Positions 1 through 64,000 of a stretch of DNA of 64,000 nt are shown piece after piece. Numbering within the stretch: the stretch's first letter is position 1; every line of letters starts with the position of its first letter. Made by a program: the position numbers and the translations under genes. The notes beneath the pieces are model-generated. The model worked only from the letters and a program-made list of their open reading frames with translations. It was not told the DNA's origin and searched no databases. This DNA is from Williamsia muralis NBRC 105860 (GTDB taxonomy: Bacteria > Actinomycetota > Actinomycetes > Mycobacteriales > Mycobacteriaceae). The stretch covers positions 496,001 through 560,000 of the forward strand of contig NZ_BDAP01000003.1 of the NCBI RefSeq assembly GCF_001598915.1. Direction: 5' to 3'.

Positions 1-1
1 C

Positions 2-697
2 ACGGTGCTCGAGCAACTTGGATCAGACCGCGAACGGCATGTCACCGGAATTGCCCGAACGTGGGGAGCACCGGTCGTCGACCGACTCAACCTGGTGGCA
101 GTGCACTGTGTGGGACCTGCGGTGAGCAGTCAGGCAGGACTTCCCGACACCGATTTCTCCAACGATGGACAGCTCACCAAACAGGCCGTTCGTGCCCTGA
201 CGGTCACCGCATTACGCCCGGCCCCACGTCAGTTGATGTGGGATGTGGGCGCAGGTGCGGGCAGCATCGCCATCGAGTGGTTGCGCACCGATCCCAGTTG
301 CACAGCGATAGCGTTCGAATCCGACCCGGTGCGGCGCGAGCGAATCGCCCGGAATGCGGCAGACATGGGGGTCAGCGGCAATCTCACCGTACTCGGCAGT
401 GCGCCCGACGATTTCGAACACGCGCCCGACCCGGACACGATCTTCATCGGCGGGGGAGTCACGGCACCAGGCATCATCGATGGCTGCTGGGAAGCCCTTC
501 TCGACGGCGGCCGCATGGTCGCCAACGCCGTGACCATCGAATCAGAGGCAGTGCTCGTGAAACAGCGATTTCTGGTGGGCGGAACGCTACGACGTTTCCA
601 CATCGACCATGCTGAAGCACTCGGCACGATGACAACATGGCGTCCCACTTTGCCTGTGACGCAGTGGATCGCAGACAAACCCAGGAGCATCGAGTGA
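2..697 (+). CDS. cobL: Precorrin-6Y C5,15-methyltransferase (decarboxylating), C-terminal part
   Basis: Catalyses the two late methylations (C5, C15) and C12 acetate decarboxylation of precorrin-6Y in aerobic cobalamin synthesis. Only the C-terminal part is in the window: the reading frame is open to the left edge, so the N-terminal CbiE-like methyltransferase domain is mostly outside. The visible part carries the CbiT-like Rossmann methyltransferase, with the SAM-binding stretch WDVGAGAGSIAIEW near position 240 and a later IFIGGG strand. The GTG at position 5 is an internal valine rather than a start. The stop overlaps the cobM GTG start (GTGA), so the genes are translationally coupled. Identification is secure from the conserved linker LPDTDFSNDGQLTKQ. 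Confidence 0.93.
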   Translation, partial: TVLEQLGSDRERHVTGIARTWGAPVVDRLNLVAVHCVGPAVSSQAGLPDTDFSNDGQLTKQAVRALTVTALRPAPRQLMWDVGAGAGSIAIEWLRTDPSCTAIAFESDPVRRERIARNAADMGVSGNLTVLGSAPDDFEHAPDPDTIFIGGGVTAPGIIDGCWEALLDGGRMVANAVTIESEAVLVKQRFLVGGTLRRFHIDHAEALGTMTTWRPTLPVTQWIADKPRSIE

Positions 698-1461
698 CCG
701 TCTACTTCATCGGCGCGGGACCAGGAGCCGCCGATCTCATCACCCTGCGTGGTGCGACACTCCTATCGCAATGCAGCACATGCCTTTACGCGGGCTCACT
801 CGTCCCGGCTGAGATGCTGGAGCACTGCCCACCCGACGCCACCCTGATCAACACCGCGAAGATGCCGTTGTCCCAGATCATCGAGCACATCGTGTCGGCG
901 GACAGGTCCGGTCACGATGTAGCGCGCTTGCACAGCGGCGACCCGAGCTTGTATTCAGCTGTCGCAGAACAGGTGCGGCTCCTCGAGCAACACGGTGTGG
1001 CCTACCAGATCGTTCCCGGCGTACCGGCGTTCTCCGCGGCGGCCGCCGCACTGGGTCAGGAACTGACGGTTCCAGGCGTCGGACAATCTCTGTTGATCAC
1101 GCGCGTGTCGACACTCTCGACGGACATGCCGAAGGGCGAACAACTGGCGGAACTGGCGCGAACAGGTGTCACGATGGCCCTTCACCTGGCAGCGCATCAA
1201 GCCGACCAGATCACGGATGCGCTTGGGCCGCACTACGGGTTCGACTGCCCCGTCGCAGTGGTTGCTTATGCCAGCCGCGACAATCAACAGATCATCCGAT
1301 GCGCTCTACGCGAACTTCCTGGTCGCCTCGCACAGGCGGACATCCGGCGTACCGCAGTGATCTTTGTGGGCAGAGTACTTGCTGCTGAACACTTTCCGGA
1401 TAGCTACCTGTACTCGTCGGCTCGTATGACCAAGCTCCGTGACGACGACGTGTCGTCGTGA
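694..1461 (+). CDS. cobM: Precorrin-4 C11-methyltransferase
   Basis: SAM-dependent methylation of precorrin-4 at C11 in the aerobic corrin pathway; cytosolic, 255 residues, normal for CobM. The N-terminus VTVYFIGAGPGAADLITLRG is the typical tetrapyrrole methylase glycine-rich start, followed by the YAGSLV and SGDPSLYSA stretches and IVPGVPAFSAAAA, all family hallmarks. The GTG at 694 is preferred over an upstream ATG at 637 because the family motif starts there and it overlaps the cobL stop by four bases. Its own stop overlaps the cobK start in the same way, giving a coupled cobL-cobM-cobK unit. Confidence 0.96.
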   Translation: MTVYFIGAGPGAADLITLRGATLLSQCSTCLYAGSLVPAEMLEHCPPDATLINTAKMPLSQIIEHIVSADRSGHDVARLHSGDPSLYSAVAEQVRLLEQHGVAYQIVPGVPAFSAAAAALGQELTVPGVGQSLLITRVSTLSTDMPKGEQLAELARTGVTMALHLAAHQADQITDALGPHYGFDCPVAVVAYASRDNQQIIRCALRELPGRLAQADIRRTAVIFVGRVLAAEHFPDSYLYSSARMTKLRDDDVSS

Positions 1462-2216
1462 GCGGCCCCGTTCTCATCCTCGGGGGCACCGCGGAAGCAC
1501 GTGCTCTGGCAGAGATACTCGATCGGGACGGCATCCCGATCATCACCTCGCTGGCAGGCCGCGTCCAGAACCCGGCCCTGCCCAGGGGTGAGGTTCGTAT
1601 CGGCGGCTTCGGGGGAGTGAACGGGCTACTGACCTGGTTGCGCGAGCAACAGTGCATAGGTGTGGTCGACGCCACCCATCCTTTCGCCCGAAAGATCTCC
1701 GCCAGCGCAGCGGCAGCGACGATGTCGGCGGGACTGCCGTTGCTGTCGCTTCGTCGGCCCCCATGGCAACCGCAGGCCGGGGACCATTGGCTGGACGTTC
1801 CGGATATCGCCGGTGCGGCCGCGAAAGTCGCCGAGCACGCCGACCGGCAGCCGGATCTCCGGGTCTTCCTCACCACAGGTCGGCAGGACGTTGATGTGTT
1901 CGCTGGCGTCGAGAACGCCTGGTTCTTGATCCGTCTCGTCGACCCACCCGAGCGCGAGACTCCGCCGCAGCACTTGATCCTGCGCAACCGCGGGCCGTAC
2001 ACCCTCGAAGGTGAGCGCAAGCTTCTGCGCGAGCACCGAATCGATGTGGTCGTCACCAAGAACAGCGGCGGAGATCTGGTTCGAGCGAAACTGGATGCGG
2101 CTCGAGAGCTCGAATTGCCGGTCATCATGGTGCAGCGACCGGTCACCCTGACCGGTACGGCTGTAGAAAGGCCTGAGGACGCGGCCCGCTGGGTCCGTCA
2201 GCGGGTGCTGTCGTAA
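1458..2216 (+). CDS. cobK: Precorrin-6A reductase
   Basis: NADPH-dependent reduction of precorrin-6A to precorrin-6B (dihydro form) before CobL acts. 252 residues, typical for CobK. The N-terminal VLILGGTAEARALAEIL is the nucleotide-binding strand-turn-helix, and VDATHPFA plus the C-terminal VVTKNSGG segment are conserved in CobK/CbiJ. GTG start at 1458 overlaps the cobM stop. The 3' end overlaps the convergent cobIJ gene by 19 bases (2198-2216), with no room for a terminator between them. Confidence 0.94.
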   Translation: MSGPVLILGGTAEARALAEILDRDGIPIITSLAGRVQNPALPRGEVRIGGFGGVNGLLTWLREQQCIGVVDATHPFARKISASAAAATMSAGLPLLSLRRPPWQPQAGDHWLDVPDIAGAAAKVAEHADRQPDLRVFLTTGRQDVDVFAGVENAWFLIRLVDPPERETPPQHLILRNRGPYTLEGERKLLREHRIDVVVTKNSGGDLVRAKLDAARELELPVIMVQRPVTLTGTAVERPEDAARWVRQRVLS

Positions 2217-3697
2217 CGGCGGTTGGTGAACACCGCCGGACCACCGGCCCGCTGGATCACCGTGGTGGTGGACGACCCGACGATGAGCAGCGTTCGCATG
2301 TCGACAGCTGCCGGATCGAAATCGGCGACCGTGCTGATGGCAACAGATTGCTCGGGTCCGCCCACGTCTCGCCCCAGAATGACGGGCGTCGAGGGCGCTT
2401 TGTGTTCCAGCAGAATGCCTTTGAGCTCGGCTACTTGCCAGTTCCGGCTGGCCGAACCGGGGTTGTAGATGGCGATCACCAGATCAGCACGTAGCGCTGC
2501 CCGCACTCGCTCGACGATGACGTCCCACCCTTTGAGCCTGTCCGACAGTGAGATCACCGCGTAGTCATGGCCCAGCGGTGCGCCGGCGAGACTCGCCACG
2601 GCATTGGCTGCGGTGACCCCTGGAACCACCCGGACCGGCACATCGCGCCACTGGTCGTCGGCGGACTCCTCGACAACCGCAGCTGCCATGGCGAACACAC
2701 CGGGATCGCCCGACGAGACCACGACAACGCGCGCGCCGTTCTTGGCGAGATCCAGTGCCAGGCAGGCCCGCTCGGATTCGACGCGGTTGTCACTGGCATG
2801 CATTCGCTGGCCAGGCCGTGGGTTGATGCGGTTCAGGTACGTCTTGTAACCCACCAGATCCGTGGCCTTTGCGAGCTCCGCCCGAACCTCTGGCGTGGTC
2901 CAGCGCGCCGCGCCGGGCCCCAGACCGACAACCACCACCTCGCCCTGGATAGCCGGTTCCGATAGAGGCGGGCTGTTGAGCCGGCCCGGTATCACCACCA
3001 TGGAGAAGTAGGGGACCGAGGTGATGTCCACATCAGATATGGGCAGGACTTTCTGTGCACCCGTCGAAGCACGTTCCACGTACCAGGCGTGATCGATACG
3101 GCCGGACTCCTCGAGAGCCGCAACGACATCTGGGAAGGTGCGGCCGAGTTTCATTATCGCGACGGCGTCGCTGTCCTCGAGGCGCCGCACCAATTCGTCC
3201 TTCGGCAACGTCCCCGGCAACACCGTCAACGTCTCGTCGGCCTCCACGAGCGGTAATCCGGTGGCCGCCGCCGATGCGCTGACCGACGTGACACCGGGGA
3301 TGATCTCGGTCTCGAACCGGCTCGCCAACCGTTTGTGCATGTGCATGTAAGAGCTGTAGAAGAGCGGGTCTCCTTCGGCCAGCAGTGCCACCGAGCGACC
3401 GGCCGAAAGGTGCTGCGCGAGAACATCGGCCGCTTCGGTGTAGAAGTCGTCGAGCGCCCCTCGGTACCCACCGGGGTGATCGGTCGTCTCCGTGGTCACC
3501 GGATACATCAGCTTTTCTTCGAGCTGGGCCGCGCGCAGATACGGTTCGGCCACCGATCGTGCGATCGACCTGCCGTGTCGAGCGCAGTGGTAGGCGACAA
3601 CGTCTGCTTCACCGATGATGCGGGCTGCTTTCACCGTGACGAGTTCGCTGTCACCCGGGCCGATCCCGACGCCCCAGAGTTTTCCCTGTACTGCCAT
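2198..3697 (-). CDS. cobIJ: Fused precorrin-2 C20-methyltransferase / precorrin-3B C17-methyltransferase
   Basis: Bifunctional protein of 499 residues. Residues 1-245 are the CobI domain (start KLWGVGIGPGDSELVTVKA, later AEGDPLFYSSYMHM and IIPGVTSVSASAAA), which methylates precorrin-2 at C20. Residues about 250-499 are the CobJ domain (VVVVGLGPGAARWTTPEV, SSGDPGVFAMAAAV, VVPGVTAANAVASLAGAPLGHDY), which methylates C17 with ring contraction. Separate genes in many bacteria, the two are also fused in mycobacteria. The ATG at 3697 lies two bases past the cobH stop, so it is the last gene of cobG-cobH-cobIJ. Both domains look complete. Confidence 0.96.
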   Translation of the reverse strand: MAVQGKLWGVGIGPGDSELVTVKAARIIGEADVVAYHCARHGRSIARSVAEPYLRAAQLEEKLMYPVTTETTDHPGGYRGALDDFYTEAADVLAQHLSAGRSVALLAEGDPLFYSSYMHMHKRLASRFETEIIPGVTSVSASAAATGLPLVEADETLTVLPGTLPKDELVRRLEDSDAVAIMKLGRTFPDVVAALEESGRIDHAWYVERASTGAQKVLPISDVDITSVPYFSMVVIPGRLNSPPLSEPAIQGEVVVVGLGPGAARWTTPEVRAELAKATDLVGYKTYLNRINPRPGQRMHASDNRVESERACLALDLAKNGARVVVVSSGDPGVFAMAAAVVEESADDQWRDVPVRVVPGVTAANAVASLAGAPLGHDYAVISLSDRLKGWDVIVERVRAALRADLVIAIYNPGSASRNWQVAELKGILLEHKAPSTPVILGRDVGGPEQSVAISTVADFDPAAVDMRTLLIVGSSTTTVIQRAGGPAVFTNRRYDSTR

Positions 3698-3698
3698 G

Positions 3699-4337
3699 TC
3701 ACTCCACCGTCGATGCCAACGCGTTGATTGCCGCAGCTGTGATGGCGGAGCCGCCGCGGCGGCCGAGCACGGTCAAGAATTCGATGTCGTCGCGCTCGGC
3801 CAGTGCTGCACACGACTCGGCGGCGCCGATGAAGCCCACCGGGGCCCCGATCACGGCGGCAGGTCGGGGCCCGCCGGCATCGATCAATTCGAGCAGGGCG
3901 AACAAGGCCGTGGGCGCGTTCCCGATGGCCACAACCGCCCCTTCCAGTCGAGGCCGCCACAACTCCACCGCCGCAGCGGTTCTGGTGGTCTGCAGGTCTG
4001 CCGCCAACTGCGGCGTGGCCGGATCGGTCAACAGGCAGAGCACATCGTTGTCGGCAGGCAGACGTTTGCGGGTGACCCCGGACGCAACCATGTTCGCGTC
4101 GCACAGCACGGAAGCGCCTCGGTTCAGCGCGCCGCGCGCCGCCGTGACGAGCCCGGGGGATGCGCGCACATCGTCGGTGAGGTCCACCTGACCGCAGGCA
4201 TGAATCATCCGCACGACGACCTGGGACAGATCGTCATCGAACTCGGCCAGATCGGCCTCGGCGCGAATGGTCGCAAACGACTGACGGTATATCTCCGCGC
4301 CGTCACGGATGTAGGTGTACATGGTGAAAGCCACCAT
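3699..4337 (-). CDS. cobH: Precorrin-8X methylmutase
   Basis: Moves the methyl group from C11 to C12 to turn precorrin-8X into hydrogenobyrinate. 212 residues from the ATG at 4337, ten bases after the cobG stop; an ATG at 4322 (MYTYIRDG) is an equally reasonable start, and the longer open frame to 4511 lies inside cobG and is rejected. YIRDGAEIYRQSFATIRAEADL is the usual CobH N-terminus, the histidine in RMIHACGQVDLTDD matches the catalytic histidine, and IGAPVGFIGAAES is the conserved C-terminal loop. Coupled to cobIJ downstream. Confidence 0.94.
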   Translation of the reverse strand: MVAFTMYTYIRDGAEIYRQSFATIRAEADLAEFDDDLSQVVVRMIHACGQVDLTDDVRASPGLVTAARGALNRGASVLCDANMVASGVTRKRLPADNDVLCLLTDPATPQLAADLQTTRTAAAVELWRPRLEGAVVAIGNAPTALFALLELIDAGGPRPAAVIGAPVGFIGAAESCAALAERDDIEFLTVLGRRGGSAITAAAINALASTVE

Positions 4338-4347
4338 AGTTGGTCGA

Positions 4348-5472
4348 TCAGAACGCTCGGCGTTCGTACCCCACCGGGGTCGCCTGCACCCGGATATGAG
4401 CAGAGTGCGGCGATCCACAGCCGCGTTCGCAGCCCACCCAGTGCTCGCGGCTGTCAACGGACTGGTCGCCGACCGCCAGATATTGCTCGAGATCCCCACG
4501 CACATCGGCATGCGATTTGTCGCATCCCGGCAATCCAGAGCAGGCGCTCACCCGCGTCCACGGCGACGTTGCATCGAAGATCAGACCCATGGGGGCCAGC
4601 ACCCGCACCACCGTGTCCGCCATTCCGTCCGTCAGATCACAGACGAGGATTTCCTTGCGTGGCGTGAGGTAGATGTCGCGCTCGATGGCAGCAAGGAACT
4701 CGGCGATGCGCGCAGACAAGCGACCGTGAGGCACCACCGAACCCAACGAGATGAGGTCGTCGTCCTGCGCGAGCCACCCCACCAGCGGCTCCGACGGCGG
4801 GGCAGGCGGGGTATGCGGTCGAGTTCGGGGAAGACCTTCGAGCAATCCTGTGATCGTCGGCGAAGCATCAAGGTCCTGTACTCGCCACTCGTCCGCACGG
4901 TCGGTGAGGAACGCGTGAGCCACGTCGAGCATGGTCACGGCCGCGCGATCTGCTGTGACCTGCCGGCCGGTGGGGTTCCCGGCGACCACGAGGTCGAAAT
5001 GCCCACTGTCGACCGCCACGACGCCGACGTCCGGTGCCTCGGCCAGCACGTCGCCGCGCCCGTCGTCGACGCCGAAGAGGAAACGAGCCGGCAGTGCAGC
5101 CAACAGGTTGTCTCCGCGAAGGGCGACGTCGAGTCGGTCGAGGACCGGTCGGCCGTCGAGCAGCCCGCCGCGGCGACCACTCAACGCTGACAGTTGCAGA
5201 TTGCGCACCCGTTCGTGACTCGGCGTCGGGATGAGATCCGCATCGACGATTAGGTCGCCCGCGCCCGCCACGTCCGCTATTCCGCGTAGCTGCAGGTTCC
5301 CGCGCGAGGTGAGTTCCATGTGCCCGTCCCCGAACTCGTCCGCCACCACGACCAGAGCCTGCAATTGGGCGGGGGTTATCAGGCCTCCGGGAAGACGGAT
5401 ACGCGCCAGATGACCGTCGGCTGCGGGATGCGCCGAGAACACTCCCGGACAACGATCGGCGGGACGGGACAT
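4348..5472 (-). CDS. cobG: Precorrin-3B synthase (CobG, sulfite-reductase-like)
   Basis: Oxygen-dependent hydroxylation and lactone formation on precorrin-3A; its presence marks the aerobic cobalamin route. 374 residues from the ATG at 5472 (MSRPADRCPGVFSAHPAADG); the open frame extends to 5538 without family similarity. The N-terminal half has the ferredoxin-like nitrite/sulfite reductase repeat (GHMELTSRGNLQLRG), and the C-terminal cysteines in SACSGLPGCDKSHADVRG and VGCERGCGSPH fit the [4Fe-4S]-binding pattern. First gene of the minus-strand unit; its promoter must lie in the about 100 bases between it and the riboswitch on the other strand. Confidence 0.93.
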   Translation of the reverse strand: MSRPADRCPGVFSAHPAADGHLARIRLPGGLITPAQLQALVVVADEFGDGHMELTSRGNLQLRGIADVAGAGDLIVDADLIPTPSHERVRNLQLSALSGRRGGLLDGRPVLDRLDVALRGDNLLAALPARFLFGVDDGRGDVLAEAPDVGVVAVDSGHFDLVVAGNPTGRQVTADRAAVTMLDVAHAFLTDRADEWRVQDLDASPTITGLLEGLPRTRPHTPPAPPSEPLVGWLAQDDDLISLGSVVPHGRLSARIAEFLAAIERDIYLTPRKEILVCDLTDGMADTVVRVLAPMGLIFDATSPWTRVSACSGLPGCDKSHADVRGDLEQYLAVGDQSVDSREHWVGCERGCGSPHSAHIRVQATPVGYERRAF

Positions 5473-5569
5473 GGGGACCACGGTACTGGCCGTGTGTGGG
5501 GTGATGCCGGATCGGCAGGTCACCGGCGGCCGGCCCATCGACGACCAGACGTGGTCACTTGACTACGGG

Positions 5570-5690
5570 CTTCTATAGGCTGAGCCCGACCCGCAACGGG
5601 GAAGCCGGTGGAAATCCGGCGCGGTCGCGCCACTGTGTCGGGGAGACCCGGAGTCAGACCCTCGTTGCCGTACCGCCACACCAACCCGCT
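5570..5690 (+). promoter_or_regulatory. Cobalamin (AdoCbl) riboswitch of cobN
   Basis: The conserved B12-box core is visible at 5604-5636 (GCCGGTGGAAATCCGGC then GCGGTCGCGCCACTGT), followed by GGGAGACCCGGAGTCAGACC at 5641-5660, which is the matching three-way-junction side. The ribosome binding site AAGGAGG lies about 20 bases past the aptamer (5708-5714) and seven bases before the cobN GTG, so ligand-dependent masking of the ribosome site is a reasonable mechanism. Boundaries are approximate because the outer P1 helix was not folded. It faces only cobN; cobG runs the other way. Confidence 0.93.
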
Positions 5691-5720
5691 GGGCGCGAGA
5701 TCCCGGCAAGGAGGAACCCC

Positions 5721-9323
<3,603 letters not shown>

Positions 9324-9451
9324 GCTCAACGGCGTCGATTCGCGCTGGTGAAGACCGTTGAGATCGTCGATCCCACGGGTCGGGAGAAAATCGGGCATCT
9401 CGTTCGTTGTCCCCGTGTACGCACATGCCGATAGTCGGGACGGTTGACATC

Positions 9452-9988
9452 ATGAAGTTCGCACTCTTCTTGCTCTATGTGGCGATCGAGATCGCCGCAT
9501 TCGTCGGACTCTGTTACGCCATCGGCTTCGGTTGGACACTGCTGTTGGTGGTCGCAACGGTCATCGGCGGGTTCTGGTTGCTGCGTCGTCAGGGCGCCAA
9601 GACCCTCGCCAATCTGCGCGACGCCGGACGCAGAGCAGCAGGTGGCAGCCCCGTCGATCCGGCCGACTCAGCAGCACCCGTTGCCGACACCGCACTGCTG
9701 GCCGCGGCGACAATCCTCATGATCATCCCCGGCCTGGTGTCGAGTGCGGTCGGTATCCTCTTGCTCCTCAAGCCCATTCGCGTTCTGTTGCGGCCCATGG
9801 TCATCGCCGTCGGCACACGCAAGGTGGTCAGCGCCGTGGAGAAGAACTACGCACGGTATGGACGCGGCATGGCAGGGGTCACCGTCGTGGACGGCCAGGT
9901 CATCGATACCTCCGGTGCGGGAACCACGGGAACCACCGGCTTCGACGCGGCACATCCCCAACTCCGCAAGCCTTACACCGAGCTCTGA
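9452..9988 (+). CDS. fxsA: FxsA family membrane protein
   Basis: 178-residue integral membrane protein of the FxsA family, named for E. coli FxsA, which eases exclusion of phage T7 by F plasmids; the cellular role is unknown. ATG at 9452 begins MKFALFLLYVAIEIAAF, the first membrane segment; further hydrophobic segments lie at about 22-44 and 80-110 (ALLAAATILMIIPGLVSSAVGILLLL), with the conserved PGLVSS turn. The C-terminal tail is hydrophilic and rich in Gly/Thr. Mycobacteria keep fxsA in the same neighbourhood as ppm1 and rbpA, as here. No clear Shine-Dalgarno site was seen. Confidence 0.85.
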   Translation: MKFALFLLYVAIEIAAFVGLCYAIGFGWTLLLVVATVIGGFWLLRRQGAKTLANLRDAGRRAAGGSPVDPADSAAPVADTALLAAATILMIIPGLVSSAVGILLLLKPIRVLLRPMVIAVGTRKVVSAVEKNYARYGRGMAGVTVVDGQVIDTSGAGTTGTTGFDAAHPQLRKPYTEL

Positions 9989-10083
9989 TCGGCTTGCCCA
10001 TCGGAACGGATCCGGCCGCGGCGGCAGCTTGTTCACGGACCTGCAGCGACTGACGATCGGTTCGACAGGCAGACTGGACGCTC

Positions 10084-11694
10084 GTGGAGAGTCAATTGCT
10101 GATCGGTGGCCATATCTACACCCCGAGTGCCCCCGACGCGACGGCCATGGCAGTTGCGAACGGCACCATCGTCTGGGTGGGTTCGGATCACGTCGGCCGT
10201 ACCCTGCATCCCGACGCGCAGGTGATCGATCTCGACGGCGCACTGGTGGCGCCCGCCTTCGTCGACTCGCACGTGCACCTGACGTCGGCCGGTCTGGCTC
10301 TACGTGGCCTGGACCTCAGTGCCGCCGTGAGCCGGGACGACTGTCTCGAACAGATCCGCCGATACGCCGCCGAACACACCGACACCGACCTGATCTGGGG
10401 CCTCGGTTGGGATGAATCGACGTGGCCGGATCTGACCTGCCCTTCAACTGCCGAAGTGGATGCCGTGGTCGGCAATCGACCGGTGTATCTGGCACGCATC
10501 GACGAACACTCGGCCGTGGTGTCCACTGCGCTGCGGGCTCGGGCCGACGGTCTGGTGGGAAGTCATGGCTACGACGAGCAGGGACCGCTGACCGCCGACG
10601 CCCACCACCGGGTCCGTGCCGCGGCCCGGATGTTGTTGAGCGCCAATGGGCGACATCGCGCCCAGCGTGCTGCGCTCGACGATGCAGCCGCACACGGCAT
10701 CGTGGCGGTCCACGAGAACGGCGGCCCGGACATCAGCGGCCGGGACGACTTCCTGTCACTGGCCCACCTCGACCACCCCGTCGAGATCCGCCGATACTGG
10801 GGCGAAGCCGTCACCGACTCCGAGCACGCCCGCGCTCTGCAGGCCGAGACGGCCGCACACGGCCTCGGTGGCGACCTCTTCATCGACGGGGCCATCGGGT
10901 CGCACACCGCGCTGCTCCGAGAGCCCTACAGCGACGCCGACACCCACGGCGTCTGCTACCTCGACGAAGACACCGTCACCACTCATCTACGCGCTTGCAC
11001 CGCTGCCGGTATCCAGTCGGGCTTCCACGTGATCGGCGATGGCGCGATGGACGTCGTGGTGAATGCGTTCCGCGAAGTGGCGGGGGAGTTCGGCGGTCCT
11101 GCGATGGCCCGATTGGGACACCGCATCGAGCACGCGGAGATGATCACCGGTGACCAGGCCACCACTCTTGCTGCCTGCGGCGTCATCGCCAGTATGCAGC
11201 CGTTGTTCGACGCCCTCTGGGGTGGCCCTGGCCAGTTGTACGAGCAGCGGCTCGGTCCTGACCGTGGCCGCTCACTCAACAACTTCGCCCAGTTGGCCAA
11301 GGCCGGCGTCGGCCTGGCCTTCAGCTCGGATGCACCGGTGACCTCGATGCGTCCGTGGGAGGCAATCGCTGCGGCCGCGCATCACAACAACCCGGCCAGC
11401 GCCATCTCCGTTCGAGCAGCTTTCGCAGCGGTCACGCGGGGGGCGTGGCGGGCCGGTGGTCACCGCGACGGTGTGGCCGGAACCCTCGTTCCCGGCGCGC
11501 CCGCCGACTACGCCGTCTGGGATGTGGACAACCTGGTTGTTGCCGGATCCGCTGATCCGGCAGTGGCCCGCTGGTCCACCGACCCCCGGTCGCGCGTACC
11601 TGCACTACCCGACCTCAGTGCAGGCAGCCGGCTCCCGGAGTGCATTCGTACTGTGAGGGCAGGCGTGACGATCTACGACCGGGCGGGGCTGTGA
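10084..11694 (+). CDS. Amidohydrolase family 3 protein (YtcJ-like)
   Basis: 536-residue metal-dependent hydrolase of the amidohydrolase superfamily, TIM-barrel type. Metal-site motifs are in order: FVDSHVHL (HxH) near residue 60, GFHVIGDGAMD, RIEHAEMI, and SSDAPVTSMRPWEAI near residue 420 with the final aspartate. The N-terminal beta-sandwich (LIGGHIYTP...VIDLDGALVAPAFVD) is typical. The family deacylates or hydrolyses amides and N-formyl compounds; the substrate here cannot be told. GTG start at 10084. The stop overlaps the lnt GTG start, so it is co-transcribed with the lipoprotein acyltransferase, though no functional link is obvious. Confidence 0.9.
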   Translation: MESQLLIGGHIYTPSAPDATAMAVANGTIVWVGSDHVGRTLHPDAQVIDLDGALVAPAFVDSHVHLTSAGLALRGLDLSAAVSRDDCLEQIRRYAAEHTDTDLIWGLGWDESTWPDLTCPSTAEVDAVVGNRPVYLARIDEHSAVVSTALRARADGLVGSHGYDEQGPLTADAHHRVRAAARMLLSANGRHRAQRAALDDAAAHGIVAVHENGGPDISGRDDFLSLAHLDHPVEIRRYWGEAVTDSEHARALQAETAAHGLGGDLFIDGAIGSHTALLREPYSDADTHGVCYLDEDTVTTHLRACTAAGIQSGFHVIGDGAMDVVVNAFREVAGEFGGPAMARLGHRIEHAEMITGDQATTLAACGVIASMQPLFDALWGGPGQLYEQRLGPDRGRSLNNFAQLAKAGVGLAFSSDAPVTSMRPWEAIAAAAHHNNPASAISVRAAFAAVTRGAWRAGGHRDGVAGTLVPGAPADYAVWDVDNLVVAGSADPAVARWSTDPRSRVPALPDLSAGSRLPECIRTVRAGVTIYDRAGL

Positions 11695-13328
11695 CGACGG
11701 CAATCGCGCCAGGGGAGTCCGAGGGCGGAACGATCGCCCGGCTCCGAGACGCGACGCAGCGGCCATGGGTGATTCGCACCGCGGTCAGTGCGCTCGGAGG
11801 CGTGCTCATGTGGGCCGCATTCCCGCCGCGCGATCTCTGGTTCCTGGGCATCCTGTCGCTGGCGTTGCTGGCAGCTGCGCTCAGAGGCGTTGTTCGATTC
11901 CGCGAGGGATTCTGGTACGGATTCGTCTTCGGCCTCGGGTTCTTTCTCCCGCTGCTGCCGTGGATCGGGGTGTATGTGGGGCCGCTCCCGTGGGTGGCGC
12001 TGGCAGTGGTGATGTCGCTGTACACCGGGTTGTTCGGCGTGATCGCCTGCCGTACCACCACCTGGCCTGCGGCACCGTTGTGGTTCGCGATCATGTGGGT
12101 CACCGTCGAGTGGGCACGTTCATCATTCCCATTCGGCGGGTTTCCCTGGGGTCGTACAGCTTTCGGCCAAGTCGGTGGGCCGACGCTGTCGCTCGCCTCG
12201 ATCGGGGGCGCACCTCTGGTGTCGTTCTCGGTGGCCTTGACGGGGGCAGCGCTGACCGCAGTGATCGGGGCGGTGATCCGACGGCCGGTCAGATGGCAGA
12301 CCGTGGTGCCGGCCCTGGTGCTCGCGCTCATCACACCGATTGTCGCGGCCGCCCTGTGGCCCTCTGTGGACGGCAGAAACAGTTCCGACGACGAGATCAC
12401 CGTTGCCGCGATCCAGGGCAACGTCCCCCGGTTGGGCCTCGACTTCAACGATCAGCGTCGGGCGGTCCTGGACAACCACGTACGCGAGACCTTCCGTCTG
12501 GCTGCCGCGGTCGACGCCGGTGACGCCGCCCGTCCCGACATCGTGGTGTGGCCCGAGAACGCCTCGGACATCGACCCCACCGCGAATGAGGATGCAGCCG
12601 AAGAGATCACGGCCGCCTCAGCAGCTGTCGGCGCCCCGATCCTGGTGGGCACGCTCGTCCGGAACGCTGACGGACGCCCGACGAACACCGTGCTGGTGTG
12701 GGACGGACGGCGCGATTCCGGAGACCAGATACGTGGCCGGTATGACAAGCAGATCATCCAGCCATTCGGCGAATACCTGCCGTGGCGAAGCTTCTTCACC
12801 CTCTTCTCCTCGTATGCCGAGCAGGCAGGCAATTTCCGCGCGGGCACCGGCCCAGGCGTCGTCGCCGTCGAGACCACCGGTGGGCAGAGCGTGACCGTGG
12901 GGGTGTCGACGTGTTGGGAGATCGCGTTCGATCGTTCGGCACGAAAGGCCGTGCAATCGGGGGCCCAGTTCCTCTCGGTACCCACGAACAACGCCACCTT
13001 CGGACGCACGCAGATGACTTACCAGCAGTTGGCGATGTCACAGCTTCGGGCGGTCGAGCACGGGCGCGCCGTGGTGGTGGCAGCAACGAGCGGTGTGAGC
13101 GCGATCATCGCGCCCGACGGCCATACCAGCTCACGCAGCGGGTTCTTCGAACCCGCGACCCTGCAGGGCACGATTCCCTTGCACACAGGTGAGACCATCG
13201 CCACGAAAATCGGGCCGTGGCCCGAGCGATTGGCCGTACTCTTGGGCGTCTGCGCCTTTTTGTTCCTGCTGGCGCCAGGCATTAGGTTCAGGGGATGGTC
13301 AAAGGAGGAGCATGGTGACGGAGCCTGA
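11691..13328 (+). CDS. lnt: Apolipoprotein N-acyltransferase
   Basis: Membrane enzyme that adds the third acyl chain to the N-terminal cysteine of lipoproteins. 545 residues: about six hydrophobic segments in the first 230 residues, then a nitrilase-like domain. The catalytic triad is readable: Glu289 in VVWPENASD, Lys353 in [16 protein letters not shown] and Cys408 in [13 protein letters not shown] start at 11691 overlaps the amidohydrolase stop. The 3' end overlaps ppm1 by 17 bases. In M. tuberculosis this domain is fused to the mannosyltransferase as one protein (Rv2051c); here the two are separate genes. Confidence 0.94.
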
Positions 13329-14100
13329 GCACAACTCGCAGGCTGCGCGGCCGGTCGGGGCCGACGGGGCGGGCACCCTGGTGATCATCCCGACGTTCAA
13401 CGAGATCGAGAATCTGCCGTTGATCGTCAAGCGTGTGCACGCAGCGCAGCCCGCGGTGCACATCCTGATCGTCGACGACAGCAGTCCCGACGGCACCGGC
13501 GAACTCGCCGACAAGCTGGCGGCAACCGACGGCGCTGACCGCATCCACGTGATGCACCGCACCGTGAAAGACGGTCTCGGCGCCGCATACATCGCCGGCT
13601 TCAAGTGGGGCCTGGCTCGCGACTACACCGTCTTGGTGGAGATGGATGCCGATGGCAGTCATGCTCCGGAGCAGTTGCATCGACTGCTCGACCGCCTCAA
13701 CGACGGTGCCGACCTGGTGATCGGGTCTCGGTACGTTCCGGGAGGAACGGTGGTCAATTGGCCGCGGCGTCGCGAGATCCTCTCGCGGGGTGGCAATGTC
13801 TACTCGAGGCTGGCGCTCGGGGTCAAGATCAAAGACATCACCGGAGGGTTCCGCGCGTATCGCCGCCATGTGCTGGAAACGCTCGACCTGTCGTCGATCG
13901 AATCGCACGGCTACTGCTTCCAGGTGGACCTCGGATGGCGGACGGTCCAGGCCGGGTTCGATGTGGCCGAAGTACCCATCACGTTCACCGAGCGCGAGCT
14001 GGGGGAGTCGAAGATGAGCGGAAGCATCGTCCGCGAGGCGGCCTTCAAGGTCCCTCGCTGGGGACTGGCCCACCGGATGGCCAAGCTCCGCCGGAAATGA
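13312..14100 (+). CDS. ppm1: Polyprenol-phosphate mannose synthase Ppm1
   Basis: GT2 glycosyltransferase that moves mannose from GDP-mannose to polyprenol phosphate, supplying the donor for lipomannan, lipoarabinomannan and protein mannosylation. 262 residues. The N-terminal [19 protein letters not shown] and the acceptor-side DxD-like VEMDADGSH are diagnostic, as are [10 protein letters not shown] and [12 protein letters not shown]. No C-terminal membrane segment is present, so it is the soluble-domain type that probably works with Lnt at the membrane. AAAGGAGG at 13301-13308 precedes both the ATG at 13312 and an in-frame GTG at 13315; the GTG has the better spacing, so the start is uncertain by one codon. 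Confidence 0.95.
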
Positions 14101-14106
14101 CAAAAC

Positions 14107-14132
14107 GCCGCGGCACCGTGAGGTGCCGCGGC
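14107..14132. terminator. Hairpin between ppm1 and rbpA
   Basis: Perfect 11-base inverted repeat GCCGCGGCACC / GGTGCCGCGGC around a GTGA loop, seven bases after the ppm1 stop and 22 bases before the rbpA stop on the other strand. There is no clear T-run on either side, as is common in high-GC actinobacteria. Placed to end transcription from both convergent genes. Confidence 0.8.
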
Positions 14133-14153
14133 GATGTCGTGAACTGACCGGAT

Positions 14154-14495
14154 CTAGCTGGCGCCCCGGCGACGAGCTTTGAGCAGATCCAGGCGCTCGG
14201 CGAGCAACACCTCGAGCTCCTCTTCGCTTCGACGTTCGAGCAGCATGTCCCAGTGGGTACGCGGCGGCTTGACCTTCTTCTCTTCCGGCTCGGCACCTTC
14301 CAGAATGGTGCCTTCCATACCGTTCTTGCACGGCCACGTCGACGGGATCTCGGCGTCATCCGCGAACGGGACGTCGAAGATCTCACCATTGTCGGTGCGG
14401 TACTGGACGATGCGCCGGGGAGCAAGGTCATGATCGCGATCGGTCTCGTAGCTCACCGCTCCGAGACGGCTGCCGCGTAGGACTCGATCTGCCAT
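14154..14495 (-). CDS. rbpA: RNA polymerase-binding protein RbpA
   Basis: Actinobacterial transcription activator that binds the sigma subunit and stabilises the open complex of group 1 and some group 2 sigma factors. 113 residues, full length: N-terminal tail MADRVLRGSRLGAVSYETDRD, core domain with RIVQYRTDNGEIFDVPF, basic linker (EEKKVKPPRTHWDMLLERR) and C-terminal sigma-interaction helix (ELEVLLAERLDLLKARR). A GAGGACAG site precedes the ATG. Its place beside ppm1 matches mycobacteria (Rv2050/Rv2051c). Confidence 0.97.
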   Translation of the reverse strand: MADRVLRGSRLGAVSYETDRDHDLAPRRIVQYRTDNGEIFDVPFADDAEIPSTWPCKNGMEGTILEGAEPEEKKVKPPRTHWDMLLERRSEEELEVLLAERLDLLKARRRGAS

Positions 14496-14623
14496 AACTA
14501 CTGTCCTCTCGTTGGATTACCTATCCATCTTACGCGCGTTGCGGGACCACGTGCGAAATACGTCCTCGAGTCGCCGCGGTCGCTCCGCGAGTTCGGGTCT
14601 GCCGCCCGGTACCGTCATCGTCT

Positions 14624-14974
14624 ATGGATCATTCGTCCACCACGGCGAGACGAAGCCGGACCCGCAATTCCTGCTCATGGTGCGGCCGCGAGGTCATCGA
14701 GTCGGAGATGGGCCGTCGTCGTAAGTACTGCAAGCAGTCGTGCCGCCAACGCGCATACGAGCAACGCAGTCTGGTCGCCGGTTCTTCCATCCCGGCCGAT
14801 GCAGTGGTTCTGAGCGCGGGCGAAGCCGATGAACTGATCGAACGGTTGTTCCGGTTGAGGTGCGCCGCCGAGGACATTGCTACGGCGGTGGCCGAGGAGG
14901 CCGACAGATCCGAACTCGCCGAGCTGGGCGCCGAGTTGGTGGCTCTGGCCAAGGAGGCCGAGCGGTGGCGCTGA
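14624..14974 (+). CDS. Small four-cysteine (zinc-ribbon-like) protein
   Basis: 116-residue protein of unknown function. Cysteines 17, 20, 36 and 40 form CxxC-x15-CxxxC within CSWCGREV...GRRRKYCKQSCRQRAYEQR, which looks like a small zinc-binding knuckle with a basic helix suitable for nucleic acid binding. Residues 60-116 form an amphipathic helix rich in Ala, Glu and Leu. Similar short proteins with CRQRAYE motifs are common in actinobacteria. It diverges from rbpA with 128 bases between the start codons. The metal and the target are inferred, not shown. Confidence 0.75.
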   Translation: MDHSSTTARRSRTRNSCSWCGREVIESEMGRRRKYCKQSCRQRAYEQRSLVAGSSIPADAVVLSAGEADELIERLFRLRCAAEDIATAVAEEADRSELAELGAELVALAKEAERWR

Positions 14975-14996
14975 CGAGCCCGACGGCTGGGTTTCG

Positions 14997-16631
14997 CTAC
15001 AGCTGTCGCCGTGCCCCGGGCTGCGGCGCCGGGTCGGCGAGGCGGGCGACGATCTGACGCGCTTGCGGCGATTGTGGCTCGATCTGTTCGGGCTTCACCG
15101 ACCACTGCAGACCCACCCAGGGGTCGTGCGCCGTGGCGTCCGCCGACATCGGGAACATCAGCGTGCGGTCGGCGATCATGCTGACCAGCGGGTCGGCGTC
15201 ATGCTCATCGACCGCGCCTGACAATACAAACGACCAGCCCAGCCGGCCACCTCTGTCGATGATGCGCAACAATCGGGCCATCGTTGCCGCATCCCATCCG
15301 AACGGCAGGTCCGCGACGACAACAACCCTGTTGTAGACGTCGGCGACGTCCCCGGCTTCCAACGCCATCTGCGCCAGTTCCAGAGACGATTCCAGCGCGC
15401 CCAGACGATCGACCATCACGTCCGCGGATGTCACTGCCGCGGAGCCGAGCAGCGGGGTGAGTAGATCCGACAGCGGGGCGAGCGAACCGGTGAGGTCGAA
15501 CACATCCACCGCCACGGACCTGGCCGCGGTGGTCGAGGAGCTCGGAACGGCCCGCGCAGCGACGACCAGTCGCAACACCAAGGACGTGACTGCGGACAGA
15601 GCCGGCAGGTCGCCGTCCAGCACCCAGATCGGGCGCGCGATGGGTGTCGGCACGCAGAAGGGCAGTCGTAGCTCGCCACGTTCGGGAGCTGCGAACTCGC
15701 CGATGCGCACACCGCTCGCAGGTGGCCCGTTCAATCGTGTCCAGGCCGGCGATGTCCACGACGCCATTGCAGGCGGCAATTGGGGATCGAGGGCTGCCAA
15801 TTCTGCGATCAGGATCTGTGAATCGGCATCAAATCGCTGTCGTGCAGCGGCGATCAGCTCGTCGCAGCGACGTTGCGCCCGTTCGCGCTGGTGCGAGGCT
15901 GCGGGCGAATTACGTTGTGCCGGATCGGAGATCGCGTCGCTCAGCTCCTGGTCGAGACGGTCCATCGCAAATGCCTCGGCCTGTACGTATCCCGCTGCCG
16001 ACCGGGCCGCATCCTCGAAGACCACCTGCGCGCGGGCAATGGCTGCGGTGTAGTCCGATCCCAAGACCACGGACGCCGGATCCAGTTCGCCACGTGAATC
16101 GGATTGTGCTGCAGCAGCACCGGGAATCTGTACTGGCGCAATCGATTCCGCTTCCGGCGGGTCGTCGACGTCCACGCCATGACTCGTGAGCAACTGGGCG
16201 AGCCCACCACCGTAACCCTGACCCAGAGCACGAACCCGCCAGCGCCCGGCGCGTTGGTAGAGCTCGAAACAGAGCAACGCCGTCTCGCCGTGCGCCGGCC
16301 GGACATCGAAGCCGAACAGGACCTCGCCGTGCGCTAGCCCGGTCAGTTCCGCATGCACCCCCGAGCCCGTGTCCGGCTCCGCGCTGACGGCGCACAGTAC
16401 GGTTGCGCCGCTCCGGATGCCGTCCAGGTCGACTGTGAGCTGCGGGCCGTCCAGCCGGACCCCGCCTGTCGCCGGCTGGTTGTAGAACACCACATCACCG
16501 GAATCGAGGACTCGGAGGTCGGAATCCACGACAAGGCCCACCAGGTCGACGTCCGCACCGGTGGCCGCCACCCGAAAGTTGATGTGCGACAACTCGATGG
16601 GCGCATTTTGGCCGGCGACCAGCTTCTTCAT
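14997..16631 (-). CDS. TerD-domain protein with C-terminal P-loop-like domain
   Basis: 544-residue two-part protein. Residues 1-180 form a TerD domain (MKKLVAGQNAPIELSHINFRV..., VVFYNQPATGGVRLDG, LCFELYQRAGRWRVRALGQGYGGGLAQLLTSHGVDVDD), but the acidic calcium-binding signature of active TerD is absent. Residues 215-320 are a helical linker. Residues about 325-500 (LRLPFCVPTPIARPIWVLDGD..., VAVDVFDLTGS, VYNRVVVVADLPFGWD) look like an FtsK/RecA-type alpha-beta fold, yet no GxxxxGK[ST] loop is present where it would be expected. Last gene of the minus-strand ter unit; 20 bases after the double TerD gene, with a GAGGCGAG site. The second domain is a tentative call. Confidence 0.8.
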   Translation of the reverse strand: MKKLVAGQNAPIELSHINFRVAATGADVDLVGLVVDSDLRVLDSGDVVFYNQPATGGVRLDGPQLTVDLDGIRSGATVLCAVSAEPDTGSGVHAELTGLAHGEVLFGFDVRPAHGETALLCFELYQRAGRWRVRALGQGYGGGLAQLLTSHGVDVDDPPEAESIAPVQIPGAAAAQSDSRGELDPASVVLGSDYTAAIARAQVVFEDAARSAAGYVQAEAFAMDRLDQELSDAISDPAQRNSPAASHQRERAQRRCDELIAAARQRFDADSQILIAELAALDPQLPPAMASWTSPAWTRLNGPPASGVRIGEFAAPERGELRLPFCVPTPIARPIWVLDGDLPALSAVTSLVLRLVVAARAVPSSSTTAARSVAVDVFDLTGSLAPLSDLLTPLLGSAAVTSADVMVDRLGALESSLELAQMALEAGDVADVYNRVVVVADLPFGWDAATMARLLRIIDRGGRLGWSFVLSGAVDEHDADPLVSMIADRTLMFPMSADATAHDPWVGLQWSVKPEQIEPQSPQARQIVARLADPAPQPGARRQL

Positions 16632-16651
16632 CTCGCCTCGATCCTCGCGGG

Positions 16652-17980
16652 CTATTTCATGTAGTCGTTGGAGAGGAATCGCTGCAGCTGCGGAAGCGCT
16701 TCACCGGCATGACGGGCGGTGATGCCCTCGCCGATCGCCTGCAGCTTCCACGTGCCACCCTCGCGGAACACCTTGGCCATCACCACACCGGTATAAGGCA
16801 TCCCACCGGCCAGCGTGTACCTGGCCAATTCGGCCTTGTTGGTCTGGTCGACCAGACGACAGAAAGCGTTCTGCACCTGCTCGAAGGTCTGCCCCTGGTA
16901 CGAGGTGACGATGAAGATCAGGGCGTTCACGTGGATCGGAACCCGCGTGAGATCCACCGTGATCACCTCGTCGTCGCCTTCGCCCTCGCCTGTGAGGTTG
17001 TCACCGAGATGGCGGATCGAGCCGTCCTTGGATGTGAGCTGACCGTAGTAGGCGACGTCGGCCACCTGTGTATCGGCGAACATGACCACCGACGCGTCCA
17101 GATCGATGTCGGCGCTGCGATTGCCGAACATCTTCTTGACGGTGACCGGGTCCCAACCCAGCCCCATCTGGATGTTCGTCAGTGCCACGCCGCCATCTTT
17201 GTTCAGCGACACCCGCTGGCCCTTGGCGAGACTGACCGGGCGGTCTTTGCTCAGACTCACCTCTGGCCTGCCGGCGGGCGCTGCCGGCGCTGCGGGTGCG
17301 GCATACCCAGGTTGCTGGTTGTATGCAGGCTGCTGCTGGGGAGCGGCCTGCTGGGGCGGTGGGAAGTTCTGTTGCGGCGGGCTCTGCGGGGCCGGGGTCG
17401 AGGTCGGCTGGCGGGTATAGCTCGGGGGTGCGGTGTTCTGAACCGGCTGAGAAGGCGGGGGAGGAGGCGGCGCTGCGGCGGGCGACGGGGCATCGTCGAC
17501 CGACACACCGTGATCGGTCACGAGTGCGGCGAATCCTCCCGCGTATCCCTGTCCGACCGCGCGAACCTTCCAGTCGCCGCCGCGGCGGTAGACCTCGAGC
17601 GCGATGACGATGGACTCGCTCGACAAGCCGTCGATGCGGTATTCGTACAGCGACTGTCCACCCGCGGAAACCCGCGCAACCGGCGGCGCAACCGCGCCGA
17701 ATGTGCCGTTCTCCAGCGTGATCACCGCTCGGACCTGGCTGATGTCGGCGGGCACCGCAGCCAGTGAGATCGACAACGTGCCGACCCCAGCCCCCGGCTG
17801 CAAGGTGACACCCGGTCCTGCCGGCTGGTTGAAGAAGACGAAGTCGGCGTCTGTCCGGACTTTGCCGCTGTCGGTGACGAGCAGAGCGGACAGGTCGCCG
17901 GCGGTGGCAAGGTCGACCGTGATCTCCACCGTCGGTGCGGACAGCGGACCGTTTTGTCCTTTGACCAGAGTTGTTGTCAT
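16652..17980 (-). CDS. Double TerD-domain protein with Pro/Gln-rich linker
   Basis: 442 residues: TerD-like domain 1 (about 1-160), a disordered Pro/Gln/Ala linker (about 165-245, with runs of proline and several PQQ repeats), then TerD domain 2 (about 246-442). Domain 2 keeps the calcium-binding residues DIDLDASVVMF (near 292) and [19 protein letters not shown]; domain 1 does not. TerD proteins bind calcium and are tied to tellurite, phage and envelope stress responses. ATG at 17980 overlaps the HAD gene stop by four bases. The pair of one intact and one degenerate copy suggests a scaffold role (inference). Confidence 0.9.
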   Translation of the reverse strand: MTTTLVKGQNGPLSAPTVEITVDLATAGDLSALLVTDSGKVRTDADFVFFNQPAGPGVTLQPGAGVGTLSISLAAVPADISQVRAVITLENGTFGAVAPPVARVSAGGQSLYEYRIDGLSSESIVIALEVYRRGGDWKVRAVGQGYAGGFAALVTDHGVSVDDAPSPAAAPPPPPPSQPVQNTAPPSYTRQPTSTPAPQSPPQQNFPPPQQAAPQQQPAYNQQPGYAAPAAPAAPAGRPEVSLSKDRPVSLAKGQRVSLNKDGGVALTNIQMGLGWDPVTVKKMFGNRSADIDLDASVVMFADTQVADVAYYGQLTSKDGSIRHLGDNLTGEGEGDDEVITVDLTRVPIHVNALIFIVTSYQGQTFEQVQNAFCRLVDQTNKAELARYTLAGGMPYTGVVMAKVFREGGTWKLQAIGEGITARHAGEALPQLQRFLSNDYMK

Positions 17981-18939
17981 CGCCTGAGCCCTTCGTTGGG
18001 TGTGGATTGTTTCGCGATACCGGGGGCCGGGAGCGCGCTCGCGCGGATGTCCGATTCGCCAATGCCCCCCATTGTGCCTGTCTGCTCCAGCATCCAGACC
18101 AACATCTCTTCCGACGCGGCCAGACCGCGCCCTGCGGTGACGGCGACATTGGGATGAACCCAGCCGAGTTCTTCCAGTTCACCGTGACGTGGACGGATCG
18201 CCGCATCCGCTGCGACGAGCATCGGTTGATCGAGCACCCCGTCGCCCGCGGCGAACGTCACGTCAGGGGGCGAGTCGAGTCTCGTCCGAACCTCGTCGAT
18301 GGCCAGTTGCTTGGTCACGGGGTCGGGCATCACGTACACCTTGCGGCCCTGGCGGGACACGTTCCAACCCAGTTCTGCAGCCCAGCTCGCCCATGCCGGA
18401 ACAACATGCGGCGGAAGGAGATCGAGCTCCACCACCACATAACAGAACAGACCGTCGGCGATCCGCATGGTCCGCAGCCAGGGGGCGTCGGCCGCATCCT
18501 GCGCGAGGCGGGCGTACACCTCGTCCACACCCACTGCGAGCCGGTCCAGCAGTGAGGCAACCCGCCTGCTCCATTCCGGGTCGGGGTGGCCTTCGACGAG
18601 GATGTTGCCGCCGTTACTGGTGATGGCGAAGCGGGGAACGCCGATCGGCAATCGGATGCGCCGATATTGCTCGATCGTGCGGGTGGTGGTCGGCACCACG
18701 TCCGAGGCGGCATGCAGGTCGCCGAGGAGGGTCATCGACATCGTCGACATGAATGACTGCGGACGGCCCTGGTACATCTCCACACACTGCGCTGCAGACA
18801 GCACCGCATCGGCATCTTCCCCCGGTCCGGCACCCTCGGCGATCGCATGGGCCGAGTAGATCAGGGTGCGGTCGAGATCCAGCGTCACCAGAGCACGTCG
18901 AGACGCGGTGGTCGATGGCGTGGTGCTTGTGGATGTCAC
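17977..18939 (-). CDS. HAD-superfamily hydrolase of the ter operon
   Basis: 320-residue HAD hydrolase. Motif I is ALVTLDLDRTLIYS near residue 20 (nucleophile Asp plus acid/base Asp), with FAITSNGGNI as the motif II region and a C-terminal FAAGDGVLDQPMLVAADAAIRP that fits motif IV. Such HAD proteins accompany the two phosphoribosyltransferases and CitE-like aldolase in Ter-linked biosynthetic operons and are thought to remove a phosphate from a nucleotide-like intermediate. GTG start at 18939 overlaps the upstream gene stop; its stop overlaps the next start. The substrate is unknown. Confidence 0.88.
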   Translation of the reverse strand: MTSTSTTPSTTASRRALVTLDLDRTLIYSAHAIAEGAGPGEDADAVLSAAQCVEMYQGRPQSFMSTMSMTLLGDLHAASDVVPTTTRTIEQYRRIRLPIGVPRFAITSNGGNILVEGHPDPEWSRRVASLLDRLAVGVDEVYARLAQDAADAPWLRTMRIADGLFCYVVVELDLLPPHVVPAWASWAAELGWNVSRQGRKVYVMPDPVTKQLAIDEVRTRLDSPPDVTFAAGDGVLDQPMLVAADAAIRPRHGELEELGWVHPNVAVTAGRGLAASEEMLVWMLEQTGTMGGIGESDIRASALPAPGIAKQSTPNEGLRR

Positions 18940-20066
18940 CGGAGTTCTTTCACCAATCCCATGCAGCTGTACGCGAGGTCAGGCACCACTTCGACGGGTA
19001 CGTCGCGTGCGTCGGCGAGAACTCGGATGTGTTCGTGTTCGGGGTCGTCCGGGGTCCGGACGAGAACACGCCACGGTACCCGGCGGAGAAGGACCCTCGT
19101 TGTCTCACCCACCCCTGGTTTGACGAAATTGACCGACGATATCCCGTAGTGCGCGCGTACGGCCTCCACCGATTGCCAGCCCGACCAGGTCGGGGTTCGA
19201 TCAGATGCCTCGATCGCCGCCCGGCGGATCGCCGCTTCGTCAGCGGCGGCATCGAACTCGCGGGCAACCGCGTCCAGCAGCACCTCTGAAACATCCTGAT
19301 CGGCAAGTTCGGCATAGAACTTCGCCCCGTGGAAGTCGGCGGGACCGATGAGCTGTTCGTTCAGAACGGTGCGCGAAACCAACCCGGAGACCGTGGAATT
19401 GAGGCACGCCGAGGCGATGAGGAAGTCGTCTCGCGTTCCGAAGGTGCGCACGCAGGAGCCGGGGTCGGCGAGTACGGCGAGCTCGGGGTCGAACACAGGG
19501 CCACCATCGGTGGCCAACTGCGCCAGCGCTTCATCGAGTTCGCGTGCGATCGCCCCTTTCCCTGTCCATCCGTCGACGAACACCACGGACGCAGGGTCAT
19601 GGTGGGTTGCCAGATATCTCATGGCGTTCGCGTCGATCCCCCGGTCGCGCACGATGGAGACCGCATAGTGGGGGAGCTGCAGACCATGGCGTTGCGCCCA
19701 GCGCCGCATGAGTATTCCCACCGGGGTTCCGGCTCTGGCCAACGACACCAGCACGATGTCAGAGCCTCGTTCGGCCAGCACGAGATCGGTCACCGCACCG
19801 ACCGCTACCGCCAATCGTCGCGCACTGTCGGCCAGGACTCGATGGAACAACTCCTGGTATGCCGCGTCCGGCTGGAACTCCACCGGCAGAGACTCCGCGT
19901 AGTGAGCCACGCCCGCTTGAATCCTCTTCTCGCGGAGAGCGACGTCGCCCTCGAGCGGAACGTGCGAGAGGTCTTTGAGCAGCCACCGAACCTCGTCGGC
20001 GGCGTAACTGCCGAAATCGGGCCCGACGAGGGGCTCTTGGTACGTCACCGCGCTCTGATCTGTCAT
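18936..20066 (-). CDS. StiP/PRTase_1-type phosphoribosyltransferase-like protein
   Basis: 376 residues, resembling the family listed as PRTase_1 or StiP (sometimes called a cysteine protease) that is nearly confined to ter operons. Readable elements are the N-terminal YAADEVRWLLKDL, the VLVSLARAGTPVGILMRRW strand-loop, the HYAVSIVRDRGIDANAMRYL segment and VVFVDGWTGKGAIARELDEAL, which sits where a PRPP loop would be. Expected to use or recognise a ribose-phosphate; the exact reaction is unknown and the protease label is not supported by anything seen here. ATG at 20066 overlaps the upstream stop. Confidence 0.85.
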   Translation of the reverse strand: MTDQSAVTYQEPLVGPDFGSYAADEVRWLLKDLSHVPLEGDVALREKRIQAGVAHYAESLPVEFQPDAAYQELFHRVLADSARRLAVAVGAVTDLVLAERGSDIVLVSLARAGTPVGILMRRWAQRHGLQLPHYAVSIVRDRGIDANAMRYLATHHDPASVVFVDGWTGKGAIARELDEALAQLATDGGPVFDPELAVLADPGSCVRTFGTRDDFLIASACLNSTVSGLVSRTVLNEQLIGPADFHGAKFYAELADQDVSEVLLDAVAREFDAAADEAAIRRAAIEASDRTPTWSGWQSVEAVRAHYGISSVNFVKPGVGETTRVLLRRVPWRVLVRTPDDPEHEHIRVLADARDVPVEVVPDLAYSCMGLVKELR

Positions 20067-21361
20067 CCGTTTGTCCTCGCCGCACGCAGCAACCGGTAGT
20101 CGGTCGCGGGGACGACGACGAGGAGCAGGTCGTCGCCGCGTGCGCTCACCACATCCACCAGACCACCGGGCCCGCTCAATGCCGTTGTGTCCGCTGGAGA
20201 ATCGACGATCATCACGACTCGGGCGCCGTCGTGGTCGTGAGTTGCGTTGTACAGGTACCTGTCTCGAGCGTCATCGGGCTCCGGAGCTTGGAAGTGGTAC
20301 CCCCGACGCAGGGGGTAGGTGGGGTCGTCGATGACATGGGCCGGTGAACGGGTTGTGGTCTGACTCAAGACCGGGGCTTCGCTCCATACGGACAACTCGG
20401 CCGCGATCCGCTGGGGGAGGTACATCAGCTCCTCATGCCCGATGACCACTGTCGGCCGGGTGGCGTCGAGGCGGCCGACAACTCGCTCCGTCACCTCCGT
20501 GACCGCGTGATCGAAGTGCGGCCAGTCGGACCTCGAGAACCCGTACCGTCCGCCGTCGGGAACGTGAGTTGGCCATGCCACGTCCAGTCGCTCGACGTGG
20601 CCCCTCTCGCGCGCAGCGGCTGGTGAAGGTGCCGGGAGTTGCAACACCCGATCGGTCAGGTCGGGCGGGATCTGCGTCGCCCCTTGCGCAAGGCTGACGA
20701 AGTGGACGGATGTCCCAAGCGCGTCGGCGCGCTGCTCACATCGCACGATGTCGTCATTCGTTCGCATGTCGACCAGCGATGCGACGACATACAGCGATCG
20801 CGGATGAATTTCTTGCATCGAACGGATCGCATCCAAAGCAGTTGCACCGGTGGAGATCTCGTCGTCGACGAGCACAACAGGCAGATCGGTGCAGAGAACC
20901 GCAGGATCGGTGGGGACGATGAGATGGTCGGTCGCGTGGGAGTGTCCTTCCTCGAAACGCGCGGCCACCGGCACATCGGCAGCGTCACGTCGCGTCGATT
21001 GCAGGTACATCGTCGCGTCGATCCGCCGAGCGACTGCGTGACCGAGCCCGGTGGCCGTCTCCGCGAATCCGAAGACGAGCCCGTCGCGCTGCCCTCGATC
21101 CGCGAGTGCCCGTACGGCCAGATCGCCGAGATCGTCTGCCGCGGCGAAGATGGTCGACGGGGCGACCGGTATGTGCTTGCCGAGGACAGTGGACACCCAG
21201 AGGTGTGCCCGCCGGGGATTGCGCCGGAGGCCAGGCCGGATCAGATCCTCGACCCGCCACGATCGGTACCCGGACCCGTGGGTGGCGGCCAGGCCGAATC
21301 TGGTTCTGGCGTAGGGGGTTGCAACCGTTGTCGAGTTGTGGCCGATTGTCGGGACGTTCAT
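20063..21361 (-). CDS. Phosphoribosyltransferase with TRSP domain
   Basis: 432 residues. The PRPP-binding loop is canonical: LPVVLVDDEISTGATALDAI near residue 170. Residues about 1-230 form the PRTase_2-like domain (VLGKHIPVAPSTIF, FGFAETATGLGHAVARRI), and about 290-432 the C-terminal TRSP domain (VVIGHEELMYLPQRIAAEL, YPLRRGYHFQAPEPDDARDRYLYN). Proteins of this build occur next to PRTase_1 in ter operons and are proposed to attach a ribose-phosphate to a base-like compound. Four-base overlaps on both sides give strict coupling to the aldolase and PRTase_1 genes. Confidence 0.9.
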   Translation of the reverse strand: MNVPTIGHNSTTVATPYARTRFGLAATHGSGYRSWRVEDLIRPGLRRNPRRAHLWVSTVLGKHIPVAPSTIFAAADDLGDLAVRALADRGQRDGLVFGFAETATGLGHAVARRIDATMYLQSTRRDAADVPVAARFEEGHSHATDHLIVPTDPAVLCTDLPVVLVDDEISTGATALDAIRSMQEIHPRSLYVVASLVDMRTNDDIVRCEQRADALGTSVHFVSLAQGATQIPPDLTDRVLQLPAPSPAAARERGHVERLDVAWPTHVPDGGRYGFSRSDWPHFDHAVTEVTERVVGRLDATRPTVVIGHEELMYLPQRIAAELSVWSEAPVLSQTTTRSPAHVIDDPTYPLRRGYHFQAPEPDDARDRYLYNATHDHDGARVVMIVDSPADTTALSGPGGLVDVVSARGDDLLLVVVPATDYRLLRAARTNG

Positions 21362-22599
21362 CGGTCGACCACCGAGGTGAGCAGATCCACGACACCGACC
21401 TCCGGTTGCAGTACCCCGAAGATCTGGGCTCTGATCAGGGTCTTGACCGCCCAGTTCCGATGGGGCCGCCGCTCGTTCATCTTGTTCCGATACGCCGACG
21501 GCTCGACCCCGCCCGCGTCATCGACGCCGAGTACCGCCACCGCATCGACGTACTCTTCGTGCGGCACCGCACTCATCGAGTGGACGACGTTCACATGCGA
21601 TGGATGGATCACCGTCTTTCCCTGCAATCCGTTGGCCCGATCCAACACCAGCTCACGCAGCAGCCCGTCGAGGTCTCGGCTGACGAGGTGCGTGCGGAAT
21701 CGGACTGCGTCGATCTGCTCGAAAGGCGTGTGGCGCAACAGTGGCCGGAACATCCTGTCGTGAGTGTTGTAGTACTCCCAGACCGGTCCGGTGATGGTGA
21801 ACCCGGTGCCATCGGCTCGCCCGAGCACGTTCACGATCGAGCCGATGACCTCGGCGACCGGATGAACGTCATAGATGGTCAGGTCCGGGTCACGCCGGAT
21901 CCCGAGCGCACCACACATGTCGGTGCCACCGATCCTCACCGCGAGTACCTTGTCACGGTGCTGGGCCAGTACCTGACGGATCGTCTCCAGTGCGTATGCA
22001 CGCGACTCGAGATGCAGGACCGAGGTCGACTCGATGATCGGCATCGCGTACAGCACACGTCCGATCCGTGTGCTCGCGGCGCCGATCCGGTCCAGGTGGT
22101 CACCACCATCGGTTGCGGTGAACTTGGGCAGCACAAAACCGGAGAGCACACCGACGCCTGCAGAGAGTCTGCCGACGAGTTCATCGATCTGCTCGGCGCG
22201 GCGCACCCGGACGAACAGCATCGGTACCCGTTCGTCGCGAAGGGCCAGGTCGTCCAACACCGTTGCGAGATTGCTCATCGCGAGTTCCACGTCGTGGTCG
22301 GCGATCGCGTCCTCGAGATCGATCACCATGGACGTGGATCCACTTCGTGCCTGGCGGAGGATCAGCTCGGCCAGACGCTCCCGATTCGCCGGGATGTACA
22401 GGGTTGCACCGAGGGCCACGCTGAGGAGTTCGGGGGTCGCATCCACATCGATTCGCTCGGGTAACCGATGAAACAGGCGTTCTCGCTCATTCGGGTCGAG
22501 ATCGGCGAAATGCTCGATCTGTTTGATCGGCCCATCGTGGGCCTGCGCCCCGTCACCACGGCTGCCGTCTGTCCCGTCGGTGAGTGTTCTCTCGGTCAT
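21358..22599 (-). CDS. HpcH/HpaI (CitE-like) aldolase of the ter operon
   Basis: 413 residues from the ATG at 22599, which overlaps the coiled-coil gene stop; the frame is open to 22761 but lies inside that gene. CitE-like TIM-barrel signatures: GATLYIPANRERLAELIL, SMVIDLEDAIADHDVELA (acidic metal-binding residues), FVLPKFTATDGG, YAMPIIESTSVLH, VRIGGTDMCGALGIRR and GKTVIHPSHVNVVHSM. Members cleave or form C-C bonds in acyl-CoA or keto-acid substrates; in ter operons the substrate is unknown. It sits between the coiled-coil protein and the phosphoribosyltransferases, supporting a biosynthetic rather than purely defensive role. Confidence 0.9.
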   Translation of the reverse strand: MTERTLTDGTDGSRGDGAQAHDGPIKQIEHFADLDPNERERLFHRLPERIDVDATPELLSVALGATLYIPANRERLAELILRQARSGSTSMVIDLEDAIADHDVELAMSNLATVLDDLALRDERVPMLFVRVRRAEQIDELVGRLSAGVGVLSGFVLPKFTATDGGDHLDRIGAASTRIGRVLYAMPIIESTSVLHLESRAYALETIRQVLAQHRDKVLAVRIGGTDMCGALGIRRDPDLTIYDVHPVAEVIGSIVNVLGRADGTGFTITGPVWEYYNTHDRMFRPLLRHTPFEQIDAVRFRTHLVSRDLDGLLRELVLDRANGLQGKTVIHPSHVNVVHSMSAVPHEEYVDAVAVLGVDDAGGVEPSAYRNKMNERRPHRNWAVKTLIRAQIFGVLQPEVGVVDLLTSVVDR

Positions 22600-23810
22600 G
22601 AACGCCGCGCCTCGTCCTTCATCTTGTTCACGACTCCGGTCACGAAGTCGGAGATGGCCCGCAGGTCCACCAGATAGCCCCAGTAGTCGGGGTGCCGCCC
22701 GGTCAGTGTGGCAACGGCCCGGTCCACGCGCAAGACCTGGGCGTCGAGGACCGAGCCCCACTGTTCGACCAGTCCGAGATTCACCGCCAGGAGTTGGGCG
22801 TCTCGGATCTGGAAGCGAACCCTACCGGCCGCAGCCGGCGGATCCTTCTGGACCACACGAAGTTCATTCAATCGATCGGTGACGCCGTCCACCAGTTGCT
22901 CGGCGTTTGCCAGAGCCGAACGGGCGCGGGTGATCGCCGCCAACGCAGCTTCCGGATCGGACTTCATTTCCTCTGCGGCGGTGTCGATTTCAGCTGCTGC
23001 CGCGTCGATGTCCCGAGCGCTACGCTGGTCGTGGCCGATCAGGTCCTTCGAACACGCCGCACTGAACTCCCGCAGCAGTGCCGAGTACGCCTCGGGCATG
23101 CGTGCGTTGCGGTTTCGTACCGCAGACAACCTCGTCCGGACCGAGGCGAGCGCAGCGGTGGCCTCGCCGACCCTCGTCGGAGCACGGTCGACCGCTTGAC
23201 CCAACTTCTCGGTGGCGGCGACCAGAGCCGCAGCCCTGTTCCTCAAGCCGGCCCGGTCGCCGCCGCCTCCCGACACCTCGAGTTGAGCCGCCTCCAGCTG
23301 CAATCGGGCCTGATCGTGTTGTTCGCGAGCTGTTTTGACCGACGAATACGCGAGTTGGTCGGCGGGGAGCGTGCTCAGCCGGGCGAGCAATTGATCCGAC
23401 TGTGTTCGGGCCCTGGCAGCTTCATCGGGGACCGCTGCATAGGAGATCCGGGCGTGTTCGATCTGGGTGGAGTTACGTTCGTAGAACCGGTCGAGAAGCT
23501 GGATCGCTTCGACGATCCGGGTCATCGTGCGCTGCACATCGCCGAGTGTGGTGGTGGCCGTATCCTGGCCGCTGACTGTCAGATAGTCGTTGATGGTCTC
23601 GTAACAGGCCTCGCGAACCGGGGCGAACGCCCGGACCAGTTCGGCCGACATGCCGAGTGCCGCCGCGGCTTCGACCCCGTCGGTGATGATGGACAAGCGC
23701 TGATCGAGCTGGAGAAACGCACTGACCATGTCGCTGCGCGCACGGTCGATGGCGTCAGTGGGCCTGCCACCGACGCTTCGGTCCTCTCGTCGAAACCAGC
23801 CCCGGGCCAC
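22596..23810 (-). CDS. Coiled-coil protein, first gene of the minus-strand ter operon
   Basis: 404-residue soluble, mostly helical protein without a recognised catalytic motif. Long heptad-like stretches rich in Ala, Glu, Arg and Gln lie at about 130-330 (for example [17 protein letters not shown] and [23 protein letters not shown]); a conserved-looking tail, [18 protein letters not shown], ends the protein. Similar coiled-coil proteins occur in actinobacterial ter operons. It lacks TelA/KlaA features, so that name was not used. GTG start at 23810 has an AGGA site seven bases upstream. It shares a 229-base divergent region with terD. Confidence 0.75.
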
Positions 23811-24039
23811 AGCCGCATCCTACTGGGACCGGGGCCCGGTACCCGATGAGCCGAACGCGATCCCAGGACAGTTGTGCTCACCGGCGTGTCATTCGAACGG
23901 CTCCCGTGAATGGTCCTCACACTCCCGCCGATGTCCACTTTCACGTACGGTTACTCACAAGGAGCGGCTCCGGAGGGACCCGCTCATCGTGGTCTGCTTC
24001 TACGAAGTTTTGGAACAACCTCACGAAAGGGTTACTGAC
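23811..24039. promoter_or_regulatory. Divergent ter control region
   Basis: 229 bases between the GTG of the minus-strand ter operon and the ATG of terD. It must hold promoters for both directions. A ribosome site GAAAGGG (24025-24031) precedes terD. I could not assign convincing -35/-10 pairs or a long palindrome, so the regulator is not evident from the sequence. Confidence 0.6.
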
Positions 24040-24615
24040 ATGGGCGTCAGCTTGAGCAAGGGTGGAAACGTCTCGTTGACCAAGGAGGCTCCGAACCTGA
24101 CCGCAGTCGCGGTCGGACTCGGCTGGGACATCCGTTCCACCACCGGCACGGACTTCGACCTCGATGCCAGCGCCATCGGCGCCGGTGGCGACAAGAAGGT
24201 CGTCTCGGACCAGCACTTCGTGTTCTTCAACAACCTGCGCTCGCCCGACGGTGCGATCGAGCACACCGGAGACAACACCACCGGTGAGGGTGAGGGTGAC
24301 GACGAGGTCATCAACGTCGATCTGGCTGCGATGCCCCCGAACATCGAGTCCGTGATCTTCCCCGTCTCCATCTACGATGCCGACGCCCGCTCGCAGTCCT
24401 TCGGTCAGGTTCGCAACGCCTACATCCGCGTTGTCGACCGTGCCAACGGAAACGAACTCGCCCGCTACGACCTCTCCGAGGACGCGTCCACCGAGACGGC
24501 CATGGTCTTCGGCGAGCTGTACCGCAACGGGGCCGAGTGGAAGTTCCGGGCAATCGGCCAGGGGTACGCCTCCGGTCTGGCCGGAATCGCACGCGACTAC
24601 GGTGTCAACATCTAG
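24040..24615 (+). CDS. terD: Tellurium-resistance/stress protein TerD
   Basis: 191-residue single-domain TerD protein, normal length. The calcium-binding residues are intact: DFDLDAS at 38-44 and [13 protein letters not shown] at 77-89. The start [20 protein letters not shown] and the end [25 protein letters not shown] are typical. The ATG at 24040 is chosen because it begins the family motif and follows GAAAGGG; the frame is open upstream to 23728. It is the only fully canonical TerD of the three TerD-containing proteins here. TerD proteins bind calcium and are linked to resistance to tellurite, oxidants and phage. Confidence 0.95.
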
Positions 24616-24650
24616 TTTGACTGGCCAGAACGACGCCAGAATCTGCACGC

Positions 24651-24690
24651 CAGCGCTATCGCGGAACCCCACGGGTCCGCGATAGCGCTG
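24651..24690 (+). terminator. 15-base hairpin between terD and the TerC-like gene
   Basis: Perfect inverted repeat CAGCGCTATCGCGGA (24651-24665) and TCCGCGATAGCGCTG (24676-24690) with a ten-base loop. It lies 36 bases after the terD stop and 28 before the next start, with no T-run. It could end most terD transcripts, or act as a partial terminator or RNA stabiliser giving more terD than terC message. Confidence 0.75.
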
Positions 24691-24718
24691 TTCATACGTA
24701 ACAAAAGAAGGAGTCCGC

Positions 24719-25837
24719 GTGGTCATCCGCGTATTCGGGATCTCGATCGTGGTCACGCTCGTCTCGCTTGTCGTGGCGTTCCTGTACGGCGGCTGGACGG
24801 CGCTCGCACTGTGCGCGATCCTCGGCATCCTCGAGGTCTCGTTGTCCTTCGACAACGCGGTCATCAATGCCACAGTGCTGGAACGGATGAGCGAGTTCTG
24901 GCAGAAGATCTTCCTGACCATCGGCATCCTCATCGCCGTCTTCGGCATGCGCCTGGCATTCCCGCTCGTGATCGTCTGGGTCACCGCCGGGCTCAACCCC
25001 ATCGATGCATTCGATCTGGCGATGAACGTTCCCGAGGAGGGTTCGGGACAGCAGTCCTACGAAGAGATACTCACCGCCGCGCATCCTCAGATCGCAGCAT
25101 TCGGCGGCATGTTCCTTTTCATGCTCTTCCTCAACTTCATCCTCGCTGACCGCGAGATCACGTGGCTGTCCTGGCTCGAGAAGCCGCTGGCCACACTCGG
25201 CAAGCTCGACCAACTGGCAGTTGTCATCGCCGGAGGCACCCTGGTCCTCGTTGCCGAGTTCCTTGCCGACGACGAGCACCGGTCCACGATCATGGTTGCC
25301 GGCGTGCTCGGCATGATCACCTACATCGCGGTCGACGGACTGGGATCGCTGTTCCACACCGAACAGTTCGATGAGGAACATCAAGCGGCAGCAGACGGTG
25401 GCCCGTCGCAGCTGGTGAAGGCGACCGGCAAGGCCGGCTTCTTCCTGTTCCTGTACCTCGAGGTCCTCGACGCCTCGTTCTCGTTCGACGGTGTGATCGG
25501 TGCGTTCGCCATCACGGCGGATCCGATCATCATTGCCCTGGGCCTCGGTTTCATCGGCGCGATGTTCGTCCGTTCCATCACGGTCTACCTGGTGCGAGCG
25601 GGAACACTCTCCGAATACCGTTACCTCGAACACGGCGCTCACTGGGCAATCGGCGCACTGGCGGTCATCCTGTTCGTCAGCATCGAGTACCACATCAATG
25701 AGGTCATCACCGGTCTCGTCGGTGTCGCATTCATCGGTGCCGCCGCCATCTCCAGCATTCTCGCGAACAGGCGTGAAGGCGGCGACGGAGGAGCGTCCAC
25801 AGACGCAGCCGAAAAGAACGCAGTCACCACCACATAG
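24719..25837 (+). CDS. TerC-superfamily membrane protein (DUF475)
   Basis: 372-residue polytopic membrane protein of the DUF475 branch of the TerC/LysE-like superfamily, with about nine hydrophobic segments. Two acidic membrane motifs are present, LEVSLSFDNAVINATVL near residue 45 and LDASFSFDGVIGAFAI near 255; the paired S-F-D motifs are thought to bind or conduct a metal ion. GTG at 24719 is preceded by GAAGGAG with good spacing. Directly downstream of terD, so it probably supplies the membrane part of the Ter system, with metal efflux or sensing as the likely role. Confidence 0.9.
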   Translation: MVIRVFGISIVVTLVSLVVAFLYGGWTALALCAILGILEVSLSFDNAVINATVLERMSEFWQKIFLTIGILIAVFGMRLAFPLVIVWVTAGLNPIDAFDLAMNVPEEGSGQQSYEEILTAAHPQIAAFGGMFLFMLFLNFILADREITWLSWLEKPLATLGKLDQLAVVIAGGTLVLVAEFLADDEHRSTIMVAGVLGMITYIAVDGLGSLFHTEQFDEEHQAAADGGPSQLVKATGKAGFFLFLYLEVLDASFSFDGVIGAFAITADPIIIALGLGFIGAMFVRSITVYLVRAGTLSEYRYLEHGAHWAIGALAVILFVSIEYHINEVITGLVGVAFIGAAAISSILANRREGGDGGASTDAAEKNAVTTT

Positions 25838-25859
25838 TCCCTTCCACGTAGTCCCGTAC

Positions 25860-25900
25860 ACGGCCGTTTCGGATATCTACCCGGTATCCGAAACGGCCGT
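25860..25900 (+). terminator. 16-base perfect hairpin after the TerC-like gene
   Basis: ACGGCCGTTTCGGATA (25860-25875) pairs perfectly with TATCCGAAACGGCCGT (25885-25900) around a nine-base loop. It starts 22 bases after the stop of the TerC-like gene and is the clearest terminator-like structure in the window. It ends only seven bases before the palindrome at the ferredoxin reductase start. Confidence 0.82.
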
Positions 25901-25907
25901 TTGCACG

Positions 25908-25923
25908 GTGTACATGTGTACAC
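25908..25923. promoter_or_regulatory. Operator-like palindrome at the ferredoxin reductase start
   Basis: GTGTACA-TG-TGTACAC: two perfect 7-base arms with a 2-base spacer, of the size bound by TetR-type repressors. It overlaps the first possible ATG of the downstream gene (25914). Desaturase operons are often repressed by TetR-type acyl-CoA sensors, so a repressor site here is plausible; the binding protein is not in the window. Confidence 0.5.
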
Positions 25924-27110
25924 TCGAATCCCATGGCACCGTCGCGGCCAATCTCGCTCTCAGCCTCCGCCGCGACACCGTGCCTGCGAACGGAGTGCAT
26001 GTGGATCTGCTGAAGTGGAGTAAGCGACCGGCGGCCGAGGTCGATGCAACCAAGCCCCAGGTGAACGTTTTGCGGGGGTTGGTGGCGCGCGCCACCACAC
26101 CGCTGTTGCCCGACGACTACCTGCATCTGCTCAATCCGTTGTGGTCGGCTCGGGAACTGCGTGGTCGAATCGTGGCCGTTCGCAAGGAAACCGACGACAC
26201 AGCCACCGTCGACATAGAGACCGGCTGGGGTTTCAGTCACCGATACAGCCCCGGGCAGTACGTCGGTATCGGATTGCAGGTCGAGGGCCGTTGGCATTGG
26301 CGTTCCTACTCTCTGACCTCGATCGCCGGTGACGCCAAGGTGATCTCGGTGACCATCAAGGCCAATCCTGATGGCTTCCTTTCCAGCCATCTGGTCGATG
26401 GAGTCTCGCCTGGCACCGTGATTCGCCTGGCAGCACCCAAAGGTGACTTCTCGCTACCCAATCCGCCGCCGCAGAAGATCCTGTTCGTCACCGCCGGCTC
26501 CGGCGTCACACCCGTGATGGCGATGTTGCGGGCGCTACAGCACAGAGGGGACATGCCGGACGTCGTCCACGTTCACTCGGCACCGGACCGCGAGAGTGTC
26601 ATCTTCCACGACGAACTCGTTGCGCTGCAGGAGAATTCGCCGACCTACAAACTGACGATGCAGTTCACCAGGGAGAACGGCAAGGTTGACCTCGCCGACC
26701 TCACTCCGCTGGTTCCCGACTGGCGTGACCGCGAGGTCTGGGCCTGCGGTCCCGTTGCAATGCTCGACGTTGCCGAACAGGTCTGGGAGGAAGCCGGCCG
26801 CTCAGACCATCTCCACATCGAGCGTTTTGCGATCGCCCGCACCGACAAGGGCGGCGAGGGCGGTACGGTCACCTTCGCCAAATCCGGAAAGACCGCCGAA
26901 ATCGACGGCGCGACAACTCTTCTCGAAGCCGGAGAAGGCCTGGACATCCAGATGCCGTTTGGCTGCCGAATGGGCATCTGCCAGTCGTGCGTGGTCCCGC
27001 TCAGCGGCGGCTACGTTCGGGATCTGCGCTCGGGAGATGAGCGTCGAGAAGGAGACCGGATCCAGACGTGCATCAGCACGGTCTCCGGTGAATGCACGCT
27101 CGACCTCTGA
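25914..27110 (+). CDS. Ferredoxin reductase partnering the desaturase (Rv3230c-like)
   Basis: 398 residues from the ATG at 25914. Order: FAD-binding beta-barrel (about 80-175; RYSPGQYVGIGL and WRSYSLTS), NAD(P)H-binding domain (about 180-300; ILFVTAGSGVTPVMAML and VWACGPVAML), then a C-terminal plant-type [2Fe-2S] domain with CRMGICQSC and a fourth cysteine in IQTCIS. It passes electrons from NAD(P)H to the neighbouring desaturase, as Rv3230c does for DesA3. The start is doubtful: the ATG sits inside a palindrome just behind a terminator and has no ribosome site; GTG at 25980 or at 26001 (after CGGAG) are alternatives. Confidence 0.9.
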   Translation: MCTLESHGTVAANLALSLRRDTVPANGVHVDLLKWSKRPAAEVDATKPQVNVLRGLVARATTPLLPDDYLHLLNPLWSARELRGRIVAVRKETDDTATVDIETGWGFSHRYSPGQYVGIGLQVEGRWHWRSYSLTSIAGDAKVISVTIKANPDGFLSSHLVDGVSPGTVIRLAAPKGDFSLPNPPPQKILFVTAGSGVTPVMAMLRALQHRGDMPDVVHVHSAPDRESVIFHDELVALQENSPTYKLTMQFTRENGKVDLADLTPLVPDWRDREVWACGPVAMLDVAEQVWEEAGRSDHLHIERFAIARTDKGGEGGTVTFAKSGKTAEIDGATTLLEAGEGLDIQMPFGCRMGICQSCVVPLSGGYVRDLRSGDERREGDRIQTCISTVSGECTLDL

Positions 27111-27145
27111 CCTGCACATCCAGACCAACAGGAGGTATCCCACCA

Positions 27146-28384
27146 GTGGCGATCACCGATATCGACCGATATGCACACCTGACAGAAGCCGACGTCGACG
27201 CGCTGGGCGCGGAGTTGGACGCCATCCGGCGAGACATCGAGGAGTCTCGCGGAGAGGCCGACGCTCGGTACATCCGTCGCGCGATCGCCATCCAGCGAGG
27301 ACTGGCCGTCGGTGGGCGGGCAATGCTCTTCGCGAGCAACAAGAAGCCGGCGTGGGCCGCGGGCACCGTGATGCTCGGTTTGGCGAAGATCATCGAGAAC
27401 ATGGAACTCGGGCACAACGTGATGCACGGGCAGTGGGACTGGATGAACGACCCGGAAATCCACTCGTCATCGTGGGAATGGGACACCACCTGCCCGAGCA
27501 GTCAGTGGAAGCACTCACACAACTTCATCCATCACAAGTACACGAACATCGTGGGGATGGATGACGACGTGGGCTACGGGATCCTGCGGGTCACCCGTGA
27601 CCAACCGTGGGAGTGGTGGAACATCGGAAACCCGGTGTACAACCTCGTTCTCGGCACATTTTTCGAATACGGTGTCGCGCTACACCATGTCGAGACCGAG
27701 AAGGTTCGCAAACGCGAGAAGAGCCTGCGCGAGGTGGGTCGTGACCTCCGGGTGATCGGACGCAAGGTCGGGAAACAAGCGGCCAAGGACTATCTGATCT
27801 TCCCGGCGTTGAGCGGACCGAACTGGAAACACACGATCGCGGCCAACGTCACCGCCAACTTCATCCGCAACTACTGGACCTACGCGGTCATCTTCTGTGG
27901 TCACTTCCCTGACGGGGCCGAGAAGTTCACCGTGCAGGAGTACGAAAACGAGGACCAGGCGCGGTGGTACCTGCGCCAGATGCTCGGGTCCGCCAACTTC
28001 AGGGCGGGAACCTTGATGCGATTCATGAGTGGCAATCTCAGTCACCAGATCGAGCACCACCTGTTCCCCGACCTCCCCAGCAATCGGTACGAAGAGATCG
28101 GCGTCCGGGTCCGCGAGCTCTGCGACAAATACGACCTGCCGTACACCACCGGGACCTTGTGGCACCAGTACATGCTGACCTTCCGGACCATCGCGAAACT
28201 TGCGCTGCCCAATGCTCTGCTGTCTGCCAGCGCGGACGACGCACCGGAAACGGCCTCGGAACTTCGCTTCAACATCCGCGAAGGCATGCAATCCGGATTC
28301 GCCTCCGATGCCCAGACAGGCTCTCGGCGCGGTCTGAGAACCGCTCTGCGTGAACTGCGCGAGTCAAAGGTGAAGGTGGCCTAG
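27146..28384 (+). CDS. Membrane acyl-CoA fatty acid desaturase (DesA3-like)
   Basis: 412-residue di-iron membrane desaturase; in mycobacteria DesA3 makes oleoyl-CoA from stearoyl-CoA. Three histidine boxes are visible: HNVMH near residue 90, HSHNFIHH near 127 and HQIEHH near 304. The GTG at 27146 follows AGGAGG (27130-27135); the frame is open from 27092 inside the reductase gene. 35 bases separate it from the reductase stop, so the two form an operon. Box spacing and flanking hydrophobic segments look complete, so an active enzyme is expected. Confidence 0.94.
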   Translation: MAITDIDRYAHLTEADVDALGAELDAIRRDIEESRGEADARYIRRAIAIQRGLAVGGRAMLFASNKKPAWAAGTVMLGLAKIIENMELGHNVMHGQWDWMNDPEIHSSSWEWDTTCPSSQWKHSHNFIHHKYTNIVGMDDDVGYGILRVTRDQPWEWWNIGNPVYNLVLGTFFEYGVALHHVETEKVRKREKSLREVGRDLRVIGRKVGKQAAKDYLIFPALSGPNWKHTIAANVTANFIRNYWTYAVIFCGHFPDGAEKFTVQEYENEDQARWYLRQMLGSANFRAGTLMRFMSGNLSHQIEHHLFPDLPSNRYEEIGVRVRELCDKYDLPYTTGTLWHQYMLTFRTIAKLALPNALLSASADDAPETASELRFNIREGMQSGFASDAQTGSRRGLRTALRELRESKVKVA

Positions 28385-28411
28385 GACACCGGTGCACCTA
28401 GACTTCGAGCT

Positions 28412-29242
28412 GTGAGTAAGGCCAACCGCGGCAGCGACCGCCCTGAAGGGCAGCGACCCTCCTTGGGGCGGGTTGCTGACTTCTTGTCTCGCGCCGACAG
28501 CAACGACAACGTCCTCCGCGTCGCCCGTGCCGCACGCCGGGCGGTACCCGGCGCCAGCCCCGACGTGGACCCTGCTCGACTCAGGCACTCGGAACGAGTT
28601 GCCAGTCTGATCGCGCAGGCGCGCGGGGAGCGGGCCAGCGCAACCCGCGAGTTGGCACTGGCCGCCGTCGAGTCGTGGCAGGCGATCGTGACCCGCCGCC
28701 GCAGCGGGAAACCACGATCCGATGGCCCGGTCACCATCCTGTTCACCGATCTTGTCGGATTCTCGACGTGGGCGCTGGGCGCGGGTGACGATGCGGTGCT
28801 CGAACTCCTGCGTCAGGTCAACGACGCCAGCGCGACAGTCATCAAGCGGCGGGGCGGCATCGTCACAAAGCACCTCGGTGACGGTCTGATGGCGGTGTTC
28901 GCCGACGGTGCCGAGGCGATCGAAGCCGCACATGAGGCGGGCCTTGCCGTCAGCGCCATCACGTTGGACGGATATCGCCCGGCGTTGCGCGCCGGTCTGC
29001 ACACCGGCGAGCCACGCCACGTCGGTGACGACTACTTGGGCGTCGACGTGAACATCGCCGCCCGCGTCGCCGACGCGGCGTCCGGCGGCGAGGTGCTCGC
29101 CACCGAGGCAACACTCGCAGCAACCGACCAGTCCAAGTACATCAAGCGGCGCAGACGGTTTCGGGCAAAGGGAACACCAAAAGATTTGGTGGTGTACGAA
29201 GTCCTGCCCAGGTACGACGACTCGGCCGACCTCTCGCGTTGA
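28412..29242 (+). CDS. Soluble class III adenylate cyclase
   Basis: 276 residues: about 105 residues of helical N-terminus without membrane segments, then a class III cyclase domain. Catalytic positions look intact: the first metal Asp in ILFTDLVGFSTW, Lys and second Asp in VTKHLGDGLMAVF, and the Asn/Arg pair in GVDVNIAARVADA. It should make cAMP from ATP. There is no recognisable sensor domain in the N-terminus, so the input signal is unclear. GTG start at 28412, 27 bases after the desaturase stop; co-transcription is possible. Confidence 0.9.
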   Translation: MSKANRGSDRPEGQRPSLGRVADFLSRADSNDNVLRVARAARRAVPGASPDVDPARLRHSERVASLIAQARGERASATRELALAAVESWQAIVTRRRSGKPRSDGPVTILFTDLVGFSTWALGAGDDAVLELLRQVNDASATVIKRRGGIVTKHLGDGLMAVFADGAEAIEAAHEAGLAVSAITLDGYRPALRAGLHTGEPRHVGDDYLGVDVNIAARVADAASGGEVLATEATLAATDQSKYIKRRRRFRAKGTPKDLVVYEVLPRYDDSADLSR

Positions 29243-29304
29243 CCGCCTGAGTACGCAACCGGCGAAAACATTGCGATTGCCCCACAGCGCCATAGACTCC
29301 GAGG

Positions 29305-30690
29305 GTGCTCTCACCCAAAGACGCAAGGCGTACGGTGATCGCCCCCAGTTGGTCTGACACCGCTCTGCGACAGCTCACTGTGGCGGCCAACCACGGCAAG
29401 TTGTGGATGACCATCGCGGTGGTGATGTCGCTGATCGGAAAACGACAGAGGCGGGCAGGTCTGCGCGGCCTCGGCTCACTTGCCGGCGCCAGCCTGGTGT
29501 CCAACACTGTTCTCAAGCCGCTGATCGGGCGGCGTAGGCCGACGTTGGACCCCGCCCATCCGCATCCGCTGGTTCGGATGCCGTGGACGTCGTCGTTTCC
29601 CAGCGGACACAGCGCTTCGGCCGCAGCGTTCGCCGTCGGCGCAGCACTCGAGCGCCCCCGGACCGCTGCCGTGCTGTTCCCGCTGGCAGCCGCGGTCGGG
29701 TACTCGCGTGTGCATGTCGGCGTCCACTACCCGAGTGACGTGATCGCCGGGGCGGCCATCGGTGGCGGTATCGCCCTGGCCGGTCAGCGTTTGTGGCCGG
29801 CGGTCCCCACCACAGCTGCGCAGACGGGTCCCGGGTCAGCTCCTGCGCTCCCGCGAGGTGCGGGACTGACCGTTGTCCTCAATTCGGAATCCGGGTCATC
29901 AGCCGGTGCCGACACTCGCATCCTCGCTCTCTTACCTGATGCGAAAATCGTCCACTGGGATCCCGATTACCCACTTGACGAACAGATTTCAGGCGACTCC
30001 CGGGCGCTGGGAGTGGCCGGGGGAGACGGAACGGCCGCCACCGTGGCGCAGATCGCCATCGACAGAGATCTCCCTCTCGCGGTGTTTCCGGCCGGCACCC
30101 TGAACCATTTTGCTCGCGCGCTGAGCCTCGAGACGTACGCCGATACCGCAAGGGCAGTGGTCGCCGGCTCGGCAGGCACTGTCGATGTCGGACGAATCAA
30201 TGGCTGCCTTTTCCTGAACACCGCGGGCCTGGGTGGATATCCGGAGATGGTGCGGCTTCGTGAGCGGTTGGAGCGCCGGATCGGCAAATGGCCCGCCGCC
30301 GCCGTGGCCTTGTTTCGGGCATTACGCGGCCACAAACCGCTTGATCTCGTCATCAACGGCAAGCGCCGTTCGGTCTGGGCGATCTTCATCGGCAACGGGG
30401 AATACCGACCCCGCGGACTCACCCCGTCGAATCGATCGAGCCTTGCCGACGGCGTCCTCGACGTCCAATACCTGCGAGCCGACCGCCGTCTCGGGCGGAC
30501 GACTGCCATCGCCGCATCGCTGTTCGGCACGGTCGAGCGGGCTCGGGTGCTCGGCGCGATCCAAGCCGATCATCTGGTGATCGAGTCCCACACGGGACCG
30601 ATCCTCACCGCCCACGACGGCGAGGTCACCGGACCGGTCGACCACATCGATCTGGACCTGGATCCGCTGGCGCTCACCGTCTACCGCTGA
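29305..30690 (+). CDS. PAP2 phosphatase fused to diacylglycerol kinase-like domain
   Basis: 461-residue fusion. Residues about 55-165 form a membrane PAP2 domain with the three phosphatase motifs KPLIGRRRP, PSGHS and SRVHVGVHYPSD. Residues about 190-461 form a DAGK/lipid-kinase catalytic domain with the nucleotide loop GVAGGDGTAATVA, FPAGTLNHFAR and NTAGLGGYPEMV. The pair could interconvert or recycle phosphorylated lipids such as undecaprenyl pyrophosphate, phosphatidate or diacylglycerol; actual substrates are unknown. GTG start at 29305; a short GC-rich inverted repeat (CGGACC...GGTCCG, 30705-30720) follows the stop. Confidence 0.9.
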   Translation: MLSPKDARRTVIAPSWSDTALRQLTVAANHGKLWMTIAVVMSLIGKRQRRAGLRGLGSLAGASLVSNTVLKPLIGRRRPTLDPAHPHPLVRMPWTSSFPSGHSASAAAFAVGAALERPRTAAVLFPLAAAVGYSRVHVGVHYPSDVIAGAAIGGGIALAGQRLWPAVPTTAAQTGPGSAPALPRGAGLTVVLNSESGSSAGADTRILALLPDAKIVHWDPDYPLDEQISGDSRALGVAGGDGTAATVAQIAIDRDLPLAVFPAGTLNHFARALSLETYADTARAVVAGSAGTVDVGRINGCLFLNTAGLGGYPEMVRLRERLERRIGKWPAAAVALFRALRGHKPLDLVINGKRRSVWAIFIGNGEYRPRGLTPSNRSSLADGVLDVQYLRADRRLGRTTAIAASLFGTVERARVLGAIQADHLVIESHTGPILTAHDGEVTGPVDHIDLDLDPLALTVYR

Positions 30691-30729
30691 CCGGGCTCGA
30701 CGTACGGACCCGACGGTCCGATCAGCCGT

Positions 30730-30900
30730 TCAGATGATCGTCGGACCCGGGGAAGGATCGGGATTCGGCGGCTGCGGCGAGGGAGACGGCACCGGGTCCG
30801 GCGTCGGAAGCGGGGGTTCTGGCGAAGGCACCGGGGGTGTGGGCGGCTCGGTCCCCGGTTCGGGAATCGGTCGGTCCGGGGCGGGAATCGGTTGTCCCAT
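30730..30900 (-). CDS. Proline-rich 56-residue protein
   Basis: Short open frame MGQPIPAPDRPIPEPGTEPP... of which nearly half the residues are proline, mostly as PxPxP steps mixed with Glu, Asp and Ser. The ATG at 30900 has a GAGGAG ribosome site seven bases upstream, which favours real translation; the frame runs back to 30942 without such support. No signal peptide or membrane segment. Similar tiny proline-rich proteins occur in actinobacteria, but I cannot name a family. It may instead be a composition artefact, so confidence is moderate. Confidence 0.5.
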   Translation of the reverse strand: MGQPIPAPDRPIPEPGTEPPTPPVPSPEPPLPTPDPVPSPSPQPPNPDPSPGPTII

Positions 30901-31050
30901 GGTCGGACTCCTCAGGGTTGTTCGATCAGGTCGGACGAACACAACGTTGCTTCGCCCGTTTGTCTCACCCTTCCATCAATACCAGCCCCGTCCATCGCCA
31001 TCGGGGTATGCACCATTCGGGGAACCGGTACGGTCCGATAGACATATCCC

Positions 31051-31440
31051 ATGGAGGTACTCAGCGGTCGAGTCATCGTGCAGCCGTCCGACCCCGAAGC
31101 GGCTGTCCGCTTCTACCGGGATCAGCTGGGTCTGGCAATCGCACGGGAGTACCCCGGCGGCGTCGTCTTTCACGCGGGTAGCGCCCTCATCGAAGTCGCG
31201 GCACACATGAGTGGAGGCGACAAACCGCCACCGGGCTGCGTCCTGTGGTTGCAGGTCCGCGACATCGCCGGCACGAGGTCGGAGTTGGAAGGTCGGGGCG
31301 TTGCGATCCTCCGCGAAGCGCGCACCGAGCCGTGGGGGCTGGTGGAGATGCACATCGCCGACCCGGACGGACTGAAGATCATCATCGTCGAGGTACCCGC
31401 AGACCACCCGTTGAGACGGGATACGCGCGCCGACAAATGA
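31051..31440 (+). CDS. VOC-superfamily (glyoxalase/dioxygenase-like) protein
   Basis: 129-residue single-domain protein with the two beta-alpha-beta-beta-beta modules of the vicinal oxygen chelate fold. Module 1 begins VIVQPSDPEAAVRFYRDQLGL, the usual family opening; module 2 has LWLQVRDIAGTRSELEGRGV and ends MHIADPDGLKIIIVEV, where the conserved Asp-Pro-Asp-Gly turn sits. The function (isomerase, dioxygenase or resistance protein) cannot be chosen from sequence. Sixty bases upstream of the molybdenum enzyme operon and on the same strand. Confidence 0.85.
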   Translation: MEVLSGRVIVQPSDPEAAVRFYRDQLGLAIAREYPGGVVFHAGSALIEVAAHMSGGDKPPPGCVLWLQVRDIAGTRSELEGRGVAILREARTEPWGLVEMHIADPDGLKIIIVEVPADHPLRRDTRADK

Positions 31441-31499
31441 GGTAGCCAGCACCATTAGAGAACTGTTTATGCCCAGTTGCGCGTGGGTAGACCACCCCA

Positions 31500-32075
31500 A
31501 TGGACGACCAGCCCTCATCGTGCCATCATTCCTCCGACACCTCGCTCGAAACGATCACCCTGAACGTCAACGGCCGCGATCTCGACGTGCAATGCGATTC
31601 GCGCTCAACACTTTTGGATGCACTACGCGACAACCTCTCCCTGACGGGCTCGAAGAAGGGTTGCGATCGTGGTCAATGCGGAGCCTGTACGGTTCTGATC
31701 GATGAGCGCCGGGTGGTGAGCTGCCTGATCTTTGCCGTGGCGGCACAGAACCGTCGCATCACCACCATTGAAGGCATCGCCGACCTCGAGTCCGGAAACG
31801 ATCTACAGCAGGCGTTTGTCGACCACGACGGCTTCCAGTGCGGCTACTGCACTCCCGGGCAGATCTGCTCGGCCGTCGGCATGCTCGACGAAGCCAAACG
31901 CGGGTGGCCCAGCGCGGTGACACCGACGTCCGGCGTGGGCGATGGCGTGCTCGACGACGACGAGATCCGCGAGCGGTTGAGCGGCAACATCTGCCGGTGT
32001 GGCGCCTACGTCAACATCCTGGCCGCTGTGCGCTCCGTCGCCGGAGACGTTGTCGCCGAACAGGACGCATCATGA
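31500..32075 (+). CDS. paoA: [2Fe-2S] subunit of xanthine dehydrogenase-family aldehyde oxidoreductase
   Basis: 191 residues with two [2Fe-2S] clusters. The plant-type cluster cysteines are in GCDRGQCGACTVLIDERRVVSC; the second helical cluster is FQCGYCTPGQICSA and GNICRCGAY. This small subunit carries electrons from the molybdenum centre to FAD. An acidic insertion between the helical-domain motifs (SGVGDGVLDDDEIRERL) is unremarkable. No twin-arginine signal was seen, so it is probably cytoplasmic, unlike E. coli PaoA. Stop overlaps the next start (ATGA). Confidence 0.92.
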   Translation: MDDQPSSCHHSSDTSLETITLNVNGRDLDVQCDSRSTLLDALRDNLSLTGSKKGCDRGQCGACTVLIDERRVVSCLIFAVAAQNRRITTIEGIADLESGNDLQQAFVDHDGFQCGYCTPGQICSAVGMLDEAKRGWPSAVTPTSGVGDGVLDDDEIRERLSGNICRCGAYVNILAAVRSVAGDVVAEQDAS

Positions 32076-33070
32076 GAACCTTCGAGTACACAGCGCCTCA
32101 GAACACAGATGAGGCGATGCTGCGTCTCGGGTCCGATCCCGGGGCACGAATACTCGCCGGTGGCACCAACCTCGTCGACCTCATGAAACTGGGTGTTGTC
32201 GCGCCGACCACCTTGGTCGACATCGGGGGACTCGCACTCGACGACGTGACCATCACCGAGACCGGAGCACTCCGTATCGGCGCCAACGTTCCCAACAGTG
32301 ATCTCGCTGCCCACCCGCTCGTACGGTCGCGGTATCCGGTGCTGTCGCAGGCGCTGCTGGCCGGCGCGTCGGGACAACTCCGCAACATGGCGACCACCGG
32401 GGGCAACCTGTTCCAGCGCACCCGGTGCCCCTATTTCATGGACCCGGGAAAGGCGTGTAACAAACGAGAACCGGGTACGGGCTGTTCGGCCGTCAACGGC
32501 CTCAACCGCGACATGGCGATCCTGGGTGCGTCCGACAAGTGCGTTGCGACGCATCCCTCGGACATGGCCGTGGCAATGGCGGTCCTGGAGCCGCATCTCG
32601 ATGTACTCGGTCCGGCCGGGCCGCGCTCGGTTCCCTTCGACGACCTCTACCGGCTGCCGGGCGAGCAGCCACAGCTGGACACGACCTTGGATCGAGACGA
32701 CCTGGTCACCTCGCTGACCATCCCGGACAACCCGGCCGCGCAATTCTCGACCTATCGCAAAGTCCGCGATCGCGCCTCGTTCGCGTTCGCGCTCGTGTCG
32801 GTTGCCGCAATTCTCGACGTCGAGGATGGGGTTGTCACCGACGTGCGGATCGCGCTGGGCGGAGTGGCGCACAAGCCCTGGCGCGCTCGGCGAGCGGAGG
32901 AGGAGCTGCGGGGGACGGCCGTCGGCCGCGCCGAGTTCGCCCGCGCTGTGGATTCCGAGCTCTCCGACGCGAAACCATTGTCTTCCAACGGCTTCAAGAT
33001 CCCGCTGGTGCGCGCTGTGGTGACCCAGGCCTTGATGGGTCTGGTCGATGAGCAGGAGGCATCGCGATGA
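32072..33070 (+). CDS. paoB: FAD-binding subunit of the molybdenum aldehyde oxidoreductase
   Basis: 332 residues, CO-dehydrogenase flavoprotein type. The FAD-binding stretches are ARILAGGTNLVDLMKLGV (near residue 28) and GQLRNMATTGGNLFQRTRCPYF (near 100). The region just after it has extra cysteines in RTRCPYF, KACNKREPGTGCSAVNG, the pattern that holds an additional [4Fe-4S] cluster in PaoB-type subunits. ATG at 32072 overlaps the paoA stop; its stop overlaps paoC. This cysteine loop is what separates the PaoABC type from plain xanthine dehydrogenases. Confidence 0.92.
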   Translation: MRTFEYTAPQNTDEAMLRLGSDPGARILAGGTNLVDLMKLGVVAPTTLVDIGGLALDDVTITETGALRIGANVPNSDLAAHPLVRSRYPVLSQALLAGASGQLRNMATTGGNLFQRTRCPYFMDPGKACNKREPGTGCSAVNGLNRDMAILGASDKCVATHPSDMAVAMAVLEPHLDVLGPAGPRSVPFDDLYRLPGEQPQLDTTLDRDDLVTSLTIPDNPAAQFSTYRKVRDRASFAFALVSVAAILDVEDGVVTDVRIALGGVAHKPWRARRAEEELRGTAVGRAEFARAVDSELSDAKPLSSNGFKIPLVRAVVTQALMGLVDEQEASR

Positions 33071-35178
33071 CCTCACTCGGAACCGCGCACGCTCGGATAG
33101 AAGCCCAGGACAAGGTGGGGGGCACGGCGCACTACACCGCCGACCGCGTGCCACCTGGTCAGCAGGTCGTCCACTGCGTGCACGTCGGCGCGCAGATCAA
33201 CCTCGGCCGGGTGACAGGCGTGGACGATGGCGCCGCCATGCAGATGCCGGGGGTGTTGGGCGTGATGTGGCATGGGAACGCTCCGCGGCTGGGTGAATCG
33301 GAGGACGCCGAGCTCCATGTACTGCAGGGACCGGACGTGCACTACCGAGGGCAGATCGTGGCGGCAGTCATCGCGATTTCCGTCGAGCAGGCGCGCGCTG
33401 CCGCCGAGTCGCTCGACATCGACTACGAGCAGGCCGAGGGTTTCGACAACGTCCTGCACGCCACCCACCCGGCGCGGTACACACCCGAAGAGGTCAATGC
33501 GGGATTCCCTGCCGAGGCACGCCGCGGGGATCCCGAGGGAGCCATCGCAAAAGCCGACCATGTGGTCGACAACTGGTACTCCACCCCCGCGATGCACAAC
33601 GCACCGATGGAGCCGCACGCCACCATTGCGAGCTGGGAACAGACCGACGACGGAGAGACCCTGACCGTCTGGGACTCGACGCAGGCGCCTTCGGGTGTGC
33701 AGGGCGACCTGGCGACCCTGTTCGATGTCGAGTCCGACAACGTCCGCGTCGTCGCCGAGCATGTCGGGGGAGGGTTCGGCGGCAAGGGGAGCACCAGGCC
33801 CAACGCCGTTCTCGCTGCCATGGCCGCCAGGTTCGTCGGCCGGCCGGTCCGGGTTGTGCTTCCCCGATCGGCGACGTTTGCCTTCGTCGGCTACCGGACG
33901 CCCACGTTCTCCCGGGTCGCACTCGGCGCCGATGGGGAAGGCAACCTCGAGGTCGTCGTTCATGACAGCGTGCAGCAGACATCGAAGATCGTCGAGTTCG
34001 TCGAACAGACCGCCGAGGCTACGCGCCACATCTACGACACCGAGCACATCAAGACCACCCACGAAGTGGCAGCACTGGACGTGTCGACCCCGCGGTGGAT
34101 GCGCGCACCCGGCGAATCCCCCGGTATCTACGCGCTCGAGTCGGCGGTGGACGAACTCGCTCATGAACTGGGGCTCGACCCGATCGACCTGCGCACCCGC
34201 AACGAACCCGACGTCGATCCGGCGACGGGGACCGCTTTCAGTTCCCGGAACGTGGTGTCGGTGTTACGACAAGGCGCGGACCAATTCGGCTGGGAGCTGC
34301 GTGATCCCACACCCGGCAGCATTCGGCGGGGACGCACACTGGTGGGGATGGGTGTGGCACTGGCGTCATATCCGACGATGACCTCGCCGAGTACGGCACT
34401 GGCGGTCGCTCAACCTGATGGCAGTTTCGACGTGTCAGTGGCCGCGTCGGACATCGGGACCGGCGCTCGCACCGTGCTGACCCAGATCGCTGCAGACGCA
34501 CTCCAAGTGCAGGCGGACAGGGTGCGACTTCACCTGGGGGACAGTGCACTCCCGAAGGCGCCGGGCGCCGGCGGGTCGGCGGGCACGTCGTCATGGGGAT
34601 TCGCTGTCCACAAGGCGTGTGAAGGCCTGCGCGACAACATCGGGAGCGGGCCGGTCGACCGCCCCGTCGAGCACTTCGCCGACACCACCGCCGACGTCGA
34701 AGCCGCCTCGGATCTCCATCGTGAAGCGTTCGGTGCGCACTTCGCGGAGGTCGCGGTCGACGTGGACACCGGCGAGGTGACGGTTGATCGCATGCTCGGC
34801 GTGTTCGCGGTCGGCAAGGTCCTGAACCCACGTCTGGCCCGCTCCCAACTCATCGGCGGAATGACCTTCGGCCTGGGGATGGCTCTGATGGAAGAAGGAC
34901 ATCCGGACGCGCAATACGGCGGATTCGGGAACGAGAACCTCGCGGACTACCACGTGCCGTCGCACGCAGATGTGCGAGACATCGAGGCCGTCTGGATCGA
35001 GGAGGTGGACGACAACATCAATCCCATGGGCAGCAAGGGCATCGGCGAGATCGGCAACGTCGGTTCGGCGGCCGCCATCGCCAACGCCGTCTTCAATGCA
35101 ACAGGGGTACGCGTGCGGGACCTGCCCGTGCGCCCGGACAAGATTGTGGAGCAACTTGACCCGCGATACCGCGACTGA
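33067..35178 (+). CDS. paoC: Molybdopterin-binding catalytic subunit of aldehyde oxidoreductase
   Basis: 703 residues. The molybdenum subunit with the N-terminal ALD_xan_dh domain (HARIEAQDKVGGTAHYTAD), cofactor loops EHVGGGFGGKGS and GAGGSAGTSSWGF, and the catalytic glutamate in NPMGSKGIGEIGNVGSAA near the C-terminus. The family oxidises aromatic or aliphatic aldehydes to acids, probably with the cytosine dinucleotide form of the molybdenum cofactor. No cofactor-insertion chaperone (PaoD/XdhC type) is in the window. The exact substrate is unknown; the symbol rests on the subunit set. Confidence 0.92.
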   Translation: MTSLGTAHARIEAQDKVGGTAHYTADRVPPGQQVVHCVHVGAQINLGRVTGVDDGAAMQMPGVLGVMWHGNAPRLGESEDAELHVLQGPDVHYRGQIVAAVIAISVEQARAAAESLDIDYEQAEGFDNVLHATHPARYTPEEVNAGFPAEARRGDPEGAIAKADHVVDNWYSTPAMHNAPMEPHATIASWEQTDDGETLTVWDSTQAPSGVQGDLATLFDVESDNVRVVAEHVGGGFGGKGSTRPNAVLAAMAARFVGRPVRVVLPRSATFAFVGYRTPTFSRVALGADGEGNLEVVVHDSVQQTSKIVEFVEQTAEATRHIYDTEHIKTTHEVAALDVSTPRWMRAPGESPGIYALESAVDELAHELGLDPIDLRTRNEPDVDPATGTAFSSRNVVSVLRQGADQFGWELRDPTPGSIRRGRTLVGMGVALASYPTMTSPSTALAVAQPDGSFDVSVAASDIGTGARTVLTQIAADALQVQADRVRLHLGDSALPKAPGAGGSAGTSSWGFAVHKACEGLRDNIGSGPVDRPVEHFADTTADVEAASDLHREAFGAHFAEVAVDVDTGEVTVDRMLGVFAVGKVLNPRLARSQLIGGMTFGLGMALMEEGHPDAQYGGFGNENLADYHVPSHADVRDIEAVWIEEVDDNINPMGSKGIGEIGNVGSAAAIANAVFNATGVRVRDLPVRPDKIVEQLDPRYRD

Positions 35179-35227
35179 AGCGAACACCGTCGGCAGCGAC
35201 CAGGACACGACTGCTGAGGGCACCCCG

Positions 35228-37390
35228 GTGGGCGAGCGGGGACCTGTGAAACCTGGCAGCATCGGCGCGGTGGGTTACGCCGAGCAGTTGAGAACTCTGG
35301 CCGATCGCTGTGGCGTTGCCACGTCGTATGAGGGCTGGGACAAAGAACGCCGCGACGTCAGCGACGACACACTGCGGCATATCCTGACCGCCCTGGGTGT
35401 GGCGTCGGGCACGGAGAGCGAGATCCGTCGATCCCTTAAGGATCTCGATGAAGCACCGTGGCGTCAGATCCTGCCGCCTGTGGTCGTCATGGTCGAAGAC
35501 GAGGTTGTCCCTGTTCCCGTCCACGTGCCCCACGGAGACCCGGTCTCGGTGTGGGTGGTCACCGAGGATGGCGAGCGACTCGACGCTCCACAGCTGGACA
35601 TCTGGGTGGATCCGAGGGAAATCGACGGCGAAATGATCGGCCGCGCAACGTTTGCCGTGCCGAATGGGTTGCCGACCGGGTGGCACACCCTGCACGCAGA
35701 GGTGGGCACCGGCACGCTGGCGCAGACCACGCTCGCGGTGACGCCCAAGCGTCTGACAACGGCCGAGAAGCTGGGACCCCAGCAACGGTGGGGCCTGACG
35801 ACGCAGCTGTACTCGGTGCGGTCCGAACGGTCGTGGGGAATCGGGGATCTGTCCGATTTGGCCGACATCGCTTACATCGCAGGTTCTGTGCACGGCGCGG
35901 ACTTCGTCTTGGCCAATCCACTGCACGCTGCACAACCGCAGCCCCCGCTCGAGACGTCCCCGTATCTGCCGACAACCCGGCGGTTCGTCAATCCCATCTA
36001 CATCAGGGTGGAGGACATCCAGGAAGCAGCGCGCCTCCCCGATGCCGAGTATCAAGCCATGCGGCAGTTCGCCGACAAGTACTCACGGTGGAACCGAGAC
36101 GCCGGCAAGATCCGCCGCAATTCTGTGTACCGATCCAAACTCGAAGTGCTGGAGACCATTCACGCAGTGCCGCTGAGCCCGCGCAGACGTGGCGAGTTCG
36201 ACCGCTACCTCGAGGAGGAAGGCGAAGGCCTCCTCGGTTTCGCCACATGGTGCGCGCTCATCGAGAAATACGGTGCCGACAGTCCGAAATGGCGTAAGTC
36301 GCTGAGGGATCCGGCACGGGTTGCCGAGCTCCGCGAAAAACTGACCGACCGGATATCCTTCTACAGTTGGCTGCAATGGATCTGTGACGAGCAACTCGCC
36401 ACCGCACAGACAACGGCGGTAGCGGCCGGTATGGACATCGGCATCATCCACGACCTCGCGGTGGGAGTTCAGCACGGCGGCGCCGACGTCTGGGCACTCG
36501 GAGACGCTCTGACGCCTCGTGTGTCGGTTGGCGCCCCGCCTGACGCGTTCAATCAGCAGGGCCAGCTGTGGAACCAACCGCCTTGGCACCCATGGAAGTT
36601 GGCGGAACAAGGCTACCTCCCGTTCCGCGACATGCTCCGAACAGTCCTGCGACGTGCCGGGGGTTTGCGCATCGACCACATCCTGGGTTTGTTCCGGCTG
36701 TGGTGGATTCCCGAAGGCGAGTCGCCGGCAGCAGGTGCGTACGTGCACTACGACTACGAGGCCCTCATCGGAGTTCTCGTTCTCGAAGCCGAACGGGCCG
36801 GAGCGGTGGTGATCGGCGAAGATCTCGGTGTGTTCGAACCGATTGTGCAGGACTACCTGAGTGAGCGTGGCGTCCTCGGCACATCCATTCTCTGGTTCGA
36901 ACACGGTCCGGATGCACCCGTTCCCCCTGAGGAGTACCGGCGTCTGTGCCTGACCTCGGTCACCACGCACGACCTGCCGCCGACCGCTGGATATCTCGCA
37001 GCAGAACACATCAGGCTGCGGTCCGAACTCGGCCTGCTGGAACAGGACGAGGCGACCGAGCGAGCAAACGATGCCCGCGACCGTGAGGCCATCCTCGACG
37101 TCGCCAGAGAGCGGGGGTTGCTGCCAACCGATGCAGATGAGGAGCAGACGGTGGCTGCCCTGCACTCGCTCATCACACGCAGCCCGTCTCTGCTGCTCGG
37201 TGTCGCACTCACCGATGCGGTCGGTGAGCGACGCATCCAGAACCAGCCGGGCACCGACTCGAGCCAGTACGCGAACTGGTCGGTTCCGCTGGCCGACGGG
37301 GACGGCAAGGCGGTGCTGGTGGATGACTTGGCAGAGCACCCGCGTTTCACCCGTCTCGTGCGGTCCCTGCGCCACACTGCCGCCGACTGA
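35228..37390 (+). CDS. malQ: 4-alpha-glucanotransferase
   Basis: Disproportionates alpha-1,4-glucans (GH77) in maltodextrin/glycogen metabolism. 720 residues from the GTG at 35228, which follows GAGGG by seven bases; a GTG at 35246 is an alternative and the frame is open further upstream inside paoC. The catalytic residues are in GGLRIDHILGLFRLWW (nucleophile Asp), VVIGEDLGVFEP (acid/base Glu) and SVTTHDLPPTAGY. The first 160 residues are the N-terminal extension found in actinobacterial MalQ. No metabolic link with the neighbouring aldehyde oxidoreductase is apparent. Confidence 0.95.
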   Translation: MGERGPVKPGSIGAVGYAEQLRTLADRCGVATSYEGWDKERRDVSDDTLRHILTALGVASGTESEIRRSLKDLDEAPWRQILPPVVVMVEDEVVPVPVHVPHGDPVSVWVVTEDGERLDAPQLDIWVDPREIDGEMIGRATFAVPNGLPTGWHTLHAEVGTGTLAQTTLAVTPKRLTTAEKLGPQQRWGLTTQLYSVRSERSWGIGDLSDLADIAYIAGSVHGADFVLANPLHAAQPQPPLETSPYLPTTRRFVNPIYIRVEDIQEAARLPDAEYQAMRQFADKYSRWNRDAGKIRRNSVYRSKLEVLETIHAVPLSPRRRGEFDRYLEEEGEGLLGFATWCALIEKYGADSPKWRKSLRDPARVAELREKLTDRISFYSWLQWICDEQLATAQTTAVAAGMDIGIIHDLAVGVQHGGADVWALGDALTPRVSVGAPPDAFNQQGQLWNQPPWHPWKLAEQGYLPFRDMLRTVLRRAGGLRIDHILGLFRLWWIPEGESPAAGAYVHYDYEALIGVLVLEAERAGAVVIGEDLGVFEPIVQDYLSERGVLGTSILWFEHGPDAPVPPEEYRRLCLTSVTTHDLPPTAGYLAAEHIRLRSELGLLEQDEATERANDARDREAILDVARERGLLPTDADEEQTVAALHSLITRSPSLLLGVALTDAVGERRIQNQPGTDSSQYANWSVPLADGDGKAVLVDDLAEHPRFTRLVRSLRHTAAD

Positions 37391-37397
37391 ACAGGCG

Positions 37398-37427
37398 CCG
37401 GCCACCGACTCGTCGGTCGGTGGCCGG
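37398..37427. terminator. Hairpin between malQ and the hemerythrin gene
   Basis: Perfect 12-base inverted repeat CCGGCCACCGAC / GTCGGTGGCCGG with loop TCGTCG, seven bases after the malQ stop and 13 before the stop of the convergent hemerythrin gene. Suited to end both transcripts. Confidence 0.8.
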
Positions 37428-37440
37428 AGCCGTTGGCGCG

Positions 37441-37941
37441 TTACTTGATGACGGCGTCGATCGTCTTCTTGAGAGCCGAAGGCTGCGCCGGACTACGCGG
37501 TGCCTTCTTCTTGAGCTCGAGCAGATGCTCGCCCAGCTCCTGGAGTTCCTTGCGCCCCAATGCCTCTCGGACCTTGGGAAACCACTCTGATTCCTCTTCG
37601 TCGATGTGGTGCTCGACGTTCTCGATCAGTACGGTTGTCTTGGCATCGAACCGCTCGCTGTCGGGGCTCAGGGCGGCGAGTTCCATCACCAACACGTCCG
37701 CGACGTGGTGCTCCTCGTAGGACTCGAGGATGTCGTCTTCGACATCAGGCACGCGCTTGCGCACATCGGAGTACATGCCCTCGTTCTCGATGTACGTGTG
37801 AACGGTGAGGGCCTCGATGATCTTGTTGACGATGTCGCCCTTCTTCTTTGTCGCGCCCTCACCGGCAGCGCGGAATTCTCGGAAGAGCTTCTTGATGTCT
37901 TTGTGGTCCTGCTTGAGAATGACGATCGCATCTGTGGACAT
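37441..37941 (-). CDS. Hemerythrin HHE-domain protein
   Basis: 166 residues from the ATG at 37941, preceded by GGAG; the frame is open to 37980. A four-helix hemerythrin-like domain fills residues 1-125, with candidate di-iron ligands in LKQDHKDIKKLF, VHTYIENEGMY, YEEHHVADVLVMEL and VEHHIDEEESEWFPKV. Proteins of this type bind oxygen, nitric oxide or iron and are part of general stress responses in actinobacteria. The C-terminus is lysine-rich (LKKKAPRSPAQPSALKKTID), which might aid DNA or membrane contact (inference). Confidence 0.88.
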   Translation of the reverse strand: MSTDAIVILKQDHKDIKKLFREFRAAGEGATKKKGDIVNKIIEALTVHTYIENEGMYSDVRKRVPDVEDDILESYEEHHVADVLVMELAALSPDSERFDAKTTVLIENVEHHIDEEESEWFPKVREALGRKELQELGEHLLELKKKAPRSPAQPSALKKTIDAVIK

Positions 37942-38242
37942 GATCACTCCAGTTGTTGGTCGACGTGGCACGCCGTCCACGGGGCTGCGTGAACGACGTA
38001 TCGATGAGCGCCCGAAAGCGCTTACTGCACTGGGTCTGCCACGGCACAGCCGAGTCTTCTTCCCGGTGTCCGCCGCCTGAGCTTAGCCGTCGCCGGGCAC
38101 CGTTTGAGTGGTCTTCGCGATCACCCACCCGGCCAATCCACGCGGACGGAACAGGGCACTGCCCAAGCGCGGCAACAGCAATCGTGGCGGTTGTAGCGGA
38201 TGTCAGCCACTCGGCTTCCTGGACCCGCCGCGCGTATGAGGG
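37942..38242. other. Intergenic stretch, about 300 bases
   Basis: Upstream region of the hemerythrin gene. I searched both strands for a SigF-type pair (GTTT and GGGTAT), long palindromes and short genes with ribosome sites and found nothing convincing. It should hold the hemerythrin promoter. Confidence 0.5.
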
Positions 38243-38398
38243 TCAGTCGTCGTTGTCTTCGCCGTCGCGATGGACCAGTTCGGGAGTCACCTCGCGCGTT
38301 GCCATGCCGCCCGAGCCACCCTCGTCGACAGGCCCGGGTCGTCCACCCTTGGGCTCCTCGACTTTGCTTTCTTCCGGCTTCTTCTTGTTGTCGGTCAT
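38243..38398 (-). CDS. Small charged protein of 51 residues downstream of the ANTAR gene
   Basis: Too short for usual gene tables but well supported: ATG at 38398, AGGA seven bases upstream, uninterrupted to TGA. The product starts MTDNKKKPEESKVEEPKGG and ends LVHRDGEDNDD: a Lys/Glu-rich head, a Gly-rich middle and an acidic tail, very likely disordered. It starts 28 bases after the stop of the GAF-ANTAR gene on the same strand, so it shares that transcript. No family recognised; a small stress-related protein is a guess. Confidence 0.6.
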   Translation of the reverse strand: MTDNKKKPEESKVEEPKGGRPGPVDEGGSGGMATREVTPELVHRDGEDNDD

Positions 38399-38426
38399 TG
38401 TTCGATCCTATGTGTGGGCGTCGGCT

Positions 38427-39137
38427 TCACTGCTTCGGCGGATGGTCTTTGTGGACCAGATCAGCTGCCAATCGGGCAAGGGGAGTGTTGGTGTCCTGCG
38501 ACAATTTGCGGAGCAATTCGAAAGCTCGCACGGCATCGATGTCGAAACGCTCCATGATCATGCCCTTTGCCTGGCCGATGATGTCGCGACTGGCCAGAGC
38601 GCTCATGAACTGCGAACCTCGTTCGGTCGCTGCCCACGCCACCGCGGCATGTGCTGCATAGACCTGGCCGATTTCCTCGGATTCTTCGGTGAACGCGAGC
38701 GGGGCGCGCGAGTAGAGCGTCAACGAACCCAGCGTCTCGCTGTGTGTGTACAGCCGGAAAGACATGAGCGACCGAAAGGGAGTGAGCGCGACCGCGTCTG
38801 CCGCGTAGGCCGGCCAGCGAGTCTCAGAAGTGAGGTCGTTGACCCGGACGACGGGCTGGTCCCAGGCGGCGACCAGGCACGGCCCCTGTCCGTGCTTGAT
38901 CTGAATATCGTTGTGCAACTCGGCAATCGGGTCCGTAGCTACCTGAGTGGTCAAGGTATCCCGGTTGGTTGTGACAGTGATGCCGGCATACTCCGCACCG
39001 GGCACGTTCGACACCGCACCCTCGGCGACGTTTGCCAGCACGGCCTGCAGATCACGTTGTTCGCTGGCGTGAAGTTGCCGGGCCAACTCCGCAATGGCCG
39101 CATGGACACTCCGTGCGCCGTCAGTTTGGTTGGTCAT
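38427..39137 (-). CDS. GAF-ANTAR RNA-binding antiterminator
   Basis: 236 residues from the ATG at 39137, preceded by AAGGAGG; the longer frame to 39332 is not supported. Residues about 15-165 form a GAF sensor domain (AEGAVSNVPGAEYAGITVT, IKHGQGPCLVAAW), and residues 175-230 the ANTAR domain (ALASRDIIGQAKGMIMERFDIDAVRAFELLRKLSQ), which binds paired stem-loops in nascent RNA to block termination. This layout is common in mycobacteria and relatives, where the GAF domain may sense small molecules or redox state. The target RNAs are unknown. Confidence 0.92.
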   Translation of the reverse strand: MTNQTDGARSVHAAIAELARQLHASEQRDLQAVLANVAEGAVSNVPGAEYAGITVTTNRDTLTTQVATDPIAELHNDIQIKHGQGPCLVAAWDQPVVRVNDLTSETRWPAYAADAVALTPFRSLMSFRLYTHSETLGSLTLYSRAPLAFTEESEEIGQVYAAHAAVAWAATERGSQFMSALASRDIIGQAKGMIMERFDIDAVRAFELLRKLSQDTNTPLARLAADLVHKDHPPKQ

Positions 39138-39432
39138 GGTCGCCTCCTTGGGCCATCTGGCCGTCGAGCAGGTGTTTGTTGTACGTCTTCGATCTCTGTC
39201 GCCCCGCCGCAGACGGCCCGGTCTGCCGATTCGGCATCGAGCCGTCACCGCCAAACCCCGGAGATTGCAGATGGTTAGTCGGACTTGATGTTTCGCTCGA
39301 AGCAGGCATCCGCACCGTCTCCCGGGCACCACGCGCGGGCAAGCAACGCCAGGTTTAGACCATGCTCACGATCACTTCACCGTACCGCCGCCGACTCGAA
39401 GTAGTCGCATTCTCGGTGTCGGAGATCGGCTG

Positions 39433-39458
39433 GTTTGACTGCATCTGAAGCCGGGTAT
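39433..39458 (+). promoter_or_regulatory. SigF-type promoter upstream of manganese catalase
   Basis: GTTT (39433-39436), 16-base spacer, GGGTAT (39453-39458): an exact match to the mycobacterial SigF/SigB-family general-stress consensus. It lies about 220 bases before the manganese catalase ATG, leaving a long untranslated leader of roughly 210 bases. It is the only promoter in the 540-base gap (39138-39677) that I can name. Confidence 0.6.
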
Positions 39459-39677
39459 CGAGATTGCAGCGGTTGTTCATGTTCGGTTGCGAAGCAGACG
39501 GCCGCCAGGTGGTGTTCGACGCAACCCGGAGTCGAGAAACGAGCATGGCCGGGCATCGCCGCAAGGTCGGGTTCACCAGACGCCTCATGCGTTGTGTCGG
39601 GGTCGGTACTTCGGTATCGACCCGTGAGACCTGTGCCTTGCAATCAGGAACCCCAGATTCCGATTGAAAGAGGACTC

Positions 39678-40580
39678 ATGTTCAAACACACCGATTACCT
39701 GCAATTCGACGTCAAACCAGAGAAGCCGGACCCGGTCTATGCCCACAAACTGCAGGAACTCATCGGCGGCGCGTTCGGTGAGATGACAGTGACCATGCAG
39801 TATCTCTTCCAGGGCTGGAACTGTCGCATGGAAGGCAAGTACAAAGACCTCATCATGGACATCGCCACCGAGGAGATCGGCCACGTCGAGATGTTGGCGG
39901 TCATGGTCGCGCGCCTTCTCGAAGGCGCGCCGGCCACGGAGTCCAGCAAGGCCGCCGGCGGTGATCCCGTTGTCGCTGCTGTGATGGGCGGAATGGACCC
40001 GCAGCAGGCCATAGTCGCCGGCGGCGGAGCACTTCCCGCCGACAGCAACGGTTACCCCTGGAACGGCCGCTACGTGATCGCGAGCGGCAACCTGCTCGCC
40101 GACTTCCGTGCCAATGTCACTGCGGAGTCGCAGGGTCGACTGCAGACAGCACGCCTGTACAACATGACTGACGACCCAGGTGTGAAGGCCATGCTCAAGT
40201 TCAATCTGGCCCGCGACACACACCATCAGAACCTCTGGCTGGCGGCGATCGAGGAACTGCAGGCTGATGGCCTGGCCAGCGTGGTTGCTCCTGACGCGCT
40301 CCTCGATGAAGAGTATGCAGAGCACGCCACCGACATCTGGCATCTGTCCGATGGAGAGTTCTCGTCGACCGGGGGATGGGCGAATCGCACTGCCCCCGAC
40401 GGTATTCATCAGATGGGCTTCCTCGCAGATCCCCAGCCACTCGGAAACAAGGCCTCCGCTCCGCCGCCGGATCCGAAACTGTATGCGACCTACGACGGTT
40501 CGAAGGGCACGCCGCAGAATGCTCAGCTCGGTACCGAGAAGGGCGTCATGGGCAAGCTGAAGGACGCAATCCCGGACTGA
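39678..40580 (+). CDS. Manganese (non-haem) catalase
   Basis: 300-residue di-manganese catalase with the ferritin-like four-helix bundle. Metal ligands are expected in LIGGAFGEMTVTMQYLFQG (Glu near residue 35), MDIATEEIGHVEMLAVM (Glu/His near 68-71) and KFNLARDTHHQNLWLAAIEEL. The C-terminal tail (GTPQNAQLGTEKGVMGKLKDAIPD) is the usual extension of this family. ATG at 39678 follows GAAAGAGG. It breaks down hydrogen peroxide in the cytosol; the SigF-like promoter upstream and stress genes around it fit stationary-phase or desiccation protection. Confidence 0.93.
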   Translation: MFKHTDYLQFDVKPEKPDPVYAHKLQELIGGAFGEMTVTMQYLFQGWNCRMEGKYKDLIMDIATEEIGHVEMLAVMVARLLEGAPATESSKAAGGDPVVAAVMGGMDPQQAIVAGGGALPADSNGYPWNGRYVIASGNLLADFRANVTAESQGRLQTARLYNMTDDPGVKAMLKFNLARDTHHQNLWLAAIEELQADGLASVVAPDALLDEEYAEHATDIWHLSDGEFSSTGGWANRTAPDGIHQMGFLADPQPLGNKASAPPPDPKLYATYDGSKGTPQNAQLGTEKGVMGKLKDAIPD

Positions 40581-40601
40581 TCAAGGGGTCGTCTGTCTCG
40601 G

Positions 40602-40634
40602 CAGCTGCCGGCCGGTTCATCCGGCCGGCAGCTG
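40602..40634. terminator. 14-base hairpin between the catalase and MurE-like genes
   Basis: CAGCTGCCGGCCGG (40602-40615) pairs perfectly with CCGGCCGGCAGCTG (40621-40634) around TTCAT. The right arm also encodes the last residues of the convergent MurE-like protein, whose stop codon begins in the loop. Likely a shared bidirectional terminator. Confidence 0.82.
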
Positions 40635-42107
40635 TGTGCTCGATCGGTGCCGACGCAGAATTGCCTCGCGCACCACCGCTCGGTCATCGAAGGGTTGACT
40701 TCTCTCACCAGCGACGAGGATGGGGGAGTGACCACGCCCGGCCACCACAACGACGTCGCCTTTCTCCGCGAGACCAATGGCAAGCTCGATTGCTGCGGCG
40801 CGACCGGGTTGTTCGACGACATGGGCGTCCCTGGCTGCCCGGGCACCGGCGACCACGGGCGAGCGCAGCTCAGCAGGGTCTTCCGAATGGGGACTCTCGT
40901 CGGTGACCACCACGATGTCTGCCATGCTGCCGGCGGTGAAGCCGAGCGGGAACCGTTTGCCGGGATCTCGGTCACCGGTCGCCCCGATCACTGCGATGAC
41001 CCGCCGCGACGTCAAGGACCGAAGGAATGGAAAAACGGTCCGCTGGCCTGCGGCGTTGTGCATGTAGTCGACGAACGCCAGGAACGGCTGTCCCGCATCG
41101 ACGGGTTCGAGCCGACCCGGTATGCCGCTGAGTGCCTCGACTCCGCGAATCGCGGAGACGATGTCGTTCCCGGTGGCCGCGACCGCCGCGATCGCCGCCA
41201 ACGCATTGTCCGCCTGTGCAGATCCCAGCAGCTGCAGATTCACCGCGAAGCGGCCGTAGGGGCTGTGCAGGGTGAAGGAGGTTCCGCGCGCGTGGGCTCG
41301 CACCTCCGCCGCGAAGAAATCGGCTGATGGATCGGCAGTGGACACACTGACCATCTCGATAGCGATCTGGGCGGCGAGTCGACTGCCGTACGCGTCGTCG
41401 ATGTTGATCACACCCAACCGGCACCGCTCGGCGCGAAAGAGTGAAGCCTTGACCCTGAAGTACTCGTCCATGTTCGGATGGAAGTCGAGATGGTCCGGGG
41501 AGAGGTTGGTGAAGACGCCGGCACGCAGGTATGTGCCATCAACCCTGCCATACGCCAACCCGTGACTCGAGGCCTCGAACGCCACCGCGTCTACGCCTTG
41601 GTCACGAAACGATGCGAGCGTCTCCTGCAATGACGGCGCTTCGGGGGTGGTTCGGAGCCCGGGACAGTTGGTCTGCGGACCTCGGACGACAACTCCCGTG
41701 ATGAGCCCGGTGGTGCGATGGCCCCCGGTGAGTGCGGCATCGAGCAGGTAGGCAACCGACGTCTTACCGTTCGTGCCGGTTACGCCGTAGACGTCCATGT
41801 CCCGCGACGGGTTCCCGTAGACAGCCGAGGCGAGTGGACCGAGCACCGCCCGCGGTCTGTCCACCACCAGCGCGGGCAGTATCGATGTGGGCACATCGCT
41901 GACCACCGCGACGGCCCCTCGTCTGACGGCTTCGCCGACGAAGTCCATTCCGTGGAATCGGTCACCGGGCAACGCCACATAGATGTCGCCCGGCCGTACC
42001 TGCCTCGAATCGACACAGACGCCAGAGGCGAGAAGCTCTGGCGTCAGTGGGTCGTCGTCGATATTCACGGGCACATGAAGGAATTCCGCCACGTCCCCGA
42101 TCGTCAT
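40617..42107 (-). CDS. MurE-like Mur ligase lacking the diaminopimelate signature
   Basis: 496 residues with the three-domain Mur ligase build: N-terminal UDP-sugar domain (GVCVDSRQVRPGDIYVALPG), ATPase domain with P-loop VYGVTGTNGKTSVAY and the carbamylated-lysine region EYFRVKASLF, and the C-terminal amino-acid domain. Two family positions that contact meso-diaminopimelate are changed: the DNPR motif reads DESPH (403-407) and GKGHE reads GRGHS. The sequence DYMHNAAGQ also departs from the usual DYAHTPD. So it is a paralogue of MurE with a probably different acceptor. The ATG at 42107 starts the family similarity; an ATG at 42164 is possible. Confidence 0.85.
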   Translation of the reverse strand: MTIGDVAEFLHVPVNIDDDPLTPELLASGVCVDSRQVRPGDIYVALPGDRFHGMDFVGEAVRRGAVAVVSDVPTSILPALVVDRPRAVLGPLASAVYGNPSRDMDVYGVTGTNGKTSVAYLLDAALTGGHRTTGLITGVVVRGPQTNCPGLRTTPEAPSLQETLASFRDQGVDAVAFEASSHGLAYGRVDGTYLRAGVFTNLSPDHLDFHPNMDEYFRVKASLFRAERCRLGVINIDDAYGSRLAAQIAIEMVSVSTADPSADFFAAEVRAHARGTSFTLHSPYGRFAVNLQLLGSAQADNALAAIAAVAATGNDIVSAIRGVEALSGIPGRLEPVDAGQPFLAFVDYMHNAAGQRTVFPFLRSLTSRRVIAVIGATGDRDPGKRFPLGFTAGSMADIVVVTDESPHSEDPAELRSPVVAGARAARDAHVVEQPGRAAAIELAIGLAEKGDVVVVAGRGHSPILVAGERSQPFDDRAVVREAILRRHRSSTQLPAG

Positions 42108-42200
42108 GTAATTGTGAGTGTGCCGGCCATTGCGGCCGGGTTCGGGCTCACGCGCCTCGATCATCTACTCGGTGACCTGCACCGTGAGCCCGGACCGCAC

Positions 42201-42881
42201 TCAGTTCTTGTTGTTGGCGCGCTCGGCCTGCCGCTTCGACTTCTCGGCGTCGGCCAATTCCTCGACTCGATCAGCCTGCGCACGCTTGCTCTCGGCGTCA
42301 TCACGCTTGGCGGCGGCGTCCTGCGCCTTCGCCTTCGCAGCTGAGGTCGCCTTGTCTTCGGCGGCCTTGATCTTGGCTTGCTCATCGCGTTTTGCGGACT
42401 CGGCTGCCTGCTTGCGCTTGGCGGCCAGCTCGTCGGCCTGTTGTTTCGCCTTGGCAGTTCTTTCCTCGGCGGCCGCTTCTGCGGCCTGCTTGCGCTCGGC
42501 GGCTGTTTGCTCGGCCTCTTCAATCTCGCGCTGCTTGTTCTCGCGGGCCTGCTTCTGCTCGTCGATCGCGTTGTCGCGCTTGGCCTTCAGCTCGGCGTCG
42601 GCCTGCTGACGCTTGCGCGTCGCCTCTTCTTCGAGCTGCGCCGCCCGACCCAGCTTTTCGCTGCGCTCAGTCAGGGCCGAACCGCGCTTCTCGATGGCCG
42701 GATCACCGAGCAGACCGCCGACCGTGGAATCGAGCACTCCGAGCGAACGCTCGTAGAGCAGGCGTGCGGGTGCTTCGGAGTCGAGCCGTGAGAAGACTCG
42801 GTCCTCGATCAACTGCAACGGGAATCGGGCGATCTTGTACTGCACGCGTAGTACTGCGAACGGAACTTGGATGACGTTCAT
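42201..42881 (-). CDS. Coiled-coil protein, Ala/Lys/Glu-rich
   Basis: 226 residues. Residues 1-60 are a folded-looking head (MNVIQVPFAVLRVQYKIARFPLQLIEDRVF, then RLLYERSLGVLDSTVGGLLGD) conserved in related actinobacteria; residues 65-226 are one long charged helix of Ala, Glu, Lys and Gln, a probable coiled coil. No signal peptide or membrane segment. AGGAG seven bases before the ATG. It forms a likely operon with the CsbD-domain gene 33 bases upstream, whose C-terminal half has the same composition, so the two proteins may pair. Function unknown. Confidence 0.8.
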   Translation of the reverse strand: MNVIQVPFAVLRVQYKIARFPLQLIEDRVFSRLDSEAPARLLYERSLGVLDSTVGGLLGDPAIEKRGSALTERSEKLGRAAQLEEEATRKRQQADAELKAKRDNAIDEQKQARENKQREIEEAEQTAAERKQAAEAAAEERTAKAKQQADELAAKRKQAAESAKRDEQAKIKAAEDKATSAAKAKAQDAAAKRDDAESKRAQADRVEELADAEKSKRQAERANNKN

Positions 42882-42914
42882 GGTTGTACTCCTGGGTCTG
42901 ATGAGCGCGTTGCT

Positions 42915-43472
42915 CTAAGAAAGGTCTGCCTGATCGGTGAGGCTGTCGGCCTGACGGCGGATTCGATCGGCCTCTGCCTGTGCGTCAGATGCCTCCTTGA
43001 CCGACTCCTGATGCTCATCGGCCGCCTCGACCACATCATCGGCAGCATCGGCGAGCTCGGCGCGCTCCTCGGCCCTTGCCTGCTGCTCCTTGGCACGGGC
43101 GTCGAGCTCGGCCTGGGTCTGCTCGACCGCCACCTTCTTTTGCTCCTGCTGTTCTGCAGCACGCTTCTGAGACTGCTGTGCCTCTTGAGCAGCGCGCTCC
43201 GCTGCCGCCGTCTCCGCGCTCACCTCGATGCGCTCTTCGGCGCTCTCGGCCCGGGCTTTCTGGGCCTGAGCCCGCGCCTGCTCGGCCTCGGCATCCGCAA
43301 CGGCCTCGACGCTGTTGGCTTCTTTGCGTTCCTGGGCCTGGGTCTGCTCGAGTTGGCCTTCGGCAGTCAGCGAGTCGTTGCCGGTCACGGCACCGGCAAC
43401 CTCTTTGGCCTTGCCCTTGACCGAGTCGAAGAGGCCCTTGCGGGCCTGGTCGGCCTTGCTGTCCTCATTCAT
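42915..43472 (-). CDS. CsbD-domain protein with long coiled coil
   Basis: 185 residues. The N-terminus DSVKGKAKEVAGAVTGNDSLTAEGQLEQ (residues 16-43) matches the CsbD-like general-stress domain. Residues 50-185 form a charged Ala/Glu/Gln helix without proline, predicted coiled coil. CsbD proteins are SigB targets in Bacillus; here the fusion to a long helix is typical of mycobacterial relatives. AAGGAG lies ten bases before the ATG. First gene of a two-gene unit with the Ala/Lys/Glu-rich protein. Confidence 0.82.
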   Translation of the reverse strand: MNEDSKADQARKGLFDSVKGKAKEVAGAVTGNDSLTAEGQLEQTQAQERKEANSVEAVADAEAEQARAQAQKARAESAEERIEVSAETAAAERAAQEAQQSQKRAAEQQEQKKVAVEQTQAELDARAKEQQARAEERAELADAADDVVEAADEHQESVKEASDAQAEADRIRRQADSLTDQADLS

Positions 43473-43618
43473 CTGAAAAGACTCCTTCTGGTGACATCTA
43501 GTCGAGTACTCGGTGTGAGTCTCGGTGGGTGTCTGCGGACAAGTGGTTCCCCGCGCCGGGCTGTTTGAACCGGATATGGCCCGCCATTGTGACCGGGACC
43601 ACAGAATGGTTGCGCTGG

Positions 43619-44056
43619 TCAGGGCTTCTCTTCGTGGTGGCGCCGGCCGTGGGTGCGCCGACGCTGCTTCATCTCCGCCTCGAACACATGTCGGACACCG
43701 CCTTGCAGTTCATCCCTGATCTGTTGGTCGTGCTGTCGGAACGGCGACCAGTAGTTGTCGTCGAAGTCTTCGACGATCTGGAAGGTCCACCTGTCTTCGA
43801 TCACATTCCGGCCGACCATGTCTTCCTGCAGTCGGTCGGCCTGCTCATGGTGGCCGGCGTCGCGTAGTGCTTCGACCGCCTCACCGAGCAGGAGGTCGGC
43901 GTGACCCATGAGCTGATGGAAGGAGTAAAGGTGCCCACGCGCACGATCGGCGCATTCGAGAGCTTCGGACACTTTGCCGACGGCCGACACGGTTGCATCG
44001 GTGACCCCTTCGGGCCGGCGCTGATCAAGGGGTGCGGATTCACTATTTTTCGACAC
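43619..44056 (-). CDS. Conserved hypothetical helical protein
   Basis: 145 residues from the GTG at 44056; an in-frame start at 44125 would add 23 unlikely residues, and neither has a good ribosome site. The central part RGHLYSFHQLMGHADLLLGEAVEALRDAGHHEQADRL...VGRNVIEDRWTFQIVEDFDDNYW is histidine-rich and helical; I recall similar proteins of unknown function in mycobacteria. The histidines and acidic residues could bind metal, but no known motif fits. The C-terminus is basic (KQRRRTHGRRHHEEKP). It diverges from the LysR gene. Confidence 0.7.
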   Translation of the reverse strand: MSKNSESAPLDQRRPEGVTDATVSAVGKVSEALECADRARGHLYSFHQLMGHADLLLGEAVEALRDAGHHEQADRLQEDMVGRNVIEDRWTFQIVEDFDDNYWSPFRQHDQQIRDELQGGVRHVFEAEMKQRRRTHGRRHHEEKP

Positions 44057-44240
44057 GTGCGATCTGTACCCAGGTGCGAACGAAATATCCCACGCAGCTG
44101 CCGCCGCAGGTGACCGGGCACACACTGATCTCAGGTCCCGCGTCGGCTTGGTTCCTTCGACACCGAGGGGGCACCTGACGTTTCACCGTGGGTCACCCGG
44201 CCTCGCTAGTCTTCCGAGCGAGTCCAGGTAAGGGGGCGCA

Positions 44241-45296
44241 ATGGATTTTCGACATCTCAAGTCATTCATCACCCTCGCTGAAGAATTGCATTTCGGCCGG
44301 GCCGCCGCACGTCTGCATCTGTCACAGCCGTCGCTCAGTGCACAACTGCAGAAGCTGGAGAAGTCACTGGGTGTCACGCTGGTGGTCCGCACCTCACACG
44401 AGGTCCAGTTGACGTCGTCGGGTGTCGAGTTCGCCAAGCAAGCCAGAGTGGTGGTCGCACAGATGGAAAAGGCTGTCGATGTCGCGAAGTCGACAGCCGC
44501 CGGCCAGGTCGGATCCCTGAATATCGGTTACAACTTCCCGGCGAGCAGACACGTCCTGCCCGCGGCGTTGACCAGGCTCAACGAGCGGCACCCGAGGATG
44601 GCGGTGTCTTTGTGGGAAAAGCGCACGGGACCACAACTCGGCGGGCTCCAGGACGGTTCGCTCGACGTCGCCCTGGTCTATGGTCGGCCGCAGCTGCCGG
44701 GATTGCGGGCCAGGTTGCTGTTGTCCAAGGTTCCCATCGTGGCCGTGGTCGGTCGCTCGCATCCGTGGGCCGGCCGGTCCAGCGTGCAATGCGCGGAGCT
44801 GGCCGCCGAACGATGCGTGCTGTTCGCCCGCGAACAGTGCCCCGCGATGTATGACGTGATAGTCGCGGCAGCGACCGAGGCAGGGGTCTCACTGACGATC
44901 GCGCAGACCTCGGACGACCCGAGCGGGACAGCGCACATGGTTGCGGTGAAACCGTATGTCGCATTCGCATCGCTGTCGCGGGCGGCGGCAGTGGGTATGG
45001 GCACCGCGGGTGCGTCCTCCGTGGCGGTCAAACTCATCGACCCGATTCCCACCATCGACCTGTACATGGTGTGGTCGGCTTCCACGGTGAACAGCGCGGT
45101 GGATGCCTTCGTCGAATGCGTCGACGAGATATGTGACGAAGACGAAACAGCCAGGCGCGCCGGTACGTTGGCAGCTCAGTCACAGAACAATCATCCAGAT
45201 GTGAAGTCGCAGAACGTGTTGTCCAGGACCTCGTCGTCGCGGGTTCCGGCACAATCTCCGGCCGGCCCGGGCCACCGGATTGCTGTCGTTCACTGA
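44241..45296 (+). CDS. LysR-type transcriptional regulator
   Basis: 351 residues. The winged-helix DNA-binding domain is at 1-60 (MDFRHLKSFITLAEELHFGRAAARLHLSQPSLSAQLQKLE), followed by the linker helix and a periplasmic-binding-protein-like effector domain (about 92-295). The last 55 residues are a Ser/Pro/Gln-rich tail. A GGTAAGGGGG site precedes the ATG. Placed at the left edge of the lipid gene cluster and reading towards it, it is the natural candidate regulator; an imperfect LysR-type dyad lies upstream of the FAD oxidoreductase gene. Effector unknown. Confidence 0.92.
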   Translation: MDFRHLKSFITLAEELHFGRAAARLHLSQPSLSAQLQKLEKSLGVTLVVRTSHEVQLTSSGVEFAKQARVVVAQMEKAVDVAKSTAAGQVGSLNIGYNFPASRHVLPAALTRLNERHPRMAVSLWEKRTGPQLGGLQDGSLDVALVYGRPQLPGLRARLLLSKVPIVAVVGRSHPWAGRSSVQCAELAAERCVLFAREQCPAMYDVIVAAATEAGVSLTIAQTSDDPSGTAHMVAVKPYVAFASLSRAAAVGMGTAGASSVAVKLIDPIPTIDLYMVWSASTVNSAVDAFVECVDEICDEDETARRAGTLAAQSQNNHPDVKSQNVLSRTSSSRVPAQSPAGPGHRIAVVH

Positions 45297-45379
45297 CTGC
45301 CATAGGCAAAACCTCTGGCACGGTCGGAAAGTGACGCTCGTACTGCCCTGCCGGAAGGCCACGAACAACCATTGTTCTC

Positions 45380-47062
45380 ATGAAGCAGATATCGCACGGC
45401 GGTACCGGCCTTGACCTCCTGGCCGACGAGAGCCTGTACGACCGGGTTCGAAAAGTGTTCGGAAGCAATTCTTTACGGCAGATACTTGTCGCGGGTGCGG
45501 ACGGAACCGCACTGTCCGGCGCCCAGGCCGACGACGAGGTGCGCCAGCGTGCTGGGATCCTTTCCGAGCGTGGTGTGCGCCGGGGTGATCGGGTCGCGAT
45601 CCTGTCGACAACCAGCCTCGACTGGGTGCTGACCGACCTTGCTGTTCTCGCGCTCGGAGCCGTGGTGGTTCCGGTGTACCCGACCTCGTCCGCCCAGCAG
45701 ATCGCGCACATTCTGGCCGATTCAGGGGCGGTACTGGGCATTGCCGACACCGACACGGAAAGTGATCGACTCGTCGAAGGGGGAGTACCGGCGATCACAT
45801 TCGACGATCTGATCGACGCGTCGGCGGCCGCACTCGACATCGAGGACACCTTGGCAGCGTGTGTGGCCGACGACGTGGCGATGATCGTATACACGAGCGG
45901 CACAACGGGTCCCGCAAAGGGCTGTGTCATCTCCCACCGCAACATGTTCGCAGCGGCGTCGAACACCGTGCTGCGAACCGGTGACATGTTCGTCGATCCA
46001 ACCGCGGTGACAGCTCTGGCTTTGCCACTGTCGCACGTGTTCGGTCAGACGATCTTGTTCGCCGGTTTGCTGGGCGGCACCAAGACCCACTTCATCAGCA
46101 GCATCCCGGAGCTGATCCCGCAACTTCCGTCGATCTCACCGAGCTTTCTCGCCCTGGTGCCTTACGCACTGGAGAAGATCCGCAAGATCGCCCGGCAGGG
46201 CCTCACCCCGGCAGACGAGGCCGAAGCGATCGCGCGTGGTCACACGGCGTTGACGTCGACCGAACTCGAAGCCACCGAACCCGTTGCCGGATTGCTCGGC
46301 GGTCGCCTGACCAACGTGATCTCGGGTGGTGCATCGCTCGATGCGACGACAGTTGCGTTCTATGCGGGGTTCGGTGTGCGACTCCTCAACTGCTACGGCA
46401 TGACAGAGACCGCCACCGCAGTGACGGTCAACGAGCCCATGACCAACCGGGTCGGCACTGTGGGACGCCCTATTCCGGGGACGACGGTCGCGATCGCCAA
46501 CGACGGCGAAGTGCTTGTAGGAGGAGCCAACGTCAGTCGCGGGTACTGGGGCGCGGCCGCGGACAAGACCGCCGTGGACGCGGAGGGATGGCTCCACACC
46601 GGCGACATCGGAGAGCTGGACGCCGACGGGTACCTCGTCATCACGGGCCGCAAGAAGGAGATCCTGGTGACCAGCGGGGGAAAGAACGTCGCCCCCACAC
46701 CACTCGAGGACAGGATCCGCCTGCACCCGCTGGTGAGCAATTGCATCGTCATCGGCGACGGCCGACCATTTGTCACCGCACTGGTGACGCTGGATCAGGC
46801 CCAGTACGCCCGCTGGCGGAAAGAAACGACGGACGCCACCGACGACCTCACGGATACACGGTTGACCCGCGCTGTGCAGCAGGCGATCGACGATGCCAAC
46901 AGCCTGGTGTCGCGTGCCGAGTCCATTCGCGAGTTCCGAATCGTCGAAGGTGACTTCACGGTGCAGGAAGGCCTTTTGACCTCATCGTTGAAACTCAAGC
47001 GCAGCAACATCATCGACACACACCGGCATCTTGTCGATGAGCTGTACGCAATCCGGGTGTAA
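45380..47062 (+). CDS. Long-chain acyl-CoA synthetase (AMP-forming)
   Basis: 560 residues, FadD15-like. ATP-binding signature MIVYTSGTTGPAKGCVISHRN near residue 170, adenylation motifs LNCYGMTETATAVTVNEP and WLHTGDIGELDADGYLVITGRKKEILVTSGGKNVAP, and a C-terminal lysine in LTSSLKLKRSNI. It lacks the insertion motif of fatty-acyl-AMP ligases, so it should go on to form acyl-CoA, unlike the FAAL at the other end of the cluster. ATG at 45380, 83 bases after the LysR gene, without a strong ribosome site. It may supply acyl-CoA starters or recycle the product. Confidence 0.92.
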   Translation: MKQISHGGTGLDLLADESLYDRVRKVFGSNSLRQILVAGADGTALSGAQADDEVRQRAGILSERGVRRGDRVAILSTTSLDWVLTDLAVLALGAVVVPVYPTSSAQQIAHILADSGAVLGIADTDTESDRLVEGGVPAITFDDLIDASAAALDIEDTLAACVADDVAMIVYTSGTTGPAKGCVISHRNMFAAASNTVLRTGDMFVDPTAVTALALPLSHVFGQTILFAGLLGGTKTHFISSIPELIPQLPSISPSFLALVPYALEKIRKIARQGLTPADEAEAIARGHTALTSTELEATEPVAGLLGGRLTNVISGGASLDATTVAFYAGFGVRLLNCYGMTETATAVTVNEPMTNRVGTVGRPIPGTTVAIANDGEVLVGGANVSRGYWGAAADKTAVDAEGWLHTGDIGELDADGYLVITGRKKEILVTSGGKNVAPTPLEDRIRLHPLVSNCIVIGDGRPFVTALVTLDQAQYARWRKETTDATDDLTDTRLTRAVQQAIDDANSLVSRAESIREFRIVEGDFTVQEGLLTSSLKLKRSNIIDTHRHLVDELYAIRV

Positions 47063-47100
47063 CCAGTCCGTAGCAGCATGAACGCGCGATGAATTCTGAA

Positions 47101-47121
47101 AGCTGTTAGCTGGCAATAGCT
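47101..47121. promoter_or_regulatory. Imperfect LysR-type dyad upstream of the FAD oxidoreductase
   Basis: AGCTGTTAGCTGGCAATAGCT: outer AGCT arms with inner TT...AA form an interrupted dyad of the size used by LysR regulators. It lies in an AT-richer 168-base gap, 110 bases before the start of the gene that leads the synthase operon. The match is imperfect and unproven. Confidence 0.35.
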
Positions 47122-47230
47122 TACGTCGATAGACCGATGAGACTACGCATGACGGCCTGGAGCCCTCATCCGTTCCGCAGAAGACTGAAGTCATCACACA
47201 TCAGATCGCACTGATCGCAGGGAGAATCGC

Positions 47231-48466
47231 ATGTACGACGTAATCGTGGTCGGCACCCGGGTTTCGGGATCGTCGGTGGCAATGCTGTTGGCACGCAGTG
47301 GGCTCAAGGTACTCGCGGTCGACGGGGCAACATTCCCGAGCGACACGGTCTCCACCCATTACATCCACCAGGCCGGGCTGTCCCGACTGCAGGATTGGGG
47401 ATTGCTCGACCGGGTGATCGCCAGCGGCTGCCCGCCCATTCGGCACCTGAACTTCTCTTACACCGACATCGCACTGAGCGGAATGGCAGACCCGATCGAC
47501 GGAATCGATGCCGTGTACTGCCCTCGCCGGACTGTGCTCGACTCCATTCTCGTCGACGCCGCACGCGAAGCCGGCGCCGAGATGATCGAGGGATTCACTG
47601 TGCGCGACCTGATCTTCGAAGGTGATCAGGTGGTGGGTATCCGCGGCAGCCGCGCCGGTGGATCCACCGAAGAGTTCAGAGCCGCCTTCGTGGTCGGAGC
47701 CGACGGCGCGAACTCCACTGTGGCCAAGCGTGTCGACGCCCAGAAGTACGACCAATCGGCCGGCGCATGCTTCGTCTACTACTCGTACTACTCCGGCCTC
47801 GACTGGGGCATGCAACATCGCACCGGCTTCGGGGAACAGCAGTTCGCCGCATGGCCGACGAACGACGATCTCTACCTTGTTGCCGTGATGCGCAAGCGCG
47901 ACCGTCTCAAGGAGTTCCGTAAGGACCCCGATACGAACATCCAGGAGATCGTGGACGCCATCGACCCGAAGTACGGAGAGAGCCTCCGTGACAACGGCAC
48001 CCGGGTGGAGCGGTTGCGGCCGATGACCTACCCGGACAACTACCGCCGTACCTCTTTCGGCCCGGGGTGGGCCTTGGTGGGCGACGCCGGCTATCACAAG
48101 GACCCGTTCACGGGCTGGGGCATCACCGACGCCTTCAAGTACGGCGAGATGCTCGCGCATCGCCTGGTGGAAGGCCTGGGCGGCCAGCGCCCGTTGTACG
48201 ACGCCCTCGCCTCCTACCAAGCCGACCGGGACGCCCAGAGTGCCGGGACGTACGAACTCACCAAGAGCATCTCGGAGCTCTCCTTGACCCCGTACTACGA
48301 CTCGGTCTTCCGGGCTGCGAGCAAGAGCCCTGAGTACACGACGAAGTTCTTCGGTCTCATCGCCGGTGGATACCCGGGTGAAGAGTTCTTCGCTCCTGAC
48401 AATCTCGCAGAGTTGTACGCGACCGTCGATCTGCCGGTCGGCGATCGGCACCTGGTCCAGGCATGA
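47231..48466 (+). CDS. FAD-dependent oxidoreductase of the lipid cluster
   Basis: 411 residues, para-hydroxybenzoate-hydroxylase fold. The N-terminal nucleotide loop DVIVVGTRVSGSSVAMLLARSG is the usual GxRxxGS variant of this subgroup; DTVSTHYIHQAGLSRLQDWGLLD and the second FAD motif WALVGDAGYHKDPFTGWGITDAF are complete. Relatives are monooxygenases, reductases (geranylgeranyl reductase type) and halogenases; the halogenase tryptophan motif is absent. A GGGAG site precedes the ATG. It opens the run FAD oxidoreductase-SGNH hydrolase-PfaA-PfaC-PfaD and probably hydroxylates or reduces the lipid chain (inference). Confidence 0.88.
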   Translation: MYDVIVVGTRVSGSSVAMLLARSGLKVLAVDGATFPSDTVSTHYIHQAGLSRLQDWGLLDRVIASGCPPIRHLNFSYTDIALSGMADPIDGIDAVYCPRRTVLDSILVDAAREAGAEMIEGFTVRDLIFEGDQVVGIRGSRAGGSTEEFRAAFVVGADGANSTVAKRVDAQKYDQSAGACFVYYSYYSGLDWGMQHRTGFGEQQFAAWPTNDDLYLVAVMRKRDRLKEFRKDPDTNIQEIVDAIDPKYGESLRDNGTRVERLRPMTYPDNYRRTSFGPGWALVGDAGYHKDPFTGWGITDAFKYGEMLAHRLVEGLGGQRPLYDALASYQADRDAQSAGTYELTKSISELSLTPYYDSVFRAASKSPEYTTKFFGLIAGGYPGEEFFAPDNLAELYATVDLPVGDRHLVQA

Positions 48467-49068
48467 GCGGCTACGGGCTATGTGCCATCGGCGACAGTTT
48501 CGTCGAAGGCCGGGGTGATGAGAATGCCGGTGGCGGCTTCCGCGGATGGGTTCCGCGACTTGCCGGCCAACTCGGCCTCCGCTCGGCCAAGGTCTGCAAC
48601 CTCGGCGCGCACGGCGCCACCAGCTCCGTTGTGGTCAGCGACCAACTAGAGCGGGCAGTCAGTGCGCGGGCACCGTTGACCGGAGTCATCGTGGGTGTCA
48701 ACGATCTTGTCAGCGACTTCGATCGAAATCGTTTCAGCGACAATGTGAGCACCATCTTCGAGACATTGAGCGCTGTATCACCGACCGTGTTCACGGCCAC
48801 CTACCCCGATATCCCGGCTCGTCTGCCGGTTCCCGCATCGTTCGCCGATCTGCTCCGCGAACGCTTCCAGTACGCGAACACCGTACTGGCCGACGTGTGC
48901 GACCGGACCGGAACAGTACTGCTCGACATCGCTGCCGACCGGCAGTGGGCGCGCAGTGACCTCTGGTCGGCAGACGGATTGCACCCCAATGCGCTGGGAC
49001 ACAGTACTTTTGCGCAATCCATCGCGGCAACCATCGCACGGCGTGCGGACACGGACCTCGCGGCCTGA
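48463..49068 (+). CDS. SGNH/GDSL hydrolase
   Basis: 201-residue esterase/lipase of the SGNH fold. Block I is AIGDSFVEGRGDE (catalytic Ser), block II glycine is in NLGAHGATSS, block III reads IVGVNDLVSDF (Asn) and block V is WSADGLHPNALGHSTFA (Asp and His). All catalytic positions are present. No signal peptide, so it acts in the cytoplasm. Start overlaps the FAD oxidoreductase stop; 29 bases separate it from the PfaA-like gene. It could release or edit acyl chains on the synthase; the substrate is unknown. Confidence 0.88.
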   Translation: MSGYGLCAIGDSFVEGRGDENAGGGFRGWVPRLAGQLGLRSAKVCNLGAHGATSSVVVSDQLERAVSARAPLTGVIVGVNDLVSDFDRNRFSDNVSTIFETLSAVSPTVFTATYPDIPARLPVPASFADLLRERFQYANTVLADVCDRTGTVLLDIAADRQWARSDLWSADGLHPNALGHSTFAQSIAATIARRADTDLAA

Positions 49069-49097
49069 CCCGATCGATCCTCGCACCACCAACTCCA

Positions 49098-52000
49098 GTG
49101 GAGACAGACGTGACACTCGCATCACCCCACGACACGGCGGGCCACGGCCCCGAATCGAGCAATCCCAGAAACGATTCGACGCCGTCCGATGTACCCGACA
49201 CCGAATATGTGAACCGGCGGTTGGCCGACACCCCGATCGCGATCGTCGGCATGTCAGCACTGCTACCCGGCGCCAAGAACATCCGAGACTACTGGCAGAA
49301 CATCGTCGACGGGACGGATTGCACCACCGAGGTGCCGCAGTCTCGATGGGACCTGGAGGACTACTACGACGCCGACAGGACTGCGCCCGACAAGACCTAT
49401 TCCAATCGGGGTGCGTTCATCCCGGACGTCGAGTTCGATCCTGTCGAGTTCGGTATGCCACCGAATCAGCTCGAGGTCACCAGCACCATGCAGACTCTGA
49501 GTCTCGGTGTTGTCCGTGACCTCCTCGGCGACGCCGGCGCCAAGGATTCCTCCTGGTACGACCCTTCCCGCACCGGCGTCGTCATCGGCACCACCGGTCC
49601 GGTGCCGCTGATGCACCCTCTTGCCGCCCGGCTGTCGACACCGGTCCTCAAGGCGGCCGCTCGTAGCTGTGGTCTCAGCGAGGCCGACACCGAGGCCGTT
49701 GCCGAAAAGTACGTGGCCGCCTTCGCACCGTGGGAGGAGAACTCGTTTCCCGGCCTCCTCGCCAACGTCGTCGCAGGGAGGATTGCGAACAGGTTCGGAC
49801 TCGGCGGTATGAACTGCACCGTCGATGCCGCCTGCGCCGCCTCGCTCGCAGCCATTCGTACCGCGATCGCGGAGCTGGTCGACGGCAGAGCAGACACGAT
49901 GATCACCGGTGGTGTCGACACCGAGAACTCGATCTTCATCTACCTCTGTTTCTCCAAGGTGGGCGCGCTGTCGCCTACCGGGCAGATCAGCCCCTTCTCC
50001 GACAACGCCGACGGCACGCTGCTCGGTGAAGGCATCTGCATGCTTGCCCTGCGTCGACTGTCGGACGCACGTCGGGACGGCAACAAGGTCTATGCGGTCA
50101 TCAAGGGAATCGGGTCATCGAGTGACGGACGATCCAACAGCATCTACGCTCCCCACGCCGATGGCCAGCGAGTGGCGCTCCAACGCGCTTACGACGATGC
50201 CCGCTGCGAGCCTTCGTCGGTCGAACTGTTCGAGGCACACGCCACCGGTACAGCAGTCGGTGACAAGACCGAACTCACAGCACTCGGAAAGATGCTGCGT
50301 GCCAACACCGATGAGGAGGCGTTTGCTGCGCTCGGTAGTGTCAAATCGCAGATCGGGCACACCAAGGGCGCAGCCGGTACAGCCAGCCTGATCAAACTGG
50401 CGCTGGGTCTGCATCACAAGATCCTGCCGGGCACCATCAACGTGAGTCGTCCCAACCCGGTCATCACAGATGGCGCGCCTTACTACGTCAACAGTCTCAC
50501 CCGCCCATGGGTGCTCGATCCACATCGCCCGGTGCGCAGGGCGGCGGTCTCGGCAATGGGATTCGGCGGCACGAACTTTCACATGGTCCTCGAGGAAGCC
50601 GATACGGACCGAAGTGGGGTGCGGACCTGGCACCAGACGCCGACGGCTTCGCTCTGGCACGCGCAGGACGTGCCGGCGCTCATCGAGGAACTCCAGAGCG
50701 GTTCGCCGGTCGATGGGGGCGACATCCCGGCAACCGACGCCAGAATCGGCTTCGTGTGGGTCGACGAGGAGCAGCGCAGCCGGCTCATCGAGGTCGCGTT
50801 GGAGACATTGGCGCGCGACGCTGACTCACCGGCCTGGAATCACCCAGAGGGCATATACTTTCGCCGACAGGCGCAGGCCGACCTCAAGGTGGGCGCACTG
50901 TTCTCCGGGCAGGGCAGCCAGTACGTCAACATGGCGGCCTCCTCGGCCATGAACCTACCGCCGGTGGCAGGGGCCTTTGATGACGCCAACGCCGCTTTCG
51001 AAGGTGTGGAGCGCCGACTCGGCTCCATCGTGTTCCCGCCTCCGGCCTTCGACGACGATGAACGGGCCGAGCAGGAGGAGCTCCTCAAACTCACCGAGCA
51101 TGCGCAACCGGCGATCGGTGCGGTATCGGTCGGTCAGTACAGATTTCTGTCAGAACTGGGCTTCACCGCGGAAACGTTCGGCGGACACAGTTTCGGGGAG
51201 CTCGGCGCGCTCTGGGCGTCCGGCGCACTGGAGACCGGGGACTACTTCCGGCTGGCGCGCGCACGCGGCGCCGCGATGGCCAAAGAATCGGGCTCAGACC
51301 GGGGAGCGATGCTGGCCGTTCGCGCTTCGCGCTCCGACGTCGACGAGCTGGTCGACCGCACCGACGACGTTTACGTGTGCAATCACAACGCCCCTGACCA
51401 AGTGGTGGTCGGTGGTGGCAGCGACGCCGTGGCGGATTTCGCCGAACAATGCGCTGAGCTCGGCTGGAACACAAGGACATTGCCGGTGTCGGCAGCGTTC
51501 CATACGCCGTACGTCGCACACGCCACCGGCACGTTCCGCGAGGCGGTGGACTCGGTCACCATCGGTGCCCCCCAGGGCGCAGTGTACGGAAACGATCCCG
51601 AACGTGTCTACGGACCCGATGCTGCAGGCAACGCCGACATCCTCGTCGACCAGTTGATGCACCCCGTCGAGTTCGTGGCGGTGCTCCGAGGTATGCGCGA
51701 CGCGGGCTGCACGACCTTCGTCGAGTTCGGACCCAAACAGGTGCTCACGTCTCTGGTTCGACGCACGCTGGGTGATGAGGTCATCGCGATTCCCACCGAC
51801 ATCGGACCGATGGGAGACGGAGACCTCGGGCTCAAACGGGCCGCGGTCGCTCTGGCGGTTTTGGGGATGCCGTTGTCCGGCATCAATCGGTATCAGGCCG
51901 AGCCGCCGGCCCCACCGCGCACGTCGGCGATGGCGGTCACCATCTCAGCACCGGAATTCGTTCCGGAAACCCGTCGTAAGGCGTACGCCGACGTACTGGC

Positions 52001-55000
52001 CAACGGCTATCGGATCAAGACGGTCGGCGCCGACGACATCGATGATCCCGTTCGACCCGATCCGGTCCAGCCCAATCCGCTCGGTGTCGACGAACACCCG
52101 ACGACCACACCACACACACCCGCAGAACGTCCTGAGGAGTTCACAGTGACACAACACCTTTCCCGCGCCGGGGACCCGAATGACGGTCACCTGAACTCGG
52201 CATTGAACCAGCACCTCGACACCCACCGCGAGTTCCTGGGGGCCCAACTCGGAATCGCTCGCGACCTCGCCGACGCGCTGCGTCGCGGCAACCTCGACGA
52301 CGGATCGATCCGGGCGATCGAAGCGGTCAGCAATCAGTCGGTGGCGTTGAGCGACAGCCATTCCCAAGCAGCACACGTGTTGGTCGGGCTCGCCGAACTC
52401 GAAGCAGGGCTGTCGCCCGAGACAACTGCGGTCCCGGCCCGCGCTCGGCGGTCTGTCACCGTTCAGTCGTCGCCGGCGCCCGCCATCTCCGCACCAGTTG
52501 ACACGGAGCCGGCACGGTCCGATCAGACGTCGAACGCCCCGGCCGCGCACACTGCTCGTCAGGACAATGTCGCACCGGTCAGCACCACCTCGACGCCTCC
52601 GGCCGAGCCCTCGATACCCGGTTCAGATCTGTCGGAGGCAGCCGCCGAGCCCTCCGCGGCCCCAAGCGTGCCGGCAGTGGACGGACACGAGGCTGCTGCC
52701 GACGATCTCCACACCGCCCTGCGGGAGGTCATCGCCGAAAAGACCGGGTATCCGGTCGAGATGATCGGCAGCACGATGGATCTGGAGTCCGACCTGGGCG
52801 TCGACTCGATCAAACGGGTTCAGGTGCTCGGAGCGGTACAGGAGCGGTTCCCGCACCTCCCGAGTCTGGGCCCCGAGCAACTCGGTGAGCTTCGAACGAT
52901 CGACCAAATCGTCGAGGTCATCTCCGAGGGGAGTGATGCTTACCCAAAAGCGCCGGCCGCGGTGGCGCCGCGGCTCACTGATCACGCCCTGACCTCAGAG
53001 CAGACTGATCCGATCGACGTACTTCCATCGGCCGAACGAACACCGGTCGAACTCGTCGCCCTACCTCGGATCGACCGCGCTGTCGACGTATTCACCACTG
53101 ATCCGACCGCATCCCTGTTCATCGTCGGGAACGTCAACTCCCGGCGCGTCGACGCGCTGTCCGAAGCACTGCGGGCACAGCGCTGGCGGGTGACAGGCTC
53201 ACAAGCGCACTCCGGCACCACCGGTTCGTCCGAGACTGCAACGGATCAGCCGACGGACTCGCAGGCTGACCTCTGCGTGGTGATCCTGGGTGAGCCGACA
53301 ACGATCTCAGAGGCTCAACAAGTTCTCTCCGACTCGATCCTCGCCATCAAGGCAGCCTCCAAAGCACTGATCCCGAAGGGCCGGCGCGCCGCGTTGCTGG
53401 CAGTCACCACCGTCGACGGTGCCCTCGGCTTCGGCGACCTCGATGTCGACCCGGTGGCGGCCATGGCCGCCGGCATCGGCGGTGCAGTGAAGACACTGGC
53501 TGCGGAACGCCCCGAACTGTTCTGCCGCGCAGTGGATGTCAATCCTCTGGTCGATCCGGACCAGTTCGCCCGGACGATCATCGACGAGTCACACGATTCG
53601 GCGGTCGACACCCTCGAGGTGGGTGTCGGTGAGCTGGGGGAGCGGCACACCCTGGTTCCCAGCGGGCACGGGGCCCCGGCCACAGAGTTGTCTGCGGTCG
53701 GTGAGGACTCGCTCCACGACATGTCGGTAGGCGCAAACGATCTCCTGGTGGTGTCCGGCGGAGCCCGTGGCGTGACCGCCCTCTGTGTTCGTGAACTGGC
53801 CGCCCGCACCGAAGCCCGCTTCATCCTTCTGGGGCGCACCGATCCTTCACCGGAGCCGGATTGGGCACAAGGAGTCGACGACGCCTCGCTACAGGGTGCG
53901 GCGATCAGGGCGTTGGCCGGAAGTGGACTGACGCCCCGCGACATCAACTCTCGCTGCGCCGGCGTACGGGCGGGACGCGAGATCCGGGAAACTCTGGACG
54001 CGCTGGGAGAACGTGGGCAATACCTGAGCGTCGATGTGACCGACGCCGACGCACTGCGCACTGCGCTTGCGCCCTACAGGCAATCGGTCACGGGCATCAT
54101 TCACGGCGCGGGCGTCCTTGCCGACTCACTGATCGCGTCGAAAGAAGATTCAGAGATCGCGCGGGTCCTCACCCCGAAACTGCGTGGAATCGACGCACTG
54201 ATGGACTCCTTGGACTCAGCCGCCGACGACTCGCCCGTCGAACACCTGGTGTTGTTCACGTCCGTGGCCGGGCTCTTCGGCAATCGGGGCCAGAGTGATT
54301 ACGCCACCGCCAACGAAGCCCTCGGGCGATTCGCGGTTGCCACCAAGCGTCGGCACCCGGAACGTCACGTCACCGCGATCGATTGGGGAGCGTGGGACGC
54401 CGGTATGGTCGATGACGTGTTACGGGCGCACTTCCGCGACAACGGGGTCGAATTACTCCACCCACGGGCCGGCGCAGTGGCTTTCGCAGAGCAGTTCTCG
54501 GTAGAACGCAGGGACGATGTAGTGGTCTTGATCGGTCCGACGCGTCCGTTGGCTTCCGGATCCGCCCCGGATCCGGTTGCCTTCACCGCACGCCGCGTCA
54601 TCGAGGATCTGGCGCGCCACCCGATCATCGAGGCGCACCGGATCGGCGAGAAGGTGGTACTCCCTGCCACTTTCGCACTCGGCGCGATGATCAACGTGGC
54701 GGAGAGAGCGTTGCCAGGTCGATGCGTCCGAGGGGTCAGAGACTTCCGTGTACTCAATGGCGTCTCCTTTCCGTCTGGTTCGACGGTCCCGCAGCTGCTG
54801 GTACATGCAGAGCCGACACGCGACGCGACCACGTTGTCGGTCCGGGTCACGAGTGTTGACGGCGAACGCCTCATCCCTCATTACGTCGCTCAACTCCTGT
54901 TGGCCGACAACGAGCCGCCGATGATCACAATTGATCCCGATTGGGGCCACGTCGGCAAGAACGCTCAGTTCATCTACGACGAGGGGCGGCAGTTCCACGG

Positions 55001-55412
55001 ACCAGCCCTTCGTGGGCTCGCGGAGGTCTTGGAGTTGTCCGAATCGCGATTGGTGGTCACCGCCTCGCTACCCGAAGCGGTTGTAGCGCTTGGTGCGTAC
55101 CAGGGAATGTTGCACAATCCGGTGCAAGCCGACCTGATCCTGCAGGTGCCACCGGTACTCGCACACAGCGCGCTGGGAGCGGCGTGCCTGCCGATGGGCG
55201 TGGGTTCCATTGACTTCTACCACCAACTGCCGACCGGCGAGGCATTCACCGTCGTCGCCGACAATCTCAGGCGCGATGCGTTGTCGGCCACTGTTGATGC
55301 GGTGGCGATCGCGCAAGACAACACAGTCTTGCAACGCTGGAACGACGTTTCGGTGGTCACCGCGCCTGACCTTTCAGCAATGTTCCTTGAGTCGGCCCGA
55401 CAGTGGAACTGA
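49098..55412 (+). CDS. pfaA: PfaA-like iterative fatty acid/polyketide synthase (KS-AT-ACP-KR-DH)
   Basis: 2104 residues, the core of the cluster. KS at about 46-500 with Cys246 in DAACAASLAA, His381 in HATGT and His421 in GHTKGAAG. AT at about 595-900 with Ser698 in GHSFGE. A disordered Pro/Ala/Ser/Thr linker (about 1100-1195). One ACP at about 1195-1280 with the phosphopantetheine Ser1237 in LGVDSIKR; PUFA synthases usually carry four to nine ACPs. KR at about 1450-1800 with the cofactor loop VVSGGARGVT and Ser1722/Tyr1735. A hotdog dehydratase-like domain fills about 1815-2104. It should run repeated extension and ketoreduction on a single ACP. No phosphopantetheinyl transferase gene or PfaB is seen. 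GTG start 29 bases after the SGNH gene. Confidence 0.93.
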   Translation: METDVTLASPHDTAGHGPESSNPRNDSTPSDVPDTEYVNRRLADTPIAIVGMSALLPGAKNIRDYWQNIVDGTDCTTEVPQSRWDLEDYYDADRTAPDKTYSNRGAFIPDVEFDPVEFGMPPNQLEVTSTMQTLSLGVVRDLLGDAGAKDSSWYDPSRTGVVIGTTGPVPLMHPLAARLSTPVLKAAARSCGLSEADTEAVAEKYVAAFAPWEENSFPGLLANVVAGRIANRFGLGGMNCTVDAACAASLAAIRTAIAELVDGRADTMITGGVDTENSIFIYLCFSKVGALSPTGQISPFSDNADGTLLGEGICMLALRRLSDARRDGNKVYAVIKGIGSSSDGRSNSIYAPHADGQRVALQRAYDDARCEPSSVELFEAHATGTAVGDKTELTALGKMLRANTDEEAFAALGSVKSQIGHTKGAAGTASLIKLALGLHHKILPGTINVSRPNPVITDGAPYYVNSLTRPWVLDPHRPVRRAAVSAMGFGGTNFHMVLEEADTDRSGVRTWHQTPTASLWHAQDVPALIEELQSGSPVDGGDIPATDARIGFVWVDEEQRSRLIEVALETLARDADSPAWNHPEGIYFRRQAQADLKVGALFSGQGSQYVNMAASSAMNLPPVAGAFDDANAAFEGVERRLGSIVFPPPAFDDDERAEQEELLKLTEHAQPAIGAVSVGQYRFLSELGFTAETFGGHSFGELGALWASGALETGDYFRLARARGAAMAKESGSDRGAMLAVRASRSDVDELVDRTDDVYVCNHNAPDQVVVGGGSDAVADFAEQCAELGWNTRTLPVSAAFHTPYVAHATGTFREAVDSVTIGAPQGAVYGNDPERVYGPDAAGNADILVDQLMHPVEFVAVLRGMRDAGCTTFVEFGPKQVLTSLVRRTLGDEVIAIPTDIGPMGDGDLGLKRAAVALAVLGMPLSGINRYQAEPPAPPRTSAMAVTISAPEFVPETRRKAYADVLANGYRIKTVGADDIDDPVRPDPVQPNPLGVDEHPTTTPHTPAERPEEFTVTQHLSRAGDPNDGHLNSALNQHLDTHREFLGAQLGIARDLADALRRGNLDDGSIRAIEAVSNQSVALSDSHSQAAHVLVGLAELEAGLSPETTAVPARARRSVTVQSSPAPAISAPVDTEPARSDQTSNAPAAHTARQDNVAPVSTTSTPPAEPSIPGSDLSEAAAEPSAAPSVPAVDGHEAAADDLHTALREVIAEKTGYPVEMIGSTMDLESDLGVDSIKRVQVLGAVQERFPHLPSLGPEQLGELRTIDQIVEVISEGSDAYPKAPAAVAPRLTDHALTSEQTDPIDVLPSAERTPVELVALPRIDRAVDVFTTDPTASLFIVGNVNSRRVDALSEALRAQRWRVTGSQAHSGTTGSSETATDQPTDSQADLCVVILGEPTTISEAQQVLSDSILAIKAASKALIPKGRRAALLAVTTVDGALGFGDLDVDPVAAMAAGIGGAVKTLAAERPELFCRAVDVNPLVDPDQFARTIIDESHDSAVDTLEVGVGELGERHTLVPSGHGAPATELSAVGEDSLHDMSVGANDLLVVSGGARGVTALCVRELAARTEARFILLGRTDPSPEPDWAQGVDDASLQGAAIRALAGSGLTPRDINSRCAGVRAGREIRETLDALGERGQYLSVDVTDADALRTALAPYRQSVTGIIHGAGVLADSLIASKEDSEIARVLTPKLRGIDALMDSLDSAADDSPVEHLVLFTSVAGLFGNRGQSDYATANEALGRFAVATKRRHPERHVTAIDWGAWDAGMVDDVLRAHFRDNGVELLHPRAGAVAFAEQFSVERRDDVVVLIGPTRPLASGSAPDPVAFTARRVIEDLARHPIIEAHRIGEKVVLPATFALGAMINVAERALPGRCVRGVRDFRVLNGVSFPSGSTVPQLLVHAEPTRDATTLSVRVTSVDGERLIPHYVAQLLLADNEPPMITIDPDWGHVGKNAQFIYDEGRQFHGPALRGLAEVLELSESRLVVTASLPEAVVALGAYQGMLHNPVQADLILQVPPVLAHSALGAACLPMGVGSIDFYHQLPTGEAFTVVADNLRRDALSATVDAVAIAQDNTVLQRWNDVSVVTAPDLSAMFLESARQWN

Positions 55413-55447
55413 CCACCCGGAACCACGCATCGAAGACAGGAAGATCC

Positions 55448-57484
55448 ATGGCACACATCCGCTTTGACGGCATTGTGTTCAATCCCGTACCTGCCAGACC
55501 CGCGGACGTGGTGGAGGCCGCGCCGAGATCCGCCGGCAACCGTACCCGCGAATCGCTCGCACCGCGAGAAACCGTGCCGGTGGGGGCGATGGCACCGCTG
55601 GCCGCAGTCCGAGACAGTGTTGTCCGTGCTCACCAAGCCACCATTGCTGCCGCGTCGGCTGTCGCACGGGCGACACTGCGCGATGGCCTCAACCCGGCAC
55701 CGAGACAACTGGGTGAAAAACCGTGGCTCGAGACCGTAGACACGTTCTCCACCACTCGCGCTGCCGAACTCGCTGCTGTGCGTTGTTTTCGACCTCTGGC
55801 CCGATCCGCCAAACGGGAGCTGTCCTCTGAAGACATCGATGTACTCACCCGCGGCGGGATCGAGCAGGTGTTCGGTCCGGCACACCGTCAAACCGCCACC
55901 GATCATGCGACCGGCCGAACCATCGCCGCGAACAGCATGTTGACGGTCGCGTCCCACGGACAGGTAGAGAGCATCGAAGGTCTCGAGTCGTCGCCACGCG
56001 GGGCCGACTTCGGCGGCCTCACAGTGAGGTACAACGGTGACCCCGTTGCGGCCGCACGGTCCGCGGCCGAGGTTTTCGGTGTGTTCGTTGGTCTGCATCT
56101 GTGTATGTCCGATTGCGTGGCCGAATCGCAGGCACACGGCACCGCACCGAATCCACCTTCGTCACAACGATTGTCATTGCGCGTGGTGGAGATCGATCTC
56201 GTCCCGATTCCGCATCTACGGGCGCGCGTGAGTATTGATGGGTCAGAGCCGTCCCGGGACAACGGTTTCGATGTCACCGTTGACTTCATACCTCGCAATG
56301 GTGTCGCATTGGGCCCCGGTACCAACGGTCACCTGCAGGACTGGACCGGACGCGTGGCGACAACTGGCCGGCAGGCACTGTTGAGCGAGTTCCACATGGC
56401 GCATCTGGCCCGCGGTGACCAGGGGATCGCGTTCGGACCCGAGTTCTCGCGCTACACCGGCAACCGGGCCACCCGGCTGCCCACGGGAGGGCTGTTGCTG
56501 GTCGACCGGGTCACAGAGTTCTCCGGCACACGAGGCAATTGGGACGCCGGTGCGGACTATCGCACCGAATACGACGTGCCTGCCGACGCGTGGTACCTGG
56601 AGGACACTGCAAACGGATCTGTGCCGCACTTCGTCTACATGGAGACCTCGTTGCAGGCCGCTCTGCTGATGGGCTACTACCTCGGCCCCACGCTCGGGTC
56701 CACAGAGACCTTGCGACTCCGAAACCTCGGCGGAACCGCCACCGTCAGTCGCAGACTCGACCTCCGGGGAAAGACGGTCGATCAGAGTTCGACGCTCGTG
56801 TCGACGACGCTGATGCCTGGGTCATCGCTGCAGAGTTTCGACTACTCCCTTCGGGTGGATGGAGATGAGTTCTACAGTGGCACGACCATGTTCGGGTATT
56901 TCAGCGATTCGGCCCTGGACAATCAAACCGGGCTCGACGCAGGACGCCATCGACCGAACTGGCTCGAGACACTGGAGTCGGCACCGCAGATACGCACCAT
57001 CGATGTGGCGGCACGTAGGGACCGGCGCGAACCGCTGTGCTCCACGGGGGCGTTGGCTCTGGTCGACCACGTCGATGTGGTCGACGGAGGTGGCCAGTAC
57101 GGCAAGGGGTATCTGCACATGACCCGCGACATCGAGGCAGACGAGTGGTTCTTCGACTGCCACTTCTACCTTGATCCGGTGATACCGGGTTCGCTCGGCG
57201 TCGAGTCGGTGATCCAGTGCATCCAAGAGTGGATGGTGGATGCCGGGATGCACCGGCAATGGCGTGACCCGCAGTTCCACATTCCCGAGAACGTGCCCTT
57301 CAACTGGAAGTACCGCGGTCAGTTCGTCCCGGACGACGGTCATTGTGAACTGGAAGTCCACGTGAAAGACATTCGTACCCAGGCGGACTCGGTTGTTGTC
57401 CTCGCAGACGCGTCGTTGTGGAAACCGGGGTTGCGCATATACGAACTCATCGACATCTCGGTTGAACTCAGGGAAGGGATCTGA
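55448..57484 (+). CDS. PfaC-like tandem dehydratase without KS or chain-length factor
   Basis: 678 residues. The C-terminal half holds two FabA-like hotdog domains in PfaC order: DH1 about 320-520 (IAFGPEFSRYTG, LLLVDRVTEF, YRTEYDVPADAWYLED, HFVYMETSLQAALLMGYYLG) and DH2 about 530-678 with His572 and Glu586 in CHFYLDPVIPGSLGVE and FNWKYRGQF. PfaC normally begins with KS and chain-length-factor domains; here they are replaced by about 300 residues of unclear fold (including GGIEQVFGPAH, possibly a worn hotdog). It should dehydrate, and perhaps isomerise, beta-hydroxyacyl-ACP made by the PfaA-like protein. ATG at 55448 after AGGAAG; a GTG at 55403 overlapping pfaA is an alternative. Confidence 0.88.
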   Translation: MAHIRFDGIVFNPVPARPADVVEAAPRSAGNRTRESLAPRETVPVGAMAPLAAVRDSVVRAHQATIAAASAVARATLRDGLNPAPRQLGEKPWLETVDTFSTTRAAELAAVRCFRPLARSAKRELSSEDIDVLTRGGIEQVFGPAHRQTATDHATGRTIAANSMLTVASHGQVESIEGLESSPRGADFGGLTVRYNGDPVAAARSAAEVFGVFVGLHLCMSDCVAESQAHGTAPNPPSSQRLSLRVVEIDLVPIPHLRARVSIDGSEPSRDNGFDVTVDFIPRNGVALGPGTNGHLQDWTGRVATTGRQALLSEFHMAHLARGDQGIAFGPEFSRYTGNRATRLPTGGLLLVDRVTEFSGTRGNWDAGADYRTEYDVPADAWYLEDTANGSVPHFVYMETSLQAALLMGYYLGPTLGSTETLRLRNLGGTATVSRRLDLRGKTVDQSSTLVSTTLMPGSSLQSFDYSLRVDGDEFYSGTTMFGYFSDSALDNQTGLDAGRHRPNWLETLESAPQIRTIDVAARRDRREPLCSTGALALVDHVDVVDGGGQYGKGYLHMTRDIEADEWFFDCHFYLDPVIPGSLGVESVIQCIQEWMVDAGMHRQWRDPQFHIPENVPFNWKYRGQFVPDDGHCELEVHVKDIRTQADSVVVLADASLWKPGLRIYELIDISVELREGI

Positions 57485-57485
57485 C

Positions 57486-59042
57486 ATGGTTGCGCCGTCC
57501 ACAACATCCGGGACCGATGAGATCGCACAGACGACAGCAGCATTGTCAGACCTCTCGCGACCATGCTGGGTGATCCGGGACAAAGAAGACATCCGGGTGA
57601 CGTCCGACGAGGCAGTCGCTGCTCGGTCAGAAGTGCTCGCTGCCGTCGGGCCGTTGACCCCTGACCGTCTCGGCGATCGATCCTTCCAGCATTTTCACGG
57701 TGTGCGATACGGATACATGGGCGGCGCGATGGCCAATGGAATCGCGTCGCCCGATCTGGTCAGCGCGCTTGCCAAGGCCGGATACCTTGCCTCCTACGGC
57801 GCTGCAGGCGTCGTACCGGCGAAGGTCGATGCGGCGCTGGCCGAGCTGACGGCAACACTGCGCGATACCCCGTTCGCCTGCAACGTCATCCACAGTCCGA
57901 GCGAACCCGCTCTCGAGCGTGCCATCGTGGATGCGTGCCTGCGCCATCGGGTGACCTGCGTCGAGGCGTCCGCCTTCATGTCCATGACGGCGGAACTGGT
58001 CCGCTATCGAGTTCTCGGGCTCAGATCCGCTCCCGACGGGGAAATCGTCCGGGGACACAGGGTGGTGGCTAAGGTGTCCCGGCTCGAGGTGGCAGAGGCC
58101 TTCTTACGGCCGGCACCCGCTGCGTTGCTGCGCCAGCTCATGGAATCGGGTGACATCACCGCGGAGTCGGCCCACCTGGCCGCATCGGTACCGATGGCCG
58201 ATGACGTCACCGTCGAGGCGGACTCGGGAGGTCACACCGATCGCCGGCCATTGCTGGTGGCATTACCTGAGATCATCGCGCTGCGCGACCGCATCGCCGG
58301 GGAATCACCTCTCGCCGCGAATGTTCGAATCGGGGCGGCGGGCGGCATCGGGACGCCTGCGGCAGCCGCGGCGGCTTTCGGACTGGGAGCGGCGTACGTC
58401 GTCACCGGGTCGATCAATCAGGCAAGCGTGGAGGCGGGTACCTCCGCGGCCACGAAAGAGCTATTGGCCACCGCTGGTTCAGCCGATTGCGTGATGGCAC
58501 CGTCCTCGGACATGTTCGAGATGGGGGTGCAGGTGCAGGTACTGCGGCGAGGAACCATGTTCGCCGGCCGCGCCGCTCAGCTGTACGACGCTTACCGCGC
58601 TTACGACTCGATCGACGCGATCCCGCAGAAGGTGCGCGACGGGCTCGAACGCGACATCTTCCGCCGGCCGCTGGAATCGGTCTGGGACGAGTGCGTGCGT
58701 TACTTCACCGAACGTGACCCAAACCAGATCGCGGCTGCCCAGAACAACCCGCGTCGCCGGATGGCGCTGGTGTTCCGGTGGTACCTCGGCCTCTCGTCGG
58801 GATGGAGCATCGGTGGGGACGAGACCCGAACAGCGGACTACCAAGTGTGGTGCGGCCCGGCCATGGGAGCGTTCAATTCCTGGGCGGCCGGAACGCATCT
58901 GGCGTCCGCCCGCAACCGTCGCGCCGCGGACATCGCGCATCACGTCATGACCGGTGCCGCATTCCACACCCGGGTGGGCATCCTGCGCGGTGCGGGTGTG
59001 CACTTCCCGCCGCAGTGTGCGACCTACTGGCCGTCCCTGTAG
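57486..59042 (+). CDS. pfaD: PfaD-type FMN enoyl reductase
   Basis: 518-residue trans-acting enoyl reductase of the PfaD/2-nitropropane-dioxygenase family. TIM-barrel and FMN-binding stretches are VRYGYMGGAMANGIASPDLV, LASYGAAGVVPAKVDAAL, VRIGAAGGIGTPAAAAAAFGLGAAYVVTGSINQ and SSDMFEMGVQVQVLRRGTMF; the C-terminal half WYLGLSSGWSIGG...YQVWCGPAMGAFN is typical of PfaD. It reduces the enoyl-ACP double bond in cycles where saturation is needed. ATG at 57486 lies one base past the PfaC-like stop, with GGGAAGGG as ribosome site, so the core trio is one transcript. Confidence 0.95.
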   Translation: MVAPSTTSGTDEIAQTTAALSDLSRPCWVIRDKEDIRVTSDEAVAARSEVLAAVGPLTPDRLGDRSFQHFHGVRYGYMGGAMANGIASPDLVSALAKAGYLASYGAAGVVPAKVDAALAELTATLRDTPFACNVIHSPSEPALERAIVDACLRHRVTCVEASAFMSMTAELVRYRVLGLRSAPDGEIVRGHRVVAKVSRLEVAEAFLRPAPAALLRQLMESGDITAESAHLAASVPMADDVTVEADSGGHTDRRPLLVALPEIIALRDRIAGESPLAANVRIGAAGGIGTPAAAAAAFGLGAAYVVTGSINQASVEAGTSAATKELLATAGSADCVMAPSSDMFEMGVQVQVLRRGTMFAGRAAQLYDAYRAYDSIDAIPQKVRDGLERDIFRRPLESVWDECVRYFTERDPNQIAAAQNNPRRRMALVFRWYLGLSSGWSIGGDETRTADYQVWCGPAMGAFNSWAAGTHLASARNRRAADIAHHVMTGAAFHTRVGILRGAGVHFPPQCATYWPSL

Positions 59043-59064
59043 TGCGTTCGACGAGGGAGTAGGC

Positions 59065-59892
59065 ATGCCCGAGGTGGTGGTGGGCGGTACAACCGTCGGA
59101 TACCACGACACGGGTGTGCCGGCGGGCGTGCCCGGCGCGCAGACAGTGGTGTTTGCGCACGGATTGTTGTTCGACAGCAGGATGTTCGAGGCTCAGGTCG
59201 AGGTGCTGCGGGGACGCTACAGGTGTGTTGCCTTCGATTGGCGAGGGCAGGGAACTTCACCCCCGACAGTCGACGGGTACGACATCGAAACCCTCACCAG
59301 GGATGCGCTGGGCCTGCTCCGGGCTCTCGACATCGGACCCGTGCACTGGGTGGGGCTCTCGATGGGGGGATTTGTCGGTTTGCGTCTCGGCGCCCGCCAC
59401 GGCGAGTTGCTTCTATCCCTCGCTCTGCTGGACACCAGCGCCCGCGCCGAAACGCCCGGCACTGTCCGGGAGTACAAGCGACTGGCGTGGACGCAGCAAT
59501 TGATCGGATTCGGACCGATCACATCGATGGTCGCGCCTCACATGTTCGGCCCGTCGTATCGGCTAGATCCGTGGAACAAAGCATCGCTCGATCGCTGGCG
59601 ACAAGCGGTGGGACAACGGAAACGCAGTAGCGTGCGCAAGGCGGTGTACGGGGTTGCCGAACGCGCCTCGGTAGATCACGAGATCGGCGCGATCGCCGTA
59701 CCGACGCTTGTGCTCGTCGGTGCGGATGACGCCGCCACGCCACCGTCGGAGTCCGAACACATCGCATCGTCGATACCGACGGCCCGACTGCAGGTGATCG
59801 ACAACTGCGGTCACAGCAGCACCGTGGAACAGCCGGCGGCGATTTCAGCTCATCTTGCGGACTTCCTCGCCGAGGTGTCCCGAACTCAGTGA
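59065..59892 (+). CDS. Alpha/beta hydrolase
   Basis: 275 residues. Oxyanion stretch FAHGLLFDSRMF, nucleophile elbow VGLSMGGFVG (Ser about 97), acid VLVGADDAATPP and His in NCGHSSTVEQP give a complete triad. Ends the plus-strand synthase run, 22 bases after pfaD, with GAGGGAG before the ATG at 59065; the frame is open from 58954 inside pfaD. It may hydrolyse the finished acyl chain from the synthase or an ester of the product. The last 48 bases overlap the convergent thioesterase gene. Confidence 0.9.
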   Translation: MPEVVVGGTTVGYHDTGVPAGVPGAQTVVFAHGLLFDSRMFEAQVEVLRGRYRCVAFDWRGQGTSPPTVDGYDIETLTRDALGLLRALDIGPVHWVGLSMGGFVGLRLGARHGELLLSLALLDTSARAETPGTVREYKRLAWTQQLIGFGPITSMVAPHMFGPSYRLDPWNKASLDRWRQAVGQRKRSSVRKAVYGVAERASVDHEIGAIAVPTLVLVGADDAATPPSESEHIASSIPTARLQVIDNCGHSSTVEQPAAISAHLADFLAEVSRTQ

Positions 59893-60357
59893 CCGACCCG
59901 TCGACAGCTGAATCGCTCGCGTCAGTTTCATCAGTCGGATGTTGCGCATGGTCACCAGCCCGGTGGCACATAACGTGTCACCGACCGCGGATGAAGTGAA
60001 CACGTCTGCGGCAGCCACCGTGATGGTGCTGCCTGCCTTGAGTACTCGACCATGAACCACCAGCTTGTCGCCCTTTGCCGGTGCCAAGATCTTGATCGTG
60101 TAATCGACCGTCATGTTGATCCAGCCCGGTGGAAGCAAGGTTCCGGCGGCCGAACCGCCGGCGAAGTCTGCCAGTGAGCCGATGACGCCACCCTGAAAGA
60201 ATCCGTTGTGTTGGGTCAGCTCCTGGCGGTAGGGCGCCACGAGTTCGACATCCCCGGGTTCGATGCGGGTGAAATCGAAACCCAGATGTTTGGCCGCGGG
60301 CATGCTGAGGACAACGTCCCTCACCGCTTGTTCGAAATCAGGGTTTGGAGCTTCCAT
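59845..60357 (-). CDS. PaaI-family hotdog thioesterase
   Basis: 170 residues, single hotdog domain. The PaaI-type signature is QHNGFFQGGVIGSLADFAGGSAAG (Asn/Gly catalytic region near residue 50), then INMTVDYTIKILAPAKGDKLVVHGRVLKAG. It hydrolyses acyl-CoA or acyl-ACP thioesters. Last gene of the minus-strand unit P450-TEII-FAAL-thioesterase; its ATG lies 20 bases inside the FAAL 3' end, and its own 3' end runs 48 bases into the alpha/beta hydrolase gene on the opposite strand. Three different hydrolases or thioesterases therefore meet at this junction. Confidence 0.9.
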   Translation of the reverse strand: MEAPNPDFEQAVRDVVLSMPAAKHLGFDFTRIEPGDVELVAPYRQELTQHNGFFQGGVIGSLADFAGGSAAGTLLPPGWINMTVDYTIKILAPAKGDKLVVHGRVLKAGSTITVAAADVFTSSAVGDTLCATGLVTMRNIRLMKLTRAIQLSTGRSLSSGHLGEEVRKMS

Positions 60358-62179
60358 GTCTACCGTCCTTTTCTGGGACTACTGGGTCCGAGTCGATGCG
60401 ATACGGATCCGGCGTTGAGGTCTGTGTCTGCACACAATCGAAATCCCCTGCGACGTAACGACGTCGAGCTGAGGCTCGCATGATCTTCCCGCTGGTGGTC
60501 TTGTGGAGTTGTCCCGGCGTCACCAAGAGCACATCGCTGACGGTCACCTGGTGTTCGCGCGTGACCGCGCCTCGAATTGCGAACGAGATGTCGTGACACC
60601 GCGACTCGGGCAGTCGGTCTTCGCCTCTGATCTCCGCTACCACCACCAGGGCCTCCACACGGTCTCGTAGCGTGGAGAACGCAGCGCAACCACCAGGCCG
60701 GACCGACGGATGTGCCGACTGTACTGTGTGCTCGATGTCGTGAGGGTAGTAGTTCGTCCCGCGGATGATCACCATGTCTTTGAGGCGTCCCACAACGAAG
60801 AGTTCATCATCGATGAATGCGCCGAGATCGCCGGTGCGTAAGTACCTCGATCCGGGCGAGCCGTCGATGCGGGCACCGAAGGTTTCCGCCGACTCGTCCG
60901 GTCGACGCCAGTAACCCTGTGCCACATGGTCTCCGGCCACCCAGATCTCACCGATCTGATCGGCGCGGCATGGCCGTCGGGTATCTGGATCGATGATGCG
61001 AACATCCTCTCGCAGCAGGACCGTTCCCGATCCGACGATGGTGGGCGACGATGGCTCGGGACTGTGGTTCGTCTCCGGCACAAGGCGTTTACGACCGCGC
61101 TCCGCGGGATCGACCACGATGTGGCGAGAGCCCCTGCCTTTTCTCGCGGCCGTCACCAGGAGCGTCGCCTCGGCCAGGCCGTAGCAAGGCATGAACGCGG
61201 CCTCGGTGAACCCTGCGGGTTCGAATCGTTCGGCGAACCGTCGTACGGTGTCGTCGTGGATCGGCTCGGCTCCGTTGAACGCAACTTTCCAGTGGCTCAG
61301 GTCGAGTCCGGCGACCGTGGCGTCCGTAGCCCGCGCAACACACAGGTCGAAGGCGAAGTTCGGGCCTCCACTCGTGTGCGCGCGGTAACGCGAGATCGCC
61401 GACAGCCACATCAGGGGCCGCCGGATGAACGCGGACGGTGACATCAGGACGCTGGTGGCACCGACGTAGAGCGGCTGCAGGACATTGCCGATCAGCCCCT
61501 GGTCGTGAAAGAAGGGCGCCCACCCCACCACGGTCGATTGACTGTCATGGCCGAAAGCCGCCTGGATCATCCGTTGATTGGCGACAAGATTGCCGTGCGT
61601 GACCATCACCCCTTTGGGGTCCGAGGTCGAGCCAGAAGTGTACTGCAGAAAGGCGATGTCGCCGGTCGCGGGGCGCTGCGCCTCCAGTTCCGCATCCATC
61701 TGGTCGGTGAAGTCGGTGCCTGTAGGTGGCATCTGGTCGACGACGATCCAGCTGATCGTCGGCACGGTCAGCGCCGGCAGCGCCTGTGCCGGCTCCAGCA
61801 TCGAGCTCACGGTGAGGACAGTCGTGGGTTCACAGTCCCGCACGATGTTCGCTGTGGTGGTCCGCTGCCCATGTGCTCCCGGCGGTACAACCGGCACAGC
61901 GACAACTCCTGCGTACAGGCACCCGAAGTAGGCGACGATGAAGTCCGGACCCTGAGGGAACACCAGAACCGCGCGATCGCCGGGTCGGCAGCACGACAGC
62001 AGTCGCCACGCCACCTCCGTGGCCTGCCGGTACAGTGCCCCGTAGGTCAGCGTCACCGTCTCGACACCCGAATCATCCAGGAAGACATACGCTTTCCTGT
62101 CCGGATCAGAGTCTGCACGTTCACGCAGCAGCTGCGGCAACGTCGGCGATTCGGTAAGGGACCGTTGCGCTACATTCAC
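60338..62179 (-). CDS. Fatty-acyl-AMP ligase (FAAL)
   Basis: 613 residues, FadD32/FadD26 type. Adenylation motifs: DIAFLQYTSGSTSDPKGVMVTHGNL near residue 180, the FAAL-typical VVGWAPFFHDQGLIGNVLQPLY, CYGLAEATLLVT and RTGDLGAFIDDELFVVGRLKDMVIIRGTNYYPHDIE, with Lys in LHKTTSGKIMR. FAALs make acyl-AMP and pass the acyl chain to an ACP, not to CoA. The only ACP in the window is in the PfaA-like protein, so the chain goes either there or to an unseen carrier beyond the right edge. GTG start overlaps the type II thioesterase stop. Confidence 0.93.
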   Translation of the reverse strand: MNVAQRSLTESPTLPQLLRERADSDPDRKAYVFLDDSGVETVTLTYGALYRQATEVAWRLLSCCRPGDRAVLVFPQGPDFIVAYFGCLYAGVVAVPVVPPGAHGQRTTTANIVRDCEPTTVLTVSSMLEPAQALPALTVPTISWIVVDQMPPTGTDFTDQMDAELEAQRPATGDIAFLQYTSGSTSDPKGVMVTHGNLVANQRMIQAAFGHDSQSTVVGWAPFFHDQGLIGNVLQPLYVGATSVLMSPSAFIRRPLMWLSAISRYRAHTSGGPNFAFDLCVARATDATVAGLDLSHWKVAFNGAEPIHDDTVRRFAERFEPAGFTEAAFMPCYGLAEATLLVTAARKGRGSRHIVVDPAERGRKRLVPETNHSPEPSSPTIVGSGTVLLREDVRIIDPDTRRPCRADQIGEIWVAGDHVAQGYWRRPDESAETFGARIDGSPGSRYLRTGDLGAFIDDELFVVGRLKDMVIIRGTNYYPHDIEHTVQSAHPSVRPGGCAAFSTLRDRVEALVVVAEIRGEDRLPESRCHDISFAIRGAVTREHQVTVSDVLLVTPGQLHKTTSGKIMRASARRRYVAGDFDCVQTQTSTPDPYRIDSDPVVPEKDGRHGSSKP

Positions 62180-62916
62180 TTCGCGGGCACCACGTTGTCG
62201 AGCGCGCGGACCATGTGGGCAGCGATGGCGTCGCGGTGCTGCTGGTGGAAAAAGTGGTCCCCTGTGAACTCATGCGATCGAAATGCATTGTGTGAGTGTG
62301 CTGCCCAAGCTCGAACTTCCTCGGGGTCAACCACCGGATCTCCTGTCCCGTAGAAGGCCGTGATCGGACACGGCAGTGTTGTTGTGCGCCCGAACGTGTA
62401 CTTCTCGGACAGTTCCAGGTCGGCTCTGATCAGAGCCAGCACGTACTGGCGGAACTCGGGGCTCGTTGCCTCGATATCACCCATGCCCCCCATCGTGCGC
62501 AGCGCTGTGATCAAGTCCGGTTCTGAGGCGTCGTGGATCGGGGTCCTACTCGGCGAACGATGGGGTGCACGCCGTCCCGACACAAACAGGTGGACAGGTG
62601 CGGCACCGGCAGCACACAGCTCGTGCGCCAATTCGAACGCCACCAGTGCCCCCATGCTGTGGCCGTACAGCGCAACCCGTGAGTCGAGAAGACAGATGTC
62701 GGAGACCAATGCACTGACCGCCTCGCCGACCCGGCGAAAGTGCGGCTCGGACGCTCGATCCTCTCGGCCAGGGAGTTGGGTTCGCACCACTGCGATGGTG
62801 GTGGGGAACAGGCCGAGCCATCGATTGAAGGACGCCGCGCCACCGCCGGCGTGCGGGACGCATATCAAATGGACAGGGGAGTCGTCGGCGCCCCTCAACA
62901 GCACGGACGTGGTCAT
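62176..62916 (-). CDS. Type II (editing) thioesterase
   Basis: 246-residue alpha/beta hydrolase of the GrsT/TEII family, which removes wrong or stalled acyl groups from carrier proteins of PKS and NRPS systems. CVPHAGGGAASFNRWL at the start, nucleophile GHSMGALVAFELA (Ser about 82), acid in FYGTGDPVVDPEE and His in TGDHFFHQQ are all present. Overlaps the P450 stop by four bases and the FAAL start by four bases. TEII genes are nearly always beside the synthase they serve, so it supports a carrier-protein system here or just past the window edge. Confidence 0.93.
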   Translation of the reverse strand: MTTSVLLRGADDSPVHLICVPHAGGGAASFNRWLGLFPTTIAVVRTQLPGREDRASEPHFRRVGEAVSALVSDICLLDSRVALYGHSMGALVAFELAHELCAAGAAPVHLFVSGRRAPHRSPSRTPIHDASEPDLITALRTMGGMGDIEATSPEFRQYVLALIRADLELSEKYTFGRTTTLPCPITAFYGTGDPVVDPEEVRAWAAHSHNAFRSHEFTGDHFFHQQHRDAIAAHMVRALDNVVPAK

Positions 62917-64000
62917 GCCGCCTCATCGATCAGTCGAACCGGGAGCTGGGAGAGCCCGCGGACGATCAAACTGTCTGTCTGCCAGTCGAAGTGCTCGGTC
63001 ACCAGTTCCAGGCGCCGTCCGGAATCGCCGAAGAGAACGCCGATCGCAACCTCCGCCTGTAGCCGCGCGAGGAGGCCGCCGAGACAGCCGTGCATGCCGT
63101 GACCGAACGCGAGGTGCCGCTGACCGGTGCGGGTCAAGTCGAACTCATCTGGTTTCTCGAACACAGCGGGGTCTCTGTTCGCAGCCCCGATACAGAGCAG
63201 TATCTGGTCGCCGGCTTCCACCGCGCTCCCGCCGATCTCGACTCCGCGGGTGGCGACTCGTTTGGTCATCTGTAGCGGGCTCTGGAAGCGCAGGGTCTCT
63301 GCCACCGCAGCGCTTGCCAGGGACCGGTCCGACGTCAGCAGGTTTTGTTGCTCGGGGTGCTGCAACAGGGCCAGCACAGCGTTCCCGATCAGTGACTTGG
63401 TGGTCTCGTTGCCGGCGACAAAACACATGATGCACAGAAAGACGATCTCCTCGGATGCGAAGGCGTCGCCCCCTGAGGTCTTCGCGGCCAGTAGATTGCT
63501 GATCAGGTCCGTGCCGGGATGCGCTTTGCGGTGAGCCACCAGGTCGTCGAACGCAGTGGTGAACTCCTCCACCACGTCGCACACGCGACTGAAGACCGCG
63601 GCACTCATCAGGCCTGGTTCCAGCAGGAACCGGATATCCCGAGTCCACGGCCCGACCTGTGCACGAATGCTCTCCGGAACGTCCATCCAGTCACACATCA
63701 CGGTCACGGGCAAAGGTGCGGCATAGTCACCGATGATGTCCATGCCGTCGTGCCGCGTCTGCTCGAACAACTTCTGCGCGACACCGACAATTCGCGGCCG
63801 TAGCGAGGCGACAGCTTTACTGCTGAACGCCTGATTGATCAGGCCGCGTAACCGCGCGTGGTCCGGATTGTCGGTGAACACCAGCGACTTCTCGCCCAGC
63901 CGCTCGATCCGCGCAACGTTGCTCTGCGACAGACGATCTGCTTGCCGATTCACCAATTGTGGTATCACCGCTGAGCTGAACGTCCGGTCCATCAACACCG
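62913..64000 (-). CDS. Cytochrome P450, N-terminus beyond the window
   Basis: About 361 residues are visible and the frame is open at the window end, so roughly the first 40-50 residues are missing; the GTG at 63998 is not taken as the start. Readable parts: the C-helix region DNPDHARLRGLINQAF, the I-helix FVAGNETTKSLIGNAV with the oxygen-activating Thr, ETLR (ExxR), and the haem-binding loop LAFGHGMHGCLGGLLARLQ with the Cys ligand. A soluble bacterial P450 needing ferredoxin. It probably hydroxylates the lipid or a later intermediate; none of the substrate recognition regions points to a known product. Confidence 0.93.
   Translation of the reverse strand, partial: VLMDRTFSSAVIPQLVNRQADRLSQSNVARIERLGEKSLVFTDNPDHARLRGLINQAFSSKAVASLRPRIVGVAQKLFEQTRHDGMDIIGDYAAPLPVTVMCDWMDVPESIRAQVGPWTRDIRFLLEPGLMSAAVFSRVCDVVEEFTTAFDDLVAHRKAHPGTDLISNLLAAKTSGGDAFASEEIVFLCIMCFVAGNETTKSLIGNAVLALLQHPEQQNLLTSDRSLASAAVAETLRFQSPLQMTKRVATRGVEIGGSAVEAGDQILLCIGAANRDPAVFEKPDEFDLTRTGQRHLAFGHGMHGCLGGLLARLQAEVAIGVLFGDSGRRLELVTEHFDWQTDSLIVRGLSQLPVRLIDEAA

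Follow-up and report, generated by a model that had tools for sequence, protein, structure and literature searches.

Layout of the locus

The locus begins at position 44241 of the window, by which we mean the whole stretch of 64,000 nucleotides analysed from Williamsia muralis NBRC 105860 (GCF_001598915.1, contig NZ_BDAP01000003.1). Two runs of genes face each other there, one on each strand (Table 1). Families were assigned with Pfam and NCBIfam profiles and by comparison with PDB, and the starts given for PfaD and the alpha/beta hydrolase are the probable ones. All twelve genes named in the initial annotation are present, each backed by Pfam. Its description of the minus arm stands for the P450, TEII, FAAL and PaaI thioesterase, but the arm does not stop at the window end. 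Reading on along the contig (C3:556001-575000, reported in extended window coordinates) added a CMAS-like gene, a discrete ACP and a membrane desaturase, the complete order being DES-ACP-CMAS-P450-TEII-FAAL-4HBT. Neighbouring genes of this cassette, from DES through FAAL, overlap by 4 bases each. At the head of the plus arm, a LysR homologue was also found in the first 4 orthologous clusters inspected.

Table 1. Genes of the two arms and of the region that follows (window coordinates, extended past position 64000).
Feature	Coordinates	Strand	Evidence and remarks
LysR-family regulator	44241..45296	+	PF03466/PF00126
Acyl-CoA synthetase (FACL)	45380..47062	+	PF00501
FAD oxidoreductase, geranylgeranyl-reductase-like	47231..48466	+	FAD_binding_3 PF01494
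SGNH/GDSL hydrolase	48463..49068	+	PF13472
PfaA-like iterative synthase	49098..55412	+	KS-AT-ACP-KR-PS_DH, 2104 aa; Pfam and TIGR02813
PfaC-like protein	55403..57484	+	PF07977 (FabA) only
PfaD enoyl reductase	57486..59042	+	Probable ATG 57486, just past PfaC stop; open frame from 57393
Alpha/beta hydrolase	59065..59892	+	Probable ATG 59065; PF00561
Hotdog (PaaI/4HBT) thioesterase	59845..60357	-	PF03061, TIGR00369; final cassette gene
FAAL (probable fatty acyl-AMP ligase)	60338..62179	-	PF00501 and PF23024
Type II thioesterase (TEII)	62176..62916	-	PF00975
Cytochrome P450	62913-64205	-	Window holds 62913..64000 only
CMAS-like methyltransferase	64202-65107	-	Cassette; Pfam, NCBIfam
Discrete ACP, 88 aa	65104-65370	-	Cassette; Pfam
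Membrane fatty-acid desaturase (DES)	65367-66344	-	Cassette; Pfam, NCBIfam
GNAT-like gene	66357-67064		Name is a reading only; no family match in Pfam or NCBIfam profile searches
PLP decarboxylase	66968-68545		
Ugp-like ABC transporter with phosphoesterase	68490-73821		

The Pfa arm and the systems it resembles

Two proteins of the plus arm score well above their NCBIfam cut-offs: PfaA with 1451 bits against TIGR02813 (cut-off 1010) and PfaD with 617 bits against TIGR02814 (cut-off 449). PfaD also matches the PDB structure of PfaD, 6lkc, with E 3.7e-166. In PfaA, motifs were located at residues 242, 379 and 420 (KS), 696 (AT) and 1233 (the ACP serine). Pfam and the motif agree on a single ACP, where Pfa synthases are recognised by ACPs in tandem; among PfaA relatives longer than 1700 aa, the motif is found 1 to 5 times per protein.

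The label 'PfaC-like' in the initial annotation was right for the FabA dehydratase region and wrong in what it implies beyond it: by Pfam the protein consists of that region alone, with neither KS nor CLF, in place of the KS-CLF-DH-DH arrangement. A model was computed with AlphaFold2 (pLDDT 76.7, pTM 0.76) and compared by Foldseek; the matches were FabA/DH proteins, and no KS-like part figured among the matches listed. From the order of strands and helices in the predicted model we read three hotdog-like folds. The last of them retains the catalytic His, and the middle one has Glu at that place. Residues H587 and E601 are invariant across 38 sequences. An apparent Pfa cluster without PfaD, in genome G356, was discounted because tblastn recovered PfaD there at 68%.

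Pfam detected no second acyltransferase domain (PfaB) in any gene between 44241 and 66344, and no PPTase (PfaE) within the cluster; the three PF01648 matches of the whole genome (C3:8948, C3:167644 and C4:488853) all lie outside it. This bears out the original statement that both genes are lacking in the cluster. With PfaB, KS-CLF and a cluster PPTase missing and one ACP present, the locus is, as first proposed, not a standard EPA/DHA pathway. As for the accessory genes, the FAD oxidoreductase reaches 93 bits with TIGR02032, under the cut-off of 158.8. The SGNH/GDSL hydrolase, which occurs in many orthologous Pfa clusters too, is probably a chain-releasing thioesterase.

Three kinds of described system come close to this arm. 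The survey of secondary lipid synthases by Shulse and Allen 2011 (PMC3098273) includes, in the sections consulted, uncharacterised types H, L, M and Q with actinobacterial members, type Q being that of R. erythropolis PR4, and admits single-ACP clusters on other grounds. Going by those sections, the locus is like Pfa synthases in its PfaA and PfaD above NCBIfam cut-offs, its KS-AT-ACP-KR order and its FabA-type dehydratase protein, and unlike them, as described, in having one ACP, a cassette alongside, and no KS-CLF, PfaB or PPTase gene in the cluster. RerA/RerB of Rhodococcus erythropolis PR4, a close genus, makes conjugated polyenes, with ACP-bound chains of up to C22 (PMC11563203). RerA is likewise a single iterative KS-AT-ACP-KR-DH protein; however, it has two ACPs and its partner RerB is a PPTase-Y-TE protein, whereas the partners in the window are the FabA-type protein and PfaD. 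Finally, the consulted part of PMC13291983 describes hybrids of PUFA synthases with PKS/NRPS, in which Pfa-like synthases without CLF or KS-CLF use other machinery, and a CoA-ligase (CAL) gene in the Mycobacteriales clade. Unlike these hybrids as presented there, the window locus has no PKS/NRPS partner; the words 'faal' and 'desaturase' do not occur in the main text of that source as consulted. Literature searches for the pairing of a Pfa synthase with the cassette returned no description. The new point is this pairing, both kinds of module being already known.

The minus-strand cassette and its partners elsewhere

The probable FAAL has PDB entry 7r7e as best match (E 4.5e-135), residues 16-580 of 613 being aligned to the acyl-AMP ligase-type chain; FadD23, FadD32 and FadD28 are further PDB matches, and the NCBIfam fatty-acid-AMP ligase models match under their cut-offs. 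For the P450, the second-best PDB match is the biotin-pathway enzyme 3ejb, which we take to be P450BioI, presumably acting on acyl-ACP. Three histidine boxes were found in the desaturase. In the CMAS-like enzyme, an alignment places Gln at the site of the CmaA1 His in 'LHTI'; we counted this against the proposed chemistry, on the part that we presume the His to play in CmaA1.

Cassette content was read at 39 of the 46 distinct desaturase-positive genomes besides that of the window, with identity thresholds of our own choosing (G401, G681, G690, G754, G786, G793 and G828 were left out of this reading, and plasmid records were uncounted). The core DES-ACP-CMAS-P450-FAAL has an unchanged order and strand at 38 of the 39 loci, and wherever no contig edge interrupts the locus (38 loci) the ACP is followed by the CMAS-like gene. 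The other genes vary more: the 4HBT thioesterase is present at 26/39 loci, TEII at 20/39, and an alpha/beta hydrolase homologue lies near the cassette at 19/39.

Relatives of the cassette also stand beside other machinery. On a Pseudonocardia alni plasmid, a cassette with a 69% identical desaturase adjoins a modular PKS, and no PfaC was found on that plasmid, the only P. alni sequence searched. Related cassettes lie beside KS-ACP and KS proteins in Polaromonas and beside an A-T-C NRPS protein in Thalassospira, and two Sphingobium plasmids carry a reduced ACP-CMAS-FAAL form beside an acyl-homoserine-lactone synthase. In Thalassospira, Tistrella, Polaromonas and one Sphingobium, the surroundings of the related cassettes gave no PfaC match. 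Partners of these types can accept acyl-ACP donors. In our reading, the cassette is a portable unit that furnishes tailored fatty acyl-ACP, at this locus to the Pfa synthase. We give even odds to the wider proposal that the FAAL-ACP-desaturase-CMAS-like cassette, with an optional P450, would make methyl-branched or cyclopropane, oxidised acyl-ACP, would plug into Pfa, modular PKS, NRPS and acyl-homoserine-lactone synthases, and would give, when paired with Pfa, an undescribed family of hybrid lipids.

We considered a polyyne cluster and rejected it: the locus has one desaturase, where two further ones are called for, and the motif CxxCG...CPxCG, which we take to be rubredoxin-like, was absent from the six frames of window positions 44000-64000 and of C3:556001-575000. 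A JamABC-type alkyne maker is a closer comparison. FAAL, membrane desaturase and discrete ACP form a portable unit in JamABC (consulted parts of PMC8406139 and PMC11837247), polyyne clusters adding a thioesterase to it (PMC8406139, same part), and the three genes are adjacent here, with the gene content by which such units are recognised. The desaturase would then introduce a terminal triple bond into the acyl-ACP that starts the Pfa chain, as a special case of the supply of a primer. Proximity of the three genes is treated in the consulted part of PMC8406139 as evidence of alkyne potential, and the histidine boxes of the desaturase fit. However, its PDB relatives are acyl-CoA desaturases and its sole NCBIfam match is the DesA family, under cut-off. 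Moreover, a CMAS-like enzyme so constantly placed after the ACP would be expected to act on a double bond. We consider an alkyne product very unlikely. By those published descriptions as consulted, JamABC and polyyne cassettes differ from the window in its CMAS-like gene after the ACP, its single desaturase, its lack of a rubredoxin-like motif in the frames scanned and its Pfa partner.

Joint occurrence of the arms and a possible pathway

The pairing of Pfa genes with the cassette was found in the window and in some 45 other actinomycete genomes, including Nocardia, Rhodococcus, Amycolatopsis, Pseudofrankia and relatives. The first 4 orthologous clusters had suggested that the arms are not conserved together; whole-genome searches over more genomes overturned this. 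Two samples not selected for Pfa were used, of 151 genomes of the family and 394 of the class, with PfaC counted at E 1e-90. The desaturase was present in 6/151 and PfaC in 11/151 genomes of the family (2 of these 11 matches, in G410 and G418, being weaker, E 1e-93, and within longer open frames), and all 6 desaturase genomes also hold PfaC. The class sample gave 18/394 and 26/394 respectively, with 17 genomes holding both. Fisher p values are 3e-8 and 2e-22, uncorrected for kinship, and in the class sample 16/18 desaturase genomes and 24/26 PfaC genomes come from one family (f32). For the two samples combined, PfaC is present in 21/22 desaturase-positive genomes. One genome of 87% completeness in 480 contigs (G786) has the desaturase and yielded no PfaC at E 1e-60. 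Within the genus, both arms were found in 3 of 9 genomes and neither in the other 6.

The dependence is one-sided. Desaturase orthologues are missing from 9 of the 26 PfaC genomes of the class sample, and from 22 of 50 chosen PfaC-positive genomes, which means that a Pfa module is able to function in the absence of the cassette. The 50 were drawn from 80 PfaC loci (30 were omitted, mostly as short or repeated; L085, L096 and L108 were dropped solely to keep the number at 50), and the rate of 28/50 with both arms is biased, six loci (L044, L104, L105, L114, L116 and L118) being already known to bear the cassette and the short L104 being kept for that reason. Genomes G132, G192 and G235, which hold three of the first 4 orthologous clusters, have no close desaturase orthologue (best E 1e-70 to 1e-74); the fourth cluster is that of G214, which has the cassette. 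Such one-sidedness is what would be seen if the hand-over ran in reverse, a polyunsaturated or polyene acid of the Pfa arm being freed by the SGNH hydrolase, loaded by the FAAL, then tailored and released by the cassette. A hydrolase able to release the chain is indeed at hand in this arm and in many orthologous clusters, and JamA, in the consulted part of PMC11837247, begins with a free fatty acid. Yet in other bacteria the cassette or its reduced form has as neighbour a modular PKS, an NRPS protein or, in Sphingobium, an acyl-homoserine-lactone synthase. These accept acyl-ACP donors and are not expected to provide the cassette with a free fatty acid, and we find the reverse direction somewhat unlikely.

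The arms are at most 42 kb apart in 17 of the 28 other genomes that hold both, and on separate contigs in the remaining 11; longer distances of 443 kb (G214), 264 kb (G585) and 1.5 Mb (G632) were also measured. Within 10 kb of PfaC the other arm was visible at just 6 of the 80 PfaC loci, many of which are cut short. In a tree of 51 PfaC rows, built by a quick method, cassette presence changes at least 12 times, so that the co-occurrence does not reflect one inherited block. Joint occurrence, linkage and these changes led us to reject a chance neighbourhood, and joint conservation in relatives, a check set beforehand, was borne out. It is also conceivable that each arm makes its own product and that the two are joined merely as lipid islands that gather or travel together. 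The genomes with separate contigs would fit, as would the cassettes free of PfaC on the Pseudonocardia plasmid and in proteobacteria. On the Rhodococcus opacus megaplasmid pRho-G13, the two modules form a single run with genes for the decarboxylase, the GNAT-like protein and the ABC transporter, so that joint transfer is possible. Against separate products, the arms co-occur even when distant, the cassette was gained or lost repeatedly on the PfaC tree, and nearly every desaturase-positive genome of the two samples holds PfaC. We regard separate products as improbable.

Our preferred reading, to which we give a probability of about 0.6, is that the locus encodes one pathway in two modules, a short Pfa-type synthase and an acyl-ACP cassette that hands over tailored acyl-ACP. 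Gene content, order, families, joint occurrence, linkage and the change of partner elsewhere are observed; every proposed reaction, the final product and the question of which module feeds the other are matters of inference. The FAAL would convert a fatty acid to acyl-AMP and load it on the discrete ACP, the desaturase would put a double bond into the bound acyl group, the CMAS-like enzyme would add a methyl or cyclopropane group at that bond, and the P450 would oxidise near the modified position, TEII and the hotdog thioesterase serving for editing. The tailored acyl-ACP may then prime the Pfa synthase or be joined to its chain. On the other side, a PPTase encoded elsewhere in the genome would arm the PfaA ACP, and PfaA, the FabA-type dehydratase protein and PfaD would extend the chain with malonyl units. 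The SGNH hydrolase, the acyl-CoA synthetase and the geranylgeranyl-reductase-like flavoprotein may take care of release, activation and reduction of the chain. The original suggestion that the two arms would cooperate on an undescribed lipid is supported, at the level of sequence, by their joint conservation.

If this two-module reading is true, two known ideas, secondary lipid synthases of the Pfa type and portable cassettes that supply acyl-ACP starters, meet in one pathway that is widespread among actinomycetes, and cultured strains with both arms, such as R. jostii NBRC 16295 and Williamsia muralis, can be examined for its product. Two arms for one lipid would offer a clear genetic test, and the locus would serve as a simple model for Pfa synthases that lack KS-CLF. 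It would also point to Sphingobium as a place to look for unusual acyl-homoserine lactones.

A last observation concerns the host, which the initial annotation took for a mycolic-acid bacterium. The PfaC-like protein is 98% identical to PfaC of Williamsia muralis, and Williamsia makes mycolic acids, in agreement with that assignment.

Two facing arms and their surroundings

All the genes that the initial annotation had listed here were confirmed in place. The plus-strand run (LysR, acyl-CoA synthetase, FAD oxidoreductase, SGNH hydrolase, PfaA-like, PfaC-like, PfaD and alpha/beta hydrolase) faces a minus-strand run whose last gene encodes a hotdog thioesterase. This minus arm reaches past the window end, and its continuation is visible in the sequence beyond, which was examined for up to 15 kb. 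Read 5′ to 3′, it encodes a membrane fatty-acid desaturase, an 88-aa acyl carrier protein (ACP), a CMAS-like methyltransferase, a P450, a type II thioesterase (TEII), a fatty acyl-AMP ligase (FAAL) and the hotdog thioesterase. Every neighbouring gene pair from the desaturase through FAAL overlaps by 4 bases, as in a tightly coupled operon. The genome measures 5.54 Mb, and its nearest named relative by PfaC, Williamsia muralis BULT 1.1, has a 98% identical PfaC gene.

Upstream of the cassette, Pfam identified a PLP decarboxylase and a Ugp-like ABC transporter with a phosphoesterase, the NCBIfam names in this region scoring below their cut-offs; a further gene, without family match, is GNAT-like by our own reading. 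In G356, a genome of the same family, the decarboxylase and GNAT-like genes immediately precede the cassette desaturase (locus L180), on another contig than the Pfa cluster (L181-L182); both genes are thereby linked with the cassette. The transporter adjoins the Pfa cluster and is also present on a Rhodococcus opacus megaplasmid; its permease family was found in 37 of the 80 best PfaC loci, always on the opposite strand. A role in head-group uptake is possible. Upstream of the cluster are two proteins rich in alanine, lysine and glutamate, one with a CsbD match slightly under the Pfam cut-off; they are probably unrelated to it.

Positions of the features discussed
Feature	Genome	Position
Window	W. 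muralis NBRC 105860 (G000)	C3:496001-560000
Alanine-, lysine- and glutamate-rich proteins	same	42201-43472 (window)
Ugp-like ABC transporter with phosphoesterase	same	68490-73821 (extended); L004:8490-13821
Full cassette, plasmid	Thalassospira marina	L237:11944-24555
Acyl-homoserine-lactone synthase and ACP-CMAS-FAAL, plasmid	Sphingobium sp. TomMM15	L244:7863-11624
Acyl-homoserine-lactone synthase and ACP-CMAS-FAAL, plasmid	S. indicum B90A	L245:6869-10749

A Pfa-type synthase with one KS

PfaA passes TIGR02813 and PfaD passes TIGR02814. By Pfam, PfaA carries one each of KS, AT, ACP, KR and PKS-type DH domains, and the KS, AT and ACP motifs were found by motif search. In the PfaC-like protein no KS or CLF was detected, the only Pfam match being FabA, at the protein end. 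Going by this cluster, then, a single KS would serve the whole synthase. An AlphaFold2 model of the PfaC-like protein (38 orthologues, mean pLDDT 76.7, pTM 0.76, low confidence at the N-terminus) appears, as we read its strands and helices, to hold three hotdog-like folds, and its best Foldseek matches are dehydratase structures, including FabA. His587 and Glu601, both invariant in the 38 sequences, are retained in the last fold; in the middle fold, Glu400 occupies the position of this His.

In the best 80 of 132 PfaC loci, the plus-arm genes recur as a group in Nocardia, Rhodococcus, Amycolatopsis, Frankia and kin, Gordonia, Tsukamurella, Streptomyces and others. Many of these clusters (L045-L123) have, after PfaD, genes for what we take to be subunits of an acetyl-CoA carboxylase (gene families present in 38 and 43 of the 80; one carboxyltransferase confirmed by Pfam), which the window lacks.

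A classification of actinobacterial Pfa-type clusters without assigned product dates back to 2011 (PMC3098273). A related one-protein synthase, whose partner protein differs from that found here, is RerA of R. erythropolis PR4; its products, both in E. coli and in vitro, are polyenes, with chains to C22 (PMC11563203).

Joint occurrence of synthase and cassette

Of the 80 loci, many of which are shortened by contig ends, only 6 have the cassette within 10 kb of PfaC; a reading of the arms as uncoupled was overturned by whole-genome desaturase searches. Desaturase orthologues were well separated from other desaturases (E of 1e-163 or better versus 1e-79 or worse in the order sample). Among 151 genomes of the family sample, 6 had the desaturase and 11 PfaC, which was present in all 6 desaturase-positive genomes. 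The class sample (394 genomes; desaturase in 18, PfaC in 26) split into 17 with both, 9 with PfaC only, 367 with neither and 1, the 87% complete G786, with the desaturase only. Fisher tests, which ignore kinship, gave 3e-8 (family) and 2e-22 (class); a single family, f32, which includes Pseudofrankia, as the shared coordinates of G842 and G535 indicate, contributed 16 of the 18 desaturase and 24 of the 26 PfaC class-sample matches. In the window's own genus, 3 of 9 genomes had both and 6 neither. Finally, 28 of 50 named PfaC-positive genomes, drawn from the 80 loci and including 6 known beforehand to show the cassette, had the desaturase, on one contig with PfaC and within 42 kb in 17, on different contigs in 11.

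The initial annotation had proposed that the two arms cooperate on an undescribed lipid, which called for their conservation together in relatives. They are so conserved, PfaC being present in 21 of 22 desaturase-positive genomes (both samples, shared genomes counted once), and joint occurrence and linkage now support cooperation better than that first reading could know. A counter-case is a Pseudonocardia alni plasmid without PfaC, where a 69% identical desaturase heads a cassette.

On a tree of 51 PfaC proteins, built by a quick method, cassette presence changes 16 times, at least 12 of them on strongly supported branches, a scatter no different from that of shuffled labels (mean 16.8 changes); some changes could be artefacts of desaturases missed in draft assemblies. 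Cassette and synthase are thus not simply inherited as one block: in these samples the cassette comes and goes, yet nearly always in genomes with a Pfa synthase. The R. opacus megaplasmid pRho-G13 has the cassette, Pfa arm, decarboxylase, GNAT-like gene and ABC transporter in succession, an arrangement that speaks for all of them forming a single unit able to move.

Pfa synthases and FAAL-desaturase-ACP cassettes are of known kinds, alkyne and polyyne cassettes being the nearest model for the latter (PMC8406139). What is new is their recurrent pairing, and the CMAS-bearing form of the cassette. A 2026 survey of PUFA-synthase hybrids describes, in the parts consulted, clusters that lack CLF or KS-CLF, as well as pairings with PKS and NRPS; a text search of its main text returned neither 'faal' nor 'desaturase' (PMC13291983). 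Within the open-licence literature, no paper was found with 'fatty acyl-AMP ligase' together with 'PUFA synthase', and we recognised none on the pairing itself.

Cassette composition, partners and direction

All 39 desaturase loci have the desaturase and ACP, and 38 have CMAS, P450 and FAAL, the exception sitting near a contig edge; order and strand of the core genes are constant. By thresholds of our own, TEII was found in 20, the hotdog thioesterase in 26 and an alpha/beta hydrolase in 19. From family knowledge, FAAL would load a fatty acid onto the ACP, the desaturase, whose histidine boxes are present, would introduce a double bond, the CMAS-like enzyme would methylate or cyclopropanate it, the P450 would oxidise the chain, and the acyl-ACP would prime the Pfa synthase. 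In alignment, the CMAS-like enzyme has Gln in place of a CmaA1 His near the active site, so that, at a guess, it could form a methyl branch instead of a ring.

The order may also be the opposite, the Pfa product being finished on the cassette ACP, which fits the one-sided dependence of the cassette on the synthase just as well. The partners of the cassette in other bacteria speak against it. In P. alni a related cassette adjoins a modular PKS (one open frame of which is absent from the gene table), acetyl-CoA carboxylase genes and an ABC transporter; in Polaromonas, a KS-ACP protein and a KS protein; in the alphaproteobacterium Thalassospira marina, a TauD dioxygenase, a class II aldolase, a Pnap_2097 family protein and an A-T-C NRPS protein. 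In Tistrella, desaturase, ACP, CMAS and FAAL are grouped, and two Sphingobium plasmids carry a reduced ACP-CMAS-FAAL set immediately after an acyl-homoserine-lactone synthase gene, possibly to provide acyl-ACP specifically for an unusual homoserine lactone. Such partners can use acyl-ACP as donor, which favours a role of the cassette in supplying tailored acyl-ACP.
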